Both the position numbers and the translations under genes were made by a program. A stretch of DNA of 51,387 nucleotides, taken from an uncultured Bacilli bacterium (GTDB lineage Bacteria; Bacillota_I; Bacilli_A; RF39; UBA660). Position 1 is the first letter of the stretch. Every line of letters begins with the position of its first letter. The DNA lies in assembly GCA_949451605.1 (NCBI GenBank), contig CASTSB010000009.1, positions 1-51,387 on the forward strand. The letters are read 5' to 3'. The notes under the pieces are model-generated. The model saw only the letters and a list, made by a program, of their open reading frames with translations. It searched no databases and had not been told where the DNA came from. Shown here piece after piece: positions 1-51,387 of this stretch.

Positions 1-71
1 GGATTCGAACCATCGAACTCACAGAGAACAGATTTACAGTCTGTCGCGTTTAGCCTCTTCGCTACCTCTCC
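1..71 (-). tRNA. tRNA-Tyr (GTA), 3' end cut by the window edge
   Basis: Read on the minus strand, the gene begins GGAGAGGTAGCGAAG and has an anticodon loop with GTA (ACTGTAAAT). It has an extended class II variable arm and a T-arm containing GGTTCGAATCC. The last acceptor bases and CCA lie outside the window. It is the most downstream visible member of a three-tRNA cluster. Confidence 0.93.
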
Positions 72-97
72 GACTAGAATGTCGTAATCATAATAAA

Positions 98-173
<76 letters not shown>

Positions 174-178
174 ATCTA

Positions 179-255
179 TGGTGGGCGATATAGGACTCGA
201 ACCTATGACCCCCTGCTTGTAAGGCAGGTGCTCTAACCAACTGAGCTAATCGCCC
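179..255 (-). tRNA. tRNA-Val (TAC)
   Basis: The minus strand gives acceptor GGGCGAT/ATCGCCC, D-arm AGCTCAGTTGGTTAGAGC, anticodon TAC in CTTACAAG and T-arm AGGTTCGAGTCCT. CCA is encoded at 179-181. It is the first gene of the tRNA cluster, just downstream of the promoter at 281-309. Confidence 0.96.
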
Positions 256-280
256 AAAAATTTATCAGTTGACGTATTTA

Positions 281-309
281 AATATACCAATATTATCAAT
301 GTTTGTCAA
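281..309 (-). promoter_or_regulatory. SigA-type promoter of the tRNA cluster
   Basis: On the minus strand, TTGACA (304-309) and TATATT (281-286) are separated by 17 bases and lie about 25 bases upstream of tRNA-Val. Confidence 0.8.
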
Positions 310-327
310 CAATTTTTAGCTTTTTTT

Positions 328-678
328 TTAGTTTTTTAAATTAATTTCGTTTATTTTATCAGAAATCCAGTTTGGAAGTCTATTATTCAAGGTAGAAAAC
401 CCATTTTTAGTTTCGATAATTTTTTCCTTTTTAGGTTTTATATCTTCAAAATCTTTTATGCTTAATTTTAACTGATTTTTAGTTTTATCTATTTCTAAAA
501 TTTTAACTTCTATTGAATCACCTATTTTTGCAAAATCACTAACTTTTTTTACAAAACTATGTGATAATTCAGAAATATGTATTAATCCATTATACTTATT
601 AACATTAACAAAAATACCATAATCTTCAATTCCAGTAACTATACCATTAACTATGTCTCCAACTTCTAGTTTTTCCAT
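328..678 (-). CDS. S1-domain RNA-binding protein (YugI/CvfD, general stress protein 13 type)
   Basis: This is a 116-residue protein with one S1 RNA-binding domain at about residues 5-75 (GDIVNGIVTGIEDYGIFV, then GLIHISELS and KILEID) and a lysine-rich tail. Single-S1 proteins of this type in Bacilli (YugI, CvfD) bind RNA or ribosomes and act as post-transcriptional regulators; the target here is unknown. The start is set at the ATG preceded by AGAGGTG six bases upstream. A longer in-frame ATG at 744 lacks a ribosome-binding site and lies upstream of the -10 box. The gene is divergent from the NifU-like gene and the two promoters lie back to back. Confidence 0.85.
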   Translation of the reverse strand: MEKLEVGDIVNGIVTGIEDYGIFVNVNKYNGLIHISELSHSFVKKVSDFAKIGDSIEVKILEIDKTKNQLKLSIKDFEDIKPKKEKIIETKNGFSTLNNRLPNWISDKINEINLKN

Positions 679-697
679 AACTGCACCTCTATTGCTA

Positions 698-726
698 ATT
701 ATAGCATTATTTCTAGTTTCTAACAA
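698..726 (-). promoter_or_regulatory. Promoter of the S1-domain gene
   Basis: TTGTTA (721-726) and TATAAT (698-703) on the minus strand are 17 bases apart. The -10 ends about 20 bases before the start codon chosen at 678, which supports that start. Confidence 0.72.
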
Positions 727-732
727 GCCATA

Positions 733-761
733 TTGTTTCTTCATATATTATGTGTTACAAT
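733..761 (+). promoter_or_regulatory. Promoter of the NifU-like gene
   Basis: TTGTTT (733-738) and TACAAT (756-761) are separated by 17 bases. The -10 ends 16 bases before the ATG at 778, so the leader is very short. Confidence 0.55.
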
Positions 762-777
762 TGTAGCGGTGATTAAA

Positions 778-1020
778 ATGGAAACTAATGACTCAGATAT
801 AAAATTAAAAATAATTTCAGTAATCGATAAAATAAGACCATTTATTATTAACGATGGTGGTAATCTAGAACTAGTTGATTATAAAGATAATATTGTTTAT
901 GTACGACTTTCAGGAGCATGTAAAGATTGCGCGATGATAGACATTACATTAAAAGATGGTATAGAAGAATTAATCATTAGTGAAGTACCTGAAGTTAAAG
1001 AAGTAATTAATATCGATTAG
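778..1020 (+). CDS. NifU-like C-terminal-domain Fe-S scaffold/carrier (YutI type)
   Basis: This 80-residue protein matches the NifU C-terminal (Nfu) domain: an N-terminal helix, the IRPFIINDGGNLELVD block and a GACKDCAM segment whose CxxC pair binds a transient [4Fe-4S] cluster at a dimer interface. Such proteins deliver clusters to target enzymes. The ATG at 778 is chosen because residues upstream do not belong to the domain and a GCGGTGA site precedes it. Bacillus subtilis carries the homologue yutI beside yutH, as here, although this gene converges on yutH and the two stop codons abut. Confidence 0.9.
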   Translation: METNDSDIKLKIISVIDKIRPFIINDGGNLELVDYKDNIVYVRLSGACKDCAMIDITLKDGIEELIISEVPEVKEVINID

Positions 1021-1881
1021 CTAATTATAATAATTATTATTAATCCATTCTATATTATTTATACTTGAGAAATAATAGATAAATAACTTTTTAAGAAACA
1101 ATTCGTAAGAATTGATTTTTTTTGCCATTTTTTTAATTTCCTCATTGATATTTCTTTTATTATTTAAATATTCTTCTAATAAATCAAAATAATATGTTGG
1201 AAATAAAAGTCTACTATATATCAGTATGTGGTCATAGTCTTTATTATTAAGTTTTTTTAAAAAAGTAAAAATTTCTTCTTCAGATTTATTTTCTTTAAAA
1301 AAATTATATTTAATATATTCAGCTATTTCTCTTTCTTTGCAATCAATAATAGCATTATTTGGCAATCTGAAATTTTTTTTATCAATTCTTTTTCTGCATA
1401 AATATCCTTTATCAACTTTTATCTTATCTCTATTATATATCAAAAAATCTATAGCTGTTTCTCCTAATCCAATGTAATAGTCTTTTGTTTCACGAATTAT
1501 TCCCTCTTCGCTTTTATCTATAAATTCATCAATCTTATCCACTTTTTGTTGCCAAAGATCAATCCAGTCTATATAATCATTTTTTTCTACTTCAATCTTT
1601 TTCTTATTAATAATTTCTGACTCAAGTATGTTATAATTGTTATCTATCTTATATAAAATATAAAAATCATTTTTGTATCTTGTTATATAATTTTTATCTT
1701 TATTTTTAATTGACTTATAGAAACTATTATCTTCATTAGTATATTTAATTATACTATTTATATCAGAATTTATTTTATAAAACATATAAAGTTTTCTGTC
1801 TTCTTTTATATAGATAGCATTTTCTGTCTTTGTAATAACAGGATTCATAAAACCATAATTGAACATTAATAAACTTTTCAT
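1021..1881 (-). CDS. yutH: YutH-like spore coat-associated kinase-fold protein
   Basis: This 286-residue protein follows the pattern I recall for the YutH branch of the CotS family, which are kinase-fold proteins of the spore coat. It has a DWIDLWQQKVDKIDEFID segment (about 104-121), a YYIGLGETAIDFL segment, a YLCRKRIDK segment followed by a basic and acidic REIAEYIKYNF stretch, and SRLLFPTYYFDLLEEY near 225. No intact protein-kinase catalytic residues are obvious, so enzymatic activity is doubtful. Its place next to yutI and close to yutD repeats the Bacillus order. No ribosome-binding site precedes the ATG; a TATAAT ends five bases before it, so the mRNA may be leaderless. Confidence 0.72.
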   Translation of the reverse strand: MKSLLMFNYGFMNPVITKTENAIYIKEDRKLYMFYKINSDINSIIKYTNEDNSFYKSIKNKDKNYITRYKNDFYILYKIDNNYNILESEIINKKKIEVEKNDYIDWIDLWQQKVDKIDEFIDKSEEGIIRETKDYYIGLGETAIDFLIYNRDKIKVDKGYLCRKRIDKKNFRLPNNAIIDCKEREIAEYIKYNFFKENKSEEEIFTFLKKLNNKDYDHILIYSRLLFPTYYFDLLEEYLNNKRNINEEIKKMAKKINSYELFLKKLFIYYFSSINNIEWINNNYYN

Positions 1882-1903
1882 ATTAAATTATATTCAATCA
1901 AGT

Positions 1904-1931
1904 AAAAAAAAGAAGTTTATTACTTCTTTTT
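1904..1931 (-). terminator. Rho-independent terminator after the 500-residue coiled-coil gene
   Basis: On the minus strand, AAGAAGT and ACTTCTT flank a short AT loop and are followed by a run of T. The stem overlaps the stop codon at 1920. Confidence 0.65.
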
Positions 1932-3422
1932 AATATTATTATCTTTAATATTTGAACTGCTATTCATAGCTTGAAGCATAGAATTTATAGCTTGATCCCA
2001 TTCTTTTGCTTCTTCTAAAGTTTGTTTTTCTTTTTCTGCATTTATTGTACATTTTTGTTCTAGGTCATCACCATAAGCTTGAAGTTTTCTAGCAGTTTCT
2101 TCAAATTCTTGTTCTTTTGCTTTTTTTTGTTTTTCGGCTTGCTCTGCTCTTTCTTGTGTTCTTTTTTCTTCTTCTTGTAATAATCTAACTCTTTCCATCA
2201 TTGCTTTTAAATCTTTTGGCGATTTTGTAACACTTATTGCTTTGTCTATATCTCTAGCTGTAGCTTCTGAATAATCAAAACTAATATTCTCGCTTGTCTC
2301 TTCTTTAATTTCTTCTTGTTTATTTTCTTCAAATTCTTTTTCTAACATTAAAGCTTCTTCTTCACTTAGATTGTTTTTATTTTCAATTATTTCATTTTCA
2401 GTTTTTTCAAGTTCATTTCTAATTCTTTCAGCAGTTTCAATATCATTTATTTTTGTATCTTTTAATTCGTCCATTAATGAATCATATTTTTTAATGTCAT
2501 CTTTTGTCTTTTCGTAATAGTTAATTTTACGTTCCTCTGCAATTATTGGCATTTCTCGTTCTATTTCTTCAGACTCAATTTCTACATTATTTTCTTCTGA
2601 TGTAACTGGTATACTATCAATTTTGGGTGAATTTCCAAAAACATCACTATTTAAATCAACTTCTGATAATTTTTTTTCTATAACAGATACAGGAGAAAAT
2701 GCAGGAAATTCCATAGGTTTTATATTTTTTATTGGAGAAATTGCACTCTCATCAGATAAAGAATAGTTGCTATCTTCCATTTCCTTTTCATCAAAAACTT
2801 TATCTACACTTTGTTTTGTTTCTGCTACATTAATGTCATTTTCTAAAGAGATATTATTTAAGCTTTGATTAATAACAGCAGTTATTTCTTCTTCATTAAC
2901 ATTAGTCTCAATATTTTTTAAATTATCTTGCAACTTAATAGTTTCTTCATCAATTACTCTTTTTGTGTCATTAATTTCTTTTTTTTCTGTTCCATTTAGC
3001 ATATTTTCTTTTATTTCTTCTGGAATACTATAAATGTCTCTTCCTGTTTTTCTTACATATTTCATCATTTCTTCTTTAAGTTTTATTGCACGAGTATTAA
3101 TGTAGTTTCGTTTTTCGATTTTGCCTCTGCCTAGGATTATAAGTTTCTCTTCAATTTTTGCAACTTTTTCAGTTCTTGATTTCATAATTCTGTCTGCTAT
3201 AGTTTTTCCATCAATAGTTGTTTCCATTTCAAACTTATTAAATTTAGAATTCATAGCATCATTAGTTGCTTTTTCTAATTTTTTCTCTAATCTCTTTTGT
3301 AAAAAGTTTTTAAATCTATTAGTGAAATTTAAAAAAGAAACATTTTTAAATTTTATTTTTCTTTCGGCTGCATGTCTTTTAGAGACTTTATAGTCAAAAT
3401 CTTTTAATTCAAAATTATTCAT
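1920..3422 (-). CDS. Large charged, coiled-coil cytoplasmic protein of unknown function
   Basis: I do not recognise a family for this 500-residue protein. It has a basic N-terminal part (about 1-140, with heptad-like Lys/Glu segments), a long acidic Glu/Asn/Ser-rich middle (about 140-370) and a C-terminal coiled coil rich in Glu, Lys and Gln (about 395-480, with RVRLLQEEEKRTQERAEQ). There is no signal peptide or membrane segment. The ATG at 3422 follows AAGGAGGG eight bases upstream; an earlier ATG at 3470 would overlap the DUF1292 gene. It is the second gene of a two-gene operon in a neighbourhood of sporulation genes, so a structural role in the developing spore is possible but unproven. 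Confidence 0.7.
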   Translation of the reverse strand: MNNFELKDFDYKVSKRHAAERKIKFKNVSFLNFTNRFKNFLQKRLEKKLEKATNDAMNSKFNKFEMETTIDGKTIADRIMKSRTEKVAKIEEKLIILGRGKIEKRNYINTRAIKLKEEMMKYVRKTGRDIYSIPEEIKENMLNGTEKKEINDTKRVIDEETIKLQDNLKNIETNVNEEEITAVINQSLNNISLENDINVAETKQSVDKVFDEKEMEDSNYSLSDESAISPIKNIKPMEFPAFSPVSVIEKKLSEVDLNSDVFGNSPKIDSIPVTSEENNVEIESEEIEREMPIIAEERKINYYEKTKDDIKKYDSLMDELKDTKINDIETAERIRNELEKTENEIIENKNNLSEEEALMLEKEFEENKQEEIKEETSENISFDYSEATARDIDKAISVTKSPKDLKAMMERVRLLQEEEKRTQERAEQAEKQKKAKEQEFEETARKLQAYGDDLEQKCTINAEKEKQTLEEAKEWDQAINSMLQAMNSSSNIKDNNIKKK

Positions 3423-3447
3423 ATTGTATAAACCCTCCTTCAAGACT

Positions 3448-3723
3448 TTATTCTGGTTTTGATAATTCACGTAATACGTCTTTTACTCTATTCCATTCTT
3501 CTTCATCTTCAATACCTAATAAATTTGGTTCTCCAGATGAACGATCAACATGAGATACATATACTGTTATATTGTCATTTTCATCTCTTTCATTTTTTGT
3601 GTAAATAACATATTCTTTTTTTGTATCTTTAAATTCAAATGCAAGAATTACTTCTACTTCTTCAACTGAACCGTCTTCTGTAACTATTGACATCATTTTC
3701 TTTTCTACTTCTTGGTTTTCCAT
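3448..3723 (-). CDS. DUF1292 family protein (YrzB type)
   Basis: This is a small acidic 91-residue protein. DUF1292 proteins are short single-domain proteins in Firmicutes; here the recognisable pieces are SIVTEDGSVEEVEVILAFEF, the KKEYVIYTK strand, and the C-terminal GIEDEEEWNRVKDVL helix. The biochemical function of the family is unknown. The start is set at the ATG preceded by GGGAGGAT. The stop is 25 bases before the next start, so it forms an operon with the coiled-coil gene. Confidence 0.85.
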   Translation of the reverse strand: MENQEVEKKMMSIVTEDGSVEEVEVILAFEFKDTKKEYVIYTKNERDENDNITVYVSHVDRSSGEPNLLGIEDEEEWNRVKDVLRELSKPE

Positions 3724-3758
3724 AAATGAAATCCTCCCTCTATTATTCATATAATATA

Positions 3759-3786
3759 ATTTTATCATATTTTCAAGGAAATACAA
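3759..3786 (-). promoter_or_regulatory. Putative promoter of the DUF1292 operon
   Basis: TTGTAT (3781-3786) and TAAAAT (3759-3764) on the minus strand are separated by 16 bases, upstream of the start at 3723. An alternative pair, TTGAAA with TATATG, overlaps it. Confidence 0.45.
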
Positions 3787-3792
3787 GCACTT

Positions 3793-4071
3793 TTATTTCA
3801 TTTTTTTTAGTAAAAAAGTTTTTGCACCATAGCTGCAATAGTTTTCTATATAAGTATCTAATGAATCTATTTTGTTTATATCAGTTGCTTTTGCATTATT
3901 ATTATCATAGTAGCCTTTTAATCTAACTTTTTCATAGGCATAATCGCCAAATATATAATCAAAATCTTCAAAATATTCCGTAACTTTTTCTTTTATTTCT
4001 TCATAGTTAAAACAATCTTTGTCATTTTTTATAAGCTCATAATTATTGCCTATTAGTTCTATTTTTTGCAT
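3793..4071 (-). CDS. yutD: YutD family protein (DUF1027)
   Basis: This 92-residue protein aligns with the YutD family along its whole length: an N-terminal strand ELIGNNYELI, DFDYIFGDYAYEKVRLKG, and the C-terminal IENYCSYGAKTFLLKK. The molecular role of YutD is unknown. The start has AGGTGG just upstream. In B. subtilis yutD lies in the same chromosomal group as yutH and yutI, and that grouping is kept here. Confidence 0.85.
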   Translation of the reverse strand: MQKIELIGNNYELIKNDKDCFNYEEIKEKVTEYFEDFDYIFGDYAYEKVRLKGYYDNNNAKATDINKIDSLDTYIENYCSYGAKTFLLKKMK

Positions 4072-4110
4072 ACTTCCACCTCAACCACATTATATCATAT
4101 AAGATTTATA

Positions 4111-4341
4111 CTAATTATACTCTTTTTTTATAAGAATGACATCTTCACCTATTTTAGCAATTTCATTCCAGTAAACTTTTGTATCAACATCCTTATTTAA
4201 ATTGAAAATGCTTTTTGAAGATTCAATAATTAAGGAATCAATTTGTCCTTTTTCATTAATAACTGCATCTATTATTGAGCCTATATTTTTACCATTTGAC
4301 ATACTAATAATTTTTTTAGTTTGAAGTTCTGATAATCTCAT
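4111..4341 (-). CDS. YlmC/YmxH-type PRC-barrel protein
   Basis: This 76-residue protein has the PRC-barrel pattern of the YlmC/YmxH sporulation-associated family: MRLSELQTKKIISMSNGKNI followed by G-x-I-D and a hydrophobic ending DVILIKKEYN. In B. subtilis ylmC lies just downstream of sigG, which is the arrangement seen here (sigG ends 61 bases upstream). An AGAGG site precedes the ATG. YlmC and YmxH are hard to tell apart without a tree. Confidence 0.82.
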   Translation of the reverse strand: MRLSELQTKKIISMSNGKNIGSIIDAVINEKGQIDSLIIESSKSIFNLNKDVDTKVYWNEIAKIGEDVILIKKEYN

Positions 4342-4402
4342 AAATACCTCTTTTCTCTTTATTTTAATTATATTATTTTTTCGAGAATATATGATTAGGT
4401 AT

Positions 4403-5179
4403 TTATTTTAAAGTCTTCTTTAATTGTTTAATAGCTCCTTTTTCTAATCTAGAGACTTGGGCTTGAGAAATATCTAATTCTTTTGCAATTTCCATTTGTG
4501 TTTTACCGATAACATATCTCTGATTTAAAATATAATTTTCTCTTTTATCTAAATCGTCGATTGCTTTTTCTAATGCAAGTCTTGAGGATAATTCTTTTGA
4601 GTTTGATTTTTTATCTTCAATTTGATCATATAATAAAATTGTATCTCCTCCGTCATTGTAAATTGGCTCAAAAATACTTATTGGTTCTTTTAAAGAATCA
4701 AGGGCACTAACTATTTCAAAAGGTGTTGCATCTAATTCTTTTGCTATAGCTTCTATTTCTAAATCTTTTCCGGTTTTATTGTAAAAATCTTCTTTTAATC
4801 TAATGCTTTTATAAGCTAGGTCTTTTAATGATCTGCTTACTCTTATACTGTTATTATCTCTTATGTATCTTTTAATTTCTCCCATTATCATAGGTACTGC
4901 ATATGTAGAAAATTTCACATCATAAGCTAATTCAAAATTATCAATTGCTTTTAATAAACCTATGCAGCCTATTTGAAATAAATCATCCAAATTTTCGTTT
5001 CTATTGTTTAATCGTCTTAAAATAGATAATACCAGTTTTAAATTACCATTTACTAAAAGTTCTCGTGCAAATTCATCTCCTTCTTTCATTTTTCTAAATA
5101 GTTTATTCATTTCTTCATTTGATAGTACTTCGATATCATTTGTATTAATTCCTGTTATTTCAACTTTATACTTTGCCAT
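4403..5179 (-). CDS. sigG: RNA polymerase sporulation sigma factor SigG
   Basis: This is a 258-residue SigB/F/G-type sigma-70 factor that would direct RNA polymerase to late forespore genes. The N-terminus KVEITGINTNDIEVLSNEEM is the SigG-specific extension. Region 2 contains NGNLKLVLSILRRLNNRNEN, DDLFQIGCIGLLKAIDNF and KFSTYAVPMIMGEIKRYIRD. Region 3 holds SIFEPIYNDGGD, and region 4 contains GKTQMEIAKELDISQAQVSR, the helix-turn-helix. The length and motifs match B. subtilis SigG closely. A GGAGGG site precedes the start, and a terminator from the ABC transporter lies just upstream. Upstream AT-rich sequence contains CATAAT but no convincing SigF/G promoter could be assigned. Confidence 0.95.
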   Translation of the reverse strand: MAKYKVEITGINTNDIEVLSNEEMNKLFRKMKEGDEFARELLVNGNLKLVLSILRRLNNRNENLDDLFQIGCIGLLKAIDNFELAYDVKFSTYAVPMIMGEIKRYIRDNNSIRVSRSLKDLAYKSIRLKEDFYNKTGKDLEIEAIAKELDATPFEIVSALDSLKEPISIFEPIYNDGGDTILLYDQIEDKKSNSKELSSRLALEKAIDDLDKRENYILNQRYVIGKTQMEIAKELDISQAQVSRLEKGAIKQLKKTLK

Positions 5180-5224
5180 ATTTTCCCTCCAAGAAAATTA
5201 TGGTTTATTTTTATTTATTTAAAC

Positions 5225-5258
5225 AAAAAAAGATATTTAACTATAAAAATATCTTTTT
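5225..5258 (-). terminator. Terminator of the trmL-ABC transporter operon
   Basis: The minus strand has AAAAGATATTT and AAATATCTTTT arms with an eight- to nine-base loop, followed by T residues, right after the stop codon at 5258. Confidence 0.75.
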
Positions 5259-7804
5259 TATTCAACTCTTAAAGCTTCAACTGGATCTTTTTTGCTTGCC
5301 AATTTAGATGGAATAAATCCTGCAAATACTGTAAGTAAAATACTTATTATTATAAGTACAATTGCTCCTCCTAATGGTAATACTGATATGTTACTAATAT
5401 TAAGTAAATGTTTAACAATTATATTAATTGGAATATTTAATAGAAGGGTTACCAAAATTCCCATTATACCTGAGGCTGCTCCTTCAATTAAGGTTTCTGC
5501 ATTGAATACTCTACTAATATCTTTCTTTGAGGCACCAACTGCTCTTAATATTCCAATTTCTTTTGTTCTCTCTATAACTGAGATATAAGTAATAATTGCA
5601 ATCATAATAGAAGAGACAATTAATGAGATAGCAACGAAAGCAATCAATACGCTACTTATGACATTTACTATTGTAGAAACTGAACTCATCATAACTCCAA
5701 CAACATCAGTATATTTTATTTTTTCCTCTTCTTTTTTATCTTTGTTATAGTCTGTTATTATTCTTTCTATTTCTTCTTTTGAATCAAAATCTTTTGGATA
5801 TATTGAAATGGTATCAGGATCATCTATATTTGAAATTCCTAATTTAGAGAGATTATCTGAATATGTTGATTGCATATTTTCTGTATATGATGACATAATA
5901 TTTGCTAACTCTTCTTGAGAAATACTTTGAAAATATTGTAACTGATCTTGTGTTAAAGATGAATAGTCAAATGTTTTATTTGTTGAAAATTCTTCTCCTG
6001 TAAATATATTTATATCTTTGTTTTTTAATTGATCTTTAACTATTTCTTTTTCATTATTTAAATTAATAATATATTCTGTTAAATCATGAGTATATCCAAC
6101 TAATCCTCCTTGAGATGAACCTAGTACTGACTCTTCATTTGGTTTTATGATACCTACTATCCTTAACTCTTCACCATTTTTAATTAAATTTTTCATGTAT
6201 TCGTCTTCGTTAGACTTATCAATCCACAAATTATTATTTTTTTGATAAAAATCTGAGCTTAATACTAGTTTAAATTTTAAACCAAGTAAATCTTTTTTGT
6301 TATAGGCTGTTTCTTCAAATTTTACTTTTTCTCCAGATGTCATTTTTTTAAACTGTTCTTTTAAATTTTCCTTTGAAAGGATACCCAAACTATAAAGAGT
6401 ATAATCAGTTATTTGATTGTTTTTATCAACGATTAAAACTAATTCATTATATTTTTTTGGCCACTTTCCTTCAACTAGTTTATACTGTTGCTTATTTAGT
6501 TTTTCATTATCAAGTAATTCTGTAAATACATTATAGTTAGCCATAGCTTCAGAGTATGCATTAGACATTCCTGAAGTGGACATTCCTAAAGAATCAAAAA
6601 CTGTTGTTGGATTAACTTGATTAATTTCATTGTCATCATCTTTGTAAATATTCATTGGAATGTTATAGCCATATTTAATATCAGTTGTATATTTTTTTAT
6701 TTCTTTGTTTTTATCTAAATAATTTTTAAAAGATTTTAAATCATTTTTCTCTACTTTTTCTGTTATTGTTGTTAACATGTCTCCAATTATATTGACAGAG
6801 TGAATTTTATCATCATTATAGTTTTTTTCTTTTTTTGAGCCCATTAAGCTTTGAATTATTGTAGACATATCAATAGATTCTTTTTGAATACTTAAAGGAT
6901 AAGAACTTAATGTCTCTTCTTCTGTCTTTGCAATATAATTTTGGATTCCATTCGATAATGACAATATTAGGGCTATACCTATTATTCCGATTGATCCCGC
7001 AAAAGCAGTTAAAATAGTTCTACCTTTTTTAGTCATCAAATTATTTAAACTTAATGAAAAAGCTGTTTTAAAAGACATTTTGCTTTTCTTAGTTTTATTT
7101 GATGATTTTTCTGCTTTTTCTATACCATCGAAAGGATTAGTATCACTTTTAACTTCGCCATCTAATAGTTTTATAATACGAGTTGAGTATTGTTCTGCTA
7201 AATCTGGATTATGGGTTACCATAATTACTAACTTATCATTAGCTATTTCTTTTAATAAATCCATGACTTGTATACTTGTTTCAGAATCTAATGCTCCAGT
7301 CGGTTCATCTGCGAGCAAAATATCAGGATCGTTTATTAAAGCCCTAGCAATGGCTACTCTTTGCATTTGTCCACCTGACATTTGATTAGGCTTTTTATTC
7401 ATTTGTTTTTCTAGGCCTACTTTTTTTAGGACTTGCTTTGCTTTTTTTCTTCTTTCGATTTTTCCGACACCTGAAAGGGTTAAGGCTAGCTCAACATTTT
7501 GAAGAGCAGTTTGATGAGATATTAAATTGTAGCTTTGAAATACAAAACCTACTCTATGGTTTCTGTAGGTATCCCAGTCTCGGTCAGAAAATTTCTTTGT
7601 AGAAATGTTATTAATAATTAGGTCACCACTAGAATATTTATCTAATCCACCTATTATATTTAGCATTGTTGTTTTTCCACTACCACTTTGACCTAGAATC
7701 GAAACAAATTCATTTTCTCGAAATTTTAAGCTGATTTTATTTAATGCTTTTTGGTTACTATCTGCGACTTGATAGCTTTTTGTTATGTTTTTTAATTCTA
7801 GCAT
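5258..7804 (-). CDS. MacB-type ABC transporter, fused ATPase and FtsX-like permease
   Basis: This 848-residue protein fuses a LolD/MacB-like ATPase (about 1-225) to an FtsX-type permease. The ATPase shows Walker A GQSGSGKT, Q-loop FVFQSYNL, signature MSGGQMQRVAIARAL, Walker B LLADEPTGALDS and H-loop MVTHN. The first membrane span is at about 265-285, a large extracytoplasmic domain of about 400 residues follows, and three spans lie near the C-terminus, including the FtsX signature IGILRAVGASKKDI. Type VII ABC systems of this kind drive mechanical transmission or export of peptides and lipids without classic substrate translocation; the substrate here is unknown. AGGAGG precedes the start and the gene follows trmL by 20 bases. 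Confidence 0.9.
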   Translation of the reverse strand: MLELKNITKSYQVADSNQKALNKISLKFRENEFVSILGQSGSGKTTMLNIIGGLDKYSSGDLIINNISTKKFSDRDWDTYRNHRVGFVFQSYNLISHQTALQNVELALTLSGVGKIERRKKAKQVLKKVGLEKQMNKKPNQMSGGQMQRVAIARALINDPDILLADEPTGALDSETSIQVMDLLKEIANDKLVIMVTHNPDLAEQYSTRIIKLLDGEVKSDTNPFDGIEKAEKSSNKTKKSKMSFKTAFSLSLNNLMTKKGRTILTAFAGSIGIIGIALILSLSNGIQNYIAKTEEETLSSYPLSIQKESIDMSTIIQSLMGSKKEKNYNDDKIHSVNIIGDMLTTITEKVEKNDLKSFKNYLDKNKEIKKYTTDIKYGYNIPMNIYKDDDNEINQVNPTTVFDSLGMSTSGMSNAYSEAMANYNVFTELLDNEKLNKQQYKLVEGKWPKKYNELVLIVDKNNQITDYTLYSLGILSKENLKEQFKKMTSGEKVKFEETAYNKKDLLGLKFKLVLSSDFYQKNNNLWIDKSNEDEYMKNLIKNGEELRIVGIIKPNEESVLGSSQGGLVGYTHDLTEYIINLNNEKEIVKDQLKNKDINIFTGEEFSTNKTFDYSSLTQDQLQYFQSISQEELANIMSSYTENMQSTYSDNLSKLGISNIDDPDTISIYPKDFDSKEEIERIITDYNKDKKEEEKIKYTDVVGVMMSSVSTIVNVISSVLIAFVAISLIVSSIMIAIITYISVIERTKEIGILRAVGASKKDISRVFNAETLIEGAASGIMGILVTLLLNIPINIIVKHLLNISNISVLPLGGAIVLIIISILLTVFAGFIPSKLASKKDPVEALRVE

Positions 7805-7824
7805 AATATTCCTCCTGATATTTA

Positions 7825-8334
7825 TTATCTTTCTAAATAGTCAGCACCCTTATGTGGTTCTTCTCTTAAAAGATCATTATAATCTTGCTGACGTAAAACT
7901 TCATATATGGCTATAGCTACACTGTTGGAAATGTTTAGTGCTCTTACATTATCTGTCATAGGAATTCTCATACAATTTTCTAAATCATTTTTTAATATTT
8001 CTTTAGGAATTCCTGTTGATTCTTTACCAAATATTAAATATATATCTTGATTTTTTTTATTTGAAAAATCAAAAGTTGTATGGGGCTTTCTACCATATCT
8101 TGTAAAGTAGAAATATTGTCCATGGTTTTTGCTTTTAAAATCTTCCCAATTTTCATATAATTCATAATCTAATTTATCAATATAATTTACACCACTTCTT
8201 TTTAAATGAGCGTCATCTAGCACAAATCCTAAGGGTTTAATTAAATGTAATTTTGTATTAGTTGCAACACATGTCCTCATTATATTACCTGTGTTTTGTG
8301 GAATTTCTGGTTCGTATAATACTATATTATTCAT
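7825..8334 (-). CDS. trmL: tRNA (cytidine(34)-2'-O)-methyltransferase TrmL
   Basis: This 169-residue SPOUT methyltransferase would methylate the 2'-hydroxyl of wobble position 34 in tRNA-Leu isoacceptors using S-adenosylmethionine. Visible family motifs are EIPQNTGNIMRTC near the N-terminus, IFGKESTGIP in the middle, and the trefoil-knot C-terminal motif MRIPM...RALNISNSVAIAIYE. The length matches E. coli TrmL. AGGAGG precedes the ATG. It sits in a probable three-gene unit between the thioredoxin-like gene and the ABC transporter. Confidence 0.92.
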   Translation of the reverse strand: MNNIVLYEPEIPQNTGNIMRTCVATNTKLHLIKPLGFVLDDAHLKRSGVNYIDKLDYELYENWEDFKSKNHGQYFYFTRYGRKPHTTFDFSNKKNQDIYLIFGKESTGIPKEILKNDLENCMRIPMTDNVRALNISNSVAIAIYEVLRQQDYNDLLREEPHKGADYLER

Positions 8335-8366
8335 GCTTTTTCCTCCAATTAAAGAAAGAGTTAATC

Positions 8367-8867
8367 TTAAATATGATTTAACTCTAAGTACTGTTTTGTT
8401 TTTGTAATTGTTAACTTTTCTTGTTCGGAACCTTGAAGAATACTTTTTATTTTTCCTTCTTCAAAAGTTACAAGAGCTGGATAATTTGATGTTAATTTTA
8501 TTTTGTAAGGATATTTATCGTTAAATTCTTTTATAAAAGAGGTTTGATCAATATCACTTAAATTCATATAAACTATTGAATCTGTTAATGATTTATCTTG
8601 GACTACTTTTTTTAACCCTTTTTCGTAATTTCTACAAATGTTAGCACTTGATGTACACATATATATTGTAATAGTAGGATTTTCTAGAATGTAATGTTCT
8701 AATTCGTTATTTGTAATCTCAGAAAGAGTACCTCTTATAATTGGTGTTTGTTTTTCATATTCATCATAAACTTTATACCAGTTGCAAAGGTATAACGTAG
8801 CTCCTATTCCAAAAATAAAGATTACTACCAAGATTGCATAATTTTTTAATAATTTTTTATTAATCAT
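8367..8867 (-). CDS. Membrane-anchored thioredoxin-like protein
   Basis: This 166-residue protein has one N-terminal membrane span (about residues 9-29) and a C-terminal domain with a thioredoxin-like pattern. A TITIYMCTSS strand is followed by a loop holding two cysteines six residues apart (TSSANIC), so the normal CxxC site is absent. A NYPALVTFEEGK segment supplies the expected cis-proline. It is probably extracytoplasmic. A redox role is uncertain because the active site is non-canonical. The ATG at 8867 is preferred over the TTG one codon earlier because AGGAG lies seven bases upstream. Confidence 0.65.
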   Translation of the reverse strand: MINKKLLKNYAILVVIFIFGIGATLYLCNWYKVYDEYEKQTPIIRGTLSEITNNELEHYILENPTITIYMCTSSANICRNYEKGLKKVVQDKSLTDSIVYMNLSDIDQTSFIKEFNDKYPYKIKLTSNYPALVTFEEGKIKSILQGSEQEKLTITKTKQYLELNHI

Positions 8868-8920
8868 CAAATCACTCCTATCTATTTAATATTATCACAT
8901 TTTAGTTATATTTAACACTA

Positions 8921-11110
8921 TTAATTTAGGAATTCATTTACTAGTCTTTTAACTGTTTCAGCATTTTCATCATAAAAGTCTAGTCTTATACTTGCATATT
9001 TTTTTAATAATTTAACCTCATCTAAAGTAATATTTTCATGATTTAAAACGTGAGTATTTATTCCATCATAATATACTGGAAACAATCTATTCTTATTGTC
9101 TCTTAATTTATATTCATATACTTTAGTAGATATGTTTAATATATTTCCTTTTATTACCATATTATCAACTTTACCATAGGCTAATATTTCTATATTCGGA
9201 TAGGCATTGAATGTCTTTACATAAGTATTTATGAAATTTATGATTTCCTCACTTGTAAGTTCTACCGAAAGATTTATTGGTTGAAGACCTAACTTATAAA
9301 TATAATATGCAGTATAAACATTAGTAACATTCAATCCATAATCGCCAACTATATTTTCTTTTTGCTTAAAATCAAAATATTCAGAAACTATCGCTTTAGA
9401 ATCATATCCATTTAAAGGATCTCTAGAATTTCTTGGTGGAACATAATACATTCTCTCATTCATTTTATACTCTTTATAAAGCTCAGAGTCTCGAATATAA
9501 ATTCTTTTTAATTTAAATCTATTACACATTTCTAATTGTTCTCTTGTGTATACACTTGCAGTTAGGCATGGCTCTAATCTAGTCACTGGAGTAATTAGTT
9601 TAACATCGCTAGTTTTAAATTCTACTTTCTTATTCATTCTAGTTTGTACTAATTGTTCTGTTAAATTTCTTCTTAATTCATTTATTTCTTTTATTTGAAT
9701 AAAAACATCTGGATCAGATTCAACAATTGTTGTTTTACTCATGAATGGAGTTTCTCCTAACTTTTCAACTTGTTCTCTAATTCTTTGTTTTGATAGAGGA
9801 GCAGTTTGTGAAACTTCTACTACTTTGCCAGAAACTTTAAAAGCATTAACTCCATCAGACATAGTGATCTCTAAAGGTTCGCCAATTTTGGCTTTTACTT
9901 GAATAGTTACTGGTATTCTTCTGATAGGTAATTTTTTAAGACTTGTCATTAGTTGATAGTCTTGGGTTTTACATACTATATCGTTAGTAGTTAATTCAAC
10001 TTTGTTATCTACATAGCAGATACTTCCTTTTTTTTGTGAAGAAACAAGCTTTCCAGTGTAGTCATATAAATAATTTACGATAAAGCCTTTTCCACTATTT
10101 AAAAATCTTATACCATCTTGTTGATTTAAATCTTCTTTTAGTTCAATTTTTATTTTTTGGCTGTCTACATCTAGAACTTTTCCTATTTCGAGACCTATAT
10201 GATTTGGAGAATCAATATTTAAAATATCTTCTTCTTTGGCATCAAATAAGTATCCCTCTGTAAAACCTCTGTTAAAAATAGTTTTTAAATTTTTATTCAT
10301 TGCATCAATATCAACGCTAGAGCAATAACTATCAATTAGGGCTCTATAAAATCTTGTGACAAAGCCTACGTATTCCGGGCTTTTCATTCTACCTTCTATT
10401 TTAAAACTTGTTATATTGCTATCCAATAGTTCCTTGAATCTAGTAGAGGTGTTTAATTCTTTAGTACTAAGTAAATATTTATTAGTTACTAGTGTACGTG
10501 TTCCTTTTTCTAAATTATAAGGAAGTCTGCAGCAACCAGCACACTCTCCTCTGTTACCACTTCTATTTCCTAACATGCTACTCATTAGGCAGCAACCAGA
10601 ATAACTCATGCATAAAGCACCATGGATAAAAACCTCTTTTTCAATAGGTGTTTTTATACTATTTATCTCTTGTAAAGACATTTCTCTTGAAAAAACAACT
10701 CTTTTTACTCCTAATGAATAAAATAACTCTGCAGTTTTTTCAGATGATGTATTTGCTTGTGTTGATGCGTGTACTTCTAATTCGGGATATTTTTCTCGTA
10801 CCAAACATAGCATACCAAAATCCTGTATCAATACAGCATCTACTCCTGATTTGTATAAAAACTCTATTTGCCCTAAAAACTGAGGTACTTCATTATCTTT
10901 AACTAAAGTATTCATTGTTACATATAATTTAGCACCATAAAGATGACAAAGTTTTATTGCAGTAATAATTTCTTCATTATCAAAGTTTTTGGCAAATTTC
11001 CTTGCTCCAAAGTTTTTACAACCAACATAAACAGCGTCTGCACCATTAGCAATAGCTTGGTTTAGGCTTTCCATATCTCCTGCTGGTACTAAAAGTTCAT
11101 GTTTTGTCAT
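8921..11110 (-). CDS. U32 family peptidase-like RNA hydroxylase (RlhA/TrhP related)
   Basis: This 729-residue protein has the U32 fold (about 1-330) and a C-terminal DUF3656 module, the architecture of RlhA, which hydroxylates C2501 of 23S rRNA. The related TrhP proteins make 5-hydroxyuridine in tRNA. The N-terminus reads ELLVPAGDMESLNQAIANGA. The cysteine cluster ALCMSYSGCCLMSS with NRGECAGCCRLPY fits the family's predicted [4Fe-4S] ligands. The start is set at the ATG preceded by GGGGTGA; the in-frame extension to 11158 has no ribosome-binding site. The RNA substrate cannot be decided from sequence. The gene stands alone after the rubrerythrin terminator. Confidence 0.87.
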   Translation of the reverse strand: MTKHELLVPAGDMESLNQAIANGADAVYVGCKNFGARKFAKNFDNEEIITAIKLCHLYGAKLYVTMNTLVKDNEVPQFLGQIEFLYKSGVDAVLIQDFGMLCLVREKYPELEVHASTQANTSSEKTAELFYSLGVKRVVFSREMSLQEINSIKTPIEKEVFIHGALCMSYSGCCLMSSMLGNRSGNRGECAGCCRLPYNLEKGTRTLVTNKYLLSTKELNTSTRFKELLDSNITSFKIEGRMKSPEYVGFVTRFYRALIDSYCSSVDIDAMNKNLKTIFNRGFTEGYLFDAKEEDILNIDSPNHIGLEIGKVLDVDSQKIKIELKEDLNQQDGIRFLNSGKGFIVNYLYDYTGKLVSSQKKGSICYVDNKVELTTNDIVCKTQDYQLMTSLKKLPIRRIPVTIQVKAKIGEPLEITMSDGVNAFKVSGKVVEVSQTAPLSKQRIREQVEKLGETPFMSKTTIVESDPDVFIQIKEINELRRNLTEQLVQTRMNKKVEFKTSDVKLITPVTRLEPCLTASVYTREQLEMCNRFKLKRIYIRDSELYKEYKMNERMYYVPPRNSRDPLNGYDSKAIVSEYFDFKQKENIVGDYGLNVTNVYTAYYIYKLGLQPINLSVELTSEEIINFINTYVKTFNAYPNIEILAYGKVDNMVIKGNILNISTKVYEYKLRDNKNRLFPVYYDGINTHVLNHENITLDEVKLLKKYASIRLDFYDENAETVKRLVNEFLN

Positions 11111-11155
11111 TTTATTCACCCCATTTTTTATGATAATTATATTATAAAACAATGA

Positions 11156-11184
11156 CAAAAAAAAAGAAAGAGTGGATCTTTCTT
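11156..11184 (-). terminator. Terminator of rubrerythrin
   Basis: The minus strand shows AAGAAAGA and TCTTTCTT around a five-base loop, followed by nine T. It begins at the rubrerythrin stop. Confidence 0.82.
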
Positions 11185-11185
11185 C

Positions 11186-11728
11186 TTACATATAATTCTC
11201 TGCTTTAATTTCAAAGAAAGCTTGAGGATGTGCACATACTGGACATACAGCTGGAGCAGATTTTCCTACTACAATGTGGCCACAGTTACGACATTTCCAA
11301 ATTCTATCTCCATCTTTTGAGAATACTAAACCTTCCTCAATATTTTCAATTAGTTTACGATATCTTTCTTCATGTTCTTTTTCTATTTTTCCTACTTCTT
11401 CGAATAAATAAGCTAATCTATTAAAACCTTCTTCTTTAGCAGTTTTTGCAAATTCATCGTACATATCAGTCCATTCAAAATTTTCACCATCTGCTGCAGA
11501 ATTTAAATTTTCTAAAGTACTAGGAATTTCTCCACCATTTAGTTCTTTGAACCATAATTTTGCATGTTCTTTTTCATTTGCTGCAGTTTCTTCAAATATA
11601 GCAGCTATTTGTTCGTATCCATCTTTTCTGGCTTTACTAGCAAAGTATGTATATTTATTTCTAGCTTGAGATTCTCCTGCAAATGCTGTCATTAAATTTT
11701 GTTCTGTTTTTGATCCTTTTAATTCCAT
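11186..11728 (-). CDS. rbr: Rubrerythrin
   Basis: This 180-residue non-heme diiron peroxidase detoxifies hydrogen peroxide in anaerobes using electrons from rubredoxin or NADH. The ferritin-like four-helix domain (about 1-140) has the ExxH motifs ETAANEKEH and EVGKIEKEH plus the early GESQARNKY helix. The C-terminal rubredoxin domain has CRNCG and CPVC ligands for one iron. The length is typical. AGAGG precedes the ATG. A strong promoter with an inverted repeat at the likely transcription start lies upstream. Its presence suggests an anaerobic organism meeting occasional oxygen. Confidence 0.95.
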
Positions 11729-11757
11729 AATTACTACCTCTTTTCTATAATTCTAGG

Positions 11758-11773
11758 ATTACTTCCCAGTAAT
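11758..11773. promoter_or_regulatory. Inverted repeat at the rubrerythrin transcription start (possible operator)
   Basis: The palindrome ATTACT-tccc-AGTAAT directly follows the -10 box of the rubrerythrin promoter and covers the expected +1. It does not match the PerR box. It could be a repressor site or a short 5' hairpin in the mRNA. Confidence 0.35.
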
Positions 11774-11774
11774 T

Positions 11775-11803
11775 ATTATACTTTTTTATAAATTTTTTTT
11801 CAA
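11775..11803 (-). promoter_or_regulatory. Promoter of rubrerythrin
   Basis: TTGAAA (11798-11803) and TATAAT (11775-11780) on the minus strand are 17 bases apart. Confidence 0.75.
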
Positions 11804-11853
11804 TATTTTTCACTCTATTATATTTAATACATATATTATTATAGGTGAATATT

Positions 11854-12066
11854 ATGAAAATGAAGCATCCCTTTTTTTGTAAATGTAATTCATGTAAAAT
11901 GAGAAGAAGAAGTAGTGTATTTTATCTTGCTAGTATTTTGGTTACTATTATTGTTGTTTTCTATCAACTTTTATTACTTGTTTTTATTACAACTAGATTA
12001 AATGCAATAATTTTATTGTTCGAATTCTTTATAGTCGGTTTTCTCATTTTCTTTGTATTGTTTTGA
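11854..12066 (+). CDS. Small cysteine-containing membrane protein of unknown function
   Basis: This 70-residue protein begins MKMKHPFFCKCNSCKMRRRS, a basic head with cysteines in C-x-C-x2-C spacing, then two hydrophobic segments (about 23-45 and 48-70) reaching the C-terminus. AGGTG precedes the ATG by six bases. The 3' end overlaps the 3' end of the convergent ysxE-like gene by 54 bases, which lowers confidence, but the ribosome-binding site and membrane-protein composition support a real gene. I do not recognise its family. Confidence 0.5.
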   Translation: MKMKHPFFCKCNSCKMRRRSSVFYLASILVTIIVVFYQLLLLVFITTRLNAIILLFEFFIVGFLIFFVLF

Positions 12067-12885
12067 TGTAAAAGAAATTGTTTTATCTATATAATCTACT
12101 ATTTTTCTAGCATTAATTGTATTAGTAAAATTACTTTTATTAAAGATTACTATTTGAGGAATATTTATTAGAGAAAAAAATAAGTATTTTTCTTCGATTG
12201 TATAATTATATCTTTTTAAATATACATCAAATAAAACTTCCATATTTACTTTATCATAATCACTTCTATAAAAATTTATCAGATCATAAATAGGAAGATC
12301 TTTTCTAGCGTTATTCCAGCTTATTAAGTATTTATTTTCTCCTTCTATAATATGGTCAAGACTCAAAGAGCCGTGGATAAGAGCTTCTCGTTCATTTGTA
12401 ATCTTTTCTGCTTCTTGATAATATTTTTCTATAAATTCTCTTGAAGTATTTAGCATGTAATAAATTTTTGAAATATTTTTCATTAGCAACAATTCGGCTG
12501 GAGACATATAGAGATGTTCTTCAATTTCATCTTGTAATTTAGAATAATAAGTAAAAGTTTCATTTAATCTGTCTATTGTTTTTTCATAGCGATCTTTAAT
12601 TGTATCTATTTGTACTTTTTTGAAAGTTGTTGTTTTACTATGCAAAAGACTGGATAGATAAATTAAATCAAGAGCTCTATCATTATCAGTTGTATTTAAT
12701 TCTTCTATATATGGATAAATCTCTTCTTTTGTATTTAGCTCAATAGGCTCAATAAAGTTGTGAAAGTCTCTATTTTTGAGAAATTCTAAAGTATTTTCTA
12801 AATTGGTTTTTTTTCGTTTTACTAGATATTTTTGGTTATCATTTTCAACAATCTTGGCATTGTGTAAAAATTTAATTTGTGTCAT
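12013..12885 (-). CDS. ysxE: YsxE-like spore coat kinase-fold protein
   Basis: This 290-residue protein belongs to the CotS/YsxE branch of the aminoglycoside phosphotransferase fold. The catalytic-loop equivalent reads HGSLSLDHII, and the following strand, YLISWNNARKDLPIYDLINF, replaces the usual metal-binding aspartate motif, so activity is doubtful. The start lies 14 bases inside the end of spoVID, implying translational coupling. B. subtilis has the same spoVID-ysxE pair, and YsxE is a coat protein. The 3' end overlaps a small convergent gene. Confidence 0.75.
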   Translation of the reverse strand: MTQIKFLHNAKIVENDNQKYLVKRKKTNLENTLEFLKNRDFHNFIEPIELNTKEEIYPYIEELNTTDNDRALDLIYLSSLLHSKTTTFKKVQIDTIKDRYEKTIDRLNETFTYYSKLQDEIEEHLYMSPAELLLMKNISKIYYMLNTSREFIEKYYQEAEKITNEREALIHGSLSLDHIIEGENKYLISWNNARKDLPIYDLINFYRSDYDKVNMEVLFDVYLKRYNYTIEEKYLFFSLINIPQIVIFNKSNFTNTINARKIVDYIDKTISFTSKQYKENEKTDYKEFEQ

Positions 12886-13741
12886 TTTGGTAAGGGATAA
12901 TTAATTTAGATCCTTTAGTAATTGTTGATAAGTCATTATAACTTTCTAAGGCTTCTTTAGATATTTTATATTTTTCCATTATTTTTTCAATTGTTTCTTC
13001 CTCTCTTACTATATAGACAGAATAAGTTTGAAATGTCTCTTCACTATCTTTTAGTGATGTAAATAAGGAACCTACTTCAATGTTTTCTTCTTTTTCTTCT
13101 ACTGATTCTATTTTTAAATTTTCTTCTTTTTCCATTATTTCTTCTTCCTTTTCTCTTTGTTCTATGTCTTTTGGTTTTTGCTCTTCTTTCAAATTATTTT
13201 GTTCTTCAGATATATTTTTATTTTCTTTATTTGAATCTAATTTTTTTTCATTTTCATTTTTCTCAATCTTCTCTTCTATTTTTTTGGCAATTTCTTCTGA
13301 TTCATATGAAGAGTCACCATCACATTCTCTTAATTCTGTTTCATTAGATATCTCATCTATTTGCCTTTCATGATTATCTAAGATTATATTTTCATCATCG
13401 CTATCATCCACATCAACGATTTCAATTCCTTCTACTAAAATGTCAATGTGACAAATAATTGTTTCATCATTTTCTATTTCATAAAAGAAATCATCAATAT
13501 CTATTCTTGAAGAATCAAGATCTATTTTTTCTGTTAGAAGTATTTCTGTAGGTAATTCAAAATTAAAATCTTCTTCTAATCTAGTTGCCTCTGTTCTTTT
13601 ATATGTTCCTTTTACTATTAATAAACCATCAATGTTTGAGGAATCTTTAAATTTAAGTTGTTGATCTAGGGAAATTGAGGTTACCTCGGCAATCATTGAT
13701 GGAAATTCTAATTTTTTTTCAAATGTTATTATTTTTTTCAT
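12872..13741 (-). CDS. spoVID: SpoVID-like spore coat morphogenetic protein with LysM domain
   Basis: This 289-residue protein has the SpoVID layout: an N-terminal beta-rich domain (about 1-110) with AEVTSISLDQQLKF and DGLLIVKGTYKRTE, a long Glu/Lys/Asn-rich linker (about 115-230) and a C-terminal LysM domain (about 240-286, YSVYIVREEETIEKIMEKY to KGSKLIIPY). SpoVID attaches the coat to the forespore surface and encases the spore; its LysM domain recognises peptidoglycan precursors. It is shorter than the B. subtilis protein mainly in the linker. AGGAGG precedes the ATG. It is followed by ysxE and lies beside lon, as in Bacillus. Confidence 0.85.
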   Translation of the reverse strand: MKKIITFEKKLEFPSMIAEVTSISLDQQLKFKDSSNIDGLLIVKGTYKRTEATRLEEDFNFELPTEILLTEKIDLDSSRIDIDDFFYEIENDETIICHIDILVEGIEIVDVDDSDDENIILDNHERQIDEISNETELRECDGDSSYESEEIAKKIEEKIEKNENEKKLDSNKENKNISEEQNNLKEEQKPKDIEQREKEEEIMEKEENLKIESVEEKEENIEVGSLFTSLKDSEETFQTYSVYIVREEETIEKIMEKYKISKEALESYNDLSTITKGSKLIIPYQNDTN

Positions 13742-13766
13742 AGTTATCCTCCTAAAAGAGTTTATG

Positions 13767-13806
13767 AAAAAAGAAGACCAATTATTCTATTAATTGATCT
13801 TCTTTT
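13767..13806 (-). terminator. Terminator of lon
   Basis: The minus strand has AAAAGAAGATCAATTA and TAATTGGTCTTCTTTT arms (one G-T pair) with a six-base loop, then more T. Confidence 0.85.
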
Positions 13807-16108
13807 ATTTTTTAAATAGTTCATTAAATATTTCTAAATAGTTCTTAACAAAAATAAATTCTATTTCATTTTTAATTTCTTCTGGTATAAGCTCTAAGTC
13901 TTTTTTGTTTTCAATAGGCATTATTATTTTTCTAACACCTGTTCTATGAGCACCAATTACCTTTTCTTTTACTCCACCGATTGGTAAGACTCTACCTCTT
14001 AGAGTTATTTCTCCAGTCATAGCTACTTTACTGCTTATATGTTTTTTTGTTAGTAAACTAATAAGTGCTGAAGTTATTGTAATTCCTGCTGATGGGCCAT
14101 CTTTATTAACTGCTCCTTCAGGTACATGAATATGAATATCATGCTCATCTAATAATGACTTGTCAATTTTAAACACTTCTAAATTAGCTTTTATATAACT
14201 TAAAGCAATTTTACATGATTCTTTCATTACATCTCCTAAAGAACCTGTTAATATTAATTCACCATTTCCTTTGTAATAGTTAGCTTCTATTTGGATTACG
14301 TCGCCACCAAAAGCTGTATAAGCCATTCCATTAACAACGCCATATTCATCATTTTCTACGGCTTCGCTATAAAGATATTTGGGAGCCCCTAAAAGTTTTT
14401 CTACTTCTTCTTTAGTTATATTAAAAAATGCTTGTTCTCCATCTAGTAAAAATTGCTTTACAATTTTTCTTAGTATGGTTGCAATGGTTCTTTCTAATTC
14501 ACGTACTCCAGCCTCTTTGGTATAACTACGAATTATGAATAGAATGGTATCTTCATCTATTTGAACTTGTAATGGTGTTAAGCCATGCTCTTCTAATTCT
14601 TTTGGAATTAAATGTTTTTTAGCTATATCTAATTTTTCATATTCAGTATAACTTGAAAGATCGATTATTTCTAGTCTGTCCCTTAACTCGTATGGAATTT
14701 GATCAATATAGTTTGCAGTTGCGATAAATAATACCTTAGATAAATCAAATTCTTCTTCTATGTAATGATCGGAGAATTTATTATTTTGTTCTGGGTCTAA
14801 AACTTCTAACAGACTACTTGCGGGATCTCCTTTTATATCTTTTGTCATTTTATCTATTTCATCAATGATAAAAACAGGATTAGTGGAACCAGATTTTCTA
14901 ATTCCTTGAATTATTCTTCCAGGATTTGCTCCTACATAAGTTCTTCTATGACCAATTATTTCTGCTTCATCATTTATACCACCAACACTTATTTTGGCTA
15001 CTTTTCTATTTAAACTTCTTGCTATGCTTAGAGCTAAAGAAGTTTTTCCTACACCTGGTGGACCTACTAAACAGATTATTGGGCTTCTTAGATTATTAGT
15101 ATTTTGTTTTACAGCAAGATATTCTATAATACGTTCTTTGACTTCTTCTAAAGCATAGTGAGAAGAATCAAGAATAGTTTTAACTTCTTTTAAAGAAGTG
15201 GTATCCTTAGTGTAATTGTTCCAAGGTAAATTTATCATCCAATCTAAATAATCTCTAACAATTCCAATTTCTGGAGAATTACTGTTCATTGCCTCGTATC
15301 TAGAAATTTCTCTTTCAATTCTTTCTTTTACTTTAGCTGGGCATTTTAATTTTGATGATTTTTTTCGTAGTTTTACTACTTCATCATCTTTACTATTAGC
15401 TTCCCCTAACTCTTGTTGCATTAATTTGATTTTTTCATGTAAGAAGAATTCTTTTTGACTTTCTGATAATTCTTTTTCAACTTCTCTTTCAATTTTTTGT
15501 TCCAATTCAATGAGTTTAATATCTTCGTTCATGTCTTCTATTATTTTTTTTGCTCTTTCAATTGGATCAATTGTTACTATATATTTTTTCTTTTTAGAAT
15601 AGTCTAGGTTTAAATAGCAACTAATTAAATCACATAAATCGTTCAAGCTGTCCACTTTATTTAATTGAGACATTATTGCATTTCCAACATAAGGAGCTTT
15701 ATTTATATACTTTTCTAATGACTTAAGTAGAATATTAAAATAGTCTTTTTCTTTTTTATTTTCTTTTATTTCAATATCCTTATAACTTGCTTTAAAAAAG
15801 TTTTCTTCTTGTTGATAATTACAGATTTCAACTCTTTTTATACCTTCCATAACAAGTCGTGTCTTACCATTTGGTACTGCCATTTTTAGTTTTAATCTTC
15901 CAAGAACACCATATTTTGGAAGAGAAGTAATATCAATAGAGGTATTTTCATCTAATGGATTTACAATAAGCATAAGATTGTCTTCAATACTATCGACTAT
16001 GTTAATCATTTGCTTGTCGTAAGTATTATCATATTCTATTCTTACTTCATTATTTGGAAATATGACCATGTCGTTAATTATAAGTACTAATAATTTTTTT
16101 AAATCCAA
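13805..16108 (-). CDS. lon: ATP-dependent protease Lon
   Basis: This 767-residue LonA protease unfolds and degrades misfolded and regulatory cytoplasmic proteins. It has the N-terminal substrate-binding domain (about 1-190), a coiled-coil segment, an AAA+ module with Walker A GPPGVGKTS and Walker B FIIDEIDKM, and the C-terminal protease domain with catalytic serine in KDGPSAGIT and lysine in IGGVKEKVIGAHR. A TTG start is chosen because GGAGGTG lies six bases upstream; the upstream in-frame TTG at 16123 overlaps that site. The gene has its own promoter and terminator. Its position next to spoVID-ysxE resembles Bacillus. Confidence 0.96.
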   Translation of the reverse strand: MDLKKLLVLIINDMVIFPNNEVRIEYDNTYDKQMINIVDSIEDNLMLIVNPLDENTSIDITSLPKYGVLGRLKLKMAVPNGKTRLVMEGIKRVEICNYQQEENFFKASYKDIEIKENKKEKDYFNILLKSLEKYINKAPYVGNAIMSQLNKVDSLNDLCDLISCYLNLDYSKKKKYIVTIDPIERAKKIIEDMNEDIKLIELEQKIEREVEKELSESQKEFFLHEKIKLMQQELGEANSKDDEVVKLRKKSSKLKCPAKVKERIEREISRYEAMNSNSPEIGIVRDYLDWMINLPWNNYTKDTTSLKEVKTILDSSHYALEEVKERIIEYLAVKQNTNNLRSPIICLVGPPGVGKTSLALSIARSLNRKVAKISVGGINDEAEIIGHRRTYVGANPGRIIQGIRKSGSTNPVFIIDEIDKMTKDIKGDPASSLLEVLDPEQNNKFSDHYIEEEFDLSKVLFIATANYIDQIPYELRDRLEIIDLSSYTEYEKLDIAKKHLIPKELEEHGLTPLQVQIDEDTILFIIRSYTKEAGVRELERTIATILRKIVKQFLLDGEQAFFNITKEEVEKLLGAPKYLYSEAVENDEYGVVNGMAYTAFGGDVIQIEANYYKGNGELILTGSLGDVMKESCKIALSYIKANLEVFKIDKSLLDEHDIHIHVPEGAVNKDGPSAGITITSALISLLTKKHISSKVAMTGEITLRGRVLPIGGVKEKVIGAHRTGVRKIIMPIENKKDLELIPEEIKNEIEFIFVKNYLEIFNELFKK

Positions 16109-16141
16109 ACAAGTCACCTCCAAATTTTATAACTGTTTTCT

Positions 16142-16169
16142 ATTATAGCTGATTTTCTGTTTTTTTCAA
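16142..16169 (-). promoter_or_regulatory. Promoter of lon
   Basis: TTGAAA (16164-16169) and TATAAT (16142-16147) on the minus strand are 16 bases apart. No CIRCE or CtsR-like repeat is evident beside it. Confidence 0.75.
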
Positions 16170-16190
16170 GAAATTTAACCTTTTTATTAA

Positions 16191-16221
16191 AAAACTTTTG
16201 CTAAATTTTTAGCAAAAGTTT
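16191..16221 (-). terminator. Terminator of the prepilin pair
   Basis: The minus strand has a 13-bp stem, AACTTTTGCTAAA with TTTAGCAAAAGTT, a very short loop and a T tract. It lies between the gene ending at 16236 and the lon promoter. Confidence 0.88.
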
Positions 16222-16235
16222 AAAGGAACATATAA

Positions 16236-17093
16236 TTATTTTATATTTTGTAATAATGTATCTCTTGAAATAGTTATAACTGGATTAATATATAATTTAT
16301 TATTAATTGGTTTACCTTCTAATTTAGAATTATTATTTGCTTTTATAACTGCATAAGCATTACTACTATTACTTTTTTTATCAAGTGCAGTAGACATGGT
16401 CCAAAATCCTTCATTATTATTTAAATTAGCAGTTAACCAAGTTGGAAGTTTTTCATTAGTCATTAATTTTGCTAACTCTTCATAAGTAATAAGCCTTGCC
16501 CTAGCCTTATTAGGTATTGTCGTAGTTTTAGCAACATCAGAGTCTATTAAAGCTTCTGTAATTGTTACTTGTCCATCTAATATATTAATTGTTGAATAGC
16601 CTCCAGGATTTTTTGTAAAGGCATCATAGCTTTTTGTTGGATCATATTCTTCTTCATAATAATTAATTTTTTGTAAGCCATAATCACTATATAAATAGAA
16701 AGGTATAAAATCAATTTTATCCCAATTAGAAGTTAAATTATTAAGTATTTCAAAAGCTTTTGTAGGTCCTTCCATATTGGATGTTAGAGAAAATACGCTT
16801 AATTCTTTTAAATTAGAAGTTGATATTAAAGTAACCATTGAATCATTATCTTCAATAACGTAGAAATCATTAGTGGTTGTATTATTTACTGCTAAATTTA
16901 CTTTTACACCTTTTTTTACTTGATCAATACTACATTTTTCTTTTTTTATATTACATGCTTCTATTTTCTTGTTAGTTTTATTATTTTTTTCATTATCTTT
17001 TGGTAATATATTTAAAACAATAATAGAAGAAAGTGCAATGATTAAAAATATTATTACTGGAATAAAAATTATAATTAACTTTTGTTTTTTCAT
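16236..17093 (-). CDS. Membrane-anchored surface protein, pilin partner with a C-terminal domain shared with the T4SS locus
   Basis: This 285-residue protein has one N-terminal membrane span (about 6-28, KLIIIFIPVIIFLIIALSSI) and is otherwise extracellular. Its C-terminal part (about 195-280) carries LITYEELAKLM, WLTANLNNNEGFWTMST, AYAVIK and INPVITISRDTLL. A similar order of blocks ends the protein at 32705-33964, so the two seem to share a domain. Two cysteines lie just outside the membrane. It follows the prepilin gene by 18 bases, with AGAGGAG before the ATG, and is followed by a terminator. It may be a tip or accessory subunit of the prepilin product, which is an inference. Confidence 0.65.
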   Translation of the reverse strand: MKKQKLIIIFIPVIIFLIIALSSIIVLNILPKDNEKNNKTNKKIEACNIKKEKCSIDQVKKGVKVNLAVNNTTTNDFYVIEDNDSMVTLISTSNLKELSVFSLTSNMEGPTKAFEILNNLTSNWDKIDFIPFYLYSDYGLQKINYYEEEYDPTKSYDAFTKNPGGYSTINILDGQVTITEALIDSDVAKTTTIPNKARARLITYEELAKLMTNEKLPTWLTANLNNNEGFWTMSTALDKKSNSSNAYAVIKANNNSKLEGKPINNKLYINPVITISRDTLLQNIK

Positions 17094-17111
17094 TTTATCT
17101 TTTCTCCTCTA

Positions 17112-18842
17112 TTAATAATAGTTTGCGTCCATACAGGCATTAGCTGCACATAATACTCCACCACTACAGAAAGGAGTTTTACATGTACCACCAAATCTGT
17201 CCCAATATTTTCTAGTTGAAGGATCAAATTCATTCCATGGAATATTAGTTTTTCCGTCCCTATCACACCATGAATCACAAGGGCATGTTCTTAGCGTTTC
17301 CCCGCATTTTGCTTGAGTTATATCATCTTTTATATTACAAATAGCTCCCTTTTTACCCCATCCATTTCCATGAGGTACAGTACAAGGTCTGCCAGCTACT
17401 TCTCTATAACCACGACAATCTATGTGTGTTGTACTTGTACAATTCGTATATACTTTATAAGTTGTGTGAGCAGTTCCAATATTTCCTTGCTCATCTTTGG
17501 CAAAAGCATAGAAGTTATAAACCAAACCTGTTCCAATCATTTCTACATCACCATCAGTGGTATTGTATGTATAAGTTTTAGTTTTATTTGGGTTTTTTGA
17601 CCACCTACAACTTTTAATATCATTTCTATTTAAAATGCATATTTCTGTAATATTACTAAAATCATCTACAGCAACGGCTTTAAGATTGGCAACTGCTGTA
17701 TTATGATTGCTTTTTTGTGATGTAGCTGTTAATGAAACTCTTGGTGGAGTATCATCTTTTGTTACCTCGTATTCTACTTTTGAAGAAGCTCCTATATTGC
17801 CAGCAACATCTCTAGCAAAAGCATAAAGAATATATTTTGTTCCTTTACCTACATTATTTTCATTTCCATAACTTGTCTTATACTGAACTGATTCTTTAAG
17901 ATCAACATTAATCCAATTACATTTTTTTGAATCATTAGTTGCACTAATACAAACTTCTTTAACTTTATATTGATCATATGCATCAACTATAACATTGGCA
18001 GATCCAGTGTTAGTTTTGTTATTAGGGTCTTTAGTTGTCATTTTTAAATTAACTGTTGGTTTAGTATTATCGAATGTAAATGTTTTTTCTAAAGTGCTTT
18101 TTTCTTTGTCAACAGTAAAATTTCCTAATTTGTTTTTAACATTATAAGAAGTTATTTTTAGAGTAAATGCTCCAGTTTTTCCACTTGGACTATTAATCGT
18201 TTTTGAAGTTAAAACTTTTTTATTATTAACCTCTTTCCATGATAATGATTCTGTTGTATTAAACCACTCATAGGTTAATTCTTGTCTTCCTGAAAAGCCT
18301 TGTGCATCCTGAAGTTCAATTTGGGCAGTATGTGTTTTTTTTACTTGATCACTACCCGTAACCTTTATAACTATATTACTAGAAGACGCATCATTATCAC
18401 ATGATGCATCATTGTCTATTTCTTTAGTATTTTCATATAAAACCTTACCATCAGCTTTATCTTCTTTACAAATAACTGATGAATAGTATTCATACTTTTG
18501 TCCATTTTTTCTTACTCTAACAAGTGTTTTACTATTTTCACATGTTACATCTTTTATTTCGATATCTTCTATTAACCCACTTTCAAAGAATTTTTCTCCA
18601 CTTTTAAAGACTAAGTCTACACATCCATTCTCTTGATTTCCAAATAAATCTTTAGAATATGAATCAACAAAAAGTTTTGCCGCACTTTCTAAAGAATTTT
18701 TATACATATCATATTTGCCATTATTATAACTTGTTTTTAAAGTTCTTATTGTTGGTAAAGCAACTAATGTTACGATACCAAGTATTGTGATGGTAGTTAA
18801 CATTTCTACTAATGTAAATCCTTTTCTATTTTTATATATCAT
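17112..18842 (-). CDS. Type IV prepilin-like protein with Ig-like repeats
   Basis: This 576-residue protein starts with a class III prepilin signal: basic leader MIYKNRKG followed by FTLVEMLTTITILGIVTLVA, with Gly before Phe and Glu at +5 as needed for prepilin peptidase. A pilin head (about 35-150) contains several cysteines. Two tandem Ig-like repeats follow (about 260-365 and 366-465), starting TKPTVNL and TPPRVSL, each with a similar cysteine pair (VCISATNDSKKC and ICILNRNDIKSC). The last 110 residues are rich in Cys, Gly and Trp. It is much larger than normal pilins. AGGTGAG precedes the ATG. No PilB, PilC or PilD gene is adjacent. Confidence 0.85.
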   Translation of the reverse strand: MIYKNRKGFTLVEMLTTITILGIVTLVALPTIRTLKTSYNNGKYDMYKNSLESAAKLFVDSYSKDLFGNQENGCVDLVFKSGEKFFESGLIEDIEIKDVTCENSKTLVRVRKNGQKYEYYSSVICKEDKADGKVLYENTKEIDNDASCDNDASSSNIVIKVTGSDQVKKTHTAQIELQDAQGFSGRQELTYEWFNTTESLSWKEVNNKKVLTSKTINSPSGKTGAFTLKITSYNVKNKLGNFTVDKEKSTLEKTFTFDNTKPTVNLKMTTKDPNNKTNTGSANVIVDAYDQYKVKEVCISATNDSKKCNWINVDLKESVQYKTSYGNENNVGKGTKYILYAFARDVAGNIGASSKVEYEVTKDDTPPRVSLTATSQKSNHNTAVANLKAVAVDDFSNITEICILNRNDIKSCRWSKNPNKTKTYTYNTTDGDVEMIGTGLVYNFYAFAKDEQGNIGTAHTTYKVYTNCTSTTHIDCRGYREVAGRPCTVPHGNGWGKKGAICNIKDDITQAKCGETLRTCPCDSWCDRDGKTNIPWNEFDPSTRKYWDRFGGTCKTPFCSGGVLCAANACMDANYY

Positions 18843-18902
18843 ATATACTCACCTACTATATACATAGTTTATCATATTTATTAATTTAGAGATATAAAAA
18901 AA

Positions 18903-18942
18903 TCAAAAAAAATAACAGTCACATAATTTGTAACTGTTACTT
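18903..18942 (-). terminator. Terminator of tig
   Basis: The minus strand forms a 12-bp stem, GTAACAGTTACA with TGTGACTGTTAT, around a five-base loop, followed by eight T. Confidence 0.85.
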
Positions 18943-18948
18943 ATTTTA

Positions 18949-20256
18949 TTATTTGTTTAATTCTTTTAGTTTTTCAACTGTTCTACGCATTTCTAAATCG
19001 TATTTAATCATTTCTATTCCACCAAATTCTTTTAAGAAATCTTCTTTATCCATGTTGTATTTTTTAGCTAATTCTTCACTTTCTTTATTTGCTTCTTCAT
19101 CTGTAATTACGATTTCTTCTAAGTTAGCTATTTCTTCTAGCATTAATCTATATAGAACATTTGAATAAGCTTCTTTTTCCATTTGATTTCTTAAATCTTT
19201 TTCAGTACTCTTTGTAAATTGGTAATATAAGTCAAGAGAAATTCCTTGCATTTTCATTTGTTCTTCAAATCTACCAAGTAAACGAGTTACCTCTTCATCT
19301 ACCATTTCTTCTGGAATATCTACTTCAACATTCTTTGAAACTTCTTCTAGAATTTTGTCAATATATTTGTTTTCAGCATCCATTTCTTTTTGAGCTTTAA
19401 TTGAATTTTTAATTTCTTCTTTTAAAGTCGCTTCAGAATTTACGCCTTCCATTCCAAGATCTTCAAAGAATTCTTCATCAAGTTCTCTTGTAACTTTTTC
19501 TTTAATTTCGTTAACTTTAACTTTAAATACTACTTTAGCACCTTTTAAATCTTCTACTCCGTAATCTTCTGGGAAACTTAAATTAAGATCTTTTTCTTCA
19601 TTTACTTTCATTCCGATTACTTGTTCTTCAAATCCTGGAATAAATGTGTTTGATCCGATTTCTAAAGAATAATTTTCACCTTTTCCACCATCGAATGCTA
19701 CACCATCTTTAAATCCTTCAAAATCAATAACAGCGATGTTACCATTTTCAACAGCACCATTTTCTTTAGTAGTTAATTCAGTATATCTTTCTAATAGATG
19801 TCCTAATTCATGATTTACTTCTTCATCTGTTACTTCTACAGTTTCAGGTTTAATATTTAATCCTTTATATTTCTTTACTTTTAACTCAGGTTTAGTAATT
19901 ATTTTAAATACAAATTCAACACCTTCTGCAGCTAAGCTTTTTAAATCTACTGATGGTTGAACTACTGGAATTAACTTTGATTCTTCCATAGCTTTGATAT
20001 AAGCTTCTTGTAACACTGCATCAGCTGCATCAATAAATAAAGATTCCTTTCCAAAATGTTTTTCATAAATATCTCTTGGTACTTTTCCAGTACGGAAGCC
20101 ATCTACTTTAGCAGTCTTTTGTTGCTTAGTAAAAGCTTTATCAATTGCTTTTTCCCAAGCTTCTCCTTCTATTTTAATAACAACTTCATGTACGTTGTTT
20201 TTTGTATTTTTTTCTTCTTTTGTTTCAGTAATTTCTTTTTCTACTTTTTTTGCCAT
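18949..20256 (-). CDS. tig: Trigger factor
   Basis: This 435-residue ribosome-associated chaperone and peptidyl-prolyl isomerase binds nascent chains at the exit tunnel. The ribosome-binding signature reads GFRTGKVPRDIYEKHFG, preceded by a short charged N-terminus rich in Lys and Glu. The FKBP-type isomerase domain is at about 150-245 (NGNIAVIDFEG to GAKVVFKVKVNEIKE). The helical SurA-like C-terminal domain follows. The ATG at 20256 is chosen because GGAGGG lies seven bases upstream. It is a single-gene transcription unit with its own promoter and terminator. Confidence 0.95.
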   Translation of the reverse strand: MAKKVEKEITETKEEKNTKNNVHEVVIKIEGEAWEKAIDKAFTKQQKTAKVDGFRTGKVPRDIYEKHFGKESLFIDAADAVLQEAYIKAMEESKLIPVVQPSVDLKSLAAEGVEFVFKIITKPELKVKKYKGLNIKPETVEVTDEEVNHELGHLLERYTELTTKENGAVENGNIAVIDFEGFKDGVAFDGGKGENYSLEIGSNTFIPGFEEQVIGMKVNEEKDLNLSFPEDYGVEDLKGAKVVFKVKVNEIKEKVTRELDEEFFEDLGMEGVNSEATLKEEIKNSIKAQKEMDAENKYIDKILEEVSKNVEVDIPEEMVDEEVTRLLGRFEEQMKMQGISLDLYYQFTKSTEKDLRNQMEKEAYSNVLYRLMLEEIANLEEIVITDEEANKESEELAKKYNMDKEDFLKEFGGIEMIKYDLEMRRTVEKLKELNK

Positions 20257-20279
20257 TATATTTCCCTCCAACGTCTAAT

Positions 20280-20308
20280 ATTATACAGTATAAACTACTT
20301 ATTTACAA
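20280..20308 (-). promoter_or_regulatory. Promoter of tig
   Basis: TTGTAA (20303-20308) and TATAAT (20280-20285) on the minus strand are 17 bases apart. Confidence 0.72.
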
Positions 20309-20321
20309 CATTATTTTTTTA

Positions 20322-20356
20322 ATATAAAAAGATAGAATAATTAACAATTCTATCTA
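20322..20356 (-). terminator. Terminator of the 65-residue protein gene
   Basis: The minus strand forms AGATAGAAT and ATTCTATCT arms around an eight-base loop, followed by TTTTTAT. Confidence 0.75.
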
Positions 20357-20398
20357 ATTAATAAATTGAATGTTTAGGTATGCTACATTCGTAAAGCA

Positions 20399-20596
20399 CT
20401 AATATTTAGATGGATGTCCTCCAAATTTTTTAACTTCATTTGATGCATTTTCTCCATGCTGTCCCATTACTCCTGTTTTACTGTTGTACCAAGTATGAAC
20501 CCCATCATAAGTTTTAGAATTTTCTTGAACTTTGCTTCCGTTTTCTCCATAATTTTGCCAATTATATCCTGTTTCATCACAATGTTTATTTGACAT
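20399..20596 (-). CDS. Small hydrophilic protein of unknown function
   Basis: This 65-residue protein is rich in Asn, Gly, His, Tyr and Lys, with no hydrophobic segment: it starts MSNKHCDETGYNWQNYGENG and ends FGGHPSKY. I do not recognise it. A very good ribosome-binding site (AAAGGAGG) and a near-consensus promoter (20619-20647) suggest strong expression, and a terminator follows, so it forms its own unit. The composition recalls small spore or stress proteins, but there is no real family evidence. Confidence 0.6.
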   Translation of the reverse strand: MSNKHCDETGYNWQNYGENGSKVQENSKTYDGVHTWYNSKTGVMGQHGENASNEVKKFGGHPSKY

Positions 20597-20618
20597 ATTG
20601 TTTACCTCCTTTAATGTG

Positions 20619-20647
20619 ATTATAATTTTAAGAAAATAATAAGTCAA
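20619..20647 (-). promoter_or_regulatory. Promoter of the 65-residue protein gene
   Basis: TTGACT (20642-20647) and TATAAT (20619-20624) on the minus strand are 17 bases apart. Confidence 0.8.
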
Positions 20648-20658
20648 ATAAGTTCTTA

Positions 20659-20688
20659 TTGTACACAATTTTAAATAAATGGTATTAT
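20659..20688 (+). promoter_or_regulatory. Promoter of the gene at 20709
   Basis: TTGTAC (20659-20664) and TATTAT (20683-20688) are separated by 18 bases. It is divergent from the promoter at 20619-20647. Confidence 0.6.
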
Positions 20689-20708
20689 ATAATTAAGAGG
20701 TGATAACT

Positions 20709-21335
20709 TTGTATAAGAAAGAAAACATAAATAAAATGCTATTTACAGAACTAGTTATTTCTTTAGATAATAAAGAAGATAGTAAAGATTTTAAAAATGA
20801 AATATATAGAAGATTATCTTTTTGTGGTTTTGAGAATATTATGATAAATAATTTAATTGAATACGAAGAAGCTATATTAGAATCTACAAATAAAAAATAT
20901 AATAATCTTTTGGTTAATAAAAAGTGGTGGTTAGAATCTAATAACAATTTATTAGAAAAACCTATTGAATATTATGCCTTATATTATAATGGTGAAATAA
21001 CTAAGTATGCTTTTACTAATAGTGAATTAGTTTCTATTTATGATGAAGCAGATTTTTTAATAAATTATGGTATTGATGCATATCCAGATTTTAAAGATGA
21101 AGTTTTGGCTTTATACGATAAAAACAGTATAACAAATTTAAAAAGCGAATTTATTCATAGAATAGCATACATATATAAGCGCGAATTAAATAAGGAATAC
21201 AATGACGAAATATATTCAAAAGCAATCAAATTTTTTATTAATGAGTCTCAGATATTATTTATAAACAAATATAATTATGCAGAAGAAAGCTTAAAATGGG
21301 AACCATATACTGATGAATTCTATAAGTTTTTTTAA
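20709..21335 (+). CDS. Hypothetical protein, 208 residues
   Basis: I do not recognise this soluble, Asn/Glu/Lys-rich, probably helical cytoplasmic protein. It has no signal peptide, no membrane span and no catalytic motif I can name; a KKWWLESNNNLLEKPIEYYA segment near residue 73 is distinctive. TTG is chosen as start because AGAGGTG lies six bases upstream; the GTG at 20700 is inside that site. It has its own promoter and shares a bidirectional terminator with the convergent aspS. Confidence 0.7.
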   Translation: MYKKENINKMLFTELVISLDNKEDSKDFKNEIYRRLSFCGFENIMINNLIEYEEAILESTNKKYNNLLVNKKWWLESNNNLLEKPIEYYALYYNGEITKYAFTNSELVSIYDEADFLINYGIDAYPDFKDEVLALYDKNSITNLKSEFIHRIAYIYKRELNKEYNDEIYSKAIKFFINESQILFINKYNYAEESLKWEPYTDEFYKFF

Positions 21336-21340
21336 CTAAT

Positions 21341-21372
21341 AAAGATAGAACTTTAAAAAGTTCTATCTTTTA
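21341..21372. terminator. Bidirectional terminator between the 20709 gene and aspS
   Basis: AAAGATAGAACTT and AAGTTCTATCTTT form a 13-bp stem with a four-base loop. T-rich sequence follows on the plus side and A/T-rich sequence on the other, so it can serve both converging units. Confidence 0.85.
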
Positions 21373-21374
21373 TT

Positions 21375-23120
21375 TTAGTCTCTAATTTTAATATGAGCTT
21401 CTCTTAATTGTTGCTCACTTACTTCTCCAGGGCACCCCATCATTGCATCGCTTCCTGCTGCTGTTAGTGGGAAAGCAATTGTTTCACGAATTGAGTCTTC
21501 ATCAAGTAGAAGCATTAACATTCTATCAATTCCAGGAGCCATTCCTGCGTGAGGTGGTGCTCCATATTTGAAAGCTTCATATAGGGCTTTAAATCTATAC
21601 TCTAATTCAGATTCATCATAACCAGCTATTTCAAAGGCTTTTTTCATGATATCAATATCATGGTTTCTTACTGCTCCACTTGACATTTCAATACCATTAC
21701 ATACAAAGTCAAATTGATAAGCTAAAATATCTTCTGGCGATTTGCTTGTTAGAGAATCCATTCCACCTTGTGGCATACTAAATGGGTTGTGAGTAAAGAT
21801 ATATTTATCCTCTTCTTCACTCCATTCATACATTGGAAAATCTTTAACAATACAGAATTTAAACTCATCTTTGTCAATAAGCTCTAATTTTCTACCAAGT
21901 TCATCTCTAATTTGACCTGCTAATTTTGAAGCATTTTTTCTATCGGCTATAAAGAAAATAACACTGTTTGGTTTTAATTTAGCTGTACTTATTAAGTCTT
22001 CTCTTTCATCTTCTGATAAGAATTTATCAATTGGACCTACAAACTCCATATCCTCTGTAACTTTAAAGTAACCAATTCCAGCACTCATACCTATACTTTT
22101 AGCATAGTCACCTAATTCATTAAACCAAGAGTTAGATTTATCTGCAATATCTTCTACAATAATTGCTTTTACTGTTACTCCTCTAAATGGACGGAATGTT
22201 GTATTTTCAAAGACATCTGTTATATCTATTATTTCTAAAGGGTTTCTAAGATCAGGTTTGTCTGTACCATATTTTTCCATAGACTCTTTGAATGTTAATC
22301 TTGTAAAAGGCTCATCACTTATTTTTTTACCTTTTCCAAACTCTTTAAATGTTTTTCTAAAAATATCTTCTCCTACTTTTAATATATCCTCTTCTTCTGC
22401 AAAAGCCATTTCAAAATCTAATTGGTAAAATTCCCCATAAACTCTGTCACTTCTTGCATCTTCATCTCTAAAACATGGGGCAATTTGAAAGTATTTATCA
22501 AAGCCACCACACATTAGTAATTGCTTGAATTGTTGAGGAGCTTGTGGAAGAGCATAGAATTTTCCATGAAACTTACGTGATGGAACAATAAAGTCTCTTG
22601 CTCCTTCTGGTGATGATGCTGTAAGAATTGGTGTCTGGATTTCTAAGAAGTCGCTCTCTTGCATAGTTTTTCTTAAAAAATCTATTACTTTTGTTCTAAA
22701 AATTATATTTTCTTTTACTTTTGGATTACGTAAATCTAAATAACGATATTTAAGTCTAGTATCTTCATTAGATTCTTTTGATGTCATTACTTCGAATGGT
22801 AAAACATTTTTAGCTTTTCCTAATACTTCTAAGTCGCTTACTAATAATTCAATAGTTCCTGTTTGTATTCTATCGTTATAGTCTTCTTCTTGTCTTTTAC
22901 GTATTTTTCCTTCTACTTTTATACTTGATTCTCTAGTTATACCATCAAAGATACTATCGTCGTTACTGACTACTTGAATTGTCCCAGTTGAATCTCTTAA
23001 ATCCATGAATATTACTCCACCATGATCTCTAATGTTTTCAACAAAACCAGCAACTTTTACAATTTCTTCAACAGTATCTTCTGTTAAATCTTTACAATAA
23101 TGTGTTCTATATTTGCTCAT
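21375..23120 (-). CDS. aspS: Aspartyl-tRNA synthetase (probably non-discriminating)
   Basis: This 581-residue class II synthetase charges tRNA-Asp with aspartate. It has the N-terminal OB-fold anticodon domain (GFVENIRDHGGVIFMDLRD), motif 2 around FRDEDARSDR, the bacterial GAD insert (about 280-405) and motif 3 GMAPGIDRMLMLL. It is the last gene of a gatC-gatA-gatB-aspS operon behind a T-box that appears to read an Asn codon. That context suggests it also misacylates tRNA-Asn for GatCAB to amidate. The start overlaps gatB by 14 bases, with GAGGAG upstream. Confidence 0.95.
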   Translation of the reverse strand: MSKYRTHYCKDLTEDTVEEIVKVAGFVENIRDHGGVIFMDLRDSTGTIQVVSNDDSIFDGITRESSIKVEGKIRKRQEEDYNDRIQTGTIELLVSDLEVLGKAKNVLPFEVMTSKESNEDTRLKYRYLDLRNPKVKENIIFRTKVIDFLRKTMQESDFLEIQTPILTASSPEGARDFIVPSRKFHGKFYALPQAPQQFKQLLMCGGFDKYFQIAPCFRDEDARSDRVYGEFYQLDFEMAFAEEEDILKVGEDIFRKTFKEFGKGKKISDEPFTRLTFKESMEKYGTDKPDLRNPLEIIDITDVFENTTFRPFRGVTVKAIIVEDIADKSNSWFNELGDYAKSIGMSAGIGYFKVTEDMEFVGPIDKFLSEDEREDLISTAKLKPNSVIFFIADRKNASKLAGQIRDELGRKLELIDKDEFKFCIVKDFPMYEWSEEEDKYIFTHNPFSMPQGGMDSLTSKSPEDILAYQFDFVCNGIEMSSGAVRNHDIDIMKKAFEIAGYDESELEYRFKALYEAFKYGAPPHAGMAPGIDRMLMLLLDEDSIRETIAFPLTAAGSDAMMGCPGEVSEQQLREAHIKIRD

Positions 23121-24549
23121 TTTCTTTTCTCCTCTCTAAGCATTTTATTATTATATCTTTAGACTTATTTGGATTTGCTTGTCTATTTGTTTTTTTCATA
23201 GTTTGACCTATAAAGAAGTTGATTGCTCCCATATTTGTTTCTTCTACATATTGCCTTACTATTTCTTTATTTTCTTCCATTAATCCTTCTATTAGTGTTA
23301 ATAATTCGTCTTCGTCATCTATTTGATGAAGATTTTGTTTTTCGATAAGTTCTAATGGATTTTCCTTTTTTTCAATTGATTCATATATTATCTTTTTAGC
23401 ATGATCCAAACTAATTTTTTTATTATGAACTAGTTCTATCACACCACTTAATGTTTTAGGAGTTATAGGAAAATCTTCTAAAGAAATTTCTAATTTGTTT
23501 AATGTTCCTAAAACAGTTGTGGTAACAAAGTTTACTGATAAATCAATATCACTACCAAAGCTTAATACCTCTTCAAAATAGTCTGAAATAGTTCTTTCTT
23601 TTGATAAAACTTTAGCATCATAGTCACTTAATTTGTACTTTTCAGTATATTTTATATAGCGTTCTAATTTTAATTCAGGTAGCTTACTTTTAAGTTCATA
23701 GATTAAATCATCTGAAATAGGAGTTGATGGTATATTAGGCTCAATAAAATATTTGTAGTCTAGCGCATCTACTTTTTCTCTCATGGAATAAGTTTTTCCA
23801 TCTTCTCCAATTCTTCTTGTTTCTTGAACAACTTTTTCTCCTTTTAATAATAGATCACTTTGACGTTTTATTTCATATTCAATTGCGGCGCGAATACTTG
23901 GAGTTGCGTTTATATTTTTCATTTCAACTTTAGTACCTAACTCTGTTGAGTCTTCCCTCATAAGAGAGATATTTACATCACATCTCATTTGACCAAAGTT
24001 TGATTTTGCCTCACTCACTCCTAAGAATAAAAATACATCTCTTAAATCTTCAAAGAATGTTACTGCTTCATCTGCAGAAGAAAGACAAGGTTCAGTAACT
24101 ATTTCGATTAAAGGTACCCCACTTCGGTTATAGTCTATTAGTGAATATTTAGGAAAGTGTTCAAGAGAAGCTGTATCTTCTTCTAAATGCAAATCATGTA
24201 TATCTACTCTTTTTATTTTTCCATCTACCATTATATCTAAGTAACCATTTATTCCCATTGGTTTAGTGTTTTGGGTAATTTGATATCCTTTTGGTAAATC
24301 TGGATAAAAATAGTTTTTTCTATCAAATATTACTTCATCGGGAGTTTTACAATGAAGTGCTAGAGCAGTTTTGAGTGCTTTTCTTACAGCTTCTTTATTT
24401 GCTACTGGTAAAATTCCAGGTAAACCTAAGTCTACAGTTGAGACATGTTCGTTTGGATAGTCTGTAAATTTATTTGGAGCTGCAGAAAAGTTTTTTGTAT
24501 TAGTTGTTAATTCACAATGTACTTCTAATCCAATAACTACTTTAAACAT
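23107..24549 (-). CDS. gatB: Asp/Glu-tRNA amidotransferase subunit B
   Basis: This 480-residue subunit binds tRNA and provides the kinase/amidation site that converts misacylated Asp-tRNA-Asn or Glu-tRNA-Gln to the amide form. The start VIGLEVHCELTTNTKNF, the DRKNYFYPDLPKGYQIT block and the LIDYNRSGVPLIEIVTEP block are diagnostic. A C-terminal YqeY-like domain follows (about 330-480). Its start lies eight bases inside gatA and its end overlaps aspS, so the genes are translationally coupled. Confidence 0.96.
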   Translation of the reverse strand: MFKVVIGLEVHCELTTNTKNFSAAPNKFTDYPNEHVSTVDLGLPGILPVANKEAVRKALKTALALHCKTPDEVIFDRKNYFYPDLPKGYQITQNTKPMGINGYLDIMVDGKIKRVDIHDLHLEEDTASLEHFPKYSLIDYNRSGVPLIEIVTEPCLSSADEAVTFFEDLRDVFLFLGVSEAKSNFGQMRCDVNISLMREDSTELGTKVEMKNINATPSIRAAIEYEIKRQSDLLLKGEKVVQETRRIGEDGKTYSMREKVDALDYKYFIEPNIPSTPISDDLIYELKSKLPELKLERYIKYTEKYKLSDYDAKVLSKERTISDYFEEVLSFGSDIDLSVNFVTTTVLGTLNKLEISLEDFPITPKTLSGVIELVHNKKISLDHAKKIIYESIEKKENPLELIEKQNLHQIDDEDELLTLIEGLMEENKEIVRQYVEETNMGAINFFIGQTMKKTNRQANPNKSKDIIIKCLERRKENEQI

Positions 24550-26014
24550 CTATATCACCTACCTTGCTATATTGATTTTTACAACCTGTTACTTTTTCTA
24601 TTTGATGGGCTATATTTAAAACTAAATCATCTTCTTTTACTCTTCCAGTTATATTAACTCCTATTGGCATACCCTCTACAAAGCCATATGGAATAGTAAT
24701 TGATGGGAAACCTCCAAAGTTTCCGATTGCTAAATGGTTTTCTAATATTAAATATCTTGACGATAGTTTTTCTAGCTTTTCACTACTACTATCAAATTTT
24801 TCTGCTATTCCGCCAGAAGCAGGTAAAATCATTCCATCATATTCTTTAAAAAGAGAAGTAATTTTATCAACAATTATTCTTCTAACTCTTCCTGCATTTA
24901 AGAAAAGTTTATCTTGGTTTTCTTTTTGAAGAATATAACTTCCTAAAATGAATCTTCTTTTAATAAGCTCTGAGAATCCTTTAGTTCTGGAATCAAACAT
25001 TATTTCTTCTACACTAGTTCCTTCACCTCTTGGTCCAAATTGGATACCAGTAAGGTTAGCATTATTTGATGTAGCTTCTGCACAACTAATGCACATATAT
25101 GTTGGATAAATAGCTTCTAAAAGTTTTTTATCAATTGATACTTCTTCTACTTCAAAGCCTAGGTTTTTACATTTTTCTATAAGCTCATAAAATTTATCTA
25201 AAACTTCTTCTAATACTTTATCGTTACAATCTTTATATAATTCCTTATCACAAATTTCTTTTATATAAAATAGTCTCTTACCCTTAATATCATTTTCTAA
25301 GGTATCAGTATATTTTTTATTATCATCTTTTATAGTAACCATATCTAATCGGTCATAGCCTTTTAAGACGTCTGTTACAATTGATGCATCTTTTACACAT
25401 CTTGAAAATATTGCGACATGGTCTAGACTTGATGCAAAAGCAAACATTCCATATCTTGATATTCTTCCATAGGTTGGTTTAAAACCTACTACTCCACCTA
25501 AAGCTGCAGGTTTTCTTACAGAGTCTCCTGTATCAGATCCGATAGAAAATGGTACTATTCCTAGGGCAACACTTGATGCTGAACCTGCACTTGATCCACC
25601 TATCATTCTTGTTTTATCCCATGGATTCTTTACAATTCCAGTATGAGCTGTTGTTCCTGTTCCTCCCATTGCTAGTTCATCTAAAACAGTTTTTCCTATT
25701 AAAGTTGCACCTGCATTTTTCAATTTTTTATATACAGTTGAATCAAATACTGGAACATAGTCTTTTAAGATATTTGAAGATCCAGTTGTTAAAATACCAC
25801 TTGTTGAAAAGTTATCTTTTAAGGCGTAAGGTATTCCAGATAAAATGCTATCTCTTTCTTTATACTTTGGCTTATCTATAATTGTAACAAAAGAGTTATA
25901 ATCTTCTTGAAAATAATGAGCTAAAGTATTAGCATGTGAAAATAATTCTTCTTTTGTTATTATCTTTTCATCTAATTCTTTTCTTAATTCTAAAATTGTT
26001 TTTCCTCTATACAT
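24542..26014 (-). CDS. gatA: Asp/Glu-tRNA amidotransferase subunit A
   Basis: This 490-residue amidase-signature enzyme releases ammonia from glutamine or asparagine for transfer in GatB. The Ser-Ser-Lys triad is visible: lysine in YALKDNFS, then GGSSAGSASSVA and GSDTGDSVRKPA. The ATG at 26014 is chosen over an upstream in-frame codon at 26035 because GGTGA lies just upstream and the N-terminus then matches the family. It overlaps gatB by eight bases. Confidence 0.96.
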   Translation of the reverse strand: MYRGKTILELRKELDEKIITKEELFSHANTLAHYFQEDYNSFVTIIDKPKYKERDSILSGIPYALKDNFSTSGILTTGSSNILKDYVPVFDSTVYKKLKNAGATLIGKTVLDELAMGGTGTTAHTGIVKNPWDKTRMIGGSSAGSASSVALGIVPFSIGSDTGDSVRKPAALGGVVGFKPTYGRISRYGMFAFASSLDHVAIFSRCVKDASIVTDVLKGYDRLDMVTIKDDNKKYTDTLENDIKGKRLFYIKEICDKELYKDCNDKVLEEVLDKFYELIEKCKNLGFEVEEVSIDKKLLEAIYPTYMCISCAEATSNNANLTGIQFGPRGEGTSVEEIMFDSRTKGFSELIKRRFILGSYILQKENQDKLFLNAGRVRRIIVDKITSLFKEYDGMILPASGGIAEKFDSSSEKLEKLSSRYLILENHLAIGNFGGFPSITIPYGFVEGMPIGVNITGRVKEDDLVLNIAHQIEKVTGCKNQYSKVGDIDV

Positions 26015-26015
26015 T

Positions 26016-26315
26016 TTATTCACCACTTTCCACAACTCTTGGCACTTTAACTTGATCAGATACTTGATGTTTAGTATTTTCTAGTACTTCGCCTACTGTT
26101 AAGTAGTCTCCTACTTCATCTTCTCTTAGTGTTACATCAGTATTTTTAAAGGGAAAAGACATTGGTTCAACTTTTTCTATACCTTCTATTTTTTCAATTA
26201 ATTCCATTTGCTTTAAGATTACTTCAAATTCTTCTTGTAAAGTAGTATATTCTTCTTCATCCATGTCAAACATTAAAAGGTGAGCATACTTTTTTAATTT
26301 TTCTTTTTCGATCAT
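26016..26315 (-). CDS. gatC: Asp/Glu-tRNA amidotransferase subunit C
   Basis: This 99-residue GatC wraps around GatA and GatB and stabilises the complex. Typical blocks are LKKYAHLLMFDMDEEEYTTL near the N-terminus and VEPMSFPFKNTDVTLREDEV near residue 75. It is the first gene of the operon, directly after the T-box leader, with AAAGGAGG before the ATG. The stop is one base from gatA. Confidence 0.94.
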   Translation of the reverse strand: MIEKEKLKKYAHLLMFDMDEEEYTTLQEEFEVILKQMELIEKIEGIEKVEPMSFPFKNTDVTLREDEVGDYLTVGEVLENTKHQVSDQVKVPRVVESGE

Positions 26316-26340
26316 AAGATTTCCTCCTTTTTTATATAAA

Positions 26341-26600
26341 CAAAAACACTAGTCATCATCCACAAAGGGACGAAAACTAGTGTTCCGCGGTACCACCCTA
26401 ATTACTATAAATTAATTATAGCCACCTCTTAGTTCTAACAAACCAAAGCGTTTATAACGGTACGCATCCGACTTATTCTACTTTATTCTTTAAGTACTCA
26501 GAAGTGTTATTCAAAATAAGACATTGCTAGATTCCACCAAACTCTAGCTCTCTATAAATGGAGCTTATTTCTACTTGTCTTCCTCATTGATTTCTAATTA
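26341..26600 (-). promoter_or_regulatory. T-box leader of the gatCAB-aspS operon, Asn specifier
   Basis: This fills the 325-base gap before gatC. The T-box sequence GGGTGGTACCGCGG is at 26385-26398. Stem I contains the AGTA-type loop (ACAAGTAGA) and an apical CTAGAGTTTGGTGGA segment. In the specifier loop, between the helices CTTATT/AATAAG and CTTC/GAAG, the codon next to the lower helix reads AAC (26506-26508), followed by A. That predicts sensing of uncharged tRNA-Asn. A terminator with arms AACACTAGT/ACTAGTGTT (26345-26384) ends the leader. Low Asn-tRNA charging should favour read-through into the operon that makes Asn-tRNA by transamidation. Confidence 0.92.
26342..26384 (-). terminator. 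T-box-controlled terminator
   Basis: On the minus strand, AACACTAGT pairs with ACTAGTGTT, followed by TTTTG. It competes with the antiterminator formed by the T-box sequence just upstream. Confidence 0.85.
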
Positions 26601-26629
26601 ATTGTACATAATTATTTTATGTTTGTCAA
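26601..26629 (-). promoter_or_regulatory. Promoter of the T-box/gatCAB-aspS unit
   Basis: Consensus TTGACA (26624-26629) and TACAAT (26601-26606) on the minus strand are 17 bases apart. Confidence 0.88.
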
Positions 26630-26640
26630 ATTTTAATATA

Positions 26641-27045
26641 CTATTTATTTTTAACTAAAGTTTTTTTACTTTTATTTTTATTACTAATATTTACAGAACT
26701 ACTCATATCATACACACGTCTTGCCCATGATAAAAATTCTTTCGAGTGAGTTCCAATTGCACAGCCATCACTATCAATTATTTTATTTAAATCTGCTTCA
26801 ATTAACTGTTGTAGATTAGTAATCCCATTATAATCAAGTATTGCTTTTTCATATGAAGGAATAACCTCAAATTTATTAAAATCAAATTTACTATTTAATA
26901 TTTTAGCTTCTTTTTCTTTTAATTTATTATTTATTAAAGCTTTTAATACTAAATCATCACGAGATGTTTTAGATAAGCTTTCTTTTAAATTAATTAGTTC
27001 ATTTTTAGTTAAACTATCTAGATCAAAATTTCTTTTAATTGTCAT
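26641..27045 (-). CDS. Hypothetical protein, 134 residues
   Basis: I do not recognise this basic soluble protein. It has a helical N-terminal half (NELINLKESLSKTSRDDLVL) and a segment ILDYNGITNLQQLIEADLNK that resembles a helix-hairpin-helix pattern like those in the RNA polymerase alpha C-terminal domain. It ends with a Lys/Asn/Ser-rich tail. AAGGGGG precedes the ATG and a consensus promoter lies upstream. Its stop abuts the T-box promoter and no terminator is seen, so transcripts could run into the T-box unit. Confidence 0.65.
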   Translation of the reverse strand: MTIKRNFDLDSLTKNELINLKESLSKTSRDDLVLKALINNKLKEKEAKILNSKFDFNKFEVIPSYEKAILDYNGITNLQQLIEADLNKIIDSDGCAIGTHSKEFLSWARRVYDMSSSVNISNKNKSKKTLVKNK

Positions 27046-27071
27046 AGCCTTTTCCCCCTTAACTGGTGCAT

Positions 27072-27100
27072 ATTATAGCATATTTACCAATTTTTGTCAA
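27072..27100 (-). promoter_or_regulatory. Promoter of the 134-residue protein gene
   Basis: Perfect TTGACA (27095-27100) and TATAAT (27072-27077) on the minus strand are 17 bases apart. It lies immediately beside the divergent trpS promoter. Confidence 0.85.
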
Positions 27101-27101
27101 T

Positions 27102-27130
27102 TTGTGTACTAAGTAGAGGCTTTTTATGAT
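27102..27130 (+). promoter_or_regulatory. Promoter of trpS
   Basis: TTGTGT (27102-27107) and TATGAT (27125-27130) are 17 bases apart. The leader to the ATG at 27155 is too short for a T-box. Confidence 0.65.
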
Positions 27131-27154
27131 AAAATATCTGCAGGAAGTGATTTT

Positions 27155-28162
27155 ATGAAGAAAACAATTTTAACTGGTCTTAGACCTACTGGTAACCTAC
27201 ATTTAGGTCATTATTTTGGAGCTGGGAAAAATTGGGTTAAGCTTCAAGATGACTATAATTTTTATTTAGAAATAGCTGATGTTCAAGCACTTACTGATAA
27301 CTTTAATAATCCTGAAAAAGTAAGAGTAAATGTTTTTGAAATTACAAAAGATTTACTTGCGATTGGTCTAGACCCTAAGAAAGTACATTTTTTTATTCAG
27401 TCTAAAATACCAGAAGTAGCAGAACTAACTGTTTTCTATTCTAATCTTGTTACTGTTTCTAGACTTGAGAGAAATCCAACAGTAAAAAATGAAATAGCTC
27501 AAAAGAAGGAACTTTTTGGTAATAATGGTGAAAGTATTACTTATGGATTTTTAGGATATCCAGTTAGCCAAGCTGCAGATATTACTGCCTTTGATGGAGA
27601 GCTAGTTCCTGTTGGAGATGATCAATTACCTTTACTTGAACAATGTCGTGAAATAGTTAGAAAGTTCAATTCAATTTATGGAGAAGTTTTAAAAGAACCT
27701 GAACAATATCTAAGCAATGTTAGTCGTGTTAGAGGACTTGATGGTAATGAAAAGATGGGAAAAAGTTTAGGAAATGCTATTTATCTAATTGATGATGAAG
27801 AAACAATAAAAAATAAAGTTATGAATGCTGTAACTGATCCAAACAAAATAAAGAAAGATGACCCTGCTGATCCTGAAGTTTGTATGGTTTACTACTATCA
27901 TAAACTAGTAAATAATAATCAAGAAAATTTAAATACAGTATGTAATGAGTGTAAAGCTGGAGCGCGTGGCTGTGTACAATGTAAAAAAGAGTTAATTGAA
28001 AAAATGAATGAGTTCTTAAAGCCAATTCAAGAAAAAAGAAAATATTATGATGAAAATCCTGAAGAAGTTGTTAAAATACTTGAAGATGGAACAAATACAG
28101 CTAGAGAAAAAGCTAAAGAACAAATGGCAAAGGTTCGAAAAGCAATGAAAATAGACTACTAA
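27155..28162 (+). CDS. trpS: Tryptophanyl-tRNA synthetase with predicted [4Fe-4S] site
   Basis: This 335-residue class I synthetase charges tRNA-Trp. The HIGH-type motif is GNLHLGHY (residues 13-20) and the KMSKS-type motif is KMGKS (200-204). Cysteines at 243, 266, 273 and 276 follow C-x22-C-x6-C-x2-C, the pattern known from Thermotoga maritima TrpRS, where it binds a [4Fe-4S] cluster near the anticodon-binding region. A fifth cysteine is at 263. A GGAAGTGA site precedes the ATG. The gene is a lone plus-strand unit with its own promoter and terminator. Confidence 0.96.
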   Translation: MKKTILTGLRPTGNLHLGHYFGAGKNWVKLQDDYNFYLEIADVQALTDNFNNPEKVRVNVFEITKDLLAIGLDPKKVHFFIQSKIPEVAELTVFYSNLVTVSRLERNPTVKNEIAQKKELFGNNGESITYGFLGYPVSQAADITAFDGELVPVGDDQLPLLEQCREIVRKFNSIYGEVLKEPEQYLSNVSRVRGLDGNEKMGKSLGNAIYLIDDEETIKNKVMNAVTDPNKIKKDDPADPEVCMVYYYHKLVNNNQENLNTVCNECKAGARGCVQCKKELIEKMNEFLKPIQEKRKYYDENPEEVVKILEDGTNTAREKAKEQMAKVRKAMKIDY

Positions 28163-28181
28163 ATGTAGCCTATTTTTTTAC
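28147..28181 (+). terminator. Terminator of trpS
   Basis: AAATAGACTAC and GTAGCCTATTT form a stem with one internal mismatch and a five-base loop, followed by seven T. It overlaps the trpS stop and reaches the end of the convergent surface-protein gene. Confidence 0.75.
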
Positions 28182-30349
28182 ATAAAATCAACTGTAGAAT
28201 CGCGTCCTTCAGAAGCATCTGGTACTCCAGCAAATTGTTCTAACTGATATAAATCTTTAATATATACATTTGTTGAGCTGCTGCAATTAATAAACATATT
28301 TTTAACTGTTGTAACATTAGTAAAAACAAAATGTTCTCCCGAAATATCAATAGTATTTAGATTAATACATTTATAAAACATATTGGACATATTTGTCACG
28401 TTAGTTGTATTGAAGTGACTTACATCTAACTCTAAAAATCCTTCACATCCCTCAAACATTGATTGCATAGTTGTAACATTACTTGTATCAAAGCTTGAAA
28501 TATTTAGATTATTTAAACTTTTAGAATGAGCAAACATTGATTTCATATTAGTAACGCTTGTTGTTACAAAATTGCTTAAATCTAGATTTTGAAGACTATG
28601 ACAAGATCCAAACATCGTATCCATTTTTGTTACCTTGCTAGTGTCAAAGCTGGAAAGATTTAACGAAGTTAATTTTTGACAATTGCTAAACATAAAATTC
28701 ATATTGGTTACTTTGCTTGTATTAAAATTTGACAAATCTAAGATGGTTAATTTTGGGCACATATAAAACATACTATTCATATCAGTAACATTTGAAGTAT
28801 CAAAGTTAGTTACATTTAAAGAAGTGATTGAAGTGTTATTACCAAACATCCAACTCGTATTGGTTACTTTGGCAGTATTAAAATTTGATATATTATATCC
28901 AGTTATTTTCCTACAATTATTAAACATTGAATCCATTCTAGTAACATTTTCTGTGTTAAATGTATTTATAATATCTAAATTTTCTAAAACATAGCAATGC
29001 TCGAACATACTTGTCATATTAGTTACTTTGTCAGTTTTAAAGTTATTGGAGAATGTAATTTCTGTTAGCTTATTGCAATTTTTAAATAAAGATGACATAC
29101 TAGTAACATTTATTGTATTTAATGAACTGATATTAACAGAGGTTAAACTGTTACAATTGTCAAACATACTTGAAATATTTCTAACATTAGGAGTATTAAA
29201 ATTACTTAAATCTAAGCTGGTTAATTTTTCACAATTAGCAAACATACCTTGCATAAATTCTGCTCTAGATGTAGTAAACGTTTCTTTATTAAATTTAATT
29301 TCAGTCAAACTCGAACAAAATCCAAACATATGGTCAAATCTTTCAACACGTGAAGTTATAAAACTTGAAAGATCTAGTGAAGTTAATGAAGAACACCTGA
29401 AAAAAATAGTATTCATATTGTCTACTTTTCTTGTATCTATATTACGTAAATTAAGGTTAGTTAATTTTTCACAACTCCAAAACATTTGTGACATACCAAG
29501 AGCTTTACTAGTATTAAAATTTGTCAAATCAATTGAAGTAACATTATATAAATTCTGAAATAAGTTTCTACAATCACTATTAGATATTACTCCACCATTC
29601 TGACCTATATATACTTCATATAATCCATTGGAATCAATATCTTCAGCATATAGTTTTATATTATTGGAATTATCATGTGATACATCAAAGCATTTTGTTC
29701 CATTGAAATCTACAGCAGTATTTGGAATTGAATCATCTGTTTTGAAACTAATAGATTCAATATCATTTTTTATTATATTTGTTTCTAAAAATCCTGAAGT
29801 TGAATCTGAATTAATGGCTAGTTTTAAATAACTATTTTCATATTTTTTTAATTCAAAATTTAAGTTTAGATTATATGTTGAGGACGTTGAAGAAAATCCG
29901 CCCTCTTTATATTTTATAGTTAAAATAATTGTTTTTGTAAAGCCTAGGGAACATTTATTATTTTGACACAACTTATCTCCTATGTTGTAGTCAGTAGTTG
30001 TATATTCTAGATTATCCGGAAGACCTGTAATTGATGCTAGTTTCATTTCTTGGTTTCCGGTATTTGTTATATCAACCCCATAAGATACAGTTGATCCACT
30101 ATTAGGTAAAAGTGTTCCTACTTTTATACTTGCTTTATTATAGTCTTCTGATAATGATGTACCACTATTAGTTACTCCATTTACTCTTAGTCCTGTTATT
30201 CTTATATCTTGTTTAATTCTTATATCAGAAACTATACCTGTAATATTTAAGACACTATTAAAAGATGCATAAGCTAAAGATAAACCTATGACCATGGCTA
30301 CAATTAGTATAGATAAGTTTTTACTATTAACAAATCTTTTAAAACTCAT
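28178..30349 (-). CDS. BspA-like leucine-rich-repeat surface protein (DUF285)
   Basis: This 723-residue protein has an N-terminal membrane segment (about 11-30) and a beta-rich domain (about 40-250). It ends with 16 consecutive BspA-type repeats of about 25-28 residues (about 265-695). The repeat pattern is L-x-L-x-x-F-x-T-x-x-V-T-x-M-x-x-M-F-x-x-C, as in LDLSNFNTSKVTNMNFMF. Such proteins are displayed on the surface of gut and oral bacteria and bind host matrix or other cells. No LPXTG sorting signal is seen; the N-terminal span probably anchors it. The start has AGGAAG upstream. Confidence 0.9.
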   Translation of the reverse strand: MSFKRFVNSKNLSILIVAMVIGLSLAYASFNSVLNITGIVSDIRIKQDIRITGLRVNGVTNSGTSLSEDYNKASIKVGTLLPNSGSTVSYGVDITNTGNQEMKLASITGLPDNLEYTTTDYNIGDKLCQNNKCSLGFTKTIILTIKYKEGGFSSTSSTYNLNLNFELKKYENSYLKLAINSDSTSGFLETNIIKNDIESISFKTDDSIPNTAVDFNGTKCFDVSHDNSNNIKLYAEDIDSNGLYEVYIGQNGGVISNSDCRNLFQNLYNVTSIDLTNFNTSKALGMSQMFWSCEKLTNLNLRNIDTRKVDNMNTIFFRCSSLTSLDLSSFITSRVERFDHMFGFCSSLTEIKFNKETFTTSRAEFMQGMFANCEKLTSLDLSNFNTPNVRNISSMFDNCNSLTSVNISSLNTINVTSMSSLFKNCNKLTEITFSNNFKTDKVTNMTSMFEHCYVLENLDIINTFNTENVTRMDSMFNNCRKITGYNISNFNTAKVTNTSWMFGNNTSITSLNVTNFDTSNVTDMNSMFYMCPKLTILDLSNFNTSKVTNMNFMFSNCQKLTSLNLSSFDTSKVTKMDTMFGSCHSLQNLDLSNFVTTSVTNMKSMFAHSKSLNNLNISSFDTSNVTTMQSMFEGCEGFLELDVSHFNTTNVTNMSNMFYKCINLNTIDISGEHFVFTNVTTVKNMFINCSSSTNVYIKDLYQLEQFAGVPDASEGRDSTVDFM

Positions 30350-30381
30350 TTACTATCTTCCTATTCTAAGTTAATTTTAAC

Positions 30382-30409
30382 AAAAAAAGAGGTTACTTTC
30401 AATCCTCTT
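30382..30409 (-). terminator. Terminator of the VTT protein-rmuC operon
   Basis: The minus strand shows AAGAGG and CCTCTT with an eleven-base loop and seven T. It overlaps the rmuC stop at 30399. Confidence 0.65.
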
Positions 30410-31496
30410 CCTTAGTTTCTATTTCTAATATTTCATTATCTTCTAGTTTAGATACATCTGCTTTATTAATAGTTTCAAATCGTTTAGCTATTTTATCAGT
30501 AGTAATATAAACGCTTTCTACATCTTTATTGACTGTTTGAATACTACGAGCTAGTTTATCCCATCTTTCTTTATATCTTGCGAATTCTAAACCTAGTTTA
30601 TTTAATTCTTCATGAATAATTGATGCATATTTATCTCTTTCTAAGTTCTTAATAATCATCTCTATTACAGTTAGAGTAGAAATAAGTGTAGTTGGAGATG
30701 TAATCCATACTCTTTTCTTATATGCATAATTAATTATGTCTTGGTGATAGGCATTAACTTCAGCAAATATTGCTTCTGCTGGTAAAAATAAAATTGCTTG
30801 ATCAGTTGTTTCTCCAGGAATAATGTATTTAGAACTAATCGCATCAATATGCTTTTTCATATCTTGTTTAAACATTTTTTCATAGCTATCTCGCATCTCT
30901 TGAGAATTGTTTTTATCAACCATCATTTGATAATGCTCTAATGGAAACTTAGAATCAATTGCGATAGTTCCTAATGGTTCTGGAGCAAAAACAACTGAGT
31001 CTGCAATAACTCCTGATGAAAGTGTATATTGAAGTCTATAAATTCTATCATTTTTTTCTCCAAAGACACTTGATAATATATGTTTTAAATTTACTTCTCC
31101 AAATATTCCTCTAGTTTTCTTATCTGTTAAAATACTTTGAAGACTTACTATGTCTGTAGATAAATTTTCAATCTTTTTTTGTGCTTCATCTATTTTTGAT
31201 AAACGTTCAATTACACTCATAAAAGTTTTATTAGTTTTCTCAAAATTTTGATCAAGACGTTCTGTAACTTTTTCGTTAATTGCTAATAATCTTCTTTCAA
31301 CTTGTTCATTTAAAAGATTAAAATCTTTATTAATATCTCTTGTTAAATCACTTTTGAACTCTGATAAGTCTTTAGTAATAGAAACTTCAAACTTACCTAA
31401 ACGTTCTGTAATGTTACTTTCATTTATATTTTTTGAAATTGAAACAATTAATAGTATTATAACTATTATTAATAAAGCAATAATTATATAATCCAT
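30399..31496 (-). CDS. rmuC: DNA recombination protein RmuC
   Basis: This 365-residue protein has an N-terminal membrane anchor (about 3-22), a long coiled coil (about 30-125) and the RmuC nuclease-like domain (about 130-340). The domain contains TRGIFGEVNLKHIL, IAIDSKFPLEHYQ and AILFLPAEAIFAEV. RmuC limits DNA inversions and is thought to act on recombination intermediates. The length is a little short for the family but complete. It follows the VTT gene by ten bases. Confidence 0.9.
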   Translation of the reverse strand: MDYIIIALLIIVIILLIVSISKNINESNITERLGKFEVSITKDLSEFKSDLTRDINKDFNLLNEQVERRLLAINEKVTERLDQNFEKTNKTFMSVIERLSKIDEAQKKIENLSTDIVSLQSILTDKKTRGIFGEVNLKHILSSVFGEKNDRIYRLQYTLSSGVIADSVVFAPEPLGTIAIDSKFPLEHYQMMVDKNNSQEMRDSYEKMFKQDMKKHIDAISSKYIIPGETTDQAILFLPAEAIFAEVNAYHQDIINYAYKKRVWITSPTTLISTLTVIEMIIKNLERDKYASIIHEELNKLGLEFARYKERWDKLARSIQTVNKDVESVYITTDKIAKRFETINKADVSKLEDNEILEIETKEED

Positions 31497-31506
31497 ATTT
31501 TACTTC

Positions 31507-32085
31507 CTATTCTATATTCATTTTTTTGCCAACTATTTTAGATAAAATATAAGCTAATATTAAGGCAATTATTATGTAAAGAATTGTTTTTATATCAGTC
31601 ATACTTTCTAAAAAGCTTTTGCCAATATAACCCCAAAATATAATCATAAATAATTTACCAATCATTAATGATACGAAAAATTTTTCTTTTGCAACGCCTG
31701 CAATTCCTGAAATAAAATTAATAAAAAATGAAGGCATAAAAGGTAATGTAATTAAAAGCACTAGTTGAGAAATACTAATTTTTTTAAACCTTTTAATTGA
31801 CTTTTCAACTTTTTCTTTCATTTTTTCATTTAAGTATTTATATATTATTTTATTTGATAAAAAATAAAAAAATAAATAACATAAGTAACAGCCAACGCAT
31901 GTTCCAATCCAAGAAATAAGTGTTCCAGAAAATAAGCCAAATGTATTAACGTTTAATGCAACAAAAACACTTAATGGCAATGCTGGAATAATGGCTTCTA
32001 AAAGCACTAGACTAAATCCACCAATTAAACCTAATTTTGATAAGTAATAAGTACAGATATCTACTAAATAAGTAACTACCTCCAT
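31507..32085 (-). CDS. VTT-domain (DedA/TVP38 family) membrane protein
   Basis: This 192-residue protein has five or six hydrophobic segments with the VTT/SNARE-associated pattern: LEAIIPALPLSVFVALNVN near the N-terminus and FISGIAGVAKEKFFVSLMIG in the second half. DedA/TVP38 proteins act in membrane lipid movement and envelope homeostasis. It has its own promoter (32105-32133) and AAGGTGA before the ATG, and precedes rmuC in one unit. Confidence 0.85.
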   Translation of the reverse strand: MEVVTYLVDICTYYLSKLGLIGGFSLVLLEAIIPALPLSVFVALNVNTFGLFSGTLISWIGTCVGCYLCYLFFYFLSNKIIYKYLNEKMKEKVEKSIKRFKKISISQLVLLITLPFMPSFFINFISGIAGVAKEKFFVSLMIGKLFMIIFWGYIGKSFLESMTDIKTILYIIIALILAYILSKIVGKKMNIE

Positions 32086-32104
32086 TATATCACCTTCTTG
32101 ATTA

Positions 32105-32133
32105 ATTATATTACAGATTCAATTTCTTAACAA
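32105..32133 (-). promoter_or_regulatory. Promoter of the VTT-rmuC operon
   Basis: TTGTTA (32128-32133) and TATAAT (32105-32110) on the minus strand are 17 bases apart. It lies downstream of the small-RNA terminator, so the two units are separate. Confidence 0.75.
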
Positions 32134-32200
32134 GCAATTGTAAGAACTTATGTATGAATTTTATTATCATTTTACTTATAGTTTTACCTTATGTAACTCT

Positions 32201-32246
32201 AAAATAAAATAATCACCTAACACAACATTGCATTGTGATTAGGTGA
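32201..32246 (-). terminator. Terminator of the candidate small RNA
   Basis: A 13-bp stem with one bulged base and a seven-base loop is followed by TTATTTTATTTT on the minus strand. Confidence 0.8.
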
Positions 32247-32320
32247 CCAAACCATTGGCAACACTCAACAGTAGCATATATTGAATGTTCCTTTTTTATT
32301 ATATGAAGTTTCCTTCATCT
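32201..32320 (-). ncRNA. Candidate small structured RNA, family not recognised
   Basis: On the minus strand a promoter at 32327-32355 should start a transcript near 32320. It carries three hairpins: ATGAAG-GAAA-CTTCAT with a GNRA tetraloop (32303-32318), AACATTCAA with TTGAGTGTT (arms 32281-32289 and 32260-32268), and a terminator stem TCACCTAA/TTAGGTGA extended by five more pairs (32213-32246), followed by T-rich sequence. Length is about 120 bases. It does not show the conserved motifs of tmRNA, RNase P, SRP RNA or the riboswitches I know. A 12-codon reading frame lies inside it (32239-32277). Confidence 0.55.
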
Positions 32321-32326
32321 ATTTAC

Positions 32327-32355
32327 ATGTTATCACAATTGTTTCATTTTATCAA
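32327..32355 (-). promoter_or_regulatory. Promoter of the candidate small RNA
   Basis: TTGATA (32350-32355) and TAACAT (32327-32332) on the minus strand are 17 bases apart, just after the rhodanese stop. Confidence 0.55.
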
Positions 32356-32357
32356 CT

Positions 32358-32648
32358 TTATCTACTACTTATATAATTATTATAGCCACCTTGAATATTT
32401 ACAGTATGGTATCCTCTATTATTTAAGATATTTACTATCTGATTACTAGTATGTCCAGATTGACAATAGATATAATAAACTTCTTTATAGTTTAAGAAAT
32501 TTTCTGGCGCTTGCATTAAATAGTTAGCTGGAATATTTTTAGCATTTACTATGTGATCTTTATTATATGAATATTCATCTCTTGTATCTATAATATTTAA
32601 TGTATTATACTTATTTTTTTCTTTAAACTCTTCAATACTTATACTCAT
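32358..32648 (-). CDS. Single-domain rhodanese-like protein
   Basis: This 96-residue rhodanese domain would transfer sulfane sulfur or act as a persulfide carrier in the cytoplasm. It has NIIDTRDEYSYNKDHI (CH2A-type start) and the active-site loop YCQSGHTSNQI with catalytic cysteine near residue 63. The C-terminus carries VNIQGGYNNY. GGGGTGA precedes the ATG. It lies between the terminator of the secretion locus and the small-RNA unit. Confidence 0.9.
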   Translation of the reverse strand: MSISIEEFKEKNKYNTLNIIDTRDEYSYNKDHIVNAKNIPANYLMQAPENFLNYKEVYYIYCQSGHTSNQIVNILNNRGYHTVNIQGGYNNYISSR

Positions 32649-32674
32649 TTATTCACCCCATTAGTAATTTATGC

Positions 32675-32704
32675 AAAAAAAAGAATCTATCTTATGATAG
32701 ATTC
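32675..32704 (-). terminator. Terminator of the type IV secretion operon
   Basis: The minus strand has a perfect 9-bp stem, GAATCTATC-ATAA-GATAGATTC, followed by eight T, immediately after the stop at 32705. Confidence 0.92.
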
Positions 32705-33964
32705 CTATCTAATTATATATGGATCTTCTTCTGTTCCAGTTCCTTTACTAATTAAGGTATTAGCATCCATAGTAATAACTGGTCTTATTCTTAGATATTC
32801 ACTAGTAATACTAGCTTTTACTACTCCTCCTACAACTCTATAGGCTGTAGAATCATTTTCTGAATTTGAAGTACCTAGCCAATAAGAGTTACCGTCTGCT
32901 AAATAGTTATAATTTTGACATGCAGCTGAAGATGGAGTATTGCATGAAGGATCAATACTCGCATTCATATAATCACTAACTGTAAGTAGACCTATATTAC
33001 TTGAAATAGTTTCGCTACACTCAATAGAATTATCATGAATTGTATCATTTGGTTTCATTTTACCAACGCACATATCAAATTTAGTAAGATGTGCTTTATC
33101 CTTTTGACTAAGCATATAATATTCATCATCTTTTTCGGTAGTTTTATAAATTTGATCTAATTGTTCTTTTATTCTACTAGATGAGTAATTGTTAACTCCT
33201 GATGTATAACCTAAGGTGTTATTATATCTATCATCAAATGGATAATTAGATCCTTTTGTTTTATTTAATATAAGTGTAATTGTTTTATCTCCATTTACTT
33301 TAACAATTCTCCAAGTTTCTCCATCTAACTTAATATAATTGTTTACATTCTCTCCTCTAAACACATAGGAGTCATTTAATAAATATAGACCATAACCACT
33401 ACCCACTAAATTTTCATCACTTGCAATAACAGATGATAAAAGTTTAGTAGAATATTTATCACCACAAGATAAGAATGGTGTGTATATATATTCATTGCCT
33501 ACTTTTTTAACTTGTACTTTTCCTGTACATGATGTATTCTCTCCTAAGTATTCTGGAAGAGTTTTCATCTTTTCTGCAGCTATTAAATTAGCTACTTCAA
33601 TTTCTACTACTTGAGTCTCATCTATTGGTAGTGAAGATTTATTATCTTGGAAGTAACTTTTGGCTGCATCAGACATTATTTGTTCAACTTGTTCGTATGA
33701 TTTTGCACCGCCATTTACTTTAGATACTAGGAATAATACTATTAATAATAATGCCATACCTACAGCAATAACTATCATTAATTTTATTAGTTTCTTTTTT
33801 ACATCATCATCTTTTTTATTGTTACTTGAATTTTCATTTTCATTATTATTAGAATTAAAGTCTAAATTTTCATCTTCGTACTCGTCAATGCCACCAATTT
33901 CATCATCTTCTTTAGATATATCTGTTTTAATTCCATTAACTTTTTGTGTTACATCATAATCCAT
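32705..33964 (-). CDS. Pilin-like surface protein of the secretion locus with long acidic cytoplasmic head
   Basis: This 419-residue protein has a hydrophilic acidic N-terminus (about 1-55), one membrane span (about 59-82) and an extracellular region. The first extracellular part (AAKSYFQDNKSSLP, then C-x-G-x-V-x-V and a second Cys) resembles the head of the prepilin at 17112-18842. The second part (about 210-419) contains GETWRIVKVNGDKTITLIL, SYWLGTSNSE and LRIRPVITMD, and its end matches the protein at 16236-17093. It is the last gene of the operon, with AAGGAGG before the ATG. I infer a surface or tip component of the machine; the function is unproven. Confidence 0.65.
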   Translation of the reverse strand: MDYDVTQKVNGIKTDISKEDDEIGGIDEYEDENLDFNSNNNENENSSNNKKDDDVKKKLIKLMIVIAVGMALLLIVLFLVSKVNGGAKSYEQVEQIMSDAAKSYFQDNKSSLPIDETQVVEIEVANLIAAEKMKTLPEYLGENTSCTGKVQVKKVGNEYIYTPFLSCGDKYSTKLLSSVIASDENLVGSGYGLYLLNDSYVFRGENVNNYIKLDGETWRIVKVNGDKTITLILNKTKGSNYPFDDRYNNTLGYTSGVNNYSSSRIKEQLDQIYKTTEKDDEYYMLSQKDKAHLTKFDMCVGKMKPNDTIHDNSIECSETISSNIGLLTVSDYMNASIDPSCNTPSSAACQNYNYLADGNSYWLGTSNSENDSTAYRVVGGVVKASITSEYLRIRPVITMDANTLISKGTGTEEDPYIIR

Positions 33965-33981
33965 AGGTTATTTCCTCCTTT

Positions 33982-36177
33982 TTAATTATCGAAGAAGTCA
34001 TCAAAGAAATCATCATCGTCTAATTCATCGTTTAAATTAATGTTTGTTTTATTATAGTCTGACATTTCAGGAATTGCTTCAATCTTTGGTTCTGGATTTA
34101 TAGTTTTTATATTTGAATTAAGCGAGGCATTTTCTTGCTTTTTCTGTTCTTCAGCTTCTTTTTCTTTTCTTTCCTCTTCTTCAAGTTCAGCAATCTTAGC
34201 ATCAATTTTTTTAACTAATTCATCAACATCAAAACCTAAATCGTCATCTTCTTCATCTTTTGAAGATTCTTGAACAGGATTATTAAATTCCTTGTTAGCT
34301 TCATTTGATGTTCTAGCAAAATTTCCATATCCTTTATGTGATAAGAAATCATTAAAATCTTCATCTGGGACTTTATTAAATGGAACTACTCTTGGTGCTG
34401 ACTCTTCTTCATTTAATGCTACAGTTTTTGTACTTTCTTCTTCATCTACAGCATTCATCATTTCTAGAAGCTTTCTTTTCTTTTCACCTTTTACAAATTC
34501 TTTTATATCAAAAGTATGAACTTCTCTTTTTGGACGTGTAGGATATTTAGAAGGTGGATATTTCTTTCCCCAATCTAATTTGAAATATGGAGTAAACTTA
34601 GTTTTAAAAGGTAATTTTCTCATTCTCATTATAATAACTTCAAATTGTTTCATTCTTTGTAGATCAGAAACAGTTACTAAAGGAGTTGAAGCTGTCTTAT
34701 CATCCTTTTTAGATTTTACCTCTCCACACATTTTAGAAATTTCTTCTAAAGCTTTTAATTCAGTAGTAATTAAATAAATTGTATTACCACAGTTACCTCT
34801 GATTGTCTCTGCTTCTTCTTTTCCATATACTGCATCAAGTTGAGCAAAGTTTTGAATAATCATAGTAAATCTTATTCTTCTTGAACGTGCTGCAGTTATC
34901 ATAGTTGTAACGTCTTTTAAAGGTGGCATATTAGCAAACTCATCTAGTAAGAAATTTGTTCTAACTGGTAGTTTTCCACCATGCTTTTGCGCTGTTGCAA
35001 TTAAAGTTTCATAAACTTGTTTTAAGAAAATTGTAACTAACGAATGGTAAGTTTTCTTTTCATCTTGAATTATTATAAAAACAGCTGTTGGTCTTTCTCC
35101 AATAGATGAAAGATCAATATCACTATGAGATAACATCTCACTTAAATTATCACGAGATGAAAATAATTTAACTTTTTGTTTAAATACAGATAAAATACTT
35201 CCTTTTGTTTCAGATGGAGCCATAATTGTACTTGATGCATTGATTGATGCAGCACTTGATGGATCTTTAGCTGCAAAGTATTCTTTGATATAAGTTGAAC
35301 CACCAAATTTATCTTCACCTACTGTTGTAGCAAGGGAAATACTATTAATATTTATTTCTTCTTCTTTAGCATCTTCAAACAATCCTAAGGCAACTCCAGA
35401 GAAGTAATCAGCAGAAGTTTTTTCCCAAAATGGATCTTGATTTTTATTAGATTCATCATACAAAATATTTAAAGCTAAGTCATCTAATAACTCTATTGCT
35501 TTATCTTGATTTCCACTTTTGTACATTTGATAAGGTAAGGTCATTGGATTCCATGCATTACCATTTTGTGGATCACGGAAATTTAAAATTAGAATTTGGT
35601 AACCTTTAGCACGAAGCATGTTACCAGTCTTTTCATAAATTTCACCCTTAGGGTCTGTTATAATCATTGATTCTCTTGCTTTTGCTAAAGAGTGAACTTG
35701 AGGTAGGATTACAGTTTGAGTTTTACCTGAACCAGTTGCTCCTATTACTAAAGAATGGAATTCAGAGTTATCAACCCACATTTCCTTATCATTTAAAATT
35801 AATGGAATACCTGCGGCTTTAGATCTTGGATCAGTTATTTTAACTTGTTCTAATTCTGGCTTTATTTCTTTTTCTTTAGCCCATCTTGAATAACCTTTAT
35901 CTTTCTTTTCTGTTGTTATTCCAAAGCCTTTTTCTCTTTCAAAAAAGTATGAGCCAACACTTACGAAAAGTCCTCCTAAGCAGAAAAAATAAAGTAATAG
36001 TGTATCAAATAGATATTCACTACTAAATGCAGGAAATGGATTAAGTCCAGATAGTGTTCCAGTTTGAGCAAATGTTGATAAATTAACAATTGCAATTGCA
36101 ACGATATAAAGTAGAAAAACGGCAAATATTATAAATATTGTCAAATCATCTTTATCTACGCGAAATTTAAATTTCAT
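33982..36177 (-). CDS. Type IV coupling protein, VirD4/TraG family
   Basis: This 731-residue ATPase would select substrates and feed them to the type IV channel. Two membrane spans (about 12-34 and 56-78) precede the motor domain. Walker A is GATGSGKT (146-153), followed by IITDPKGEIYEKTG, and Walker B is FLLDEFANMP (409-418) with ARSRRIRFTMIIQNFAQLD after it. The C-terminal 170 residues are a charged low-complexity tail ending in ELDDDDFFDDFFDN, an unusual acidic end. No relaxase gene is present in the window, so the substrate is unknown. GGAAG precedes the ATG. Confidence 0.93.
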   Translation of the reverse strand: MKFKFRVDKDDLTIFIIFAVFLLYIVAIAIVNLSTFAQTGTLSGLNPFPAFSSEYLFDTLLLYFFCLGGLFVSVGSYFFEREKGFGITTEKKDKGYSRWAKEKEIKPELEQVKITDPRSKAAGIPLILNDKEMWVDNSEFHSLVIGATGSGKTQTVILPQVHSLAKARESMIITDPKGEIYEKTGNMLRAKGYQILILNFRDPQNGNAWNPMTLPYQMYKSGNQDKAIELLDDLALNILYDESNKNQDPFWEKTSADYFSGVALGLFEDAKEEEININSISLATTVGEDKFGGSTYIKEYFAAKDPSSAASINASSTIMAPSETKGSILSVFKQKVKLFSSRDNLSEMLSHSDIDLSSIGERPTAVFIIIQDEKKTYHSLVTIFLKQVYETLIATAQKHGGKLPVRTNFLLDEFANMPPLKDVTTMITAARSRRIRFTMIIQNFAQLDAVYGKEEAETIRGNCGNTIYLITTELKALEEISKMCGEVKSKKDDKTASTPLVTVSDLQRMKQFEVIIMRMRKLPFKTKFTPYFKLDWGKKYPPSKYPTRPKREVHTFDIKEFVKGEKKRKLLEMMNAVDEEESTKTVALNEEESAPRVVPFNKVPDEDFNDFLSHKGYGNFARTSNEANKEFNNPVQESSKDEEDDDLGFDVDELVKKIDAKIAELEEEERKEKEAEEQKKQENASLNSNIKTINPEPKIEAIPEMSDYNKTNINLNDELDDDDFFDDFFDN

Positions 36178-36232
36178 TTTACTACTTCCTTTCTGTCAAT
36201 ATTATAACTTATTATTATTGAACTGTCATTAT

Positions 36233-37012
36233 TTATTGGTTTGAAATTAGTATTTTAAAGTCATTATCAATAAATTTATATAAAATATTGATTGGTTGTT
36301 CCGTTGAATATTTTGCACATGTTAAAAGTATTTCATAATCACCATCATCATCAACATCTATTATAGAATTAATGTAAGGTTTGGTTCCGTTTGTACCTTC
36401 ATATTTTTCTATTGATTTATACAAATTGTATATCTTATTATTTTTTACAACAAATACAAAAGAGAAAACTTGGCTTGGTTCAAAGTCGATTGGAAAAACA
36501 TTACTTACTATATAAATGTCTTCTACTTGTCCATCATTATCTAAGTCAACTTCTGTATGAGTATTAACTGTAAGTTCTGTAGAAGAAGTTATATCATTTT
36601 TATTAAAGACATCTTCTACATAATTGTAATTTTCTATATCTTTTACTTCGAAGCTTTTTGTTTTTATATCATAATTTGAGTTTATACCAAGAAAGTTTTC
36701 AGTATAGTTTTGAGCTACTTTATTATCATCAAATAAGTACCATTTATCATCATGCCATACTAAATAATCATCTTTATATTCGTTATCTAAAAAAACTTTG
36801 AATTTTTTCCAATTATATTTTTCTATACTTGACTCTAATTTTAGATTAACCCATCTATTATTGGAATATTCCCAAGTAGTACCATCGCCTACTAGAATAG
36901 TAGCTTCTTTTTTTCTGTTTTCAATAGAGTCTTTTCCGATTAACGTATACATTAGTACAAAAAATACTACTAAAATTATGAGTAAAACAATATATCTTTT
37001 ATTATTTTTCAT
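36233..37012 (-). CDS. Membrane-anchored extracellular protein with Asp-rich calcium-type loops
   Basis: This 259-residue protein has an N-terminal membrane span (about 7-25) and an extracellular domain with two D-x-D-x-D-G motifs (DLDNDGQVED and DVDDDGDYEI) like those in FG-GAP or dockerin-type calcium loops. Aromatic-rich strands (WEYSNNRWVNL, WHDDKWYLFDD) precede them. No family is recognised. It lies between virD4 and the wall hydrolase in the operon, with AGGTGA before the ATG, so it is probably an accessory surface part of the secretion machine. Confidence 0.6.
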   Translation of the reverse strand: MKNNKRYIVLLIILVVFFVLMYTLIGKDSIENRKKEATILVGDGTTWEYSNNRWVNLKLESSIEKYNWKKFKVFLDNEYKDDYLVWHDDKWYLFDDNKVAQNYTENFLGINSNYDIKTKSFEVKDIENYNYVEDVFNKNDITSSTELTVNTHTEVDLDNDGQVEDIYIVSNVFPIDFEPSQVFSFVFVVKNNKIYNLYKSIEKYEGTNGTKPYINSIIDVDDDGDYEILLTCAKYSTEQPINILYKFIDNDFKILISNQ

Positions 37013-37024
37013 TTAATCACCTAT

Positions 37025-39385
37025 TTAATTTGCTTTGAAATATGCATAAGTACTTGTATTAACCCAGTTATATCTAGACCACATATCAGTTGATGAACTA
37101 CCTGGATCCATCATTGTTACATTTTGTCCAGAAGTACCTGCTACTGCTACCCAGTGCTGACCTGTTCTTCCTTTAACTTCAGCTACTACATAGTAACCTT
37201 GACTTAATAAATTATTAAGAGTATTTATTTTTTGTTCTCTTGAGTAGCCTGATACTCCAATTTTATTTACATATCTAAAGTTTGGAGCTACTGTACTTAC
37301 AGATCCCCATACGAAGTTTGCACCAATAAAGCCTCCATGTTTATTTAAGTATTCTACAAATGTTCCAGGATTAAATTCTCCTTGGATATTAGTTTGAACT
37401 CCACTACGAGCTATTTGCATAGCAATTGATGTAGCAAGACATCCAGCTGACTTAATTGTATGACTACTTCTACCTAATGGTACACTTATCCATGGACCTT
37501 CATATTGTTTCCATGATGCAAAGTCTCCTGTAACAGCTGAGGAACAGTTCTCATTTGAAGTATTACAGCTCATTGACTCGATATCACTTGCTCCTAGATT
37601 TCTTGTAGAGTTATATACTTGTAATAAAATTTGTTTATAATTGTAACCTTCATTAGCTAATTTTGTAAAAATATTTTGTTCTGTTGATGTATATCCTGAA
37701 TATATTACGTATCCTTGGGAATTTACTAGGACTTGTCCCATTGTTTCATTTGCTATACTTCTAAGTCTTGAGTCTGTTGCAAGTGGGGGCTTTTGATATC
37801 CTGTATAAGATAGTCCACTATGGACTTGTCCCCATTGTCCATCATTAGATGAACATCCTTTGTCAGGATCACAGTATACTTGGTCTTGGGTACTTGCTGC
37901 TGCTTGTAAAACCCAGGTACCATTTTCTTCTTTTAGAGTTCGCCATCCTCCCATATCAGTAGAACGAGCTAAGATATAGCTTCTTGCTGCTACCATTTGG
38001 GCTTTAATTGCTTCCTCAGGAGCTCCAGAACCTATTTCTGCATATGCTACTCCTAAGATATATTTTTCAAAGTCTACTAATTCTTCACCTTCTAATGGTT
38101 GTCCAAATGTTCCACCGTAGTTGTGACCATTGCCAGAACCAGTTTGCATAAGTCTAACTTTCAAATTATTTATATTTAGTTCTTTGGTAATATTTCCTTT
38201 TCCATATATATAGAAACCTTTAATATTGTAAGAGCAACTTCCTATAGCTGAACATGAAGATGTAGGTCTATAGCCTATTAAATCATAATATCTATTGATA
38301 TAATCATAAATTTCTTCAATCATATATTTTCTTTCTTCTTCAGAAGAGTTTTTTACATATTTAGGGAAGATACTATTTATTAAATTATTTTGGTAATAAT
38401 CAGCATTATAACTTGTTGAATCTTTTTCAAACATTGCATCAGCTATTTCTCTAATATTACCTTTATTCATACTATTATAAGTAATTTTTTCATTATGTTC
38501 ATGAATTATATGATAAGTAGCAACAACTAGTAATGCATCAACATTTTTTCCATCTTTTAAGAAGTCTTCTTTTACTTCATTAATTCGCTTATAAAATTCT
38601 GCTGACTCTTTACTTGATGCTTCAAAGTAGACACCACCAGTTTCTCCACCACTTACTTGACTTGCTCCAAAGGCATCTTCAAAGTCAGATGTTGATCCTG
38701 TAAGAGCAGCAAATACTGCTAGAAGTATTAATAAGATTAATATAATTGGTCCTCCAGCCATAAGGGCTATTTTTACTGGCATACTAATTTTTATTGTTCC
38801 GTCTAGAAGTTTTCCATCTTGTTTTTCTTCATTATTTTGATCTTGATTCTCGTCTTTTTCTTTGTCTTTCTTTTTCTTACCACCAAGCATACCATCCATT
38901 ACACCATCAGATAATGAAGAAGAGGAATCTCCTCCTATATTAGAAGAGCTTCCTCCTGCATTTGTGGCACCTTGTGCTGCACCTGCTCCTGCAGAAGCAC
39001 CAGTAGAAGTTGCGCCTGCGCCAGTTCCAGCACCTGCTCCTCCACCCATTCCGCCTGCTATATCTATAGCTTTATCGGCTGTATCAACTAGTCCTGAATC
39101 ATCAAGCTTTTTAGCAGCTTTTCCCATTCCTGGAATTTTATTTAAGGCTTCTCCACCTTTATTTAGAATTTCATCTCCTGCTTTAGTTTGAGCGGCAAGG
39201 TCAACTGCCTTTCCTCCTACAGGTCCACCAAAGTAAGTAGCGGCACCTTTAGCTGCAGTTTTGGCAACTTTTTTTGAAGATTCTTGCTCTTCAGCTTTTT
39301 TATCTTGATGCATTTCAGCAACAGTCTTATTGTATTCTTCTTTATTAGATTCACTATTTTGTCTATTGCTTTTGTATGATGCCAC
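37025..39385 (-). CDS. Membrane-anchored wall hydrolase: SpoIID-like plus C39-like peptidase
   Basis: This protein of about 786 residues has a Gly/Ala/Ser-rich cytoplasmic N-terminus (to about 200), one membrane span (about 204-232), a helical region, a SpoIID-like domain (about 410-600) with EKYILGVAYAEIGSGAPEEA and KAQMVAARSYILARS, and a C-terminal papain-like domain of C39 type (about 620-786) with SAGCLATSIAM, QHWVAVAG and MMDPGSSS. SpoIID cuts peptidoglycan glycan strands; C39-like domains cut peptides. Together they could open the wall for the channel, the role of VirB1-type enzymes. GTG at 39385 is preferred because AGGTGAG lies just upstream of it. Confidence 0.82.
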   Translation of the reverse strand: MASYKSNRQNSESNKEEYNKTVAEMHQDKKAEEQESSKKVAKTAAKGAATYFGGPVGGKAVDLAAQTKAGDEILNKGGEALNKIPGMGKAAKKLDDSGLVDTADKAIDIAGGMGGGAGAGTGAGATSTGASAGAGAAQGATNAGGSSSNIGGDSSSSLSDGVMDGMLGGKKKKDKEKDENQDQNNEEKQDGKLLDGTIKISMPVKIALMAGGPIILILLILLAVFAALTGSTSDFEDAFGASQVSGGETGGVYFEASSKESAEFYKRINEVKEDFLKDGKNVDALLVVATYHIIHEHNEKITYNSMNKGNIREIADAMFEKDSTSYNADYYQNNLINSIFPKYVKNSSEEERKYMIEEIYDYINRYYDLIGYRPTSSCSAIGSCSYNIKGFYIYGKGNITKELNINNLKVRLMQTGSGNGHNYGGTFGQPLEGEELVDFEKYILGVAYAEIGSGAPEEAIKAQMVAARSYILARSTDMGGWRTLKEENGTWVLQAAASTQDQVYCDPDKGCSSNDGQWGQVHSGLSYTGYQKPPLATDSRLRSIANETMGQVLVNSQGYVIYSGYTSTEQNIFTKLANEGYNYKQILLQVYNSTRNLGASDIESMSCNTSNENCSSAVTGDFASWKQYEGPWISVPLGRSSHTIKSAGCLATSIAMQIARSGVQTNIQGEFNPGTFVEYLNKHGGFIGANFVWGSVSTVAPNFRYVNKIGVSGYSREQKINTLNNLLSQGYYVVAEVKGRTGQHWVAVAGTSGQNVTMMDPGSSSTDMWSRYNWVNTSTYAYFKAN

Positions 39386-39407
39386 TTTTCTCACCTACTT
39401 CTTTTTA

Positions 39408-41198
39408 TTAGAATCCTCCACCAGATCCGAAAGAATCTAATTCTTCTTTTGTTACTGCAACATTTATACGCATACGTCTATTACCACAGACGAATAATGC
39501 TTCTCCTTGTGAGTAACGTTTTATACTTTCTTTTTCGCTTTCATTTAAATCTATTAAAAGTGCTAAATCTTCTGTTGCTTGTTTTCTAAGTCCCATAATT
39601 AAATAATATGAAGCATTATCAAAGATTGCTTTTCCTTGAGTAATAACTTGTGGATTAGAAAAATCACTTGGTTGTTGAGTAATAATAATTGTTCCTGTGT
39701 TATATTTACGAGCACGTCTTTGTACTTGAGCTAAGAAGTCTGCTCCTTGTACATTATTATCTCCTAATAATACATGTGCTTCATCTACCATAAGTACTGT
39801 ATCAACACTAGAGTCTAGACATAATCCCCAAGCATATTTTAAAACATTGAAGAATAATGCATTTCTAACTGTAGAGTCACTATTCATTAACTCTTTAATG
39901 TTAAATACCATAAAGTCACTGTCTTTTCTAAGTGTTGTGTGACCATCAAAATAGAATTTTAATTCTTTAGTAATTGGTCTTACTTTTAATTCAAGACGTT
40001 CTAGAATATCACGTTCCTGTGTTCTATCTGTTATTGACATTAATCTTCCTCGTATAGTAGCGTAAACATCACTAAATGTTGGATAGTCGTTTGATGTAAA
40101 GTTTACAAAGTTAGATGTATAGTCAATACCAAATCTTTTATATGTATCTTGAACTATTTCACTAAACATATTTAAAACGTCTTCTTCAATAGATGGATCA
40201 TAATATTTCATAAATCCTCTTAAGAATTGAAGAGTTCTTGTGATTACTGAATGTCCAAGCCCTTGAGCTATTTCTTCTTCATCAGCATCGATTACTATTT
40301 CAAGTGGGTTAATAAGTCCAAATTCTCCACCTTTACCAATATCTACTGTATCTCCTCCAAAAGCATTAGTAATTTCTCTAAATTCATCTTCTGGATCGAT
40401 AATAACAATTTGGCAGCCATTTCTAATGTGTGTTCTAAGCATTAATTTAGCAGCTGTTGATTTTCCTGAACCTGATGTACCAAGAATAATCATATTGGCA
40501 TTATTTCTATTATTTTCTTTTTGTACTTTATATAAGAATTGATTAAATAAAATAACTCCTCCTGAAAAATCAACTCCAAGTAATGTCGATAATCCTGGAT
40601 CTTTAATACTATCAAAAATAAAAGGATACATTGCAGCTATTGTTACTGAAGGAATTGGAGTTCCTATTCTTTGTTCTACATCTTGAGGTGGGAAAATAGG
40701 TAAAATAGATTTTAATACCTTTTCTTGTTCAAAACGTAAAGAGATAGCACGTAATTCCATAGCATCTAAATAGTTTTTAACGTTTACTTTTTTTAATTCT
40801 AATTCTTCTTTAGTATCTGCTGTTATCATAATGTGCATTTGGAAATCAAAAATTCTAGCCTGACTACCTGCAAGCATAGAAGTAAAATATTCCAAACTTT
40901 CAGCATCTTGTCTAATTCTTTCTTTTAGAGTTTGATCTCTTTCATTACGATATTTTTCTTTTAAATCGGCAACTTGCTTATTTAACATTTTTGACATTTC
41001 TTGGAATGGTACTGGTATATGTTTTACTACTACTTTAATTCCAGACATGTTTGTTAAGGATGCTAAATATCCTGGCATTATATATTTTGGATAAGAAACA
41101 ACCGTCATAATTGTTGCATATTTATCACTTATAAAGAAATCACTTGGTGAAAAGTGTAATCCTTTAGGTGCCAATTGGCTTCTAATACCTATACTCAT
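39408..41198 (-). CDS. Type IV secretion ATPase VirB4, motor part
   Basis: This 596-residue VirB4/TraE-like ATPase energises assembly and transfer. Residues 1-235 hold the middle VirB4 domain, with the typical PFIFDSIKDPGLSTLLGVD stretch before the motor. Walker A is GTSGSGKS (240-247) and Walker B is TVLMVDEAH (466-474), followed by the VQRRARKYNTGTIIITQQPS arginine-finger region. The usual N-terminal domain is missing from this gene and is encoded by the gene just upstream, which it overlaps by four bases (ATGA). The pair therefore looks like a split VirB4. Confidence 0.93.
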   Translation of the reverse strand: MSIGIRSQLAPKGLHFSPSDFFISDKYATIMTVVSYPKYIMPGYLASLTNMSGIKVVVKHIPVPFQEMSKMLNKQVADLKEKYRNERDQTLKERIRQDAESLEYFTSMLAGSQARIFDFQMHIMITADTKEELELKKVNVKNYLDAMELRAISLRFEQEKVLKSILPIFPPQDVEQRIGTPIPSVTIAAMYPFIFDSIKDPGLSTLLGVDFSGGVILFNQFLYKVQKENNRNNANMIILGTSGSGKSTAAKLMLRTHIRNGCQIVIIDPEDEFREITNAFGGDTVDIGKGGEFGLINPLEIVIDADEEEIAQGLGHSVITRTLQFLRGFMKYYDPSIEEDVLNMFSEIVQDTYKRFGIDYTSNFVNFTSNDYPTFSDVYATIRGRLMSITDRTQERDILERLELKVRPITKELKFYFDGHTTLRKDSDFMVFNIKELMNSDSTVRNALFFNVLKYAWGLCLDSSVDTVLMVDEAHVLLGDNNVQGADFLAQVQRRARKYNTGTIIITQQPSDFSNPQVITQGKAIFDNASYYLIMGLRKQATEDLALLIDLNESEKESIKRYSQGEALFVCGNRRMRINVAVTKEELDSFGSGGGF

Positions 41199-41797
41199 CC
41201 TGCCATCACCGTCCCAAACTCAGTTGATGCTCCTCCATTTAAGAAGTTTTCCATTACAACTCGTAAGTCACCATTAGTAACTTGTGATGCATTTAATCCA
41301 CATTGGGCAAGTGCATTTATCATGAATCTTACTCTTTTTTGTAATAAGTCAGGATCTTTTGCTTTAAATAAGAAGAAGTATTCTGTATCAACTATATTAT
41401 TATTAATAAAACTTTGTCCTTTATTTATATCTTGCATGATAAGTTTTCTAATAGCAGGAGATGGTGTGTCATTGAATAGTAATTGAAGTTGTGACATATA
41501 AACTGATATATCTACTGGTCTATCTGCTACTACTAACCAAAATTCAAAGTCTATTTGATTATAAAAATTCTTTAGACTTATTAATATATTATCTTGTAGT
41601 GAAGGGTCCAAGATAAAGATGTTTCTTGGAGCTATCTTCACACCTGTTACTTTTTCATTACTTGTTGTAATGATCATTCCATTTTGTATTCCTTTTAGTG
41701 GTAACCAATCTTCTGTAAATCCACTACCTATTTTTTTTGCCAACTTTATAACACCATCCTCTCCAACGGTAAGTTTGCCTGCTAGTAACAAACTCAT
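41195..41797 (-). CDS. VirB4 N-terminal domain as a separate protein
   Basis: This protein of up to 200 residues resembles the N-terminal region of VirB4/TraC-type ATPases: EDWLPLKGIQNGMIIT, then VTGVKIAPRNIFILDPS and the FWLVVADRPVDISVYMSQL segment. It has no Walker motifs. It probably binds the next gene's product to form one VirB4 unit. The first ATG at 41797 overlaps the PrgI-like gene by 74 bases and has no ribosome-binding site; a later TTG at 41743 is possible, so the true start is uncertain. Its stop overlaps the next start (ATGA), implying coupled translation. Confidence 0.75.
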   Translation of the reverse strand: MSLLLAGKLTVGEDGVIKLAKKIGSGFTEDWLPLKGIQNGMIITTSNEKVTGVKIAPRNIFILDPSLQDNILISLKNFYNQIDFEFWLVVADRPVDISVYMSQLQLLFNDTPSPAIRKLIMQDINKGQSFINNNIVDTEYFFLFKAKDPDLLQKRVRFMINALAQCGLNASQVTNGDLRVVMENFLNGGASTEFGTVMAG

Positions 41798-42038
41798 ATA
41801 ATTCGATTATTATATTTAACATATTATGGTAATAAGGTACAGGCATTACTAAGAATGCACATACTATTGCCGGAGAAAGTATCAGTATTGTTACAAATGT
41901 TGATGACAAAGGCATAAACGCTAGTAACGTTACTGAGATTAAAACACCAGTAGAAAACAATATTAGGTCAAATGGTCTAAAGATTCCTAGAATCAATTTA
42001 CCATTTTTTGTATTAGCTGGTATTAAATAATTATTCAT
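41724..42038 (-). CDS. PrgI/VirB3-like inner-membrane protein
   Basis: This 104-residue protein has two adjacent hydrophobic segments (about 28-46 and 49-67) after the N-terminal YLIPANTKNGKLILGIFRPF block, which matches the PrgI family of Gram-positive type IV systems. It ends YRWRGWCYKVGKKNR. PrgI/VirB3 proteins associate with VirB4 at the membrane, and the gene lies directly before the VirB4 pair as expected. Confidence 0.82.
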   Translation of the reverse strand: MNNYLIPANTKNGKLILGIFRPFDLILFSTGVLISVTLLAFMPLSSTFVTILILSPAIVCAFLVMPVPYYHNMLNIIIELYEFVTSRQTYRWRGWCYKVGKKNR

Positions 42039-42065
42039 CTATATCACACGCCCTTTCATTTATTA

Positions 42066-43988
42066 CTAAGGTCTAGGACCTGGAGGTGGTCCTGGAGGTG
42101 GTCCTCCACCTGGTCTTCCTCCATTGTTCATTGGTCCCATATTTGTTGTTGCTCCTGGTGGAGTAAAGTCTGGTAAGTTAGTAGATCCAAGTGAGTTTTG
42201 AGGTGTTGTAGAAGATGTTGCTTCATATGTTTGCCCATTTCTTCTTTGACTTCCATCTCTCATACTTTGTCTGTTTGGTATTACAGCTCTATTTTCTCTA
42301 TTCTCACTAAATTTCGCTTCATCAGTACGAGATGCCAAATATTTTTTTTGCATTCCCTTCATGTCTTCTAAATCCTTAGTAGCTCCTTCAAATTTATCCT
42401 TAGCCTCAAGCTCTCTAACATACATACCCTTTCGTAATGTATCCCATGAATCTTGTGTTAAATTTCCATTTGAATCTCTAGATAATGCTCCAAGTCCAAG
42501 TTCATTTGCTATATTATCTTGTTCTGTAGCACTCATATGTCCATCCATAAATCTGTTATAGTTATCCTGCCAGAAATCCTTGTCTTGTTCTAAACCAGGA
42601 AGACTTTCTTTTAAACCTTTTACTCTAGCATTATCAATTCCCATAGCTTCAAGATGTTTTCTTCCACGTGTCATCATTCTACCTGTTGCATTATTGTCGC
42701 CAGTTACTGCTTTTGCTACTTGATCTCTACCAAAATTATAAGCAGTTCCAGGATTCATTCCAGGTTTTCCTGAAATATATGCATCATTATTAGCTTTAAT
42801 TGAGTCATACATACTTTCTCTAACTTCTCTAGCATTACCACCTTGATAAACAGCTCCTGCACCAGCAAGTATTGCTCCAAGTCCAACATTAGATAATGAA
42901 TTTTTTAAGCCTAAAGCATCTTTAATAAACTTTGGCGCTTGCTTTGCAAATATGAAAAGTCCAATACAAATTATTACAAATGTTATAAATCCTGTAATAC
43001 CTGAACCTGTATTTATTATTAAGCCATGAGCCATAATATCTTGTATTAAGAAAATAACGAAGTAAACGATTGCTAAACGAAGAAATAAATCAAGATAAGT
43101 AGAAGTTAACATTTGTATCCAATTAGCAAAAGCGCCTTTTTTCTCTTGATTAGGATCAAGATAAGCAATGATTGGAATTGGTGCAATTAGTCTTAATATT
43201 GATAATTTTATAGCACGGATTGCTACATCTGCACAGAAACCTATTAATATAATTGTAAATACTGCAGCAGTTATTGCTCCAATAAGTGGAATGTAGGCAA
43301 AGACATATTTCTCATCTCCCCATCCACCACATTTTTGATTTACTAAATCAAAGAATACCGTTCCAGCATCTGTTGTAGAATTATAAGTATTAATTATATC
43401 CTGTTTATCCCCACACATATAATCATTACTACCAGAAGACTTCATATTAATTCTTACAAATCCTTTTAATAGAGTTGCAGTAAAGTTTTTTCCACTTTCT
43501 TTTAAATCATTAACACTTGTAGAAGATTCTGTTCCAAGAACTAATTTTCCAATAGTATTTTCACTTAAAAGTCTATACTGTAAGGAATATAGCGTTCCAA
43601 AAAGTAATCCATTATTATTAATTTGAACTTCATACTCAGTTCTTGCATTAGGAATATTTACTGGTACTAAAAGTGTAAGCATAGCAAGACACATTACTAC
43701 TCTTGTAATTATGCTCGAAAAGCCATTGTTTTTATCACTGATTTTATCAGGATTAACAATAGCTTGAAGTACAGATATGCTTAATTTAAACACCATGAAT
43801 ACACCGATTATTAATTGCATTCTAGAAAAGAAAGCATTTATCGTTTCATTTGAAAATAATTGTGCGTTAGATACACTGAAGAATATTTCATATATCCAAC
43901 CTAGTAATAAGAAGAAAGCCCAATCAATAAAAGCAAATATGGATCTAATAATATCCATTATTGTGCCTGCTTTTCCATTTTGGCTCAT
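42066..43988 (-). CDS. VirB6/TrbL-like polytopic channel protein
   Basis: This 640-residue protein has about seven membrane spans in its first 380 residues (for example AFFLLLGWIYEIFFSV and AAVFTIILIGFCADVAIRAI). A long hydrophilic cytoplasmic tail follows, ending in a Gly/Pro-rich stretch (GGGPPPGPPPGPRP). The topology and the position before the PrgI and VirB4 genes match VirB6/TrbL, the core of the translocation channel in Gram-positive systems. ATG at 43988 is chosen because AGAGGTG lies six bases upstream. Confidence 0.83.
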   Translation of the reverse strand: MSQNGKAGTIMDIIRSIFAFIDWAFFLLLGWIYEIFFSVSNAQLFSNETINAFFSRMQLIIGVFMVFKLSISVLQAIVNPDKISDKNNGFSSIITRVVMCLAMLTLLVPVNIPNARTEYEVQINNNGLLFGTLYSLQYRLLSENTIGKLVLGTESSTSVNDLKESGKNFTATLLKGFVRINMKSSGSNDYMCGDKQDIINTYNSTTDAGTVFFDLVNQKCGGWGDEKYVFAYIPLIGAITAAVFTIILIGFCADVAIRAIKLSILRLIAPIPIIAYLDPNQEKKGAFANWIQMLTSTYLDLFLRLAIVYFVIFLIQDIMAHGLIINTGSGITGFITFVIICIGLFIFAKQAPKFIKDALGLKNSLSNVGLGAILAGAGAVYQGGNAREVRESMYDSIKANNDAYISGKPGMNPGTAYNFGRDQVAKAVTGDNNATGRMMTRGRKHLEAMGIDNARVKGLKESLPGLEQDKDFWQDNYNRFMDGHMSATEQDNIANELGLGALSRDSNGNLTQDSWDTLRKGMYVRELEAKDKFEGATKDLEDMKGMQKKYLASRTDEAKFSENRENRAVIPNRQSMRDGSQRRNGQTYEATSSTTPQNSLGSTNLPDFTPPGATTNMGPMNNGGRPGGGPPPGPPPGPRP

Positions 43989-44015
43989 ATTACTCACCTC
44001 TTTTTTATCTATTTA

Positions 44016-45062
44016 TTATTGTAGTCCGCATAAAGGATCTGACATAAATCCGAATATTTCTAATAAAAGTTCTACTAATTCTGGAATAAAGAATAATAGA
44101 AGAGCTAGAACTAATCTTGTCATTAACTTTTTATAAGCTTTTTGCATTGATTCATCATCACTAGCAAGTAAGGCTTTAATAAAATCAATAGAGCTCATAA
44201 CTAAAACAATCATTGGTCCAAGTATTTTTAGATAATCTAATAATTTTTTTAGTAACCATGCTGGAGAATTAGGATTTGCAGGATTTCCTAATATAGAATT
44301 ACAATCGTCATCTGCTCCAAAAGACGCATTATAGTTTAATGCTTTTTCTCCTTGACCATCATTTTTACTTAAATCATTTTTACAATACTTTTTATTACTT
44401 GTTAAATAATATTTATAATTTCCTTTTTCATAAGAAACACATCTATATATATTAATTAAATTATCACTATTAGTAAATGATTTTTTTATTAAATTTTCTT
44501 CTATTGATATGTCTGAATTTTTATCTAATTTAATATTCTCATTTATATTTATAAATTTATTACCATCTATTGACCATTCATATGTATTGTCACTAAGTTT
44601 TCTAACAGCTGGAATAAAATAACTTTTATCTTTATATTTTCCAATACTAGTAGTAATTTTTGTATCAACTACATTTAATTTGTTATTATAAGAATTTAAC
44701 TTAGTGCAAGTACCATTACATAGTTCATGATCAATGCTTCCAACAAATACTGTTGTAAACATTTCATTTTCTTCTATTGTAAGTGTTGGACAAACTACTT
44801 TATTATTAGAAGTTTTTGAAGATGAAATAAATTTAGATTTAAAATCTTCACTATTATACCATTCTTTATTATTAAATTTCTTACCATTTGTGAATGGTAA
44901 TCTAACATCTTTCTTAGTTAAATTATAAATTAATTCAATATCATTATAGTTATATTTACACTCTACTAAATCATTATTTTTTTCTAAAGCAAATGTATCA
45001 ATTGGATTAAATAAAATAATTGTTAGTAATAAAATTATAGTTGTTATTAATTTGTTTTTCAT
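44016..45062 (-). CDS. Secreted protein with C-terminal VirB2/TrbC-like pilin domain
   Basis: This 348-residue protein has a signal peptide (about 1-25, KLITTIILLLTIILFNP), an extracellular domain of about 245 residues with six or more cysteines, and a C-terminal part (about 275-340) with hydrophobic segments. That part (DFIKALLASDDESMQKAYKK to RLVLALLLFFIPELVELLL) matches the free VirB2-like protein at 45149-45484. It is thus a two-domain pilin variant, possibly a minor or tip subunit. The start at 45062 has GGAGTGG upstream, and the gene begins the second transcription unit of the locus. Confidence 0.72.
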   Translation of the reverse strand: MKNKLITTIILLLTIILFNPIDTFALEKNNDLVECKYNYNDIELIYNLTKKDVRLPFTNGKKFNNKEWYNSEDFKSKFISSSKTSNNKVVCPTLTIEENEMFTTVFVGSIDHELCNGTCTKLNSYNNKLNVVDTKITTSIGKYKDKSYFIPAVRKLSDNTYEWSIDGNKFININENIKLDKNSDISIEENLIKKSFTNSDNLINIYRCVSYEKGNYKYYLTSNKKYCKNDLSKNDGQGEKALNYNASFGADDDCNSILGNPANPNSPAWLLKKLLDYLKILGPMIVLVMSSIDFIKALLASDDESMQKAYKKLMTRLVLALLLFFIPELVELLLEIFGFMSDPLCGLQ

Positions 45063-45081
45063 AAAAGACCACTCCAGATAC

Positions 45082-45090
45082 ATTATAACA
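45082..45090 (-). promoter_or_regulatory. Extended -10 promoter of the type IV secretion operon
   Basis: TGTTATAAT on the minus strand is an extended -10 (TGn-TATAAT) lying after the upstream terminator. No good -35 is visible. It would start the unit running from 45062 to 32705. Confidence 0.6.
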
Positions 45091-45107
45091 TATTAAGTAT
45101 ATCAGAG

Positions 45108-45138
45108 GAAAAAAAAAATAGCAATTGATTTGCTATTT
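45108..45138 (-). terminator. Terminator of the VirB2-like pilin gene
   Basis: The minus strand has a 9-bp stem, AAATAGCAA with TTGCTATTT, a five-base loop and at least eight T. It separates the VirB2-like gene from the rest of the type IV operon. Confidence 0.85.
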
Positions 45139-45148
45139 AATTTAATTA

Positions 45149-45484
45149 TTATTTTGCTTTTTCCCAGCAAGTACTCCATCCAGTTGTATTTCCATCTTCT
45201 GCACCTTTTGCAACGATGTCCATAACTAATGAAACGATTGTTACTACAAAGAATATTAATGCAGCATAGATACATCTTTTAATAAGTCTACTTTGTGCAG
45301 CTTTAATTTCTTTATCATCACTTGCAATAACTGCTTTTCCTAAATCAATAATTCCAAAGATTAGTAATACAATTGGGATAATAATTTGTACGATTGGGTA
45401 TACTCCTTGTCTTAGTACTCTAACTATAGGAAGTAAGCCACCGCATCCATCATTGATATTTCCAATTTGAATTAAATTTGACAT
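45149..45484 (-). CDS. VirB2/TrbC-like pilin
   Basis: This 111-residue protein has hydrophobic segments at about 30-50 and 70-93 separated by a short loop (KAVIASDDKEIKAAQSRLIK). It has two cysteines near its N-terminus, one in the middle and one near its C-terminus. The two-span design fits VirB2-type pilins that polymerise into the extracellular filament or channel. It has its own consensus promoter (45509-45537), GGAGAG site and terminator, as expected for a highly expressed subunit. No conventional cleavable signal peptide is seen. Confidence 0.78.
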   Translation of the reverse strand: MSNLIQIGNINDGCGGLLPIVRVLRQGVYPIVQIIIPIVLLIFGIIDLGKAVIASDDKEIKAAQSRLIKRCIYAALIFFVVTIVSLVMDIVAKGAEDGNTTGWSTCWEKAK

Positions 45485-45508
45485 AAACTTCTCTCCTTCG
45501 TTAATAAT

Positions 45509-45537
45509 ATAGTATCTTATATAATTTTATTTGTCAA
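45509..45537 (-). promoter_or_regulatory. Promoter of the VirB2-like pilin gene
   Basis: TTGACA (45532-45537) and TACTAT (45509-45514) on the minus strand are 17 bases apart, right after the TadZ-like stop. Confidence 0.85.
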
Positions 45538-45541
45538 TGAA

Positions 45542-46573
45542 TTACTTTCTAAATAAGCCAAAAATTCTATTTCCATTATTTGAAGATTGTCCATCTTTTA
45601 ATAATCTTAATTTTTTAGCAAAATCTAGAATAACTTCATTTCTTTTACGATCATTTAAGGGTGGCATGTTATATAAGATATTTAAATTTGACTCATATTC
45701 GAATTCTGATACTTCTTTTTGAGTTAATAAGCTTTTATTTAATATTACTTTTTTATCTTTTAAAGTGCTTATTATAACTTTATTTCTTCTCATTAAATTA
45801 TTTAACTTTATAACACTTGGCTCTATCAAATAGATTATTGTTGTACAAAGATTTTGTACCTTACAATCATTTAAATCTATAAGTATAATATCTTTTGAGT
45901 TAAGTCTTGATATTAACTCTTTTACTTCATTTGAAGTAGTTGAAATCATACTTTTATCCCCAAACGATAAAAAATCTGTTTTATCAATTTCTAATGCAAC
46001 TACTTTATCTTTATATAAATATGTTAATTCTTTTTTTAACATATAGATAAGACTAGTTGCTCCAGCGTTTAAAGTTATATTTTGAAAACCTACTATTATT
46101 TGCTCATTTTCTATTTTACTAACATTTCCTACATCAATAGATGGTGATATAGCTTCTTCAGGAGAAATATTATTCTTTCTCATTTCTGTTTCAGCCATTT
46201 GTTTAATATTTTCTACATCCTTTAATGTATTGGATTTGGTAAGTAAATATTTAACTCCTTCTACATTAGTTGTAAAGTTATAGATTCCAACATTAATTAA
46301 ACGAGATAAAAATCCAGATGTACATAGATTACTTCCTTCTTTAAAATAAAAGATAATCTTATCTGGATTTATTTTATCAGCTATTGTCTTGTATGTAAGA
46401 GGTACATCATAATCTCTTAGAGCTGTAACATCAATAATCATTTTATTAAAGAAGAAGTTTTGAAACATTGTAACTATTTCAGTAGCATCATATGTTCCAC
46501 TAATACTTTTAATAATGTCTATATCTAAATTTTGCAAATCATTTTGCTGTTGGTTTAAGATAAGCACATTCAT
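45542..46573 (-). CDS. TadZ/CpaE-like ParA-family protein with degenerate P-loop
   Basis: This 343-residue protein has a receiver-like N-terminal half (about 1-115) and a ParA/MinD-like C-terminal half (about 155-310). That is the layout of TadZ/CpaE, which places the pilus machine in the cell. The expected KGGxGKT loop reads GFQNITLNAGATSLIYML (residues 162-179) and lacks the catalytic lysine, so ATP hydrolysis is unlikely. The later strand IILIDLNDC fits the Walker B position. It is the last gene of the Tad module and ends just before the VirB2-like pilin promoter. Confidence 0.75.
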   Translation of the reverse strand: MNVLILNQQQNDLQNLDIDIIKSISGTYDATEIVTMFQNFFFNKMIIDVTALRDYDVPLTYKTIADKINPDKIIFYFKEGSNLCTSGFLSRLINVGIYNFTTNVEGVKYLLTKSNTLKDVENIKQMAETEMRKNNISPEEAISPSIDVGNVSKIENEQIIVGFQNITLNAGATSLIYMLKKELTYLYKDKVVALEIDKTDFLSFGDKSMISTTSNEVKELISRLNSKDIILIDLNDCKVQNLCTTIIYLIEPSVIKLNNLMRRNKVIISTLKDKKVILNKSLLTQKEVSEFEYESNLNILYNMPPLNDRKRNEVILDFAKKLRLLKDGQSSNNGNRIFGLFRK

Positions 46574-46602
46574 TTTTTATCAACCCCTTAATAAAAATCT
46601 TG

Positions 46603-47052
46603 TTACCTCTCAATTATAGTTTTTGTATCTCCTGTTACTCTAAATACATTTAAATTAGGCATTATATTTTTAATAATAGGTATATCTATAGTTATTTGTG
46701 TAGCAATCTTGTAATAAACTTTGTCTTTCATATCTTTAGTGTCAGTTGTTTCTTTATCTCTAGAAGCTACTTTTTTATAACAATATCCTAATCCATTTGG
46801 GCAAGTATATCCTTCATCTTCCATTTTTGGAGGATTACTTCTATCATATCCTATTTGTAACATATAATCTTGTATTATAGAATTAACTTCACTATTTGTA
46901 ATACCTTCATATTGTTCAATAGTTGAAATAATTTTATTTTTAACTCTAAAGGCTTTAGTATAATTTACGTTAAATGCCATATAGCCTGATACTATTACTA
47001 AGAATACTACAACAATAACGATATTAACTAAGCCTCCCATGGCATCACGCAT
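46603..47052 (-). CDS. TadE-like minor pseudopilin
   Basis: This 149-residue protein starts MRDAMGGLVN and has one N-terminal membrane span (about 8-28). An extracellular domain with two cysteines (TCPNGLGYC) ends in a beta-rich stretch VFRVTGDTKTIIER. The size, topology and position between the Flp-like pilin and TadZ fit TadE/TadF minor pilins, although no clear TadE signature can be claimed. AGGGTGA precedes the ATG. Confidence 0.6.
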   Translation of the reverse strand: MRDAMGGLVNIVIVVVFLVIVSGYMAFNVNYTKAFRVKNKIISTIEQYEGITNSEVNSIIQDYMLQIGYDRSNPPKMEDEGYTCPNGLGYCYKKVASRDKETTDTKDMKDKVYYKIATQITIDIPIIKNIMPNLNVFRVTGDTKTIIER

Positions 47053-47067
47053 TACTTATCACCCTAT

Positions 47068-47256
47068 TTATCTAATAATATATTGAACAGTACCACCAAC
47101 ACGGTTTCCATCACTCTTATCATCTGAGATGTTTCCCCATTGACTAGTGATAGATTCTTGAATATTTGGCCACATTAACCAGAAGAAACCGATAATGGCA
47201 GCGATTGCTATCATTGTAATAACTGTTAATTGTAATTCACCTGTTGCTGCTTTCAT
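47068..47256 (-). CDS. Flp-like major pilin
   Basis: This 62-residue protein begins MKAATGELQLTVITMIAIAA, with one hydrophobic segment (about 9-29) containing Glu near its start, and a short polar tail. The size and layout resemble Flp pilins; a Gly-Glu pair at residues 6-7 could be the prepilin-peptidase site. ATG at 47256 is chosen because AAGGATGTGA precedes it. It has its own promoter upstream, as expected for an abundant filament subunit. The prepilin peptidase gene is not in the window. Confidence 0.7.
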   Translation of the reverse strand: MKAATGELQLTVITMIAIAAIIGFFWLMWPNIQESITSQWGNISDDKSDGNRVGGTVQYIIR

Positions 47257-47287
47257 TATTATCACATCCTTTCCTTATGCTAATTTA

Positions 47288-47316
47288 ATTATAGCAAAAT
47301 AGTTTTTTTTTTACAA
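47288..47316 (-). promoter_or_regulatory. Promoter of the Flp-like pilin gene
   Basis: TTGTAA (47311-47316) and TATAAT (47288-47293) on the minus strand are 17 bases apart, in the gap after tadC. Confidence 0.72.
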
Positions 47317-47321
47317 TATTT

Positions 47322-48131
47322 TTATACACTAAACATCATCATCATAGAGATTAAAATTATAAGCATAACTCCAATACCTGTGCAAACTAACATAACCATA
47401 GTTTGTTGTTCCATATGATTTAGTCTTTCTTTATATTTTGTTTCTCTTGCTTTATTTTGAAGAGAAGATACGGTTCTTGAAAACATCATAAGTCTTTCTT
47501 GTTTTCTTTCTTGAGAACCAATTCCTAAACGATATAATAGACGCATCATTCTCATAGAATCTCTTACGGGATAAGTGTTAGCAAATTCCATATAAGGATC
47601 TACTGAGGAATCTCCAGCATTAATTCTATCTATCATTTTTCTTAGTCCTGGTTTAAAAATATCTGGTGCATCTTCAATCGATTTACCAATTGCTACTGGA
47701 ACAGTATAATGCTGAATTAATATTTCTAAACTTTTTAAGTAATATGGAAGCATTATATCAATTTCTTGTAAATGCCTTTTATAATATCCTTTTAATTGAG
47801 TATAAGGCATTTTAAACATTAAAAACGCAACGAATGCTGATAATACTAAATTTAAAAAGAATTGTGAATTTATGAAATCTAATGAACTTCCTCCACTCAT
47901 AGTTAGAGCTAAAATCATAAAGAATGCAATGATTGCATATGTAACTCTTTTCATATAAAGTTGGTCTGCATCTGCTTCTTCTCCATAACGAGCGTAAACT
48001 AAGAATGTATAGTCTTCTTCTCTTATTGCCTCTAAATATTTTTCATTATCTGCAAAGAATTTATTTTTATCTATAGTGTTATTATAGATTAAAATAAATA
48101 ATATTATTGCACCTACTAAAATTATCTCCAT
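47322..48131 (-). CDS. TadC-like inner-membrane platform protein
   Basis: This 269-residue type II/IV secretion platform protein (GspF-related) has hydrophobic segments at about 1-18, 68-85, 90-110 and 243-265 and a cytoplasmic helical domain with LPYYLKSLEILIQHYTVPVA. It pairs with TadB to form the platform that TadA rotates. Its ATG overlaps the tadB stop (TAATG), implying coupled translation. Confidence 0.85.
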   Translation of the reverse strand: MEIILVGAIILFILIYNNTIDKNKFFADNEKYLEAIREEDYTFLVYARYGEEADADQLYMKRVTYAIIAFFMILALTMSGGSSLDFINSQFFLNLVLSAFVAFLMFKMPYTQLKGYYKRHLQEIDIMLPYYLKSLEILIQHYTVPVAIGKSIEDAPDIFKPGLRKMIDRINAGDSSVDPYMEFANTYPVRDSMRMMRLLYRLGIGSQERKQERLMMFSRTVSSLQNKARETKYKERLNHMEQQTMVMLVCTGIGVMLIILISMMMMFSV

Positions 48132-49033
48132 TATTCAGCACCTACATTCTCATTATAATATTTTTCTCCTTTAATAAGGAAATATGTATTTACAACTATA
48201 ACTCCATGTAAGAGGATTTGTATGAAGAACTTATCTAGCAAAATTAAATATGTTTCTCTTCCTAATAAGTATTGTACTAACATGACCATCAGATAAAGCA
48301 TAATACCAAATTGTAAAAATTGTTTATGGAATGTTTGACGCTCAATTCTATCTCTATATACACTTTCAATTAGCATATCTATATCTGATTGCATATTATC
48401 AAGTGAATCAGCAGTGTTTTGAGCACCTTCTTTTGTAATTTGTAAGAACAATTGATGCATGTTCTTTACTATATAGTATGGATATAAATTTGACATATAT
48501 TCTAAAGACTCATCGATTGTTCCGTTTTTATAAGCTAAATCAATCATATGATTAACATCACTTAATACTGGATCTTCTAAGACTCCTGATGATCTTACAC
48601 CTTCTAAGGCTTTTACAAATGATTGTGTAGTTGCAAATTCCATAATAGTATTTGAAGTATAAACTTGAATTTGTTCAAATAAGAATTCACTATATACTCT
48701 ATTACATCTTAAATATGCAAGGTATGGAACAAACATAACAGATACTATCATATAAATAATAGTTACAATCAAATTGTAAAAATAAAGGTATGATACAACT
48801 CCTGCAAAACCTGCAATTAATGCAACTTGCATTGTATATTGTTTTACTGTATATTCTTGCCCTAATTCTTTTGTTTTTTCTCTTACGGTTTTAAAAGAGT
48901 AAGGAGCAAATTTATTGTACATATCTTGTACTTGTGTTGTAACATATTTTCCTACGTTTTCACCTTTATAGTTTCTATAAAGGTAGATTGCTAGTACGAA
49001 TACTACAATCGTAAATAATTCTTCAATAAACAT
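48131..49033 (-). CDS. TadB-like inner-membrane platform protein
   Basis: This 300-residue GspF-domain protein has an N-terminal span, a pair of spans at about 72-112, a helical domain (about 120-230) with FLFEQIQVYTSNTIMEFATT and VKALEGVRSSGVLEDPVLSD, and two C-terminal spans. It follows tadA closely and overlaps tadC. TadB and TadC together anchor the pilus base. Confidence 0.86.
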   Translation of the reverse strand: MFIEELFTIVVFVLAIYLYRNYKGENVGKYVTTQVQDMYNKFAPYSFKTVREKTKELGQEYTVKQYTMQVALIAGFAGVVSYLYFYNLIVTIIYMIVSVMFVPYLAYLRCNRVYSEFLFEQIQVYTSNTIMEFATTQSFVKALEGVRSSGVLEDPVLSDVNHMIDLAYKNGTIDESLEYMSNLYPYYIVKNMHQLFLQITKEGAQNTADSLDNMQSDIDMLIESVYRDRIERQTFHKQFLQFGIMLYLMVMLVQYLLGRETYLILLDKFFIQILLHGVIVVNTYFLIKGEKYYNENVGAE

Positions 49034-49049
49034 AGAATCTACTCCTTTT

Positions 49050-50372
49050 CTAATTTGTTTGAATATTTATATTAGGGACTTGAACTGGCGATGGTTGTTG
49101 AACAGTTTGAACTGGTTGAGGAACTGGTCTTACAACAGGTTGTGGTTGTTGAGTTGAGGCTGGCATTGCAGGTCTAACTGATTGTTGAACTGCTGGTCTT
49201 GAGGCTTGTTGTACTTGTCTATTTACAGTTCCTTGTTGTACTGTTTGACTTTGACTTGTCATATTTTGATAATCCTTTTTAGCCTGTTCCATATTATTTT
49301 CTTTGTATGACATTTCTTTTGGAAGGCTTTTTATAACATTTCCTAAGTTAATATTTTGATTTTCTAAGTATTCAATTAAATGATCACTAGGCCTTACCAT
49401 TTCTTCTTTTCCCATTTGTTTTCTATAAATTGTATGGGCAACTGGTTCATTATTGTCGTCTACATAGAATTCTGTTACTTCATCAACTTCACGATGAAAC
49501 TTTCCATATTCTTTACTGTAATATGCTTTTATATGAATTCCTAATTGGACATATCTATAAATTGTATTTAAGAATTGATTAACATCTAAATCTGTTTCCA
49601 TCAAACTGTATAAACGATAAGGTATTGCGGATGCTTTATCAGCATGGATTGTTGATAAGATGTTGTGTCCTGATGAAATAGAGTTACGTACAGCAGAAAC
49701 TGCTTCTGCACTACGAACTTCTGATAGTAGAATCCATTTTGGATTTTGACGCATACAAGTAACAAGTACATCTGTATAACTTGCGACATTGTTTGTCTTC
49801 ATAGCAACGATATCTCTTTGTGGAAATATCTTATCCAAGTGCAATTCTAGTGTATCTTCAATAGTTATTATTTTTTCGTTATTTTTGGTATGTGATGCTA
49901 GATATTTAACAAACTCAGTTTTACCTGAACCAGTTTCTCCGGCAACCATTATATTGCAGTGACCTTCAACGCATTTAATTAGAAAGTCATGTATATTTTC
50001 GGTAAAATAATCTTCTTTTAATAGTTTGTCTTTTTCTAGTCTTATCTTAGCTGGAGTTTTACGTATAACTAATGCTATACCGTTTGTTGCGATTGATTGA
50101 TGAACAAAGTTCATACGTAACTCAGCTGATTCTGCATCTAGAAAAGGTTTAGCATTATTAAATGTTGTTCCCATAACGTTTGAGCATTGAAATGCTAATT
50201 TTTCTACGAACTCTGTAGTTAGTCCTTCTATTTCTACTCTCATTGAACCTTGTGTTAAGGAACGAATCCAAATTTGACCACCATTGTCATATGAAATATC
50301 TGTTATATCATCATCATCTAACAATTGTCTAAAAGGTCCAAAATCAAGTTTATCAAAAATACTTTCATTCAT
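49050..50372 (-). CDS. TadA/CpaF secretion ATPase with a Pro/Gln-rich tail
   Basis: This 440-residue hexameric ATPase drives Tad pilus assembly. It has Walker A GETGSGKT (145-152), an Asp box around IITIEDTLEL, Walker B ILLSEVR (214-220) and the His box GHNILSTIHA. The core ends near residue 340, earlier than many homologues. The last 70 residues or so are low-complexity, rich in Gln, Pro and Val (QQGTVNRQVQQASRP, PQPVVRPVPQPVQ), which is unusual for a cytoplasmic motor. GGGGTGA precedes the ATG. Confidence 0.93.
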   Translation of the reverse strand: MNESIFDKLDFGPFRQLLDDDDITDISYDNGGQIWIRSLTQGSMRVEIEGLTTEFVEKLAFQCSNVMGTTFNNAKPFLDAESAELRMNFVHQSIATNGIALVIRKTPAKIRLEKDKLLKEDYFTENIHDFLIKCVEGHCNIMVAGETGSGKTEFVKYLASHTKNNEKIITIEDTLELHLDKIFPQRDIVAMKTNNVASYTDVLVTCMRQNPKWILLSEVRSAEAVSAVRNSISSGHNILSTIHADKASAIPYRLYSLMETDLDVNQFLNTIYRYVQLGIHIKAYYSKEYGKFHREVDEVTEFYVDDNNEPVAHTIYRKQMGKEEMVRPSDHLIEYLENQNINLGNVIKSLPKEMSYKENNMEQAKKDYQNMTSQSQTVQQGTVNRQVQQASRPAVQQSVRPAMPASTQQPQPVVRPVPQPVQTVQQPSPVQVPNINIQTN

Positions 50373-50385
50373 TTTTTATCACCCC

Positions 50386-51189
50386 TTAATTTTCAGTCCA
50401 GATTGTTACTCTATTTATCCACTCTTTTAATGCTTCACTTGTTGCTTCTAGTTCTCCTGGTTCTGCCTTCATACTTTCATTTGTTGGTACTGGTATTAAT
50501 TTTGAATCATATGTCCTTAAGTATTCTGCTTTTTTTAGTAATATGTAATATTCTTCTGGAAGAGCAAAGATTACCATGGCTGGAGTTCTTGTCTCATCTG
50601 GGTTTTCAAATACTGGAAGCCCATCTTGATCTCTTACAGCAATTACTTTTACATTTGAAAGCAACTTTCCAAGCATGACTTTATCATCTCTTGATGGGGC
50701 TTGGTCTCCTTCAAGAAGTGTTTCAACCTTTAAATAAATATCGATATAGTTTCCTGGATAAATTGAATTTCCATATGATGATTCTGTTGTTACTGGAAGA
50801 TTATATAAAACATAACCTGACGGATAATCTAAAATAACATTAGCAGGTAAATCATCTTTTTCTACTACAGTTCTTTTGTAAAATAAGCTTCCTTCTGGGA
50901 TAGTAGTATCTGCATTTGAATATTTATCAATGACACTAGCTCTATCATATAATACATCACCTTCTAGCATTGAAGGAGGTACTTCAGTTATTCCTACCAT
51001 ATCTTCAGTTATTTGAATTCCTGAGACAATTTGAGTTTTTGCATATGGAACTTTAACAGGTTTAATTGATGCATTTATTCTCATTCGATAACAAAATAGT
51101 AATATTCCTAAAGATAATATTACTCCTAAAATAGTAACTGTATTTTTATTTACAATTATTTTCTTGAATCCAGCTATTAAATTACCCAT
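50386..51189 (-). CDS. CpaB/RcpC-like pilus assembly protein with SAF domain
   Basis: This 267-residue protein has one N-terminal membrane span (about 17-34) and an extracellular SAF domain (VPYAKTQIVSGIQITEDMVG) followed by the RcpC/CpaB domain (PGNYIDIYLKVET, PAMVIFALPEEYYILLKKAE). In Gram-negatives it supports the secretin; here, with no outer membrane genes seen, it probably stabilises the pilus base at the wall. It opens the Tad operon from a promoter at 51239-51266. A second copy lies just upstream. Confidence 0.85.
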   Translation of the reverse strand: MGNLIAGFKKIIVNKNTVTILGVILSLGILLFCYRMRINASIKPVKVPYAKTQIVSGIQITEDMVGITEVPPSMLEGDVLYDRASVIDKYSNADTTIPEGSLFYKRTVVEKDDLPANVILDYPSGYVLYNLPVTTESSYGNSIYPGNYIDIYLKVETLLEGDQAPSRDDKVMLGKLLSNVKVIAVRDQDGLPVFENPDETRTPAMVIFALPEEYYILLKKAEYLRTYDSKLIPVPTNESMKAEPGELEATSEALKEWINRVTIWTEN

Positions 51190-51238
51190 TTTATTCTTCC
51201 CCTCTTTTTTAGTTACACTGTCTATTATACCTATACTA

Positions 51239-51266
51239 ATTTTAACACATTTGAGTGAAAAGTCAA
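51239..51266 (-). promoter_or_regulatory. Promoter of the cpaB-tadABC operon
   Basis: TTGACT (51261-51266) and TAAAAT (51239-51244) on the minus strand are 16 bases apart, between a terminator and the cpaB-like start. Confidence 0.7.
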
Positions 51267-51301
51267 TTCGTGCTTCATAAAAATAATCAAATTTTGAGAA
51301 T

Positions 51302-51331
51302 AAAAAAGAAGACTTTCTTGAAGTCTTCTTT
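51302..51331 (-). terminator. Terminator of the upstream cpaB-like gene
   Basis: The minus strand has an 11-bp stem, AAAGAAGACTT with AAGTCTTCTTT, with a five-base loop, followed by T residues. Confidence 0.82.
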
Positions 51332-51332
51332 C

Positions 51333-51387
51333 CTATGTTTCTGTCCAGATTGTTACTTTATTTATCCAGTCCTTTAATGTGTTACTT
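51333..51387 (-). CDS. C-terminus of a second CpaB-like protein (cut by window edge)
   Basis: The last 17 codons read SNTLKDWINKVTIWTET, nearly the same as the end of the complete CpaB-like protein (SEALKEWINRVTIWTEN). A tandem paralogue with its own terminator therefore starts beyond the window. Confidence 0.75.
   Translation of the reverse strand, partial: SNTLKDWINKVTIWTET

Follow-up and report, generated by a model that had tools for sequence, protein, structure and literature searches.

Uncultured, auxotrophic RF39 Bacilli are described as occurring in a large fraction of gut metagenomes (PMC6784871). One of their contigs carries a gene block that runs from a Tad pilus cassette into a conjugation-type T4SS, which raises the question of whether this is a mobile element, two neighbouring systems or a machine that belongs to the cell. 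Our window is a stretch of 51,387 nucleotides, one entire contig of a 22-contig draft assembly of a 1.33-Mb genome (G000) with named relatives in RF39. Comparison with relatives shows the block to be inherited vertically and to occupy a chromosomal locus that is conserved widely among RF39 Bacilli, and the joining of a Tad pilus to a T4SS in one gene block, apparently without a relaxase, suggests a domesticated contact machine. That most RF39 genera have this 18-kb locus for contact and secretion as a fixture gives a concrete idea of how such cells may live off others.

Gene content of the block

The block lies on the minus strand, from 51189 down to 32705, in the order CpaB-TadA-TadB-TadC-Flp-TadE-TadZ-VirB2-VirB2-VirB6-PrgI-VirB4N-VirB4C-SpoIID/C39-lipoprotein-VirD4-surface protein, which confirms the gene list of the earlier note. 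Since the contig ends at 51387, sequence beyond the Tad end can be read in relatives only. The features are:

50386-51189, minus: CpaB/RcpC, Tad pilus assembly protein, 267 aa (Pfam PF16976 1.3e-6, exactly at the cut-off; TIGR03177 7e-5, below cut-off)
49050-50372, minus: TadA/CpaF-VirB11 family ATPase, 440 aa (PF00437 2.9e-29)
48131-49033, minus: TadB-like membrane platform protein, 300 aa (family profile against a Priestia plasmid T2SSF protein, 3e-14)
47322-48131, minus: TadC-like membrane platform protein, 269 aa (family profile against the TadC position of the Priestia plasmid, 4e-17, and of pLS20, 8e-5)
47068-47265, minus: Flp-like pilin, 65 aa (conserved MKxATGEL start, a non-canonical prepilin leader, in an 11-sequence alignment)
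46603-47052, minus: TadE-like minor pilin, 149 aa (13-sequence alignment: short start, invariant G6, then a hydrophobic helix)
45542-46573, minus: TadZ/CpaE-like protein, 343 aa (N-terminal alpha/beta domain and ParA-like domain in an AlphaFold model)
45149-45484, minus: VirB2-like pilin a, 111 aa, two long helices (PF18895 T4SS_pilin 0.0015, below cut-off)
44016-45083, minus: VirB2-like pilin b, 355 aa, with an N-terminal extracytoplasmic region (PF18895 0.0062, below cut-off)
42066-43997, minus: VirB6/TrbL-like polytopic channel protein, 643 aa (PF19597 TrbL_4 6.8e-7, above cut-off)
41724-42038, minus: PrgI/VirB3-like membrane protein, 104 aa (named by position; the family profile also hits this position in other T4SS loci, L247 among them at 3e-16)
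41195-41797, minus: VirB4 N-terminal half, encoded by its own gene, at most 200 aa (overlapping PrgI; start uncertain)
39408-41198, minus: VirB4 C-terminal ATPase half, 596 aa (NF045975, the Mbov_0397 model, 1.7e-106 at model positions 295-891, under cut-off)
37025-39394, minus: membrane-anchored cell-wall protein with a SpoIID domain and a C-terminal C39-like stretch, 789 aa (PF08486 2.1e-11)
36233-37012, minus: bitopic membrane or lipoprotein-like protein, 259 aa (sequence; profile match in 66/100 loci)
33982-36177, minus: VirD4 coupling ATPase, CD1115 family, 731 aa (NF045973 308 bits, cut-off 250; PF02534 8.9e-56)
32705-33964, minus: bitopic surface protein, 419 aa (profile match in 74/100 loci)
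30399-32648, minus: housekeeping flank of rhodanese, VTT-domain protein and RmuC (Pfam)

TadB, TadC, Flp, TadE, TadZ, PrgI and VirB4N matched no library model over a cut-off and were named by order, length, membrane pattern and their relatives' profile matches elsewhere. The TadZ name rests additionally on the predicted model (mean pLDDT 79, pTM 0.52), whose second half is ParA-like: it matches ParA/MinD proteins (ParF, Z 13.9, 161 residues, rmsd 3.1) and covers both domains of 3fkq (246 residues, Z 11.2, rmsd 20). The NCBIfam models for VirB11 (9e-36) and TadA (4e-30) also match TadA, each falling far short of its own cut-off. Walker A is present in every distinct relative above 500 bits of TadA (46/46, >330 aa), VirB4C (112/112, >560 aa) and VirD4 (104/104, >560 aa).

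The block holds the TadA, TadB/TadC and CpaB of a Tad/Flp locus, with TadB and TadC recognised through plasmid counterparts. By itself the TadB-like protein has no Pfam match, and its Priestia plasmid counterpart matches PF00482 at 3.8e-5, slightly under the cut-off. The Flp-like pilin departs from the canonical leader (G, then E at +5 and Y at +6); Flp-like variants without Y+6 have been described (PMC3244431). The TadE-like proteins start MRxxxG or MKxxxG, and neither TadV nor another prepilin peptidase was found among the 40 scanned window proteins.

On the secretion side, the VirB4, VirD4, VirB6, VirB3/PrgI and wall hydrolase expected of a Gram-positive conjugative T4SS (MPF_FA/FATA type) are all present, the wall enzyme being SpoIID/C39 and not of CwlT type; none of the genes was recognised as VirB8. 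Its C39-like end was assigned by eye from the sequence, and the protein has a family-profile match in 83 of the 91 loci having VirB4C and VirD4. The VirB4N profile finds separate VirB4N genes in other loci (L247 8e-23, L251 1.5e-15, L331 3e-20), and the surface protein at 32705-33964 resembles an Ig-like surface protein that lies 5' of CpaB in relatives. The VirB2 names of the two pilin-like proteins are weak assignments: PF18895 matches the family of pilin a at E<=0.01 in 5/14 aligned relatives (best 1.6e-5), unrelated membrane families also match it in up to 3/14, and the predicted model of pilin a has no clear PDB match. Two or more VirB2-like ORFs are present in 51/55 loci.

Conservation and linkage across RF39

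Among 116 genus representatives scored for strong TadA and split VirB4, each was found in 97, both in 87 and neither in 9; the co-occurrence of TadA and VirB4C gives a Fisher p of 4.5e-4, uncorrected for kinship and assembly gaps. Where the two share a contig they are within 12 kb and colinear in 38/41 cases and apart in 3, and where they fall on different contigs at least 11 of 46 cases are truly apart. Counting both kinds of separation, the modules are adjacent in 38 of 52 resolvable cases, so the rarity of adjacency that the earlier note had named as fatal to its proposal was not what we found.

The T4SS genes hold together. One genome-collection scan gave 397 VirD4 relatives, and in 100 loci picked by VirD4, VirB6-PrgI-VirB4N-VirB4C-VirD4 were colinear in all 76 that hold the five genes. 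Of the departures, two loci carry VirD4 but no VirB4C although 10-16 kb of sequence lies upstream (L049, L062), and three carry VirB6 but no TadZ with 3-8 kb of sequence upstream (L038, L050, L126). Among 12 loci picked by VirB4C, VirD4 lies beside it in 8; of the remaining four, two are cut off by a contig end, G020 has VirD4 next to Tad, and G112 shows none in the stretch read. The split of VirB4 is common to the whole family, with open frames of 595-621 aa in 94/97 strong matches and the remaining three being pieces at contig ends.

At least two genera have Tad but no chromosomal T4SS, as judged by VirB4 (G107, G098), and four or more have the T4SS but lack a strong TadA match (G058, G082, G113, G118). 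Since some genera retain one module without the other, the two are linked but separable. In mixed operons, TadE/TadZ remain by the T4SS (G120) or VirD4 remains by Tad (G020). The proposal of one combined machine is supported as regards adjacency, but an obligate hybrid is not supported, given the genera with a single module.

Vertical inheritance and mobility genes

Protein distances of the block follow those of the housekeeping protein AspS, with correlations of 0.88 for VirB4C (11 genomes), 0.90 for VirD4 (10), and 0.86 for TadB and 0.78 for TadA (11 each), values reached in at most 1/2000 permutations; TadZ follows weakly (0.51). At least one of rhodanese, VTT and RmuC flanks the block in 57/80 named and 15/20 same-family loci (72/100 overall, some loci being cut short). 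The distribution over 97/116 genera, the shared flank and the AspS-tracking distances bear out the suggestion of chromosomal fixation, where a conjugative plasmid or ICE would be patchily distributed and carry integrase or replication genes.

No relaxase, integrase, transposase or replication gene was found among the 40 window ORFs scanned with Pfam, and neither PF03432 (MobP/VirD2-type) nor PF18555 (MobL) matched anywhere in the genome. In 24 locus-bearing genomes MobL over cut-off was absent from all and MobP from 22, with MobP over cut-off in 2 and a sub-cut-off match in 2 more; these searches covered MobP and MobL, two of the relaxase classes beside MobV, MobT, MobQ, MobF and MobC. The earlier note's description of a locus free of relaxase and mobile-element genes is upheld for the ORFs scanned, and the relaxase or integrase next door that would have made the block an ordinary integrative element did not turn up, as far as the window scan and the MobP/MobL genome search reached. 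Because the modules are mostly adjacent, their distances track AspS and no MobP/MobL relaxase was found, we read the block as a vertically inherited locus and not as an ICE beside a Tad locus.

Ancestry of the two modules

The TadA and VirB4 trees are unrooted quick searches with long branches. RF39 VirB4C is sister to a split-VirB4 clade (SH-aLRT 99) that includes the plasmid-like L331, where TadA, VirB6, PrgI, VirB4N and VirB4C accompany a MobL relaxase (2e-14); the unsplit VirB4 of G115 falls within the RF39 group on a long branch. In the TadA tree, RF39, standalone Tad and mobile-element Tad form three separate groups, and RF39 is not paired with conjugative-element TadA. Since these three groups stand in an unrooted tree that does not fix the sister pair, the Tad half may have joined separately from the T4SS half.

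Proposed function and alternatives

We consider it probable that the block is a domesticated plasmid-type Tad-T4SS conjugation machine that lacks its relaxase and would now serve cell contact and substrate delivery. It would descend from a MobL-type conjugative plasmid like L331, with Tad genes just 5' of a split-VirB4 T4SS, from which relaxase and replication genes were presumably lost. TadA would drive TadB/TadC to build a thin Flp/TadE filament gripping a neighbouring cell, with TadZ positioning the filament and the surface proteins 5' of CpaB acting as adhesins; the SpoIID/C39 protein would open peptidoglycan locally, and VirD4 would pass substrate into a VirB6-PrgI-VirB4-VirB2 channel. 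Since no cognate relaxase is known, a self-transmissible element is a less likely cargo than protein, or than DNA processed by some unrecognised nuclease. By analogy with the T4P and relaxase-less T4SS of Patescibacteria, the machine would most likely let these reduced auxotrophic cells deliver substrates to other gut bacteria, or make exchanges with them, on contact.

Rather unlikely, in our judgement, is that an ordinary Tad adhesion pilus merely neighbours a relic or separately used T4SS, the two being held together by operon inertia. Each module does occur without the other, they lie apart in at least 14/52 resolvable cases, TadA relatives in other Bacilli families have no T4SS match nearby in 14/15 fetched loci (some short), and distances of TadA and VirB4C correlate less (0.60) than those of VirB4C and VirD4 (0.90). 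Such independence sits poorly with the order retained in 38/38 near-linked cases across genera, with rearranged operons that mix genes of both modules, and with the same pairing in conjugative plasmids.

It is unlikely, too, that the domesticated machine goes as far as a composite organelle, a Tad filament seated on the relaxase-less T4SS that RF39 needs to take from or inject into its neighbours, so that a Patescibacteria-like lifestyle evolved in parallel in Bacilli by the taming of a conjugative plasmid. If true, this would help to account for the resistance of RF39 to cultivation.

A DNA import or exchange system, in which the pilus would capture DNA or partners and chromosomal DNA would pass between kin through the T4SS, seems more doubtful still. 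It has parallels in the archaeal Ups/Ced layout, described as a T4-type filament with a conjugation-like importer (PMC9905601, PMC11868833), and in a report that nucleotide-auxotrophic Liberibacters cannot take up DNA without their Tad pili (PMC8513845). Against it, ComEC is already present in 30/32 RF39 genomes and a separate PilB-type filament ATPase in 8/9 genomes searched. Furthermore, the window carries VirD4, an export-side coupling ATPase that adjoins VirB4C in most VirB4C-picked loci (the 8/12 above), whereas Ced is not known to have a VirD4-type coupling protein.

Improbable is a resident conjugative element whose relaxase lies elsewhere or is of another class, and which would still transfer DNA in cis or mobilise plasmids in trans. 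VirD4 and VirB4 do belong to conjugation families, and the search limited to MobP and MobL did find MobP in a few locus-bearing genomes; the shared flank, the vertical signal in protein distances, the lack of integrase or replication genes among scanned window ORFs and the genomes with neither relaxase over cut-off all speak against it. Finally, although the window is a contig of a draft assembly, a mis-assembly or contamination fusing a Tad contig with an ICE contig is of negligible probability, being contradicted by 55 loci, drawn from many different assemblies and hosts, in which TadZ and VirB6 lie together.

Comparison with known systems

The literature searched yielded no description of a Tad-T4SS locus in RF39. 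Standalone Gram-positive tad operons have been described (PMC3244431); such loci share the CpaB-TadA-TadB-TadC cassette, some with a TadE match, but in other Bacilli families they mostly lack the neighbouring T4SS, as noted above. Patescibacteria resemble RF39 in their small auxotrophic monoderm genomes and chromosomal VirB4, VirB6 and PrgI, and their T4SS are described as mostly relaxase-less, with VirB2-like pilins in tandem that were profiled with PF18895 among others (PMC12102498, PMC12857230). Compared by descriptions, not phylogeny, they differ in that their pilus is a T4P, whereas that of RF39 is a Tad module adjoining the T4SS.

Further parallels come from plasmids, and they do not support the earlier premise of normally separate Tad and VirB machines. 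In Gram-positive conjugative plasmids of the pLS20/pZB18 type, TadA and TadB/TadC-like genes have VirD4, VirB6 and, as far as the sequence was read, VirB4 as neighbours, although pLS20-like plasmids are described as without pili (PMC8092201, PMC8014075, PMC11730352). In Bacillus pLS20, pDSYZ and Enterococcus faecium pZB18, TadA, TadC-like and TadE-like genes lie on the same strand 5' of a CD1115-family VirD4, with a TadB-like gene in pLS20 and pDSYZ; the RF39 block likewise has TadA-B-C on one strand adjoining VirD4, VirB6 and VirB4. Further likenesses are the VirB6-type p028 protein and DUF5592 (PrgI profile match 9e-5 in pZB18), a short VirB4 C part of 631-633 aa in pLS20 and pDSYZ, and, 5' of TadA in pLS20, a pilin-like DUF5411 relative and a large surface adhesin. 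Unlike RF39, these plasmids are assigned a MOBP relaxase by typing (its annotation in pLS20 being MobP2/mobL), have no CpaB or TadZ profile match and place VirD4 before VirB6, and the VirB4 of pLS20 is no close kin of RF39 VirB4 (128 bits), sitting on another, distant long branch.

The plasmid-like element L330/L331 (genome G582, family f19, Bacilli) has nearly the layout of the block, with a surface protein, a DUF5411-like gene, TadA, two genes for membrane proteins in the TadB/TadC positions, a small membrane protein, an Flp-like gene, VirB6, PrgI, VirB4N and VirB4C in that order. It differs in having MobL, ArdC-Toprim, SSB-like and ParA-like genes, an M23 hydrolase in place of SpoIID/C39, no CpaB or TadZ match, and a TadA from a different group. 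The Tad-T4SS pairing has plasmid precedents, in the pLS20 type and in L331, and what is apparently new is its chromosomal, seemingly relaxase-less form in RF39.

Gene content of the locus

Contig C9 (51,387 bp), which is the entire window, belongs to a 1.33-Mb genome in 22 contigs (the source genome, G000). Reading its minus strand from 51189 downwards confirmed the gene order reported in the earlier note, with Tad genes followed by T4SS genes on one strand: CpaB, TadA, TadB, TadC, a 65-aa Flp-like pilin, a TadE-like protein and TadZ come first, then two VirB2-like proteins, VirB6, PrgI and the N- and C-terminal parts of VirB4 (VirB4N and VirB4C, encoded by separate genes), and finally a SpoIID/C39 wall protein, a lipoprotein-like protein, VirD4 and a surface protein, beyond which lie rhodanese, VTT and RmuC genes. 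The canonical expectations for a T4SS include CwlT and VirB8. Small and membrane genes, whose library matches were weak or absent on their own, were named from gene order and relatives' profiles, and TadZ also from a predicted model. Elsewhere in the window, a large DUF285/BspA-type leucine-rich repeat protein (28178-30349) is encoded near the block, and a protein of 576 aa whose N-terminus bears a pilin methylation motif (PF07963; 17112-18842) lies distant from the Tad genes.

The predicted TadZ model resembles ParA in its second half (match to ParF with Z 13.9 over 161 residues, rmsd 3.1); against 3fkq, a published TadZ structure, both domains align (Z 11.2, 246 residues) with an rmsd of 20, so that the placement of the domains differs. 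Searches against PDB sequence profiles returned no match for TadZ and one, at E 0.77, for TadB, and a PDB fold search with the VirB2-like model gave no clear match. The VirB2-like genes form a tandem (45149-45484 and 44016-45083), and at least two such ORFs are found in 51 of the 55 loci having TadZ and VirB6 (47 loci with two, 3 with three, 1 with four, and 4 with a single ORF).

The split VirB4 is a signature: open frames measure 595-621 aa in 94/97 strong matches, the remaining three being contig-end pieces, and weaker VirB4 matches in the same genomes have frames of mostly about 770-864 aa. Among proteins passing a filter on score (500 bits) and length, the Walker A motif is kept throughout (VirB4C 112/112, VirD4 104/104, TadA 46/46). 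In one relative (G115; L333:7490-12495), an unsplit VirB4 (778 aa) immediately precedes PrgI and the split pair, placing two VirB4 types in one operon.

Distribution and linkage of the two modules

One scan of GTDB genomes yielded 397 VirD4 relatives, and titles among the best 80 of these include Candidatus Faecimonas and Candidatus Onthousia, both placed by NCBI in Bacilli incertae sedis. TadA was present in 20/20 named genomes searched, two of them named Onthousia, presumably a member of RF39. Faecimonas is assigned to order RF39, family CAG-611, in PMC8035907. Across 116 genus representatives of the source genome's family, strong TadA (>350 bits) and strong VirB4C (>430 bits) each occur in 97, with both in 87, Tad only in 10, VirB4 only in 10 and neither in 9 (Fisher p 4.5e-4 for co-occurrence, uncorrected for kinship or assembly gaps). 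Within the class, strong VirB4C (>=895 bits) was confined to the source family (35 of 296 genomes searched); five genomes of that family are listed without it, and the best match outside the family reached 319 bits at 33% identity.

We read 100 loci, all picked by VirD4 (20 same-family and 80 named, the latter extending only about to TadZ). VirB6, PrgI, VirB4N, VirB4C and VirD4 are colinear in 76/76 loci holding all five, VirB6 and TadZ are held together by 55 of the 100, and 57/80 named and 15/20 same-family loci have one or more of the rhodanese, VTT and RmuC genes. Two loci (L049, L062) have VirD4 without VirB4C although 10-16 kb upstream are available, three (L038, L050, L126) have VirB6 without TadZ with 3-8 kb upstream available, and seven further loci without VirB4C stop within 3.3 kb of VirD4. 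When loci were picked by VirB4C, VirD4 adjoined it in 8/12.

Among the 87 genomes with both markers, TadA and VirB4C lie 6.4-11.9 kb apart on one contig in 38, all colinear, 36-48 kb apart on one contig in 3, and on different contigs in 46. At least 11 of these 46 are truly apart, in that the contig runs on for longer than the largest near gap and still lacks the other gene (G012, G020, G041, G042, G063, G065, G110, G115, G119, G120 and, by a narrow margin, G009). The modules are therefore adjacent in 38 of 52 resolvable cases, the other 35 of the 87 genomes falling outside this count. The gene order that the earlier note proposed looking for does occur in relatives. Mis-assembly of Tad and T4SS parts was rejected, because the same junction recurs across many assemblies.

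Whether the modules form one machine or two can be weighed from the exceptions. This adjacency counts for one machine, as do two rearranged operons in which TadE/TadZ remain with the T4SS (G120) or VirD4 remains with Tad (G020). Counting against it are genomes with Tad but no adjoining VirB2 or T4SS match (G107, G098), one that keeps a VirB2-like gene without a strong VirB4 (G055), and four whose assemblies contain T4SS and VirB2-like genes but lack a strong TadA match (G058, G082, G113, G118). Taking most Tad-only genomes as evidence of an independent Tad was rejected, since 6/9 of those fetched (G088 was left out) have a contig end beside TadZ/VirB2 or inside PrgI. From these genomes it follows that VirB2-like genes mostly travel with the T4SS and TadZ with Tad. 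The combined machine envisaged at first reading is favoured by adjacency and the mixed operons, and weakened by the genomes in which one module stands without the other (G107, G098, G058, G082, G113, G118); the two are linked and probably cooperate, yet are separable.

Inheritance of the locus and its surroundings

AspS is a housekeeping gene that sits ~10 kb away from the block in the window, whereas many relatives have it on a different contig; it was found in 15/22 genomes, of which three (only a ~44% paralogue) and G085 (its VirB4 not among the sequences retrieved) were dropped, leaving 11. Pairwise protein distances correlate with those of AspS for VirB4C (0.88), TadB (0.86) and TadA (0.78; 11 genomes each, 0/2000 permutations as high) and for VirD4 (0.90; 10 genomes, 1/2000), and only at 0.51 for TadZ (10 genomes, 15/2000); TadA and VirB4C distances correlate at 0.60 in 19 genomes.

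Relaxases were searched genome-wide as PF03432 (MobP) and PF18555 (MobL). G000 has no PF03432 match over the cut-off, compared with 2/24 locus-bearing and 1/8 locus-free genomes, and two locus-bearing genomes (G018, G072) have sub-cut-off matches; PF18555 gave no match in G000, in any of the 24 locus-bearing genomes or in G029, and one in 1/8 locus-free genomes (G043). An ordinary ICE beside a Tad locus was rejected because of the common flank, the vertical signal and the lack of a detected MobP/MobL relaxase. The view that the locus is chromosomally fixed is borne out by the common flank and by distances tracking AspS, and the reported absence of a relaxase holds in G000 for the MobP/MobL classes.

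ComEC was found in 30/32 genomes and a separate PilB-type ATPase in 8/9 searched, G000 included; genes for ordinary filaments and for uptake are thus present outside the block. In G000 this ATPase (contig C10, 12721-14382; L257) has a pair of pilin-like genes beside it, encoded on the other strand, making a second type IV filament system. The Ced DNA importer of archaea is not known to include VirD4.

Upstream of CpaB, near relatives encode a DUF5411 protein and a large secreted protein, together with a sortase, a surface protein of Ig-like type that resembles the one at 32705-33964 in the window, and a membrane protein of roughly 518 aa. In L171, the one relative scanned further, these are followed by genes for a SpoU methylase, a TPP enzyme and a DUF6568 protein; neither a relaxase nor an integrase, which the earlier note held would refute its reading, was found there. 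Genes at the sortase place and genes of roughly 900-1130 aa, probably the adhesin part of the locus, recur by position and size upstream of CpaB in L154-L156 and L170-L172, of which L171 was scanned with Pfam.

Ancestry of VirB4 and TadA

In a quick, unrooted VirB4C tree, RF39 stands beside a split-VirB4 clade drawn from two further families of Bacilli, with an SH-aLRT of 99. The two VirB4 proteins of G115 fall within the RF39 group, one of them unsplit and on a long branch. A locus from the sister clade, L331, carries a surface protein, a DUF5411-like protein and TadA, a pair of membrane genes in the TadB/TadC positions without match to those profiles, a small membrane protein, a Flp-like protein (3e-4), VirB6, PrgI, VirB4N and VirB4C, and in addition a MobL relaxase, an M23 hydrolase and an ArdC protein. 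L330/L331 (G582 contig C7, another Bacilli family) form a plasmid-like element with TadA and a split-VirB4 T4SS, a MobL relaxase and a ParA-like gene. G029 carries TadA-B-C-VirB6-PrgI-VirB4C-VirB4N close to an ArdC-type gene. Standalone Tad loci occur as well: of 15 loci fetched around outside TadA matches (6-20 kb each), 14 had no T4SS match.

With four very long rows left out, the TadA tree keeps RF39, standalone and mobile-element groups mutually separate and does not indicate which two are sisters; a grouping of RF39 TadA with standalone Tad was accordingly dropped. Gene order favours descent of the block as a unit from a plasmid, a reading to which the TadA tree is neutral.

Comparison with known systems

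Although the earlier note held Tad and VirB modules to be normally separate, conjugative plasmids of Gram-positive bacteria carry TadA-like genes upstream of VirD4. The standard conjugation model pLS20 has a thioester adhesin, small genes and tadA, next to which are two genes matching TadB (6e-3, weak) and TadC (8e-5) profiles and a TadE-like gene (1e-2, weak); its T4SS part comprises VirD4 (5e-66), VirB6 (1e-8), DUF5592 and VirB4C (633 aa, 1e-38), and it carries a MobP2/mobL relaxase. 'Hypothetical' genes beside its tadA (NC_015148.1, 9446-12971; L263) weakly match DUF5411, TadB, TadC and TadE profiles, and on these matches pLS20 may encode a Tad-like filament. A B. velezensis plasmid has a similar layout, the part of E. 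faecium pZB18 that was read matches TadA, TadC, VirD4 and PrgI, and a Priestia plasmid encodes DUF5411, CpaB (3e-46), TadA, TadB (3e-14) and TadC (4e-17); about 12 kb upstream it encodes a conjugative DNA-transfer protein. The pLS20 papers PMC8092201, PMC8014075 and PMC11730352 present Gram-positive systems as being without pili, and the last speaks of pLS20 virB11. Among the open-licence PMC papers listed, none was seen to report the RF39 Tad-T4SS locus or Tad genes in pLS20.

By analogy, the most economical reading of the block is a putative role in contact followed by substrate delivery. For Patescibacteria, PMC12857230 describes one species whose epibiotic growth depends on T4P and T4SS as essential components. 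The RF39 block resembles that case in combining VirB4 and VirD4 with a type IV filament, no MobP/MobL relaxase having been found in G000. RF39 genomes are characterized in PMC6784871 as reduced and auxotrophic, so that small genome size and auxotrophy are common to RF39 and Patescibacteria; the tandem of VirB2-like genes may be a further parallel.

Follow-up and report, generated by a model that had tools for sequence, protein, structure and literature searches.

Background

The closest described counterparts of the protein analysed here are CwlT (ICEBs1), TcpG (pCW3) and OrfA (ICESt3), which combine a lysozyme or SLT domain with an NlpC/P60 or CHAP domain and sit on mobile elements. Two further points of reference are LytB, a presumed stimulator of the amidase LytC, and the leader-peptidase C39 domains of ABC exporters, which are cytosolic. 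The VirB1-like enzymes of Gram-positive T4SS are believed to breach the wall so that the channel can pass, and the published parts of these systems are equivalents of VirB1, B3, B4, B6 and B8, with pilus proteins not listed (PMC11753425).

In C. difficile SpoIID the catalytic residue is E101, and this Glu and the first Cys are the residues that matter most (PMC6221140). The protein consists of an alpha-rich hand, which binds the substrate, and a beta-rich arm, and the zinc motif of clostridial SpoIID is yCxdxxHCQ, with two Cys and two His (PMC6934232). SpoIID enzymes act on glycan that a partner has stripped of its peptides (PMC6221140, PMC6934232).

Here we describe a protein in which a SpoIID domain is fused to a C39-like peptidase domain. 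Like CwlT, TcpG and OrfA, it is predicted to be membrane-associated, it is encoded beside VirB4 and VirD4, and it has one glycan-cutting and one peptide-cutting domain. Unlike them, it pairs SpoIID with C39, belongs to a chromosomal locus without a relaxase and has domains that are swapped between genera. It appears to be a VirB1-like wall hydrolase of new domain composition, and the uncommon domain pair is real. Searching the literature (short of many subscription journals), we found no publications on SpoIID in T4SS, on T4SS of RF39 or on a Tad/T4SS hybrid.

Gene content and character of the secretion locus

The window, by which we mean the whole stretch of 51,387 nucleotides from an uncultured Bacilli bacterium of the RF39 lineage, carries a secretion locus on its minus strand (Table 1). 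In the order of transcription, the locus begins with a CpaB/RcpC-like protein, a VirB11/TadA-type ATPase, two membrane proteins, small pilin-like proteins and a ParA/MinD-fold protein, and both this content and its order seem to be like those of a Tad pilus. Unlike a Tad pilus, it is continuous with VirB6-VirB4-VirD4, the ATPase stays under the NCBIfam cut-offs for VirB11 (123 bits) as well as for TadA (105 bits), and TadB and TadC are assigned by position only, T2SSF-type profiles having given no meaningful match to the 269- and 300-aa membrane proteins. Since pilus proteins are missing from the published parts list of Gram-positive T4SS, the Tad-like part of the locus is unusual.

The second part consists of two small or pilin-like membrane proteins, VirB6, a VirB3-like protein, VirB4 (two genes), the SpoIID-C39 protein, the 259-aa protein, VirD4 and the 419-aa protein; downstream of the locus follow housekeeping genes (rhodanese-like, VTT, RmuC and a tRNA synthetase). 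This part resembles the T4SS of Mycoplasma and clostridial ICEs in that VirD4 matches CD1115 above the cut-off and VirB4 matches Mbov_0397 below it. It differs from them in the division of VirB4 into two genes, in its fixed chromosomal place and in that no relaxase was found: there was no PF03432 match in the window's own genome, and the scan of the window proteins turned up no relaxase. A VirB8-like protein was likewise not identified in the locus. As a separate observation, VirB4 is made of two genes (~190 + 596 aa) in every intact family copy that was read (L003-L011, L025-L081), and ICE-type VirB4 copies of the same family are mostly one chain of ~780-840 aa.

Table 1. Features of the secretion locus and of its wall-hydrolase gene
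Feature	Position	Strand	Remarks
419-aa anchored protein	32705..33964	minus	conserved in the close clade
VirD4-like coupling ATPase	33982..36177	minus	CD1115 family, 308 bits (cut-off 250)
259-aa membrane-anchored partner	36233..37012	minus	changes type along with the C39-type slot protein
SpoIID-C39 wall-hydrolase gene	37025..39385	minus	786 codons plus stop from GTG 39385
C39-like papain-fold peptidase domain	37037..37513	minus	residues 628-786; Q630, C652, H747, D763
SpoIID domain	37604..38080	minus	residues 439-597, compact form without the GHGxGMSQ segment
Catalytic Glu E453	38036-38038	minus	within the SpoIID domain
Hydrophobic membrane anchor (predicted)	38699..38782	minus	about residues 205-232; by eye from the sequence; position kept in homologues
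VirB4 ATPase, C-terminal part	39408..41198	minus	596 aa; split from the N-terminal part
VirB4, N-terminal part	41195..41797	minus	200 aa
104-aa membrane protein	41724..42038	minus	putatively VirB3-like, from position and size; profile search without match
VirB6/TrbL-like membrane protein	42066..43997	minus	PF19597, 29.4 bits (cut-off 27)
355-aa protein with T4SS-pilin-like C-terminus	44016..45083	minus	a homologue passes PF18895
111-aa small membrane protein	45149..45484	minus	putatively pilin-like
343-aa protein	45542..46573	minus	C-terminal half of ParA/MinD-type fold (ParF, Z 13.4); putatively TadZ/CpaE-like
Two small proteins, 149 and 65 aa	46603..47265	minus	N-terminal hydrophobic stretch; putatively pseudopilin-like; no clear profile match
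Two membrane proteins, 269 and 300 aa	47322..49033	minus	TadB/TadC by position only
VirB11/TadA-type ATPase	49050..50372	minus	PF00437, 2.9e-29
RcpC/CpaB-like protein	50386..51189	minus	PF16976, 28.8 bits, exactly at the cut-off; TIGR03177, 22 (cut-off 71)

The same gene order was found in other Bacilli MAG loci and in most of the family genomes that were read, and the chromosomal neighbours are conserved in most. For VirB4 we surveyed 296 genomes sampled evenly across the class, 38 of which belong to the host family. It occurs at 63% identity or more in 34 of the 38 family genomes, including the window's own (63-88% in the others), and full-length matches outside the family reach about 34% identity in this sample. 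We conclude that the locus is a fixed chromosomal, relaxase-less hybrid of T4SS and Tad-like genes and is not mobile. A reading as a conjugative element (ICE or plasmid) was rejected because no relaxase was found, the synteny is family-wide and the distribution is not patchy. The results also point to a chromosomal Tad/T4SS hybrid as part of the core equipment of a little-known gut lineage that is uncultured and has reduced genomes.

Architecture of the SpoIID-C39 protein

The gene is placed directly after VirB4 (39408-41797) and ahead of VirD4 (33982-36177), with VirB6 at 42066-43997. The mechanically defined open reading frame spans 37025-39394(-) and has 789 aa, and residues are numbered here from 39394. 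The GTG at 39385 is the better start: the sequence AGGTGA lies just 5' of it, and four of nine aligned homologues share the equivalent start position. Ahead of the outer part we predict a single membrane anchor; the Gly/Ser/Lys-rich stretch on its N-terminal side is presumably cytosolic.

A structure model of residues 234-789 (mean pLDDT 81) recovered both the SpoIID and the papain-like fold. For its N-terminal helical domain (residues ~260-375), the fold search with the whole model returned nothing clear. We aligned the protein with nine homologues from other Bacilli MAGs. E453, C508, C514, Q630, C652 and H747 are invariant, and D763 is present in all nine sequences that reach this point. The catalytic Glu and the Cys-His-Asp set, on which the preliminary description had made its proposal depend, are therefore in place. 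Searches with the whole protein in phage and plasmid collections found nothing, and in a Bacillota-wide sample of 392 genomes the matches are confined to the host family.

The SpoIID domain matches PF08486 in a profile search at 2.1e-11 (44.7 bits, cut-off 23, residues 439-556), as well as TIGR02669 at 1.1e-13, which is under the cut-off of that profile. The sporulation equivalog TIGR02870 scores 37.2 bits, far below its cut-off of 234.75. In the HMMER alignment E453 pairs with E101 of C. difficile SpoIID within a GVVxxEMP-like motif. The fold search of the model gave C. difficile SpoIID (5i1t, Z 13.9, rmsd 2.8 over 153 residues), followed by SleC (Z 12.7) and B. anthracis SpoIID (4rwr, Z 10.4).

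The domain thus shares PF08486, the fold, the catalytic Glu and the spacing of the Cys pair with the SpoIID/LytB proteins (C. difficile and B. anthracis SpoIID, SleC). Unlike them, it is no sporulation equivalog, is fused to a peptidase, is tied to a secretion locus and is without the GHGxGMSQ segment and the zinc His. The GHGxGMSQ segment, which lies near the end of canonical SpoIID, is present in the SpoIID of the host family and in six other slot proteins. Cys508 and Cys514 are kept with the correct spacing (as C140 and C146), the zinc-motif His is absent, and the His beside the second Cys is replaced by Gly513. The shortening of the domain may remove the arm. Since both the first Cys and the catalytic Glu are kept, activity looks likely. 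In the wider family set, 26 of 28 slot SpoIID domains have the catalytic Glu; it is lost in two genomes (G107 and G283; L060 and L077), in which the fused C39 domain retains Gln, Cys and His.

The C39-like domain is found less easily. When the last 168 residues are searched alone, PF13529 (Peptidase_C39_2) matches at 4.9e-5 (24.4 bits, cut-off 24), and this match is absent from the profile search with the whole protein. Given the borderline score, the C39 assignment rests mainly on residues, fold and relatives. The relatives in the slot give stronger C39 profile matches than the window protein, and in the 16 C39 domains found there Gln, Cys and His are always present, with the fourth residue being Asp in 14 and Asn in two. 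In the fold search the C-terminus of the model matched papain-like enzymes, of which the pseudomurein endoisopeptidase PeiR came first (Z 11.4), with others closely behind, and C39 peptidases reached Z ~9.5. Hence the Gln/Cys/His/Asp set and the papain fold are shared with the PF13529 C39 and papain-like wall enzymes; the borderline score, the predicted extracytoplasmic location and the SpoIID fusion set this domain apart from the PF13529 C39 enzymes.

Taken together, these results bear out what had been proposed from the sequence of the window: a SpoIID domain and a C39-like domain are fused in a protein of the secretion locus, a membrane anchor is predicted ahead of both, and a glycan-cutting and a peptide-cutting domain occupy the T4SS wall-hydrolase position instead of the usual pair of lysozyme/SLT and NlpC/CHAP domains.

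Exchange of the cutter domains across the family

By slot we mean the gene that follows VirB4 and precedes the position of the 259-aa protein. It was read in 45 family genomes, over its full length in 44 and with the 5' end missing in one. In all 45 it encodes at least one recognised wall-hydrolase domain. SpoIID is combined with C39, CHAP, M23, M23 + C39, M15, glucosaminidase, NlpC or phosphodiester glycosidase; on the other hand there are slot proteins with M23 + phage-type lysozyme, CHAP + lysozyme, M23 + CHAP, CHAP + Amidase_3 and M23 alone. SpoIID is found in 28 slots (in one of them, that of G023, as a weak match only) and phage-type lysozyme in seven, and no slot holds both (hypergeometric probability 4e-4, with no correction for kinship). 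Such mutual exclusion is expected of domains that do the same job, and suggests that both fill one catalytic role.

When mapped on a tree of VirB4 from 43 genomes, the type of glycan-cutter needs about 14 changes, which is barely below the 15.5 obtained with shuffled labels; the well-supported branches alone require at least six changes for SpoIID and at least five for lysozyme. The C39 type is more clustered (five changes against 12.6 shuffled). Since slot and VirB4 lie on one contig in the tree rows, MAG misassembly may inflate a few cases, not the pattern. The slot is hypervariable: its cutter domains have been repeatedly exchanged for other wall hydrolases, with the rest of the machine remaining constant.

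As a rule, the wall enzyme of a Gram-positive secretion system is regarded as an invariable component, whereas here one slot took varied cutters. Across some 40 genera the glycan-cutters represent three folds or more and the peptide-cutters five or more, which amounts to a natural exchange experiment. It lets one ask which cutter chemistries the machine accepts, and why they change.

A possible source of the window's C39 domain can be named. In genome G008 of the same family, a relaxase-bearing ICE (L045:1291-14601) encodes a C39-domain protein directly 3' of its VirB4; it is 44% identical to the window C39, which makes mobile elements a plausible source of the domain.

The neighbouring 259-aa protein

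A profile of the 259-aa protein found relatives in 17 genomes, including the window's own: all 16 that have a C39 domain in the slot, and G007. In most other genomes its place is taken by a lipobox protein, about 230 aa long and hydrophobic at the C-terminal end. Since the 259-aa type tracks the C39-type slot in this way, slot protein and neighbour travel together, either as a functional pair or merely as parts of the same recombined segment. BLAST clustering joined nearly all proteins at the partner position, probably via signal and anchor segments, and is uninformative about kinship, which is why we took the latter from the profile result alone. The neighbour is a candidate inhibitor, pilot or assembly partner of the slot protein.

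Origin of the SpoIID domain

The preliminary description had also suggested that sporulation machinery was recruited into a secretion system. In this form the suggestion is not supported. The SpoIID/LytB domain family also occurs outside the spore formers: among our control genomes, matches occur in E. coli, Synechococcus, Thermus and Bacteroides. The slot domain is far from the sporulation equivalog, and SpoIID is one of several unrelated glycan-cutters in the slot.

Furthermore, in a tree of the SpoIID core a branch with a support of 57 has all 28 slot domains on the same side, and the division that holds them excludes the canonical SpoIID of the hosts (SH-aLRT 94), although the core is a short one and the tree is poorly resolved, with many open forks. 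On the basis of this tree, with its short alignable core and a support of 57 for the slot branch, we set aside a recent recruitment from the host's own spoIID.

The window's own genome (1.33 Mb) keeps SpoIVA, SpoIIP and five proteins with a transpeptidase domain, from which it follows that the cell is probably walled, with at least remnants of sporulation. No canonical SpoIID was seen in this genome, although SpoIIP and SpoIVA are present. In close relatives the host SpoIID either is without the catalytic Glu or was not found; the orthologues without Glu come from the own genus and a close one (L099:698-1759(-), L100:946-2019(+), L101:808-1824(+)).

Proposed role and alternatives

We consider it likely that the slot protein is a VirB1-like, wall-opening enzyme of a chromosomal, vertically kept T4SS/Tad-like hybrid, and that its SpoIID and C39 domains both cut. 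Its N-terminus would lie in the cytosol, with one anchoring helix and an outer part that carries the two cutters. The C39-like domain (Cys652-His747-Asp763, with Gln630 for the oxyanion) would act on stem peptides or on cross-links. Glu453 of the SpoIID domain would serve to cleave the glycan strand by lytic transglycosylation. That SpoIID needs peptide-stripped glycan offers a reason for fusing a peptide cutter to it on one chain, and may also set the order of the two cuts. Together they might open a local hole in the wall where the machine is built or works, and the anchor would keep them beside the channel. A link to sporulation is not needed to explain such a protein.

The short form of the SpoIID domain, the missing GHGxGMSQ segment and zinc histidines, and the loss of the Glu in two members count against the view that there are two cutters. 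They would suit a protein in which the C39-like domain is the sole enzyme, with a short SpoIID domain that attaches to denuded glycan or, like LytB with LytC, has a stimulating effect on the peptidase. The Gln, Cys and His that the two members without Glu keep in their C39 domains fit this view too; SpoIID has indeed been proposed to stimulate SpoIIP (PMC6934232). We regard this as possible, if unlikely, because the catalytic Glu is present in 26 of the 28 slot SpoIID domains and the swap between SpoIID and phage-type lysozyme speaks for a common catalytic role.

More speculatively, and with little expectation that it will prove right, one may imagine that the family-wide, non-mobile Tad-pilus/T4SS hybrid reaches into other cells, with cutter and neighbour being swapped as a cassette to match or resist the walls of the targets. 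A related idea is that the slot protein itself, or a released part of it, attacks the walls of other cells, so that its diversity follows the targets. The very fast domain exchange (the ~14 changes of glycan-cutter) beside a VirB4 that is 63-88% identical would fit, and so would a neighbouring gene the type of which changes with the cutter, as that of an inhibitor or immunity protein would. On the other hand, the membrane anchor of the slot protein is conserved, there is no sign of a secretion signal or release site, and the neighbour may just ride on the same recombined segment, and we find this attack on other cells doubtful.

It is quite improbable that the C39 domain trims the leaders of pilins or effectors, as the C39 domains of ABC exporters do, instead of cutting peptidoglycan. 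The fold is common to leader peptidases and there are pilin-like genes in the locus, but the window domain is predicted to lie outside and leader peptidases of this kind work in the cytosol; besides, the same slot alternates C39 with M23, CHAP, NlpC, M15 and amidase domains, and the first of the closely ranked papain-like fold matches is a pseudomurein endoisopeptidase. Finally, that the slot protein serves engulfment in sporulation, in a clade without an active SpoIID, is hardly credible: close genomes do keep SpoIIP and SpoIVA with a canonical SpoIID that is missing or Glu-less, but in every genome the gene is part of the T4SS operon, its SpoIID groups apart from the host SpoIID, and enzymes other than SpoIID fill the slot in other family members.

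Further observations

In genome G018, the region upstream of the CpaB gene (L055:12987-19096) encodes an Ig-like surface protein, a sortase-like protein, a 997-aa protein for which the profile search gave no matches, and a DUF5411 protein; these genes probably belong to the same machine. Elsewhere in the window, a 723-aa surface protein (28178-30349(-)) has 13 PARCEL (Liste_lipo_26) repeats, the profiles being named after Listeria and Mycoplasma proteins, and a 576-aa protein (17112-18842(-)) with an N-terminal prepilin methylation motif (PF07963) is possibly the pilin of another system.
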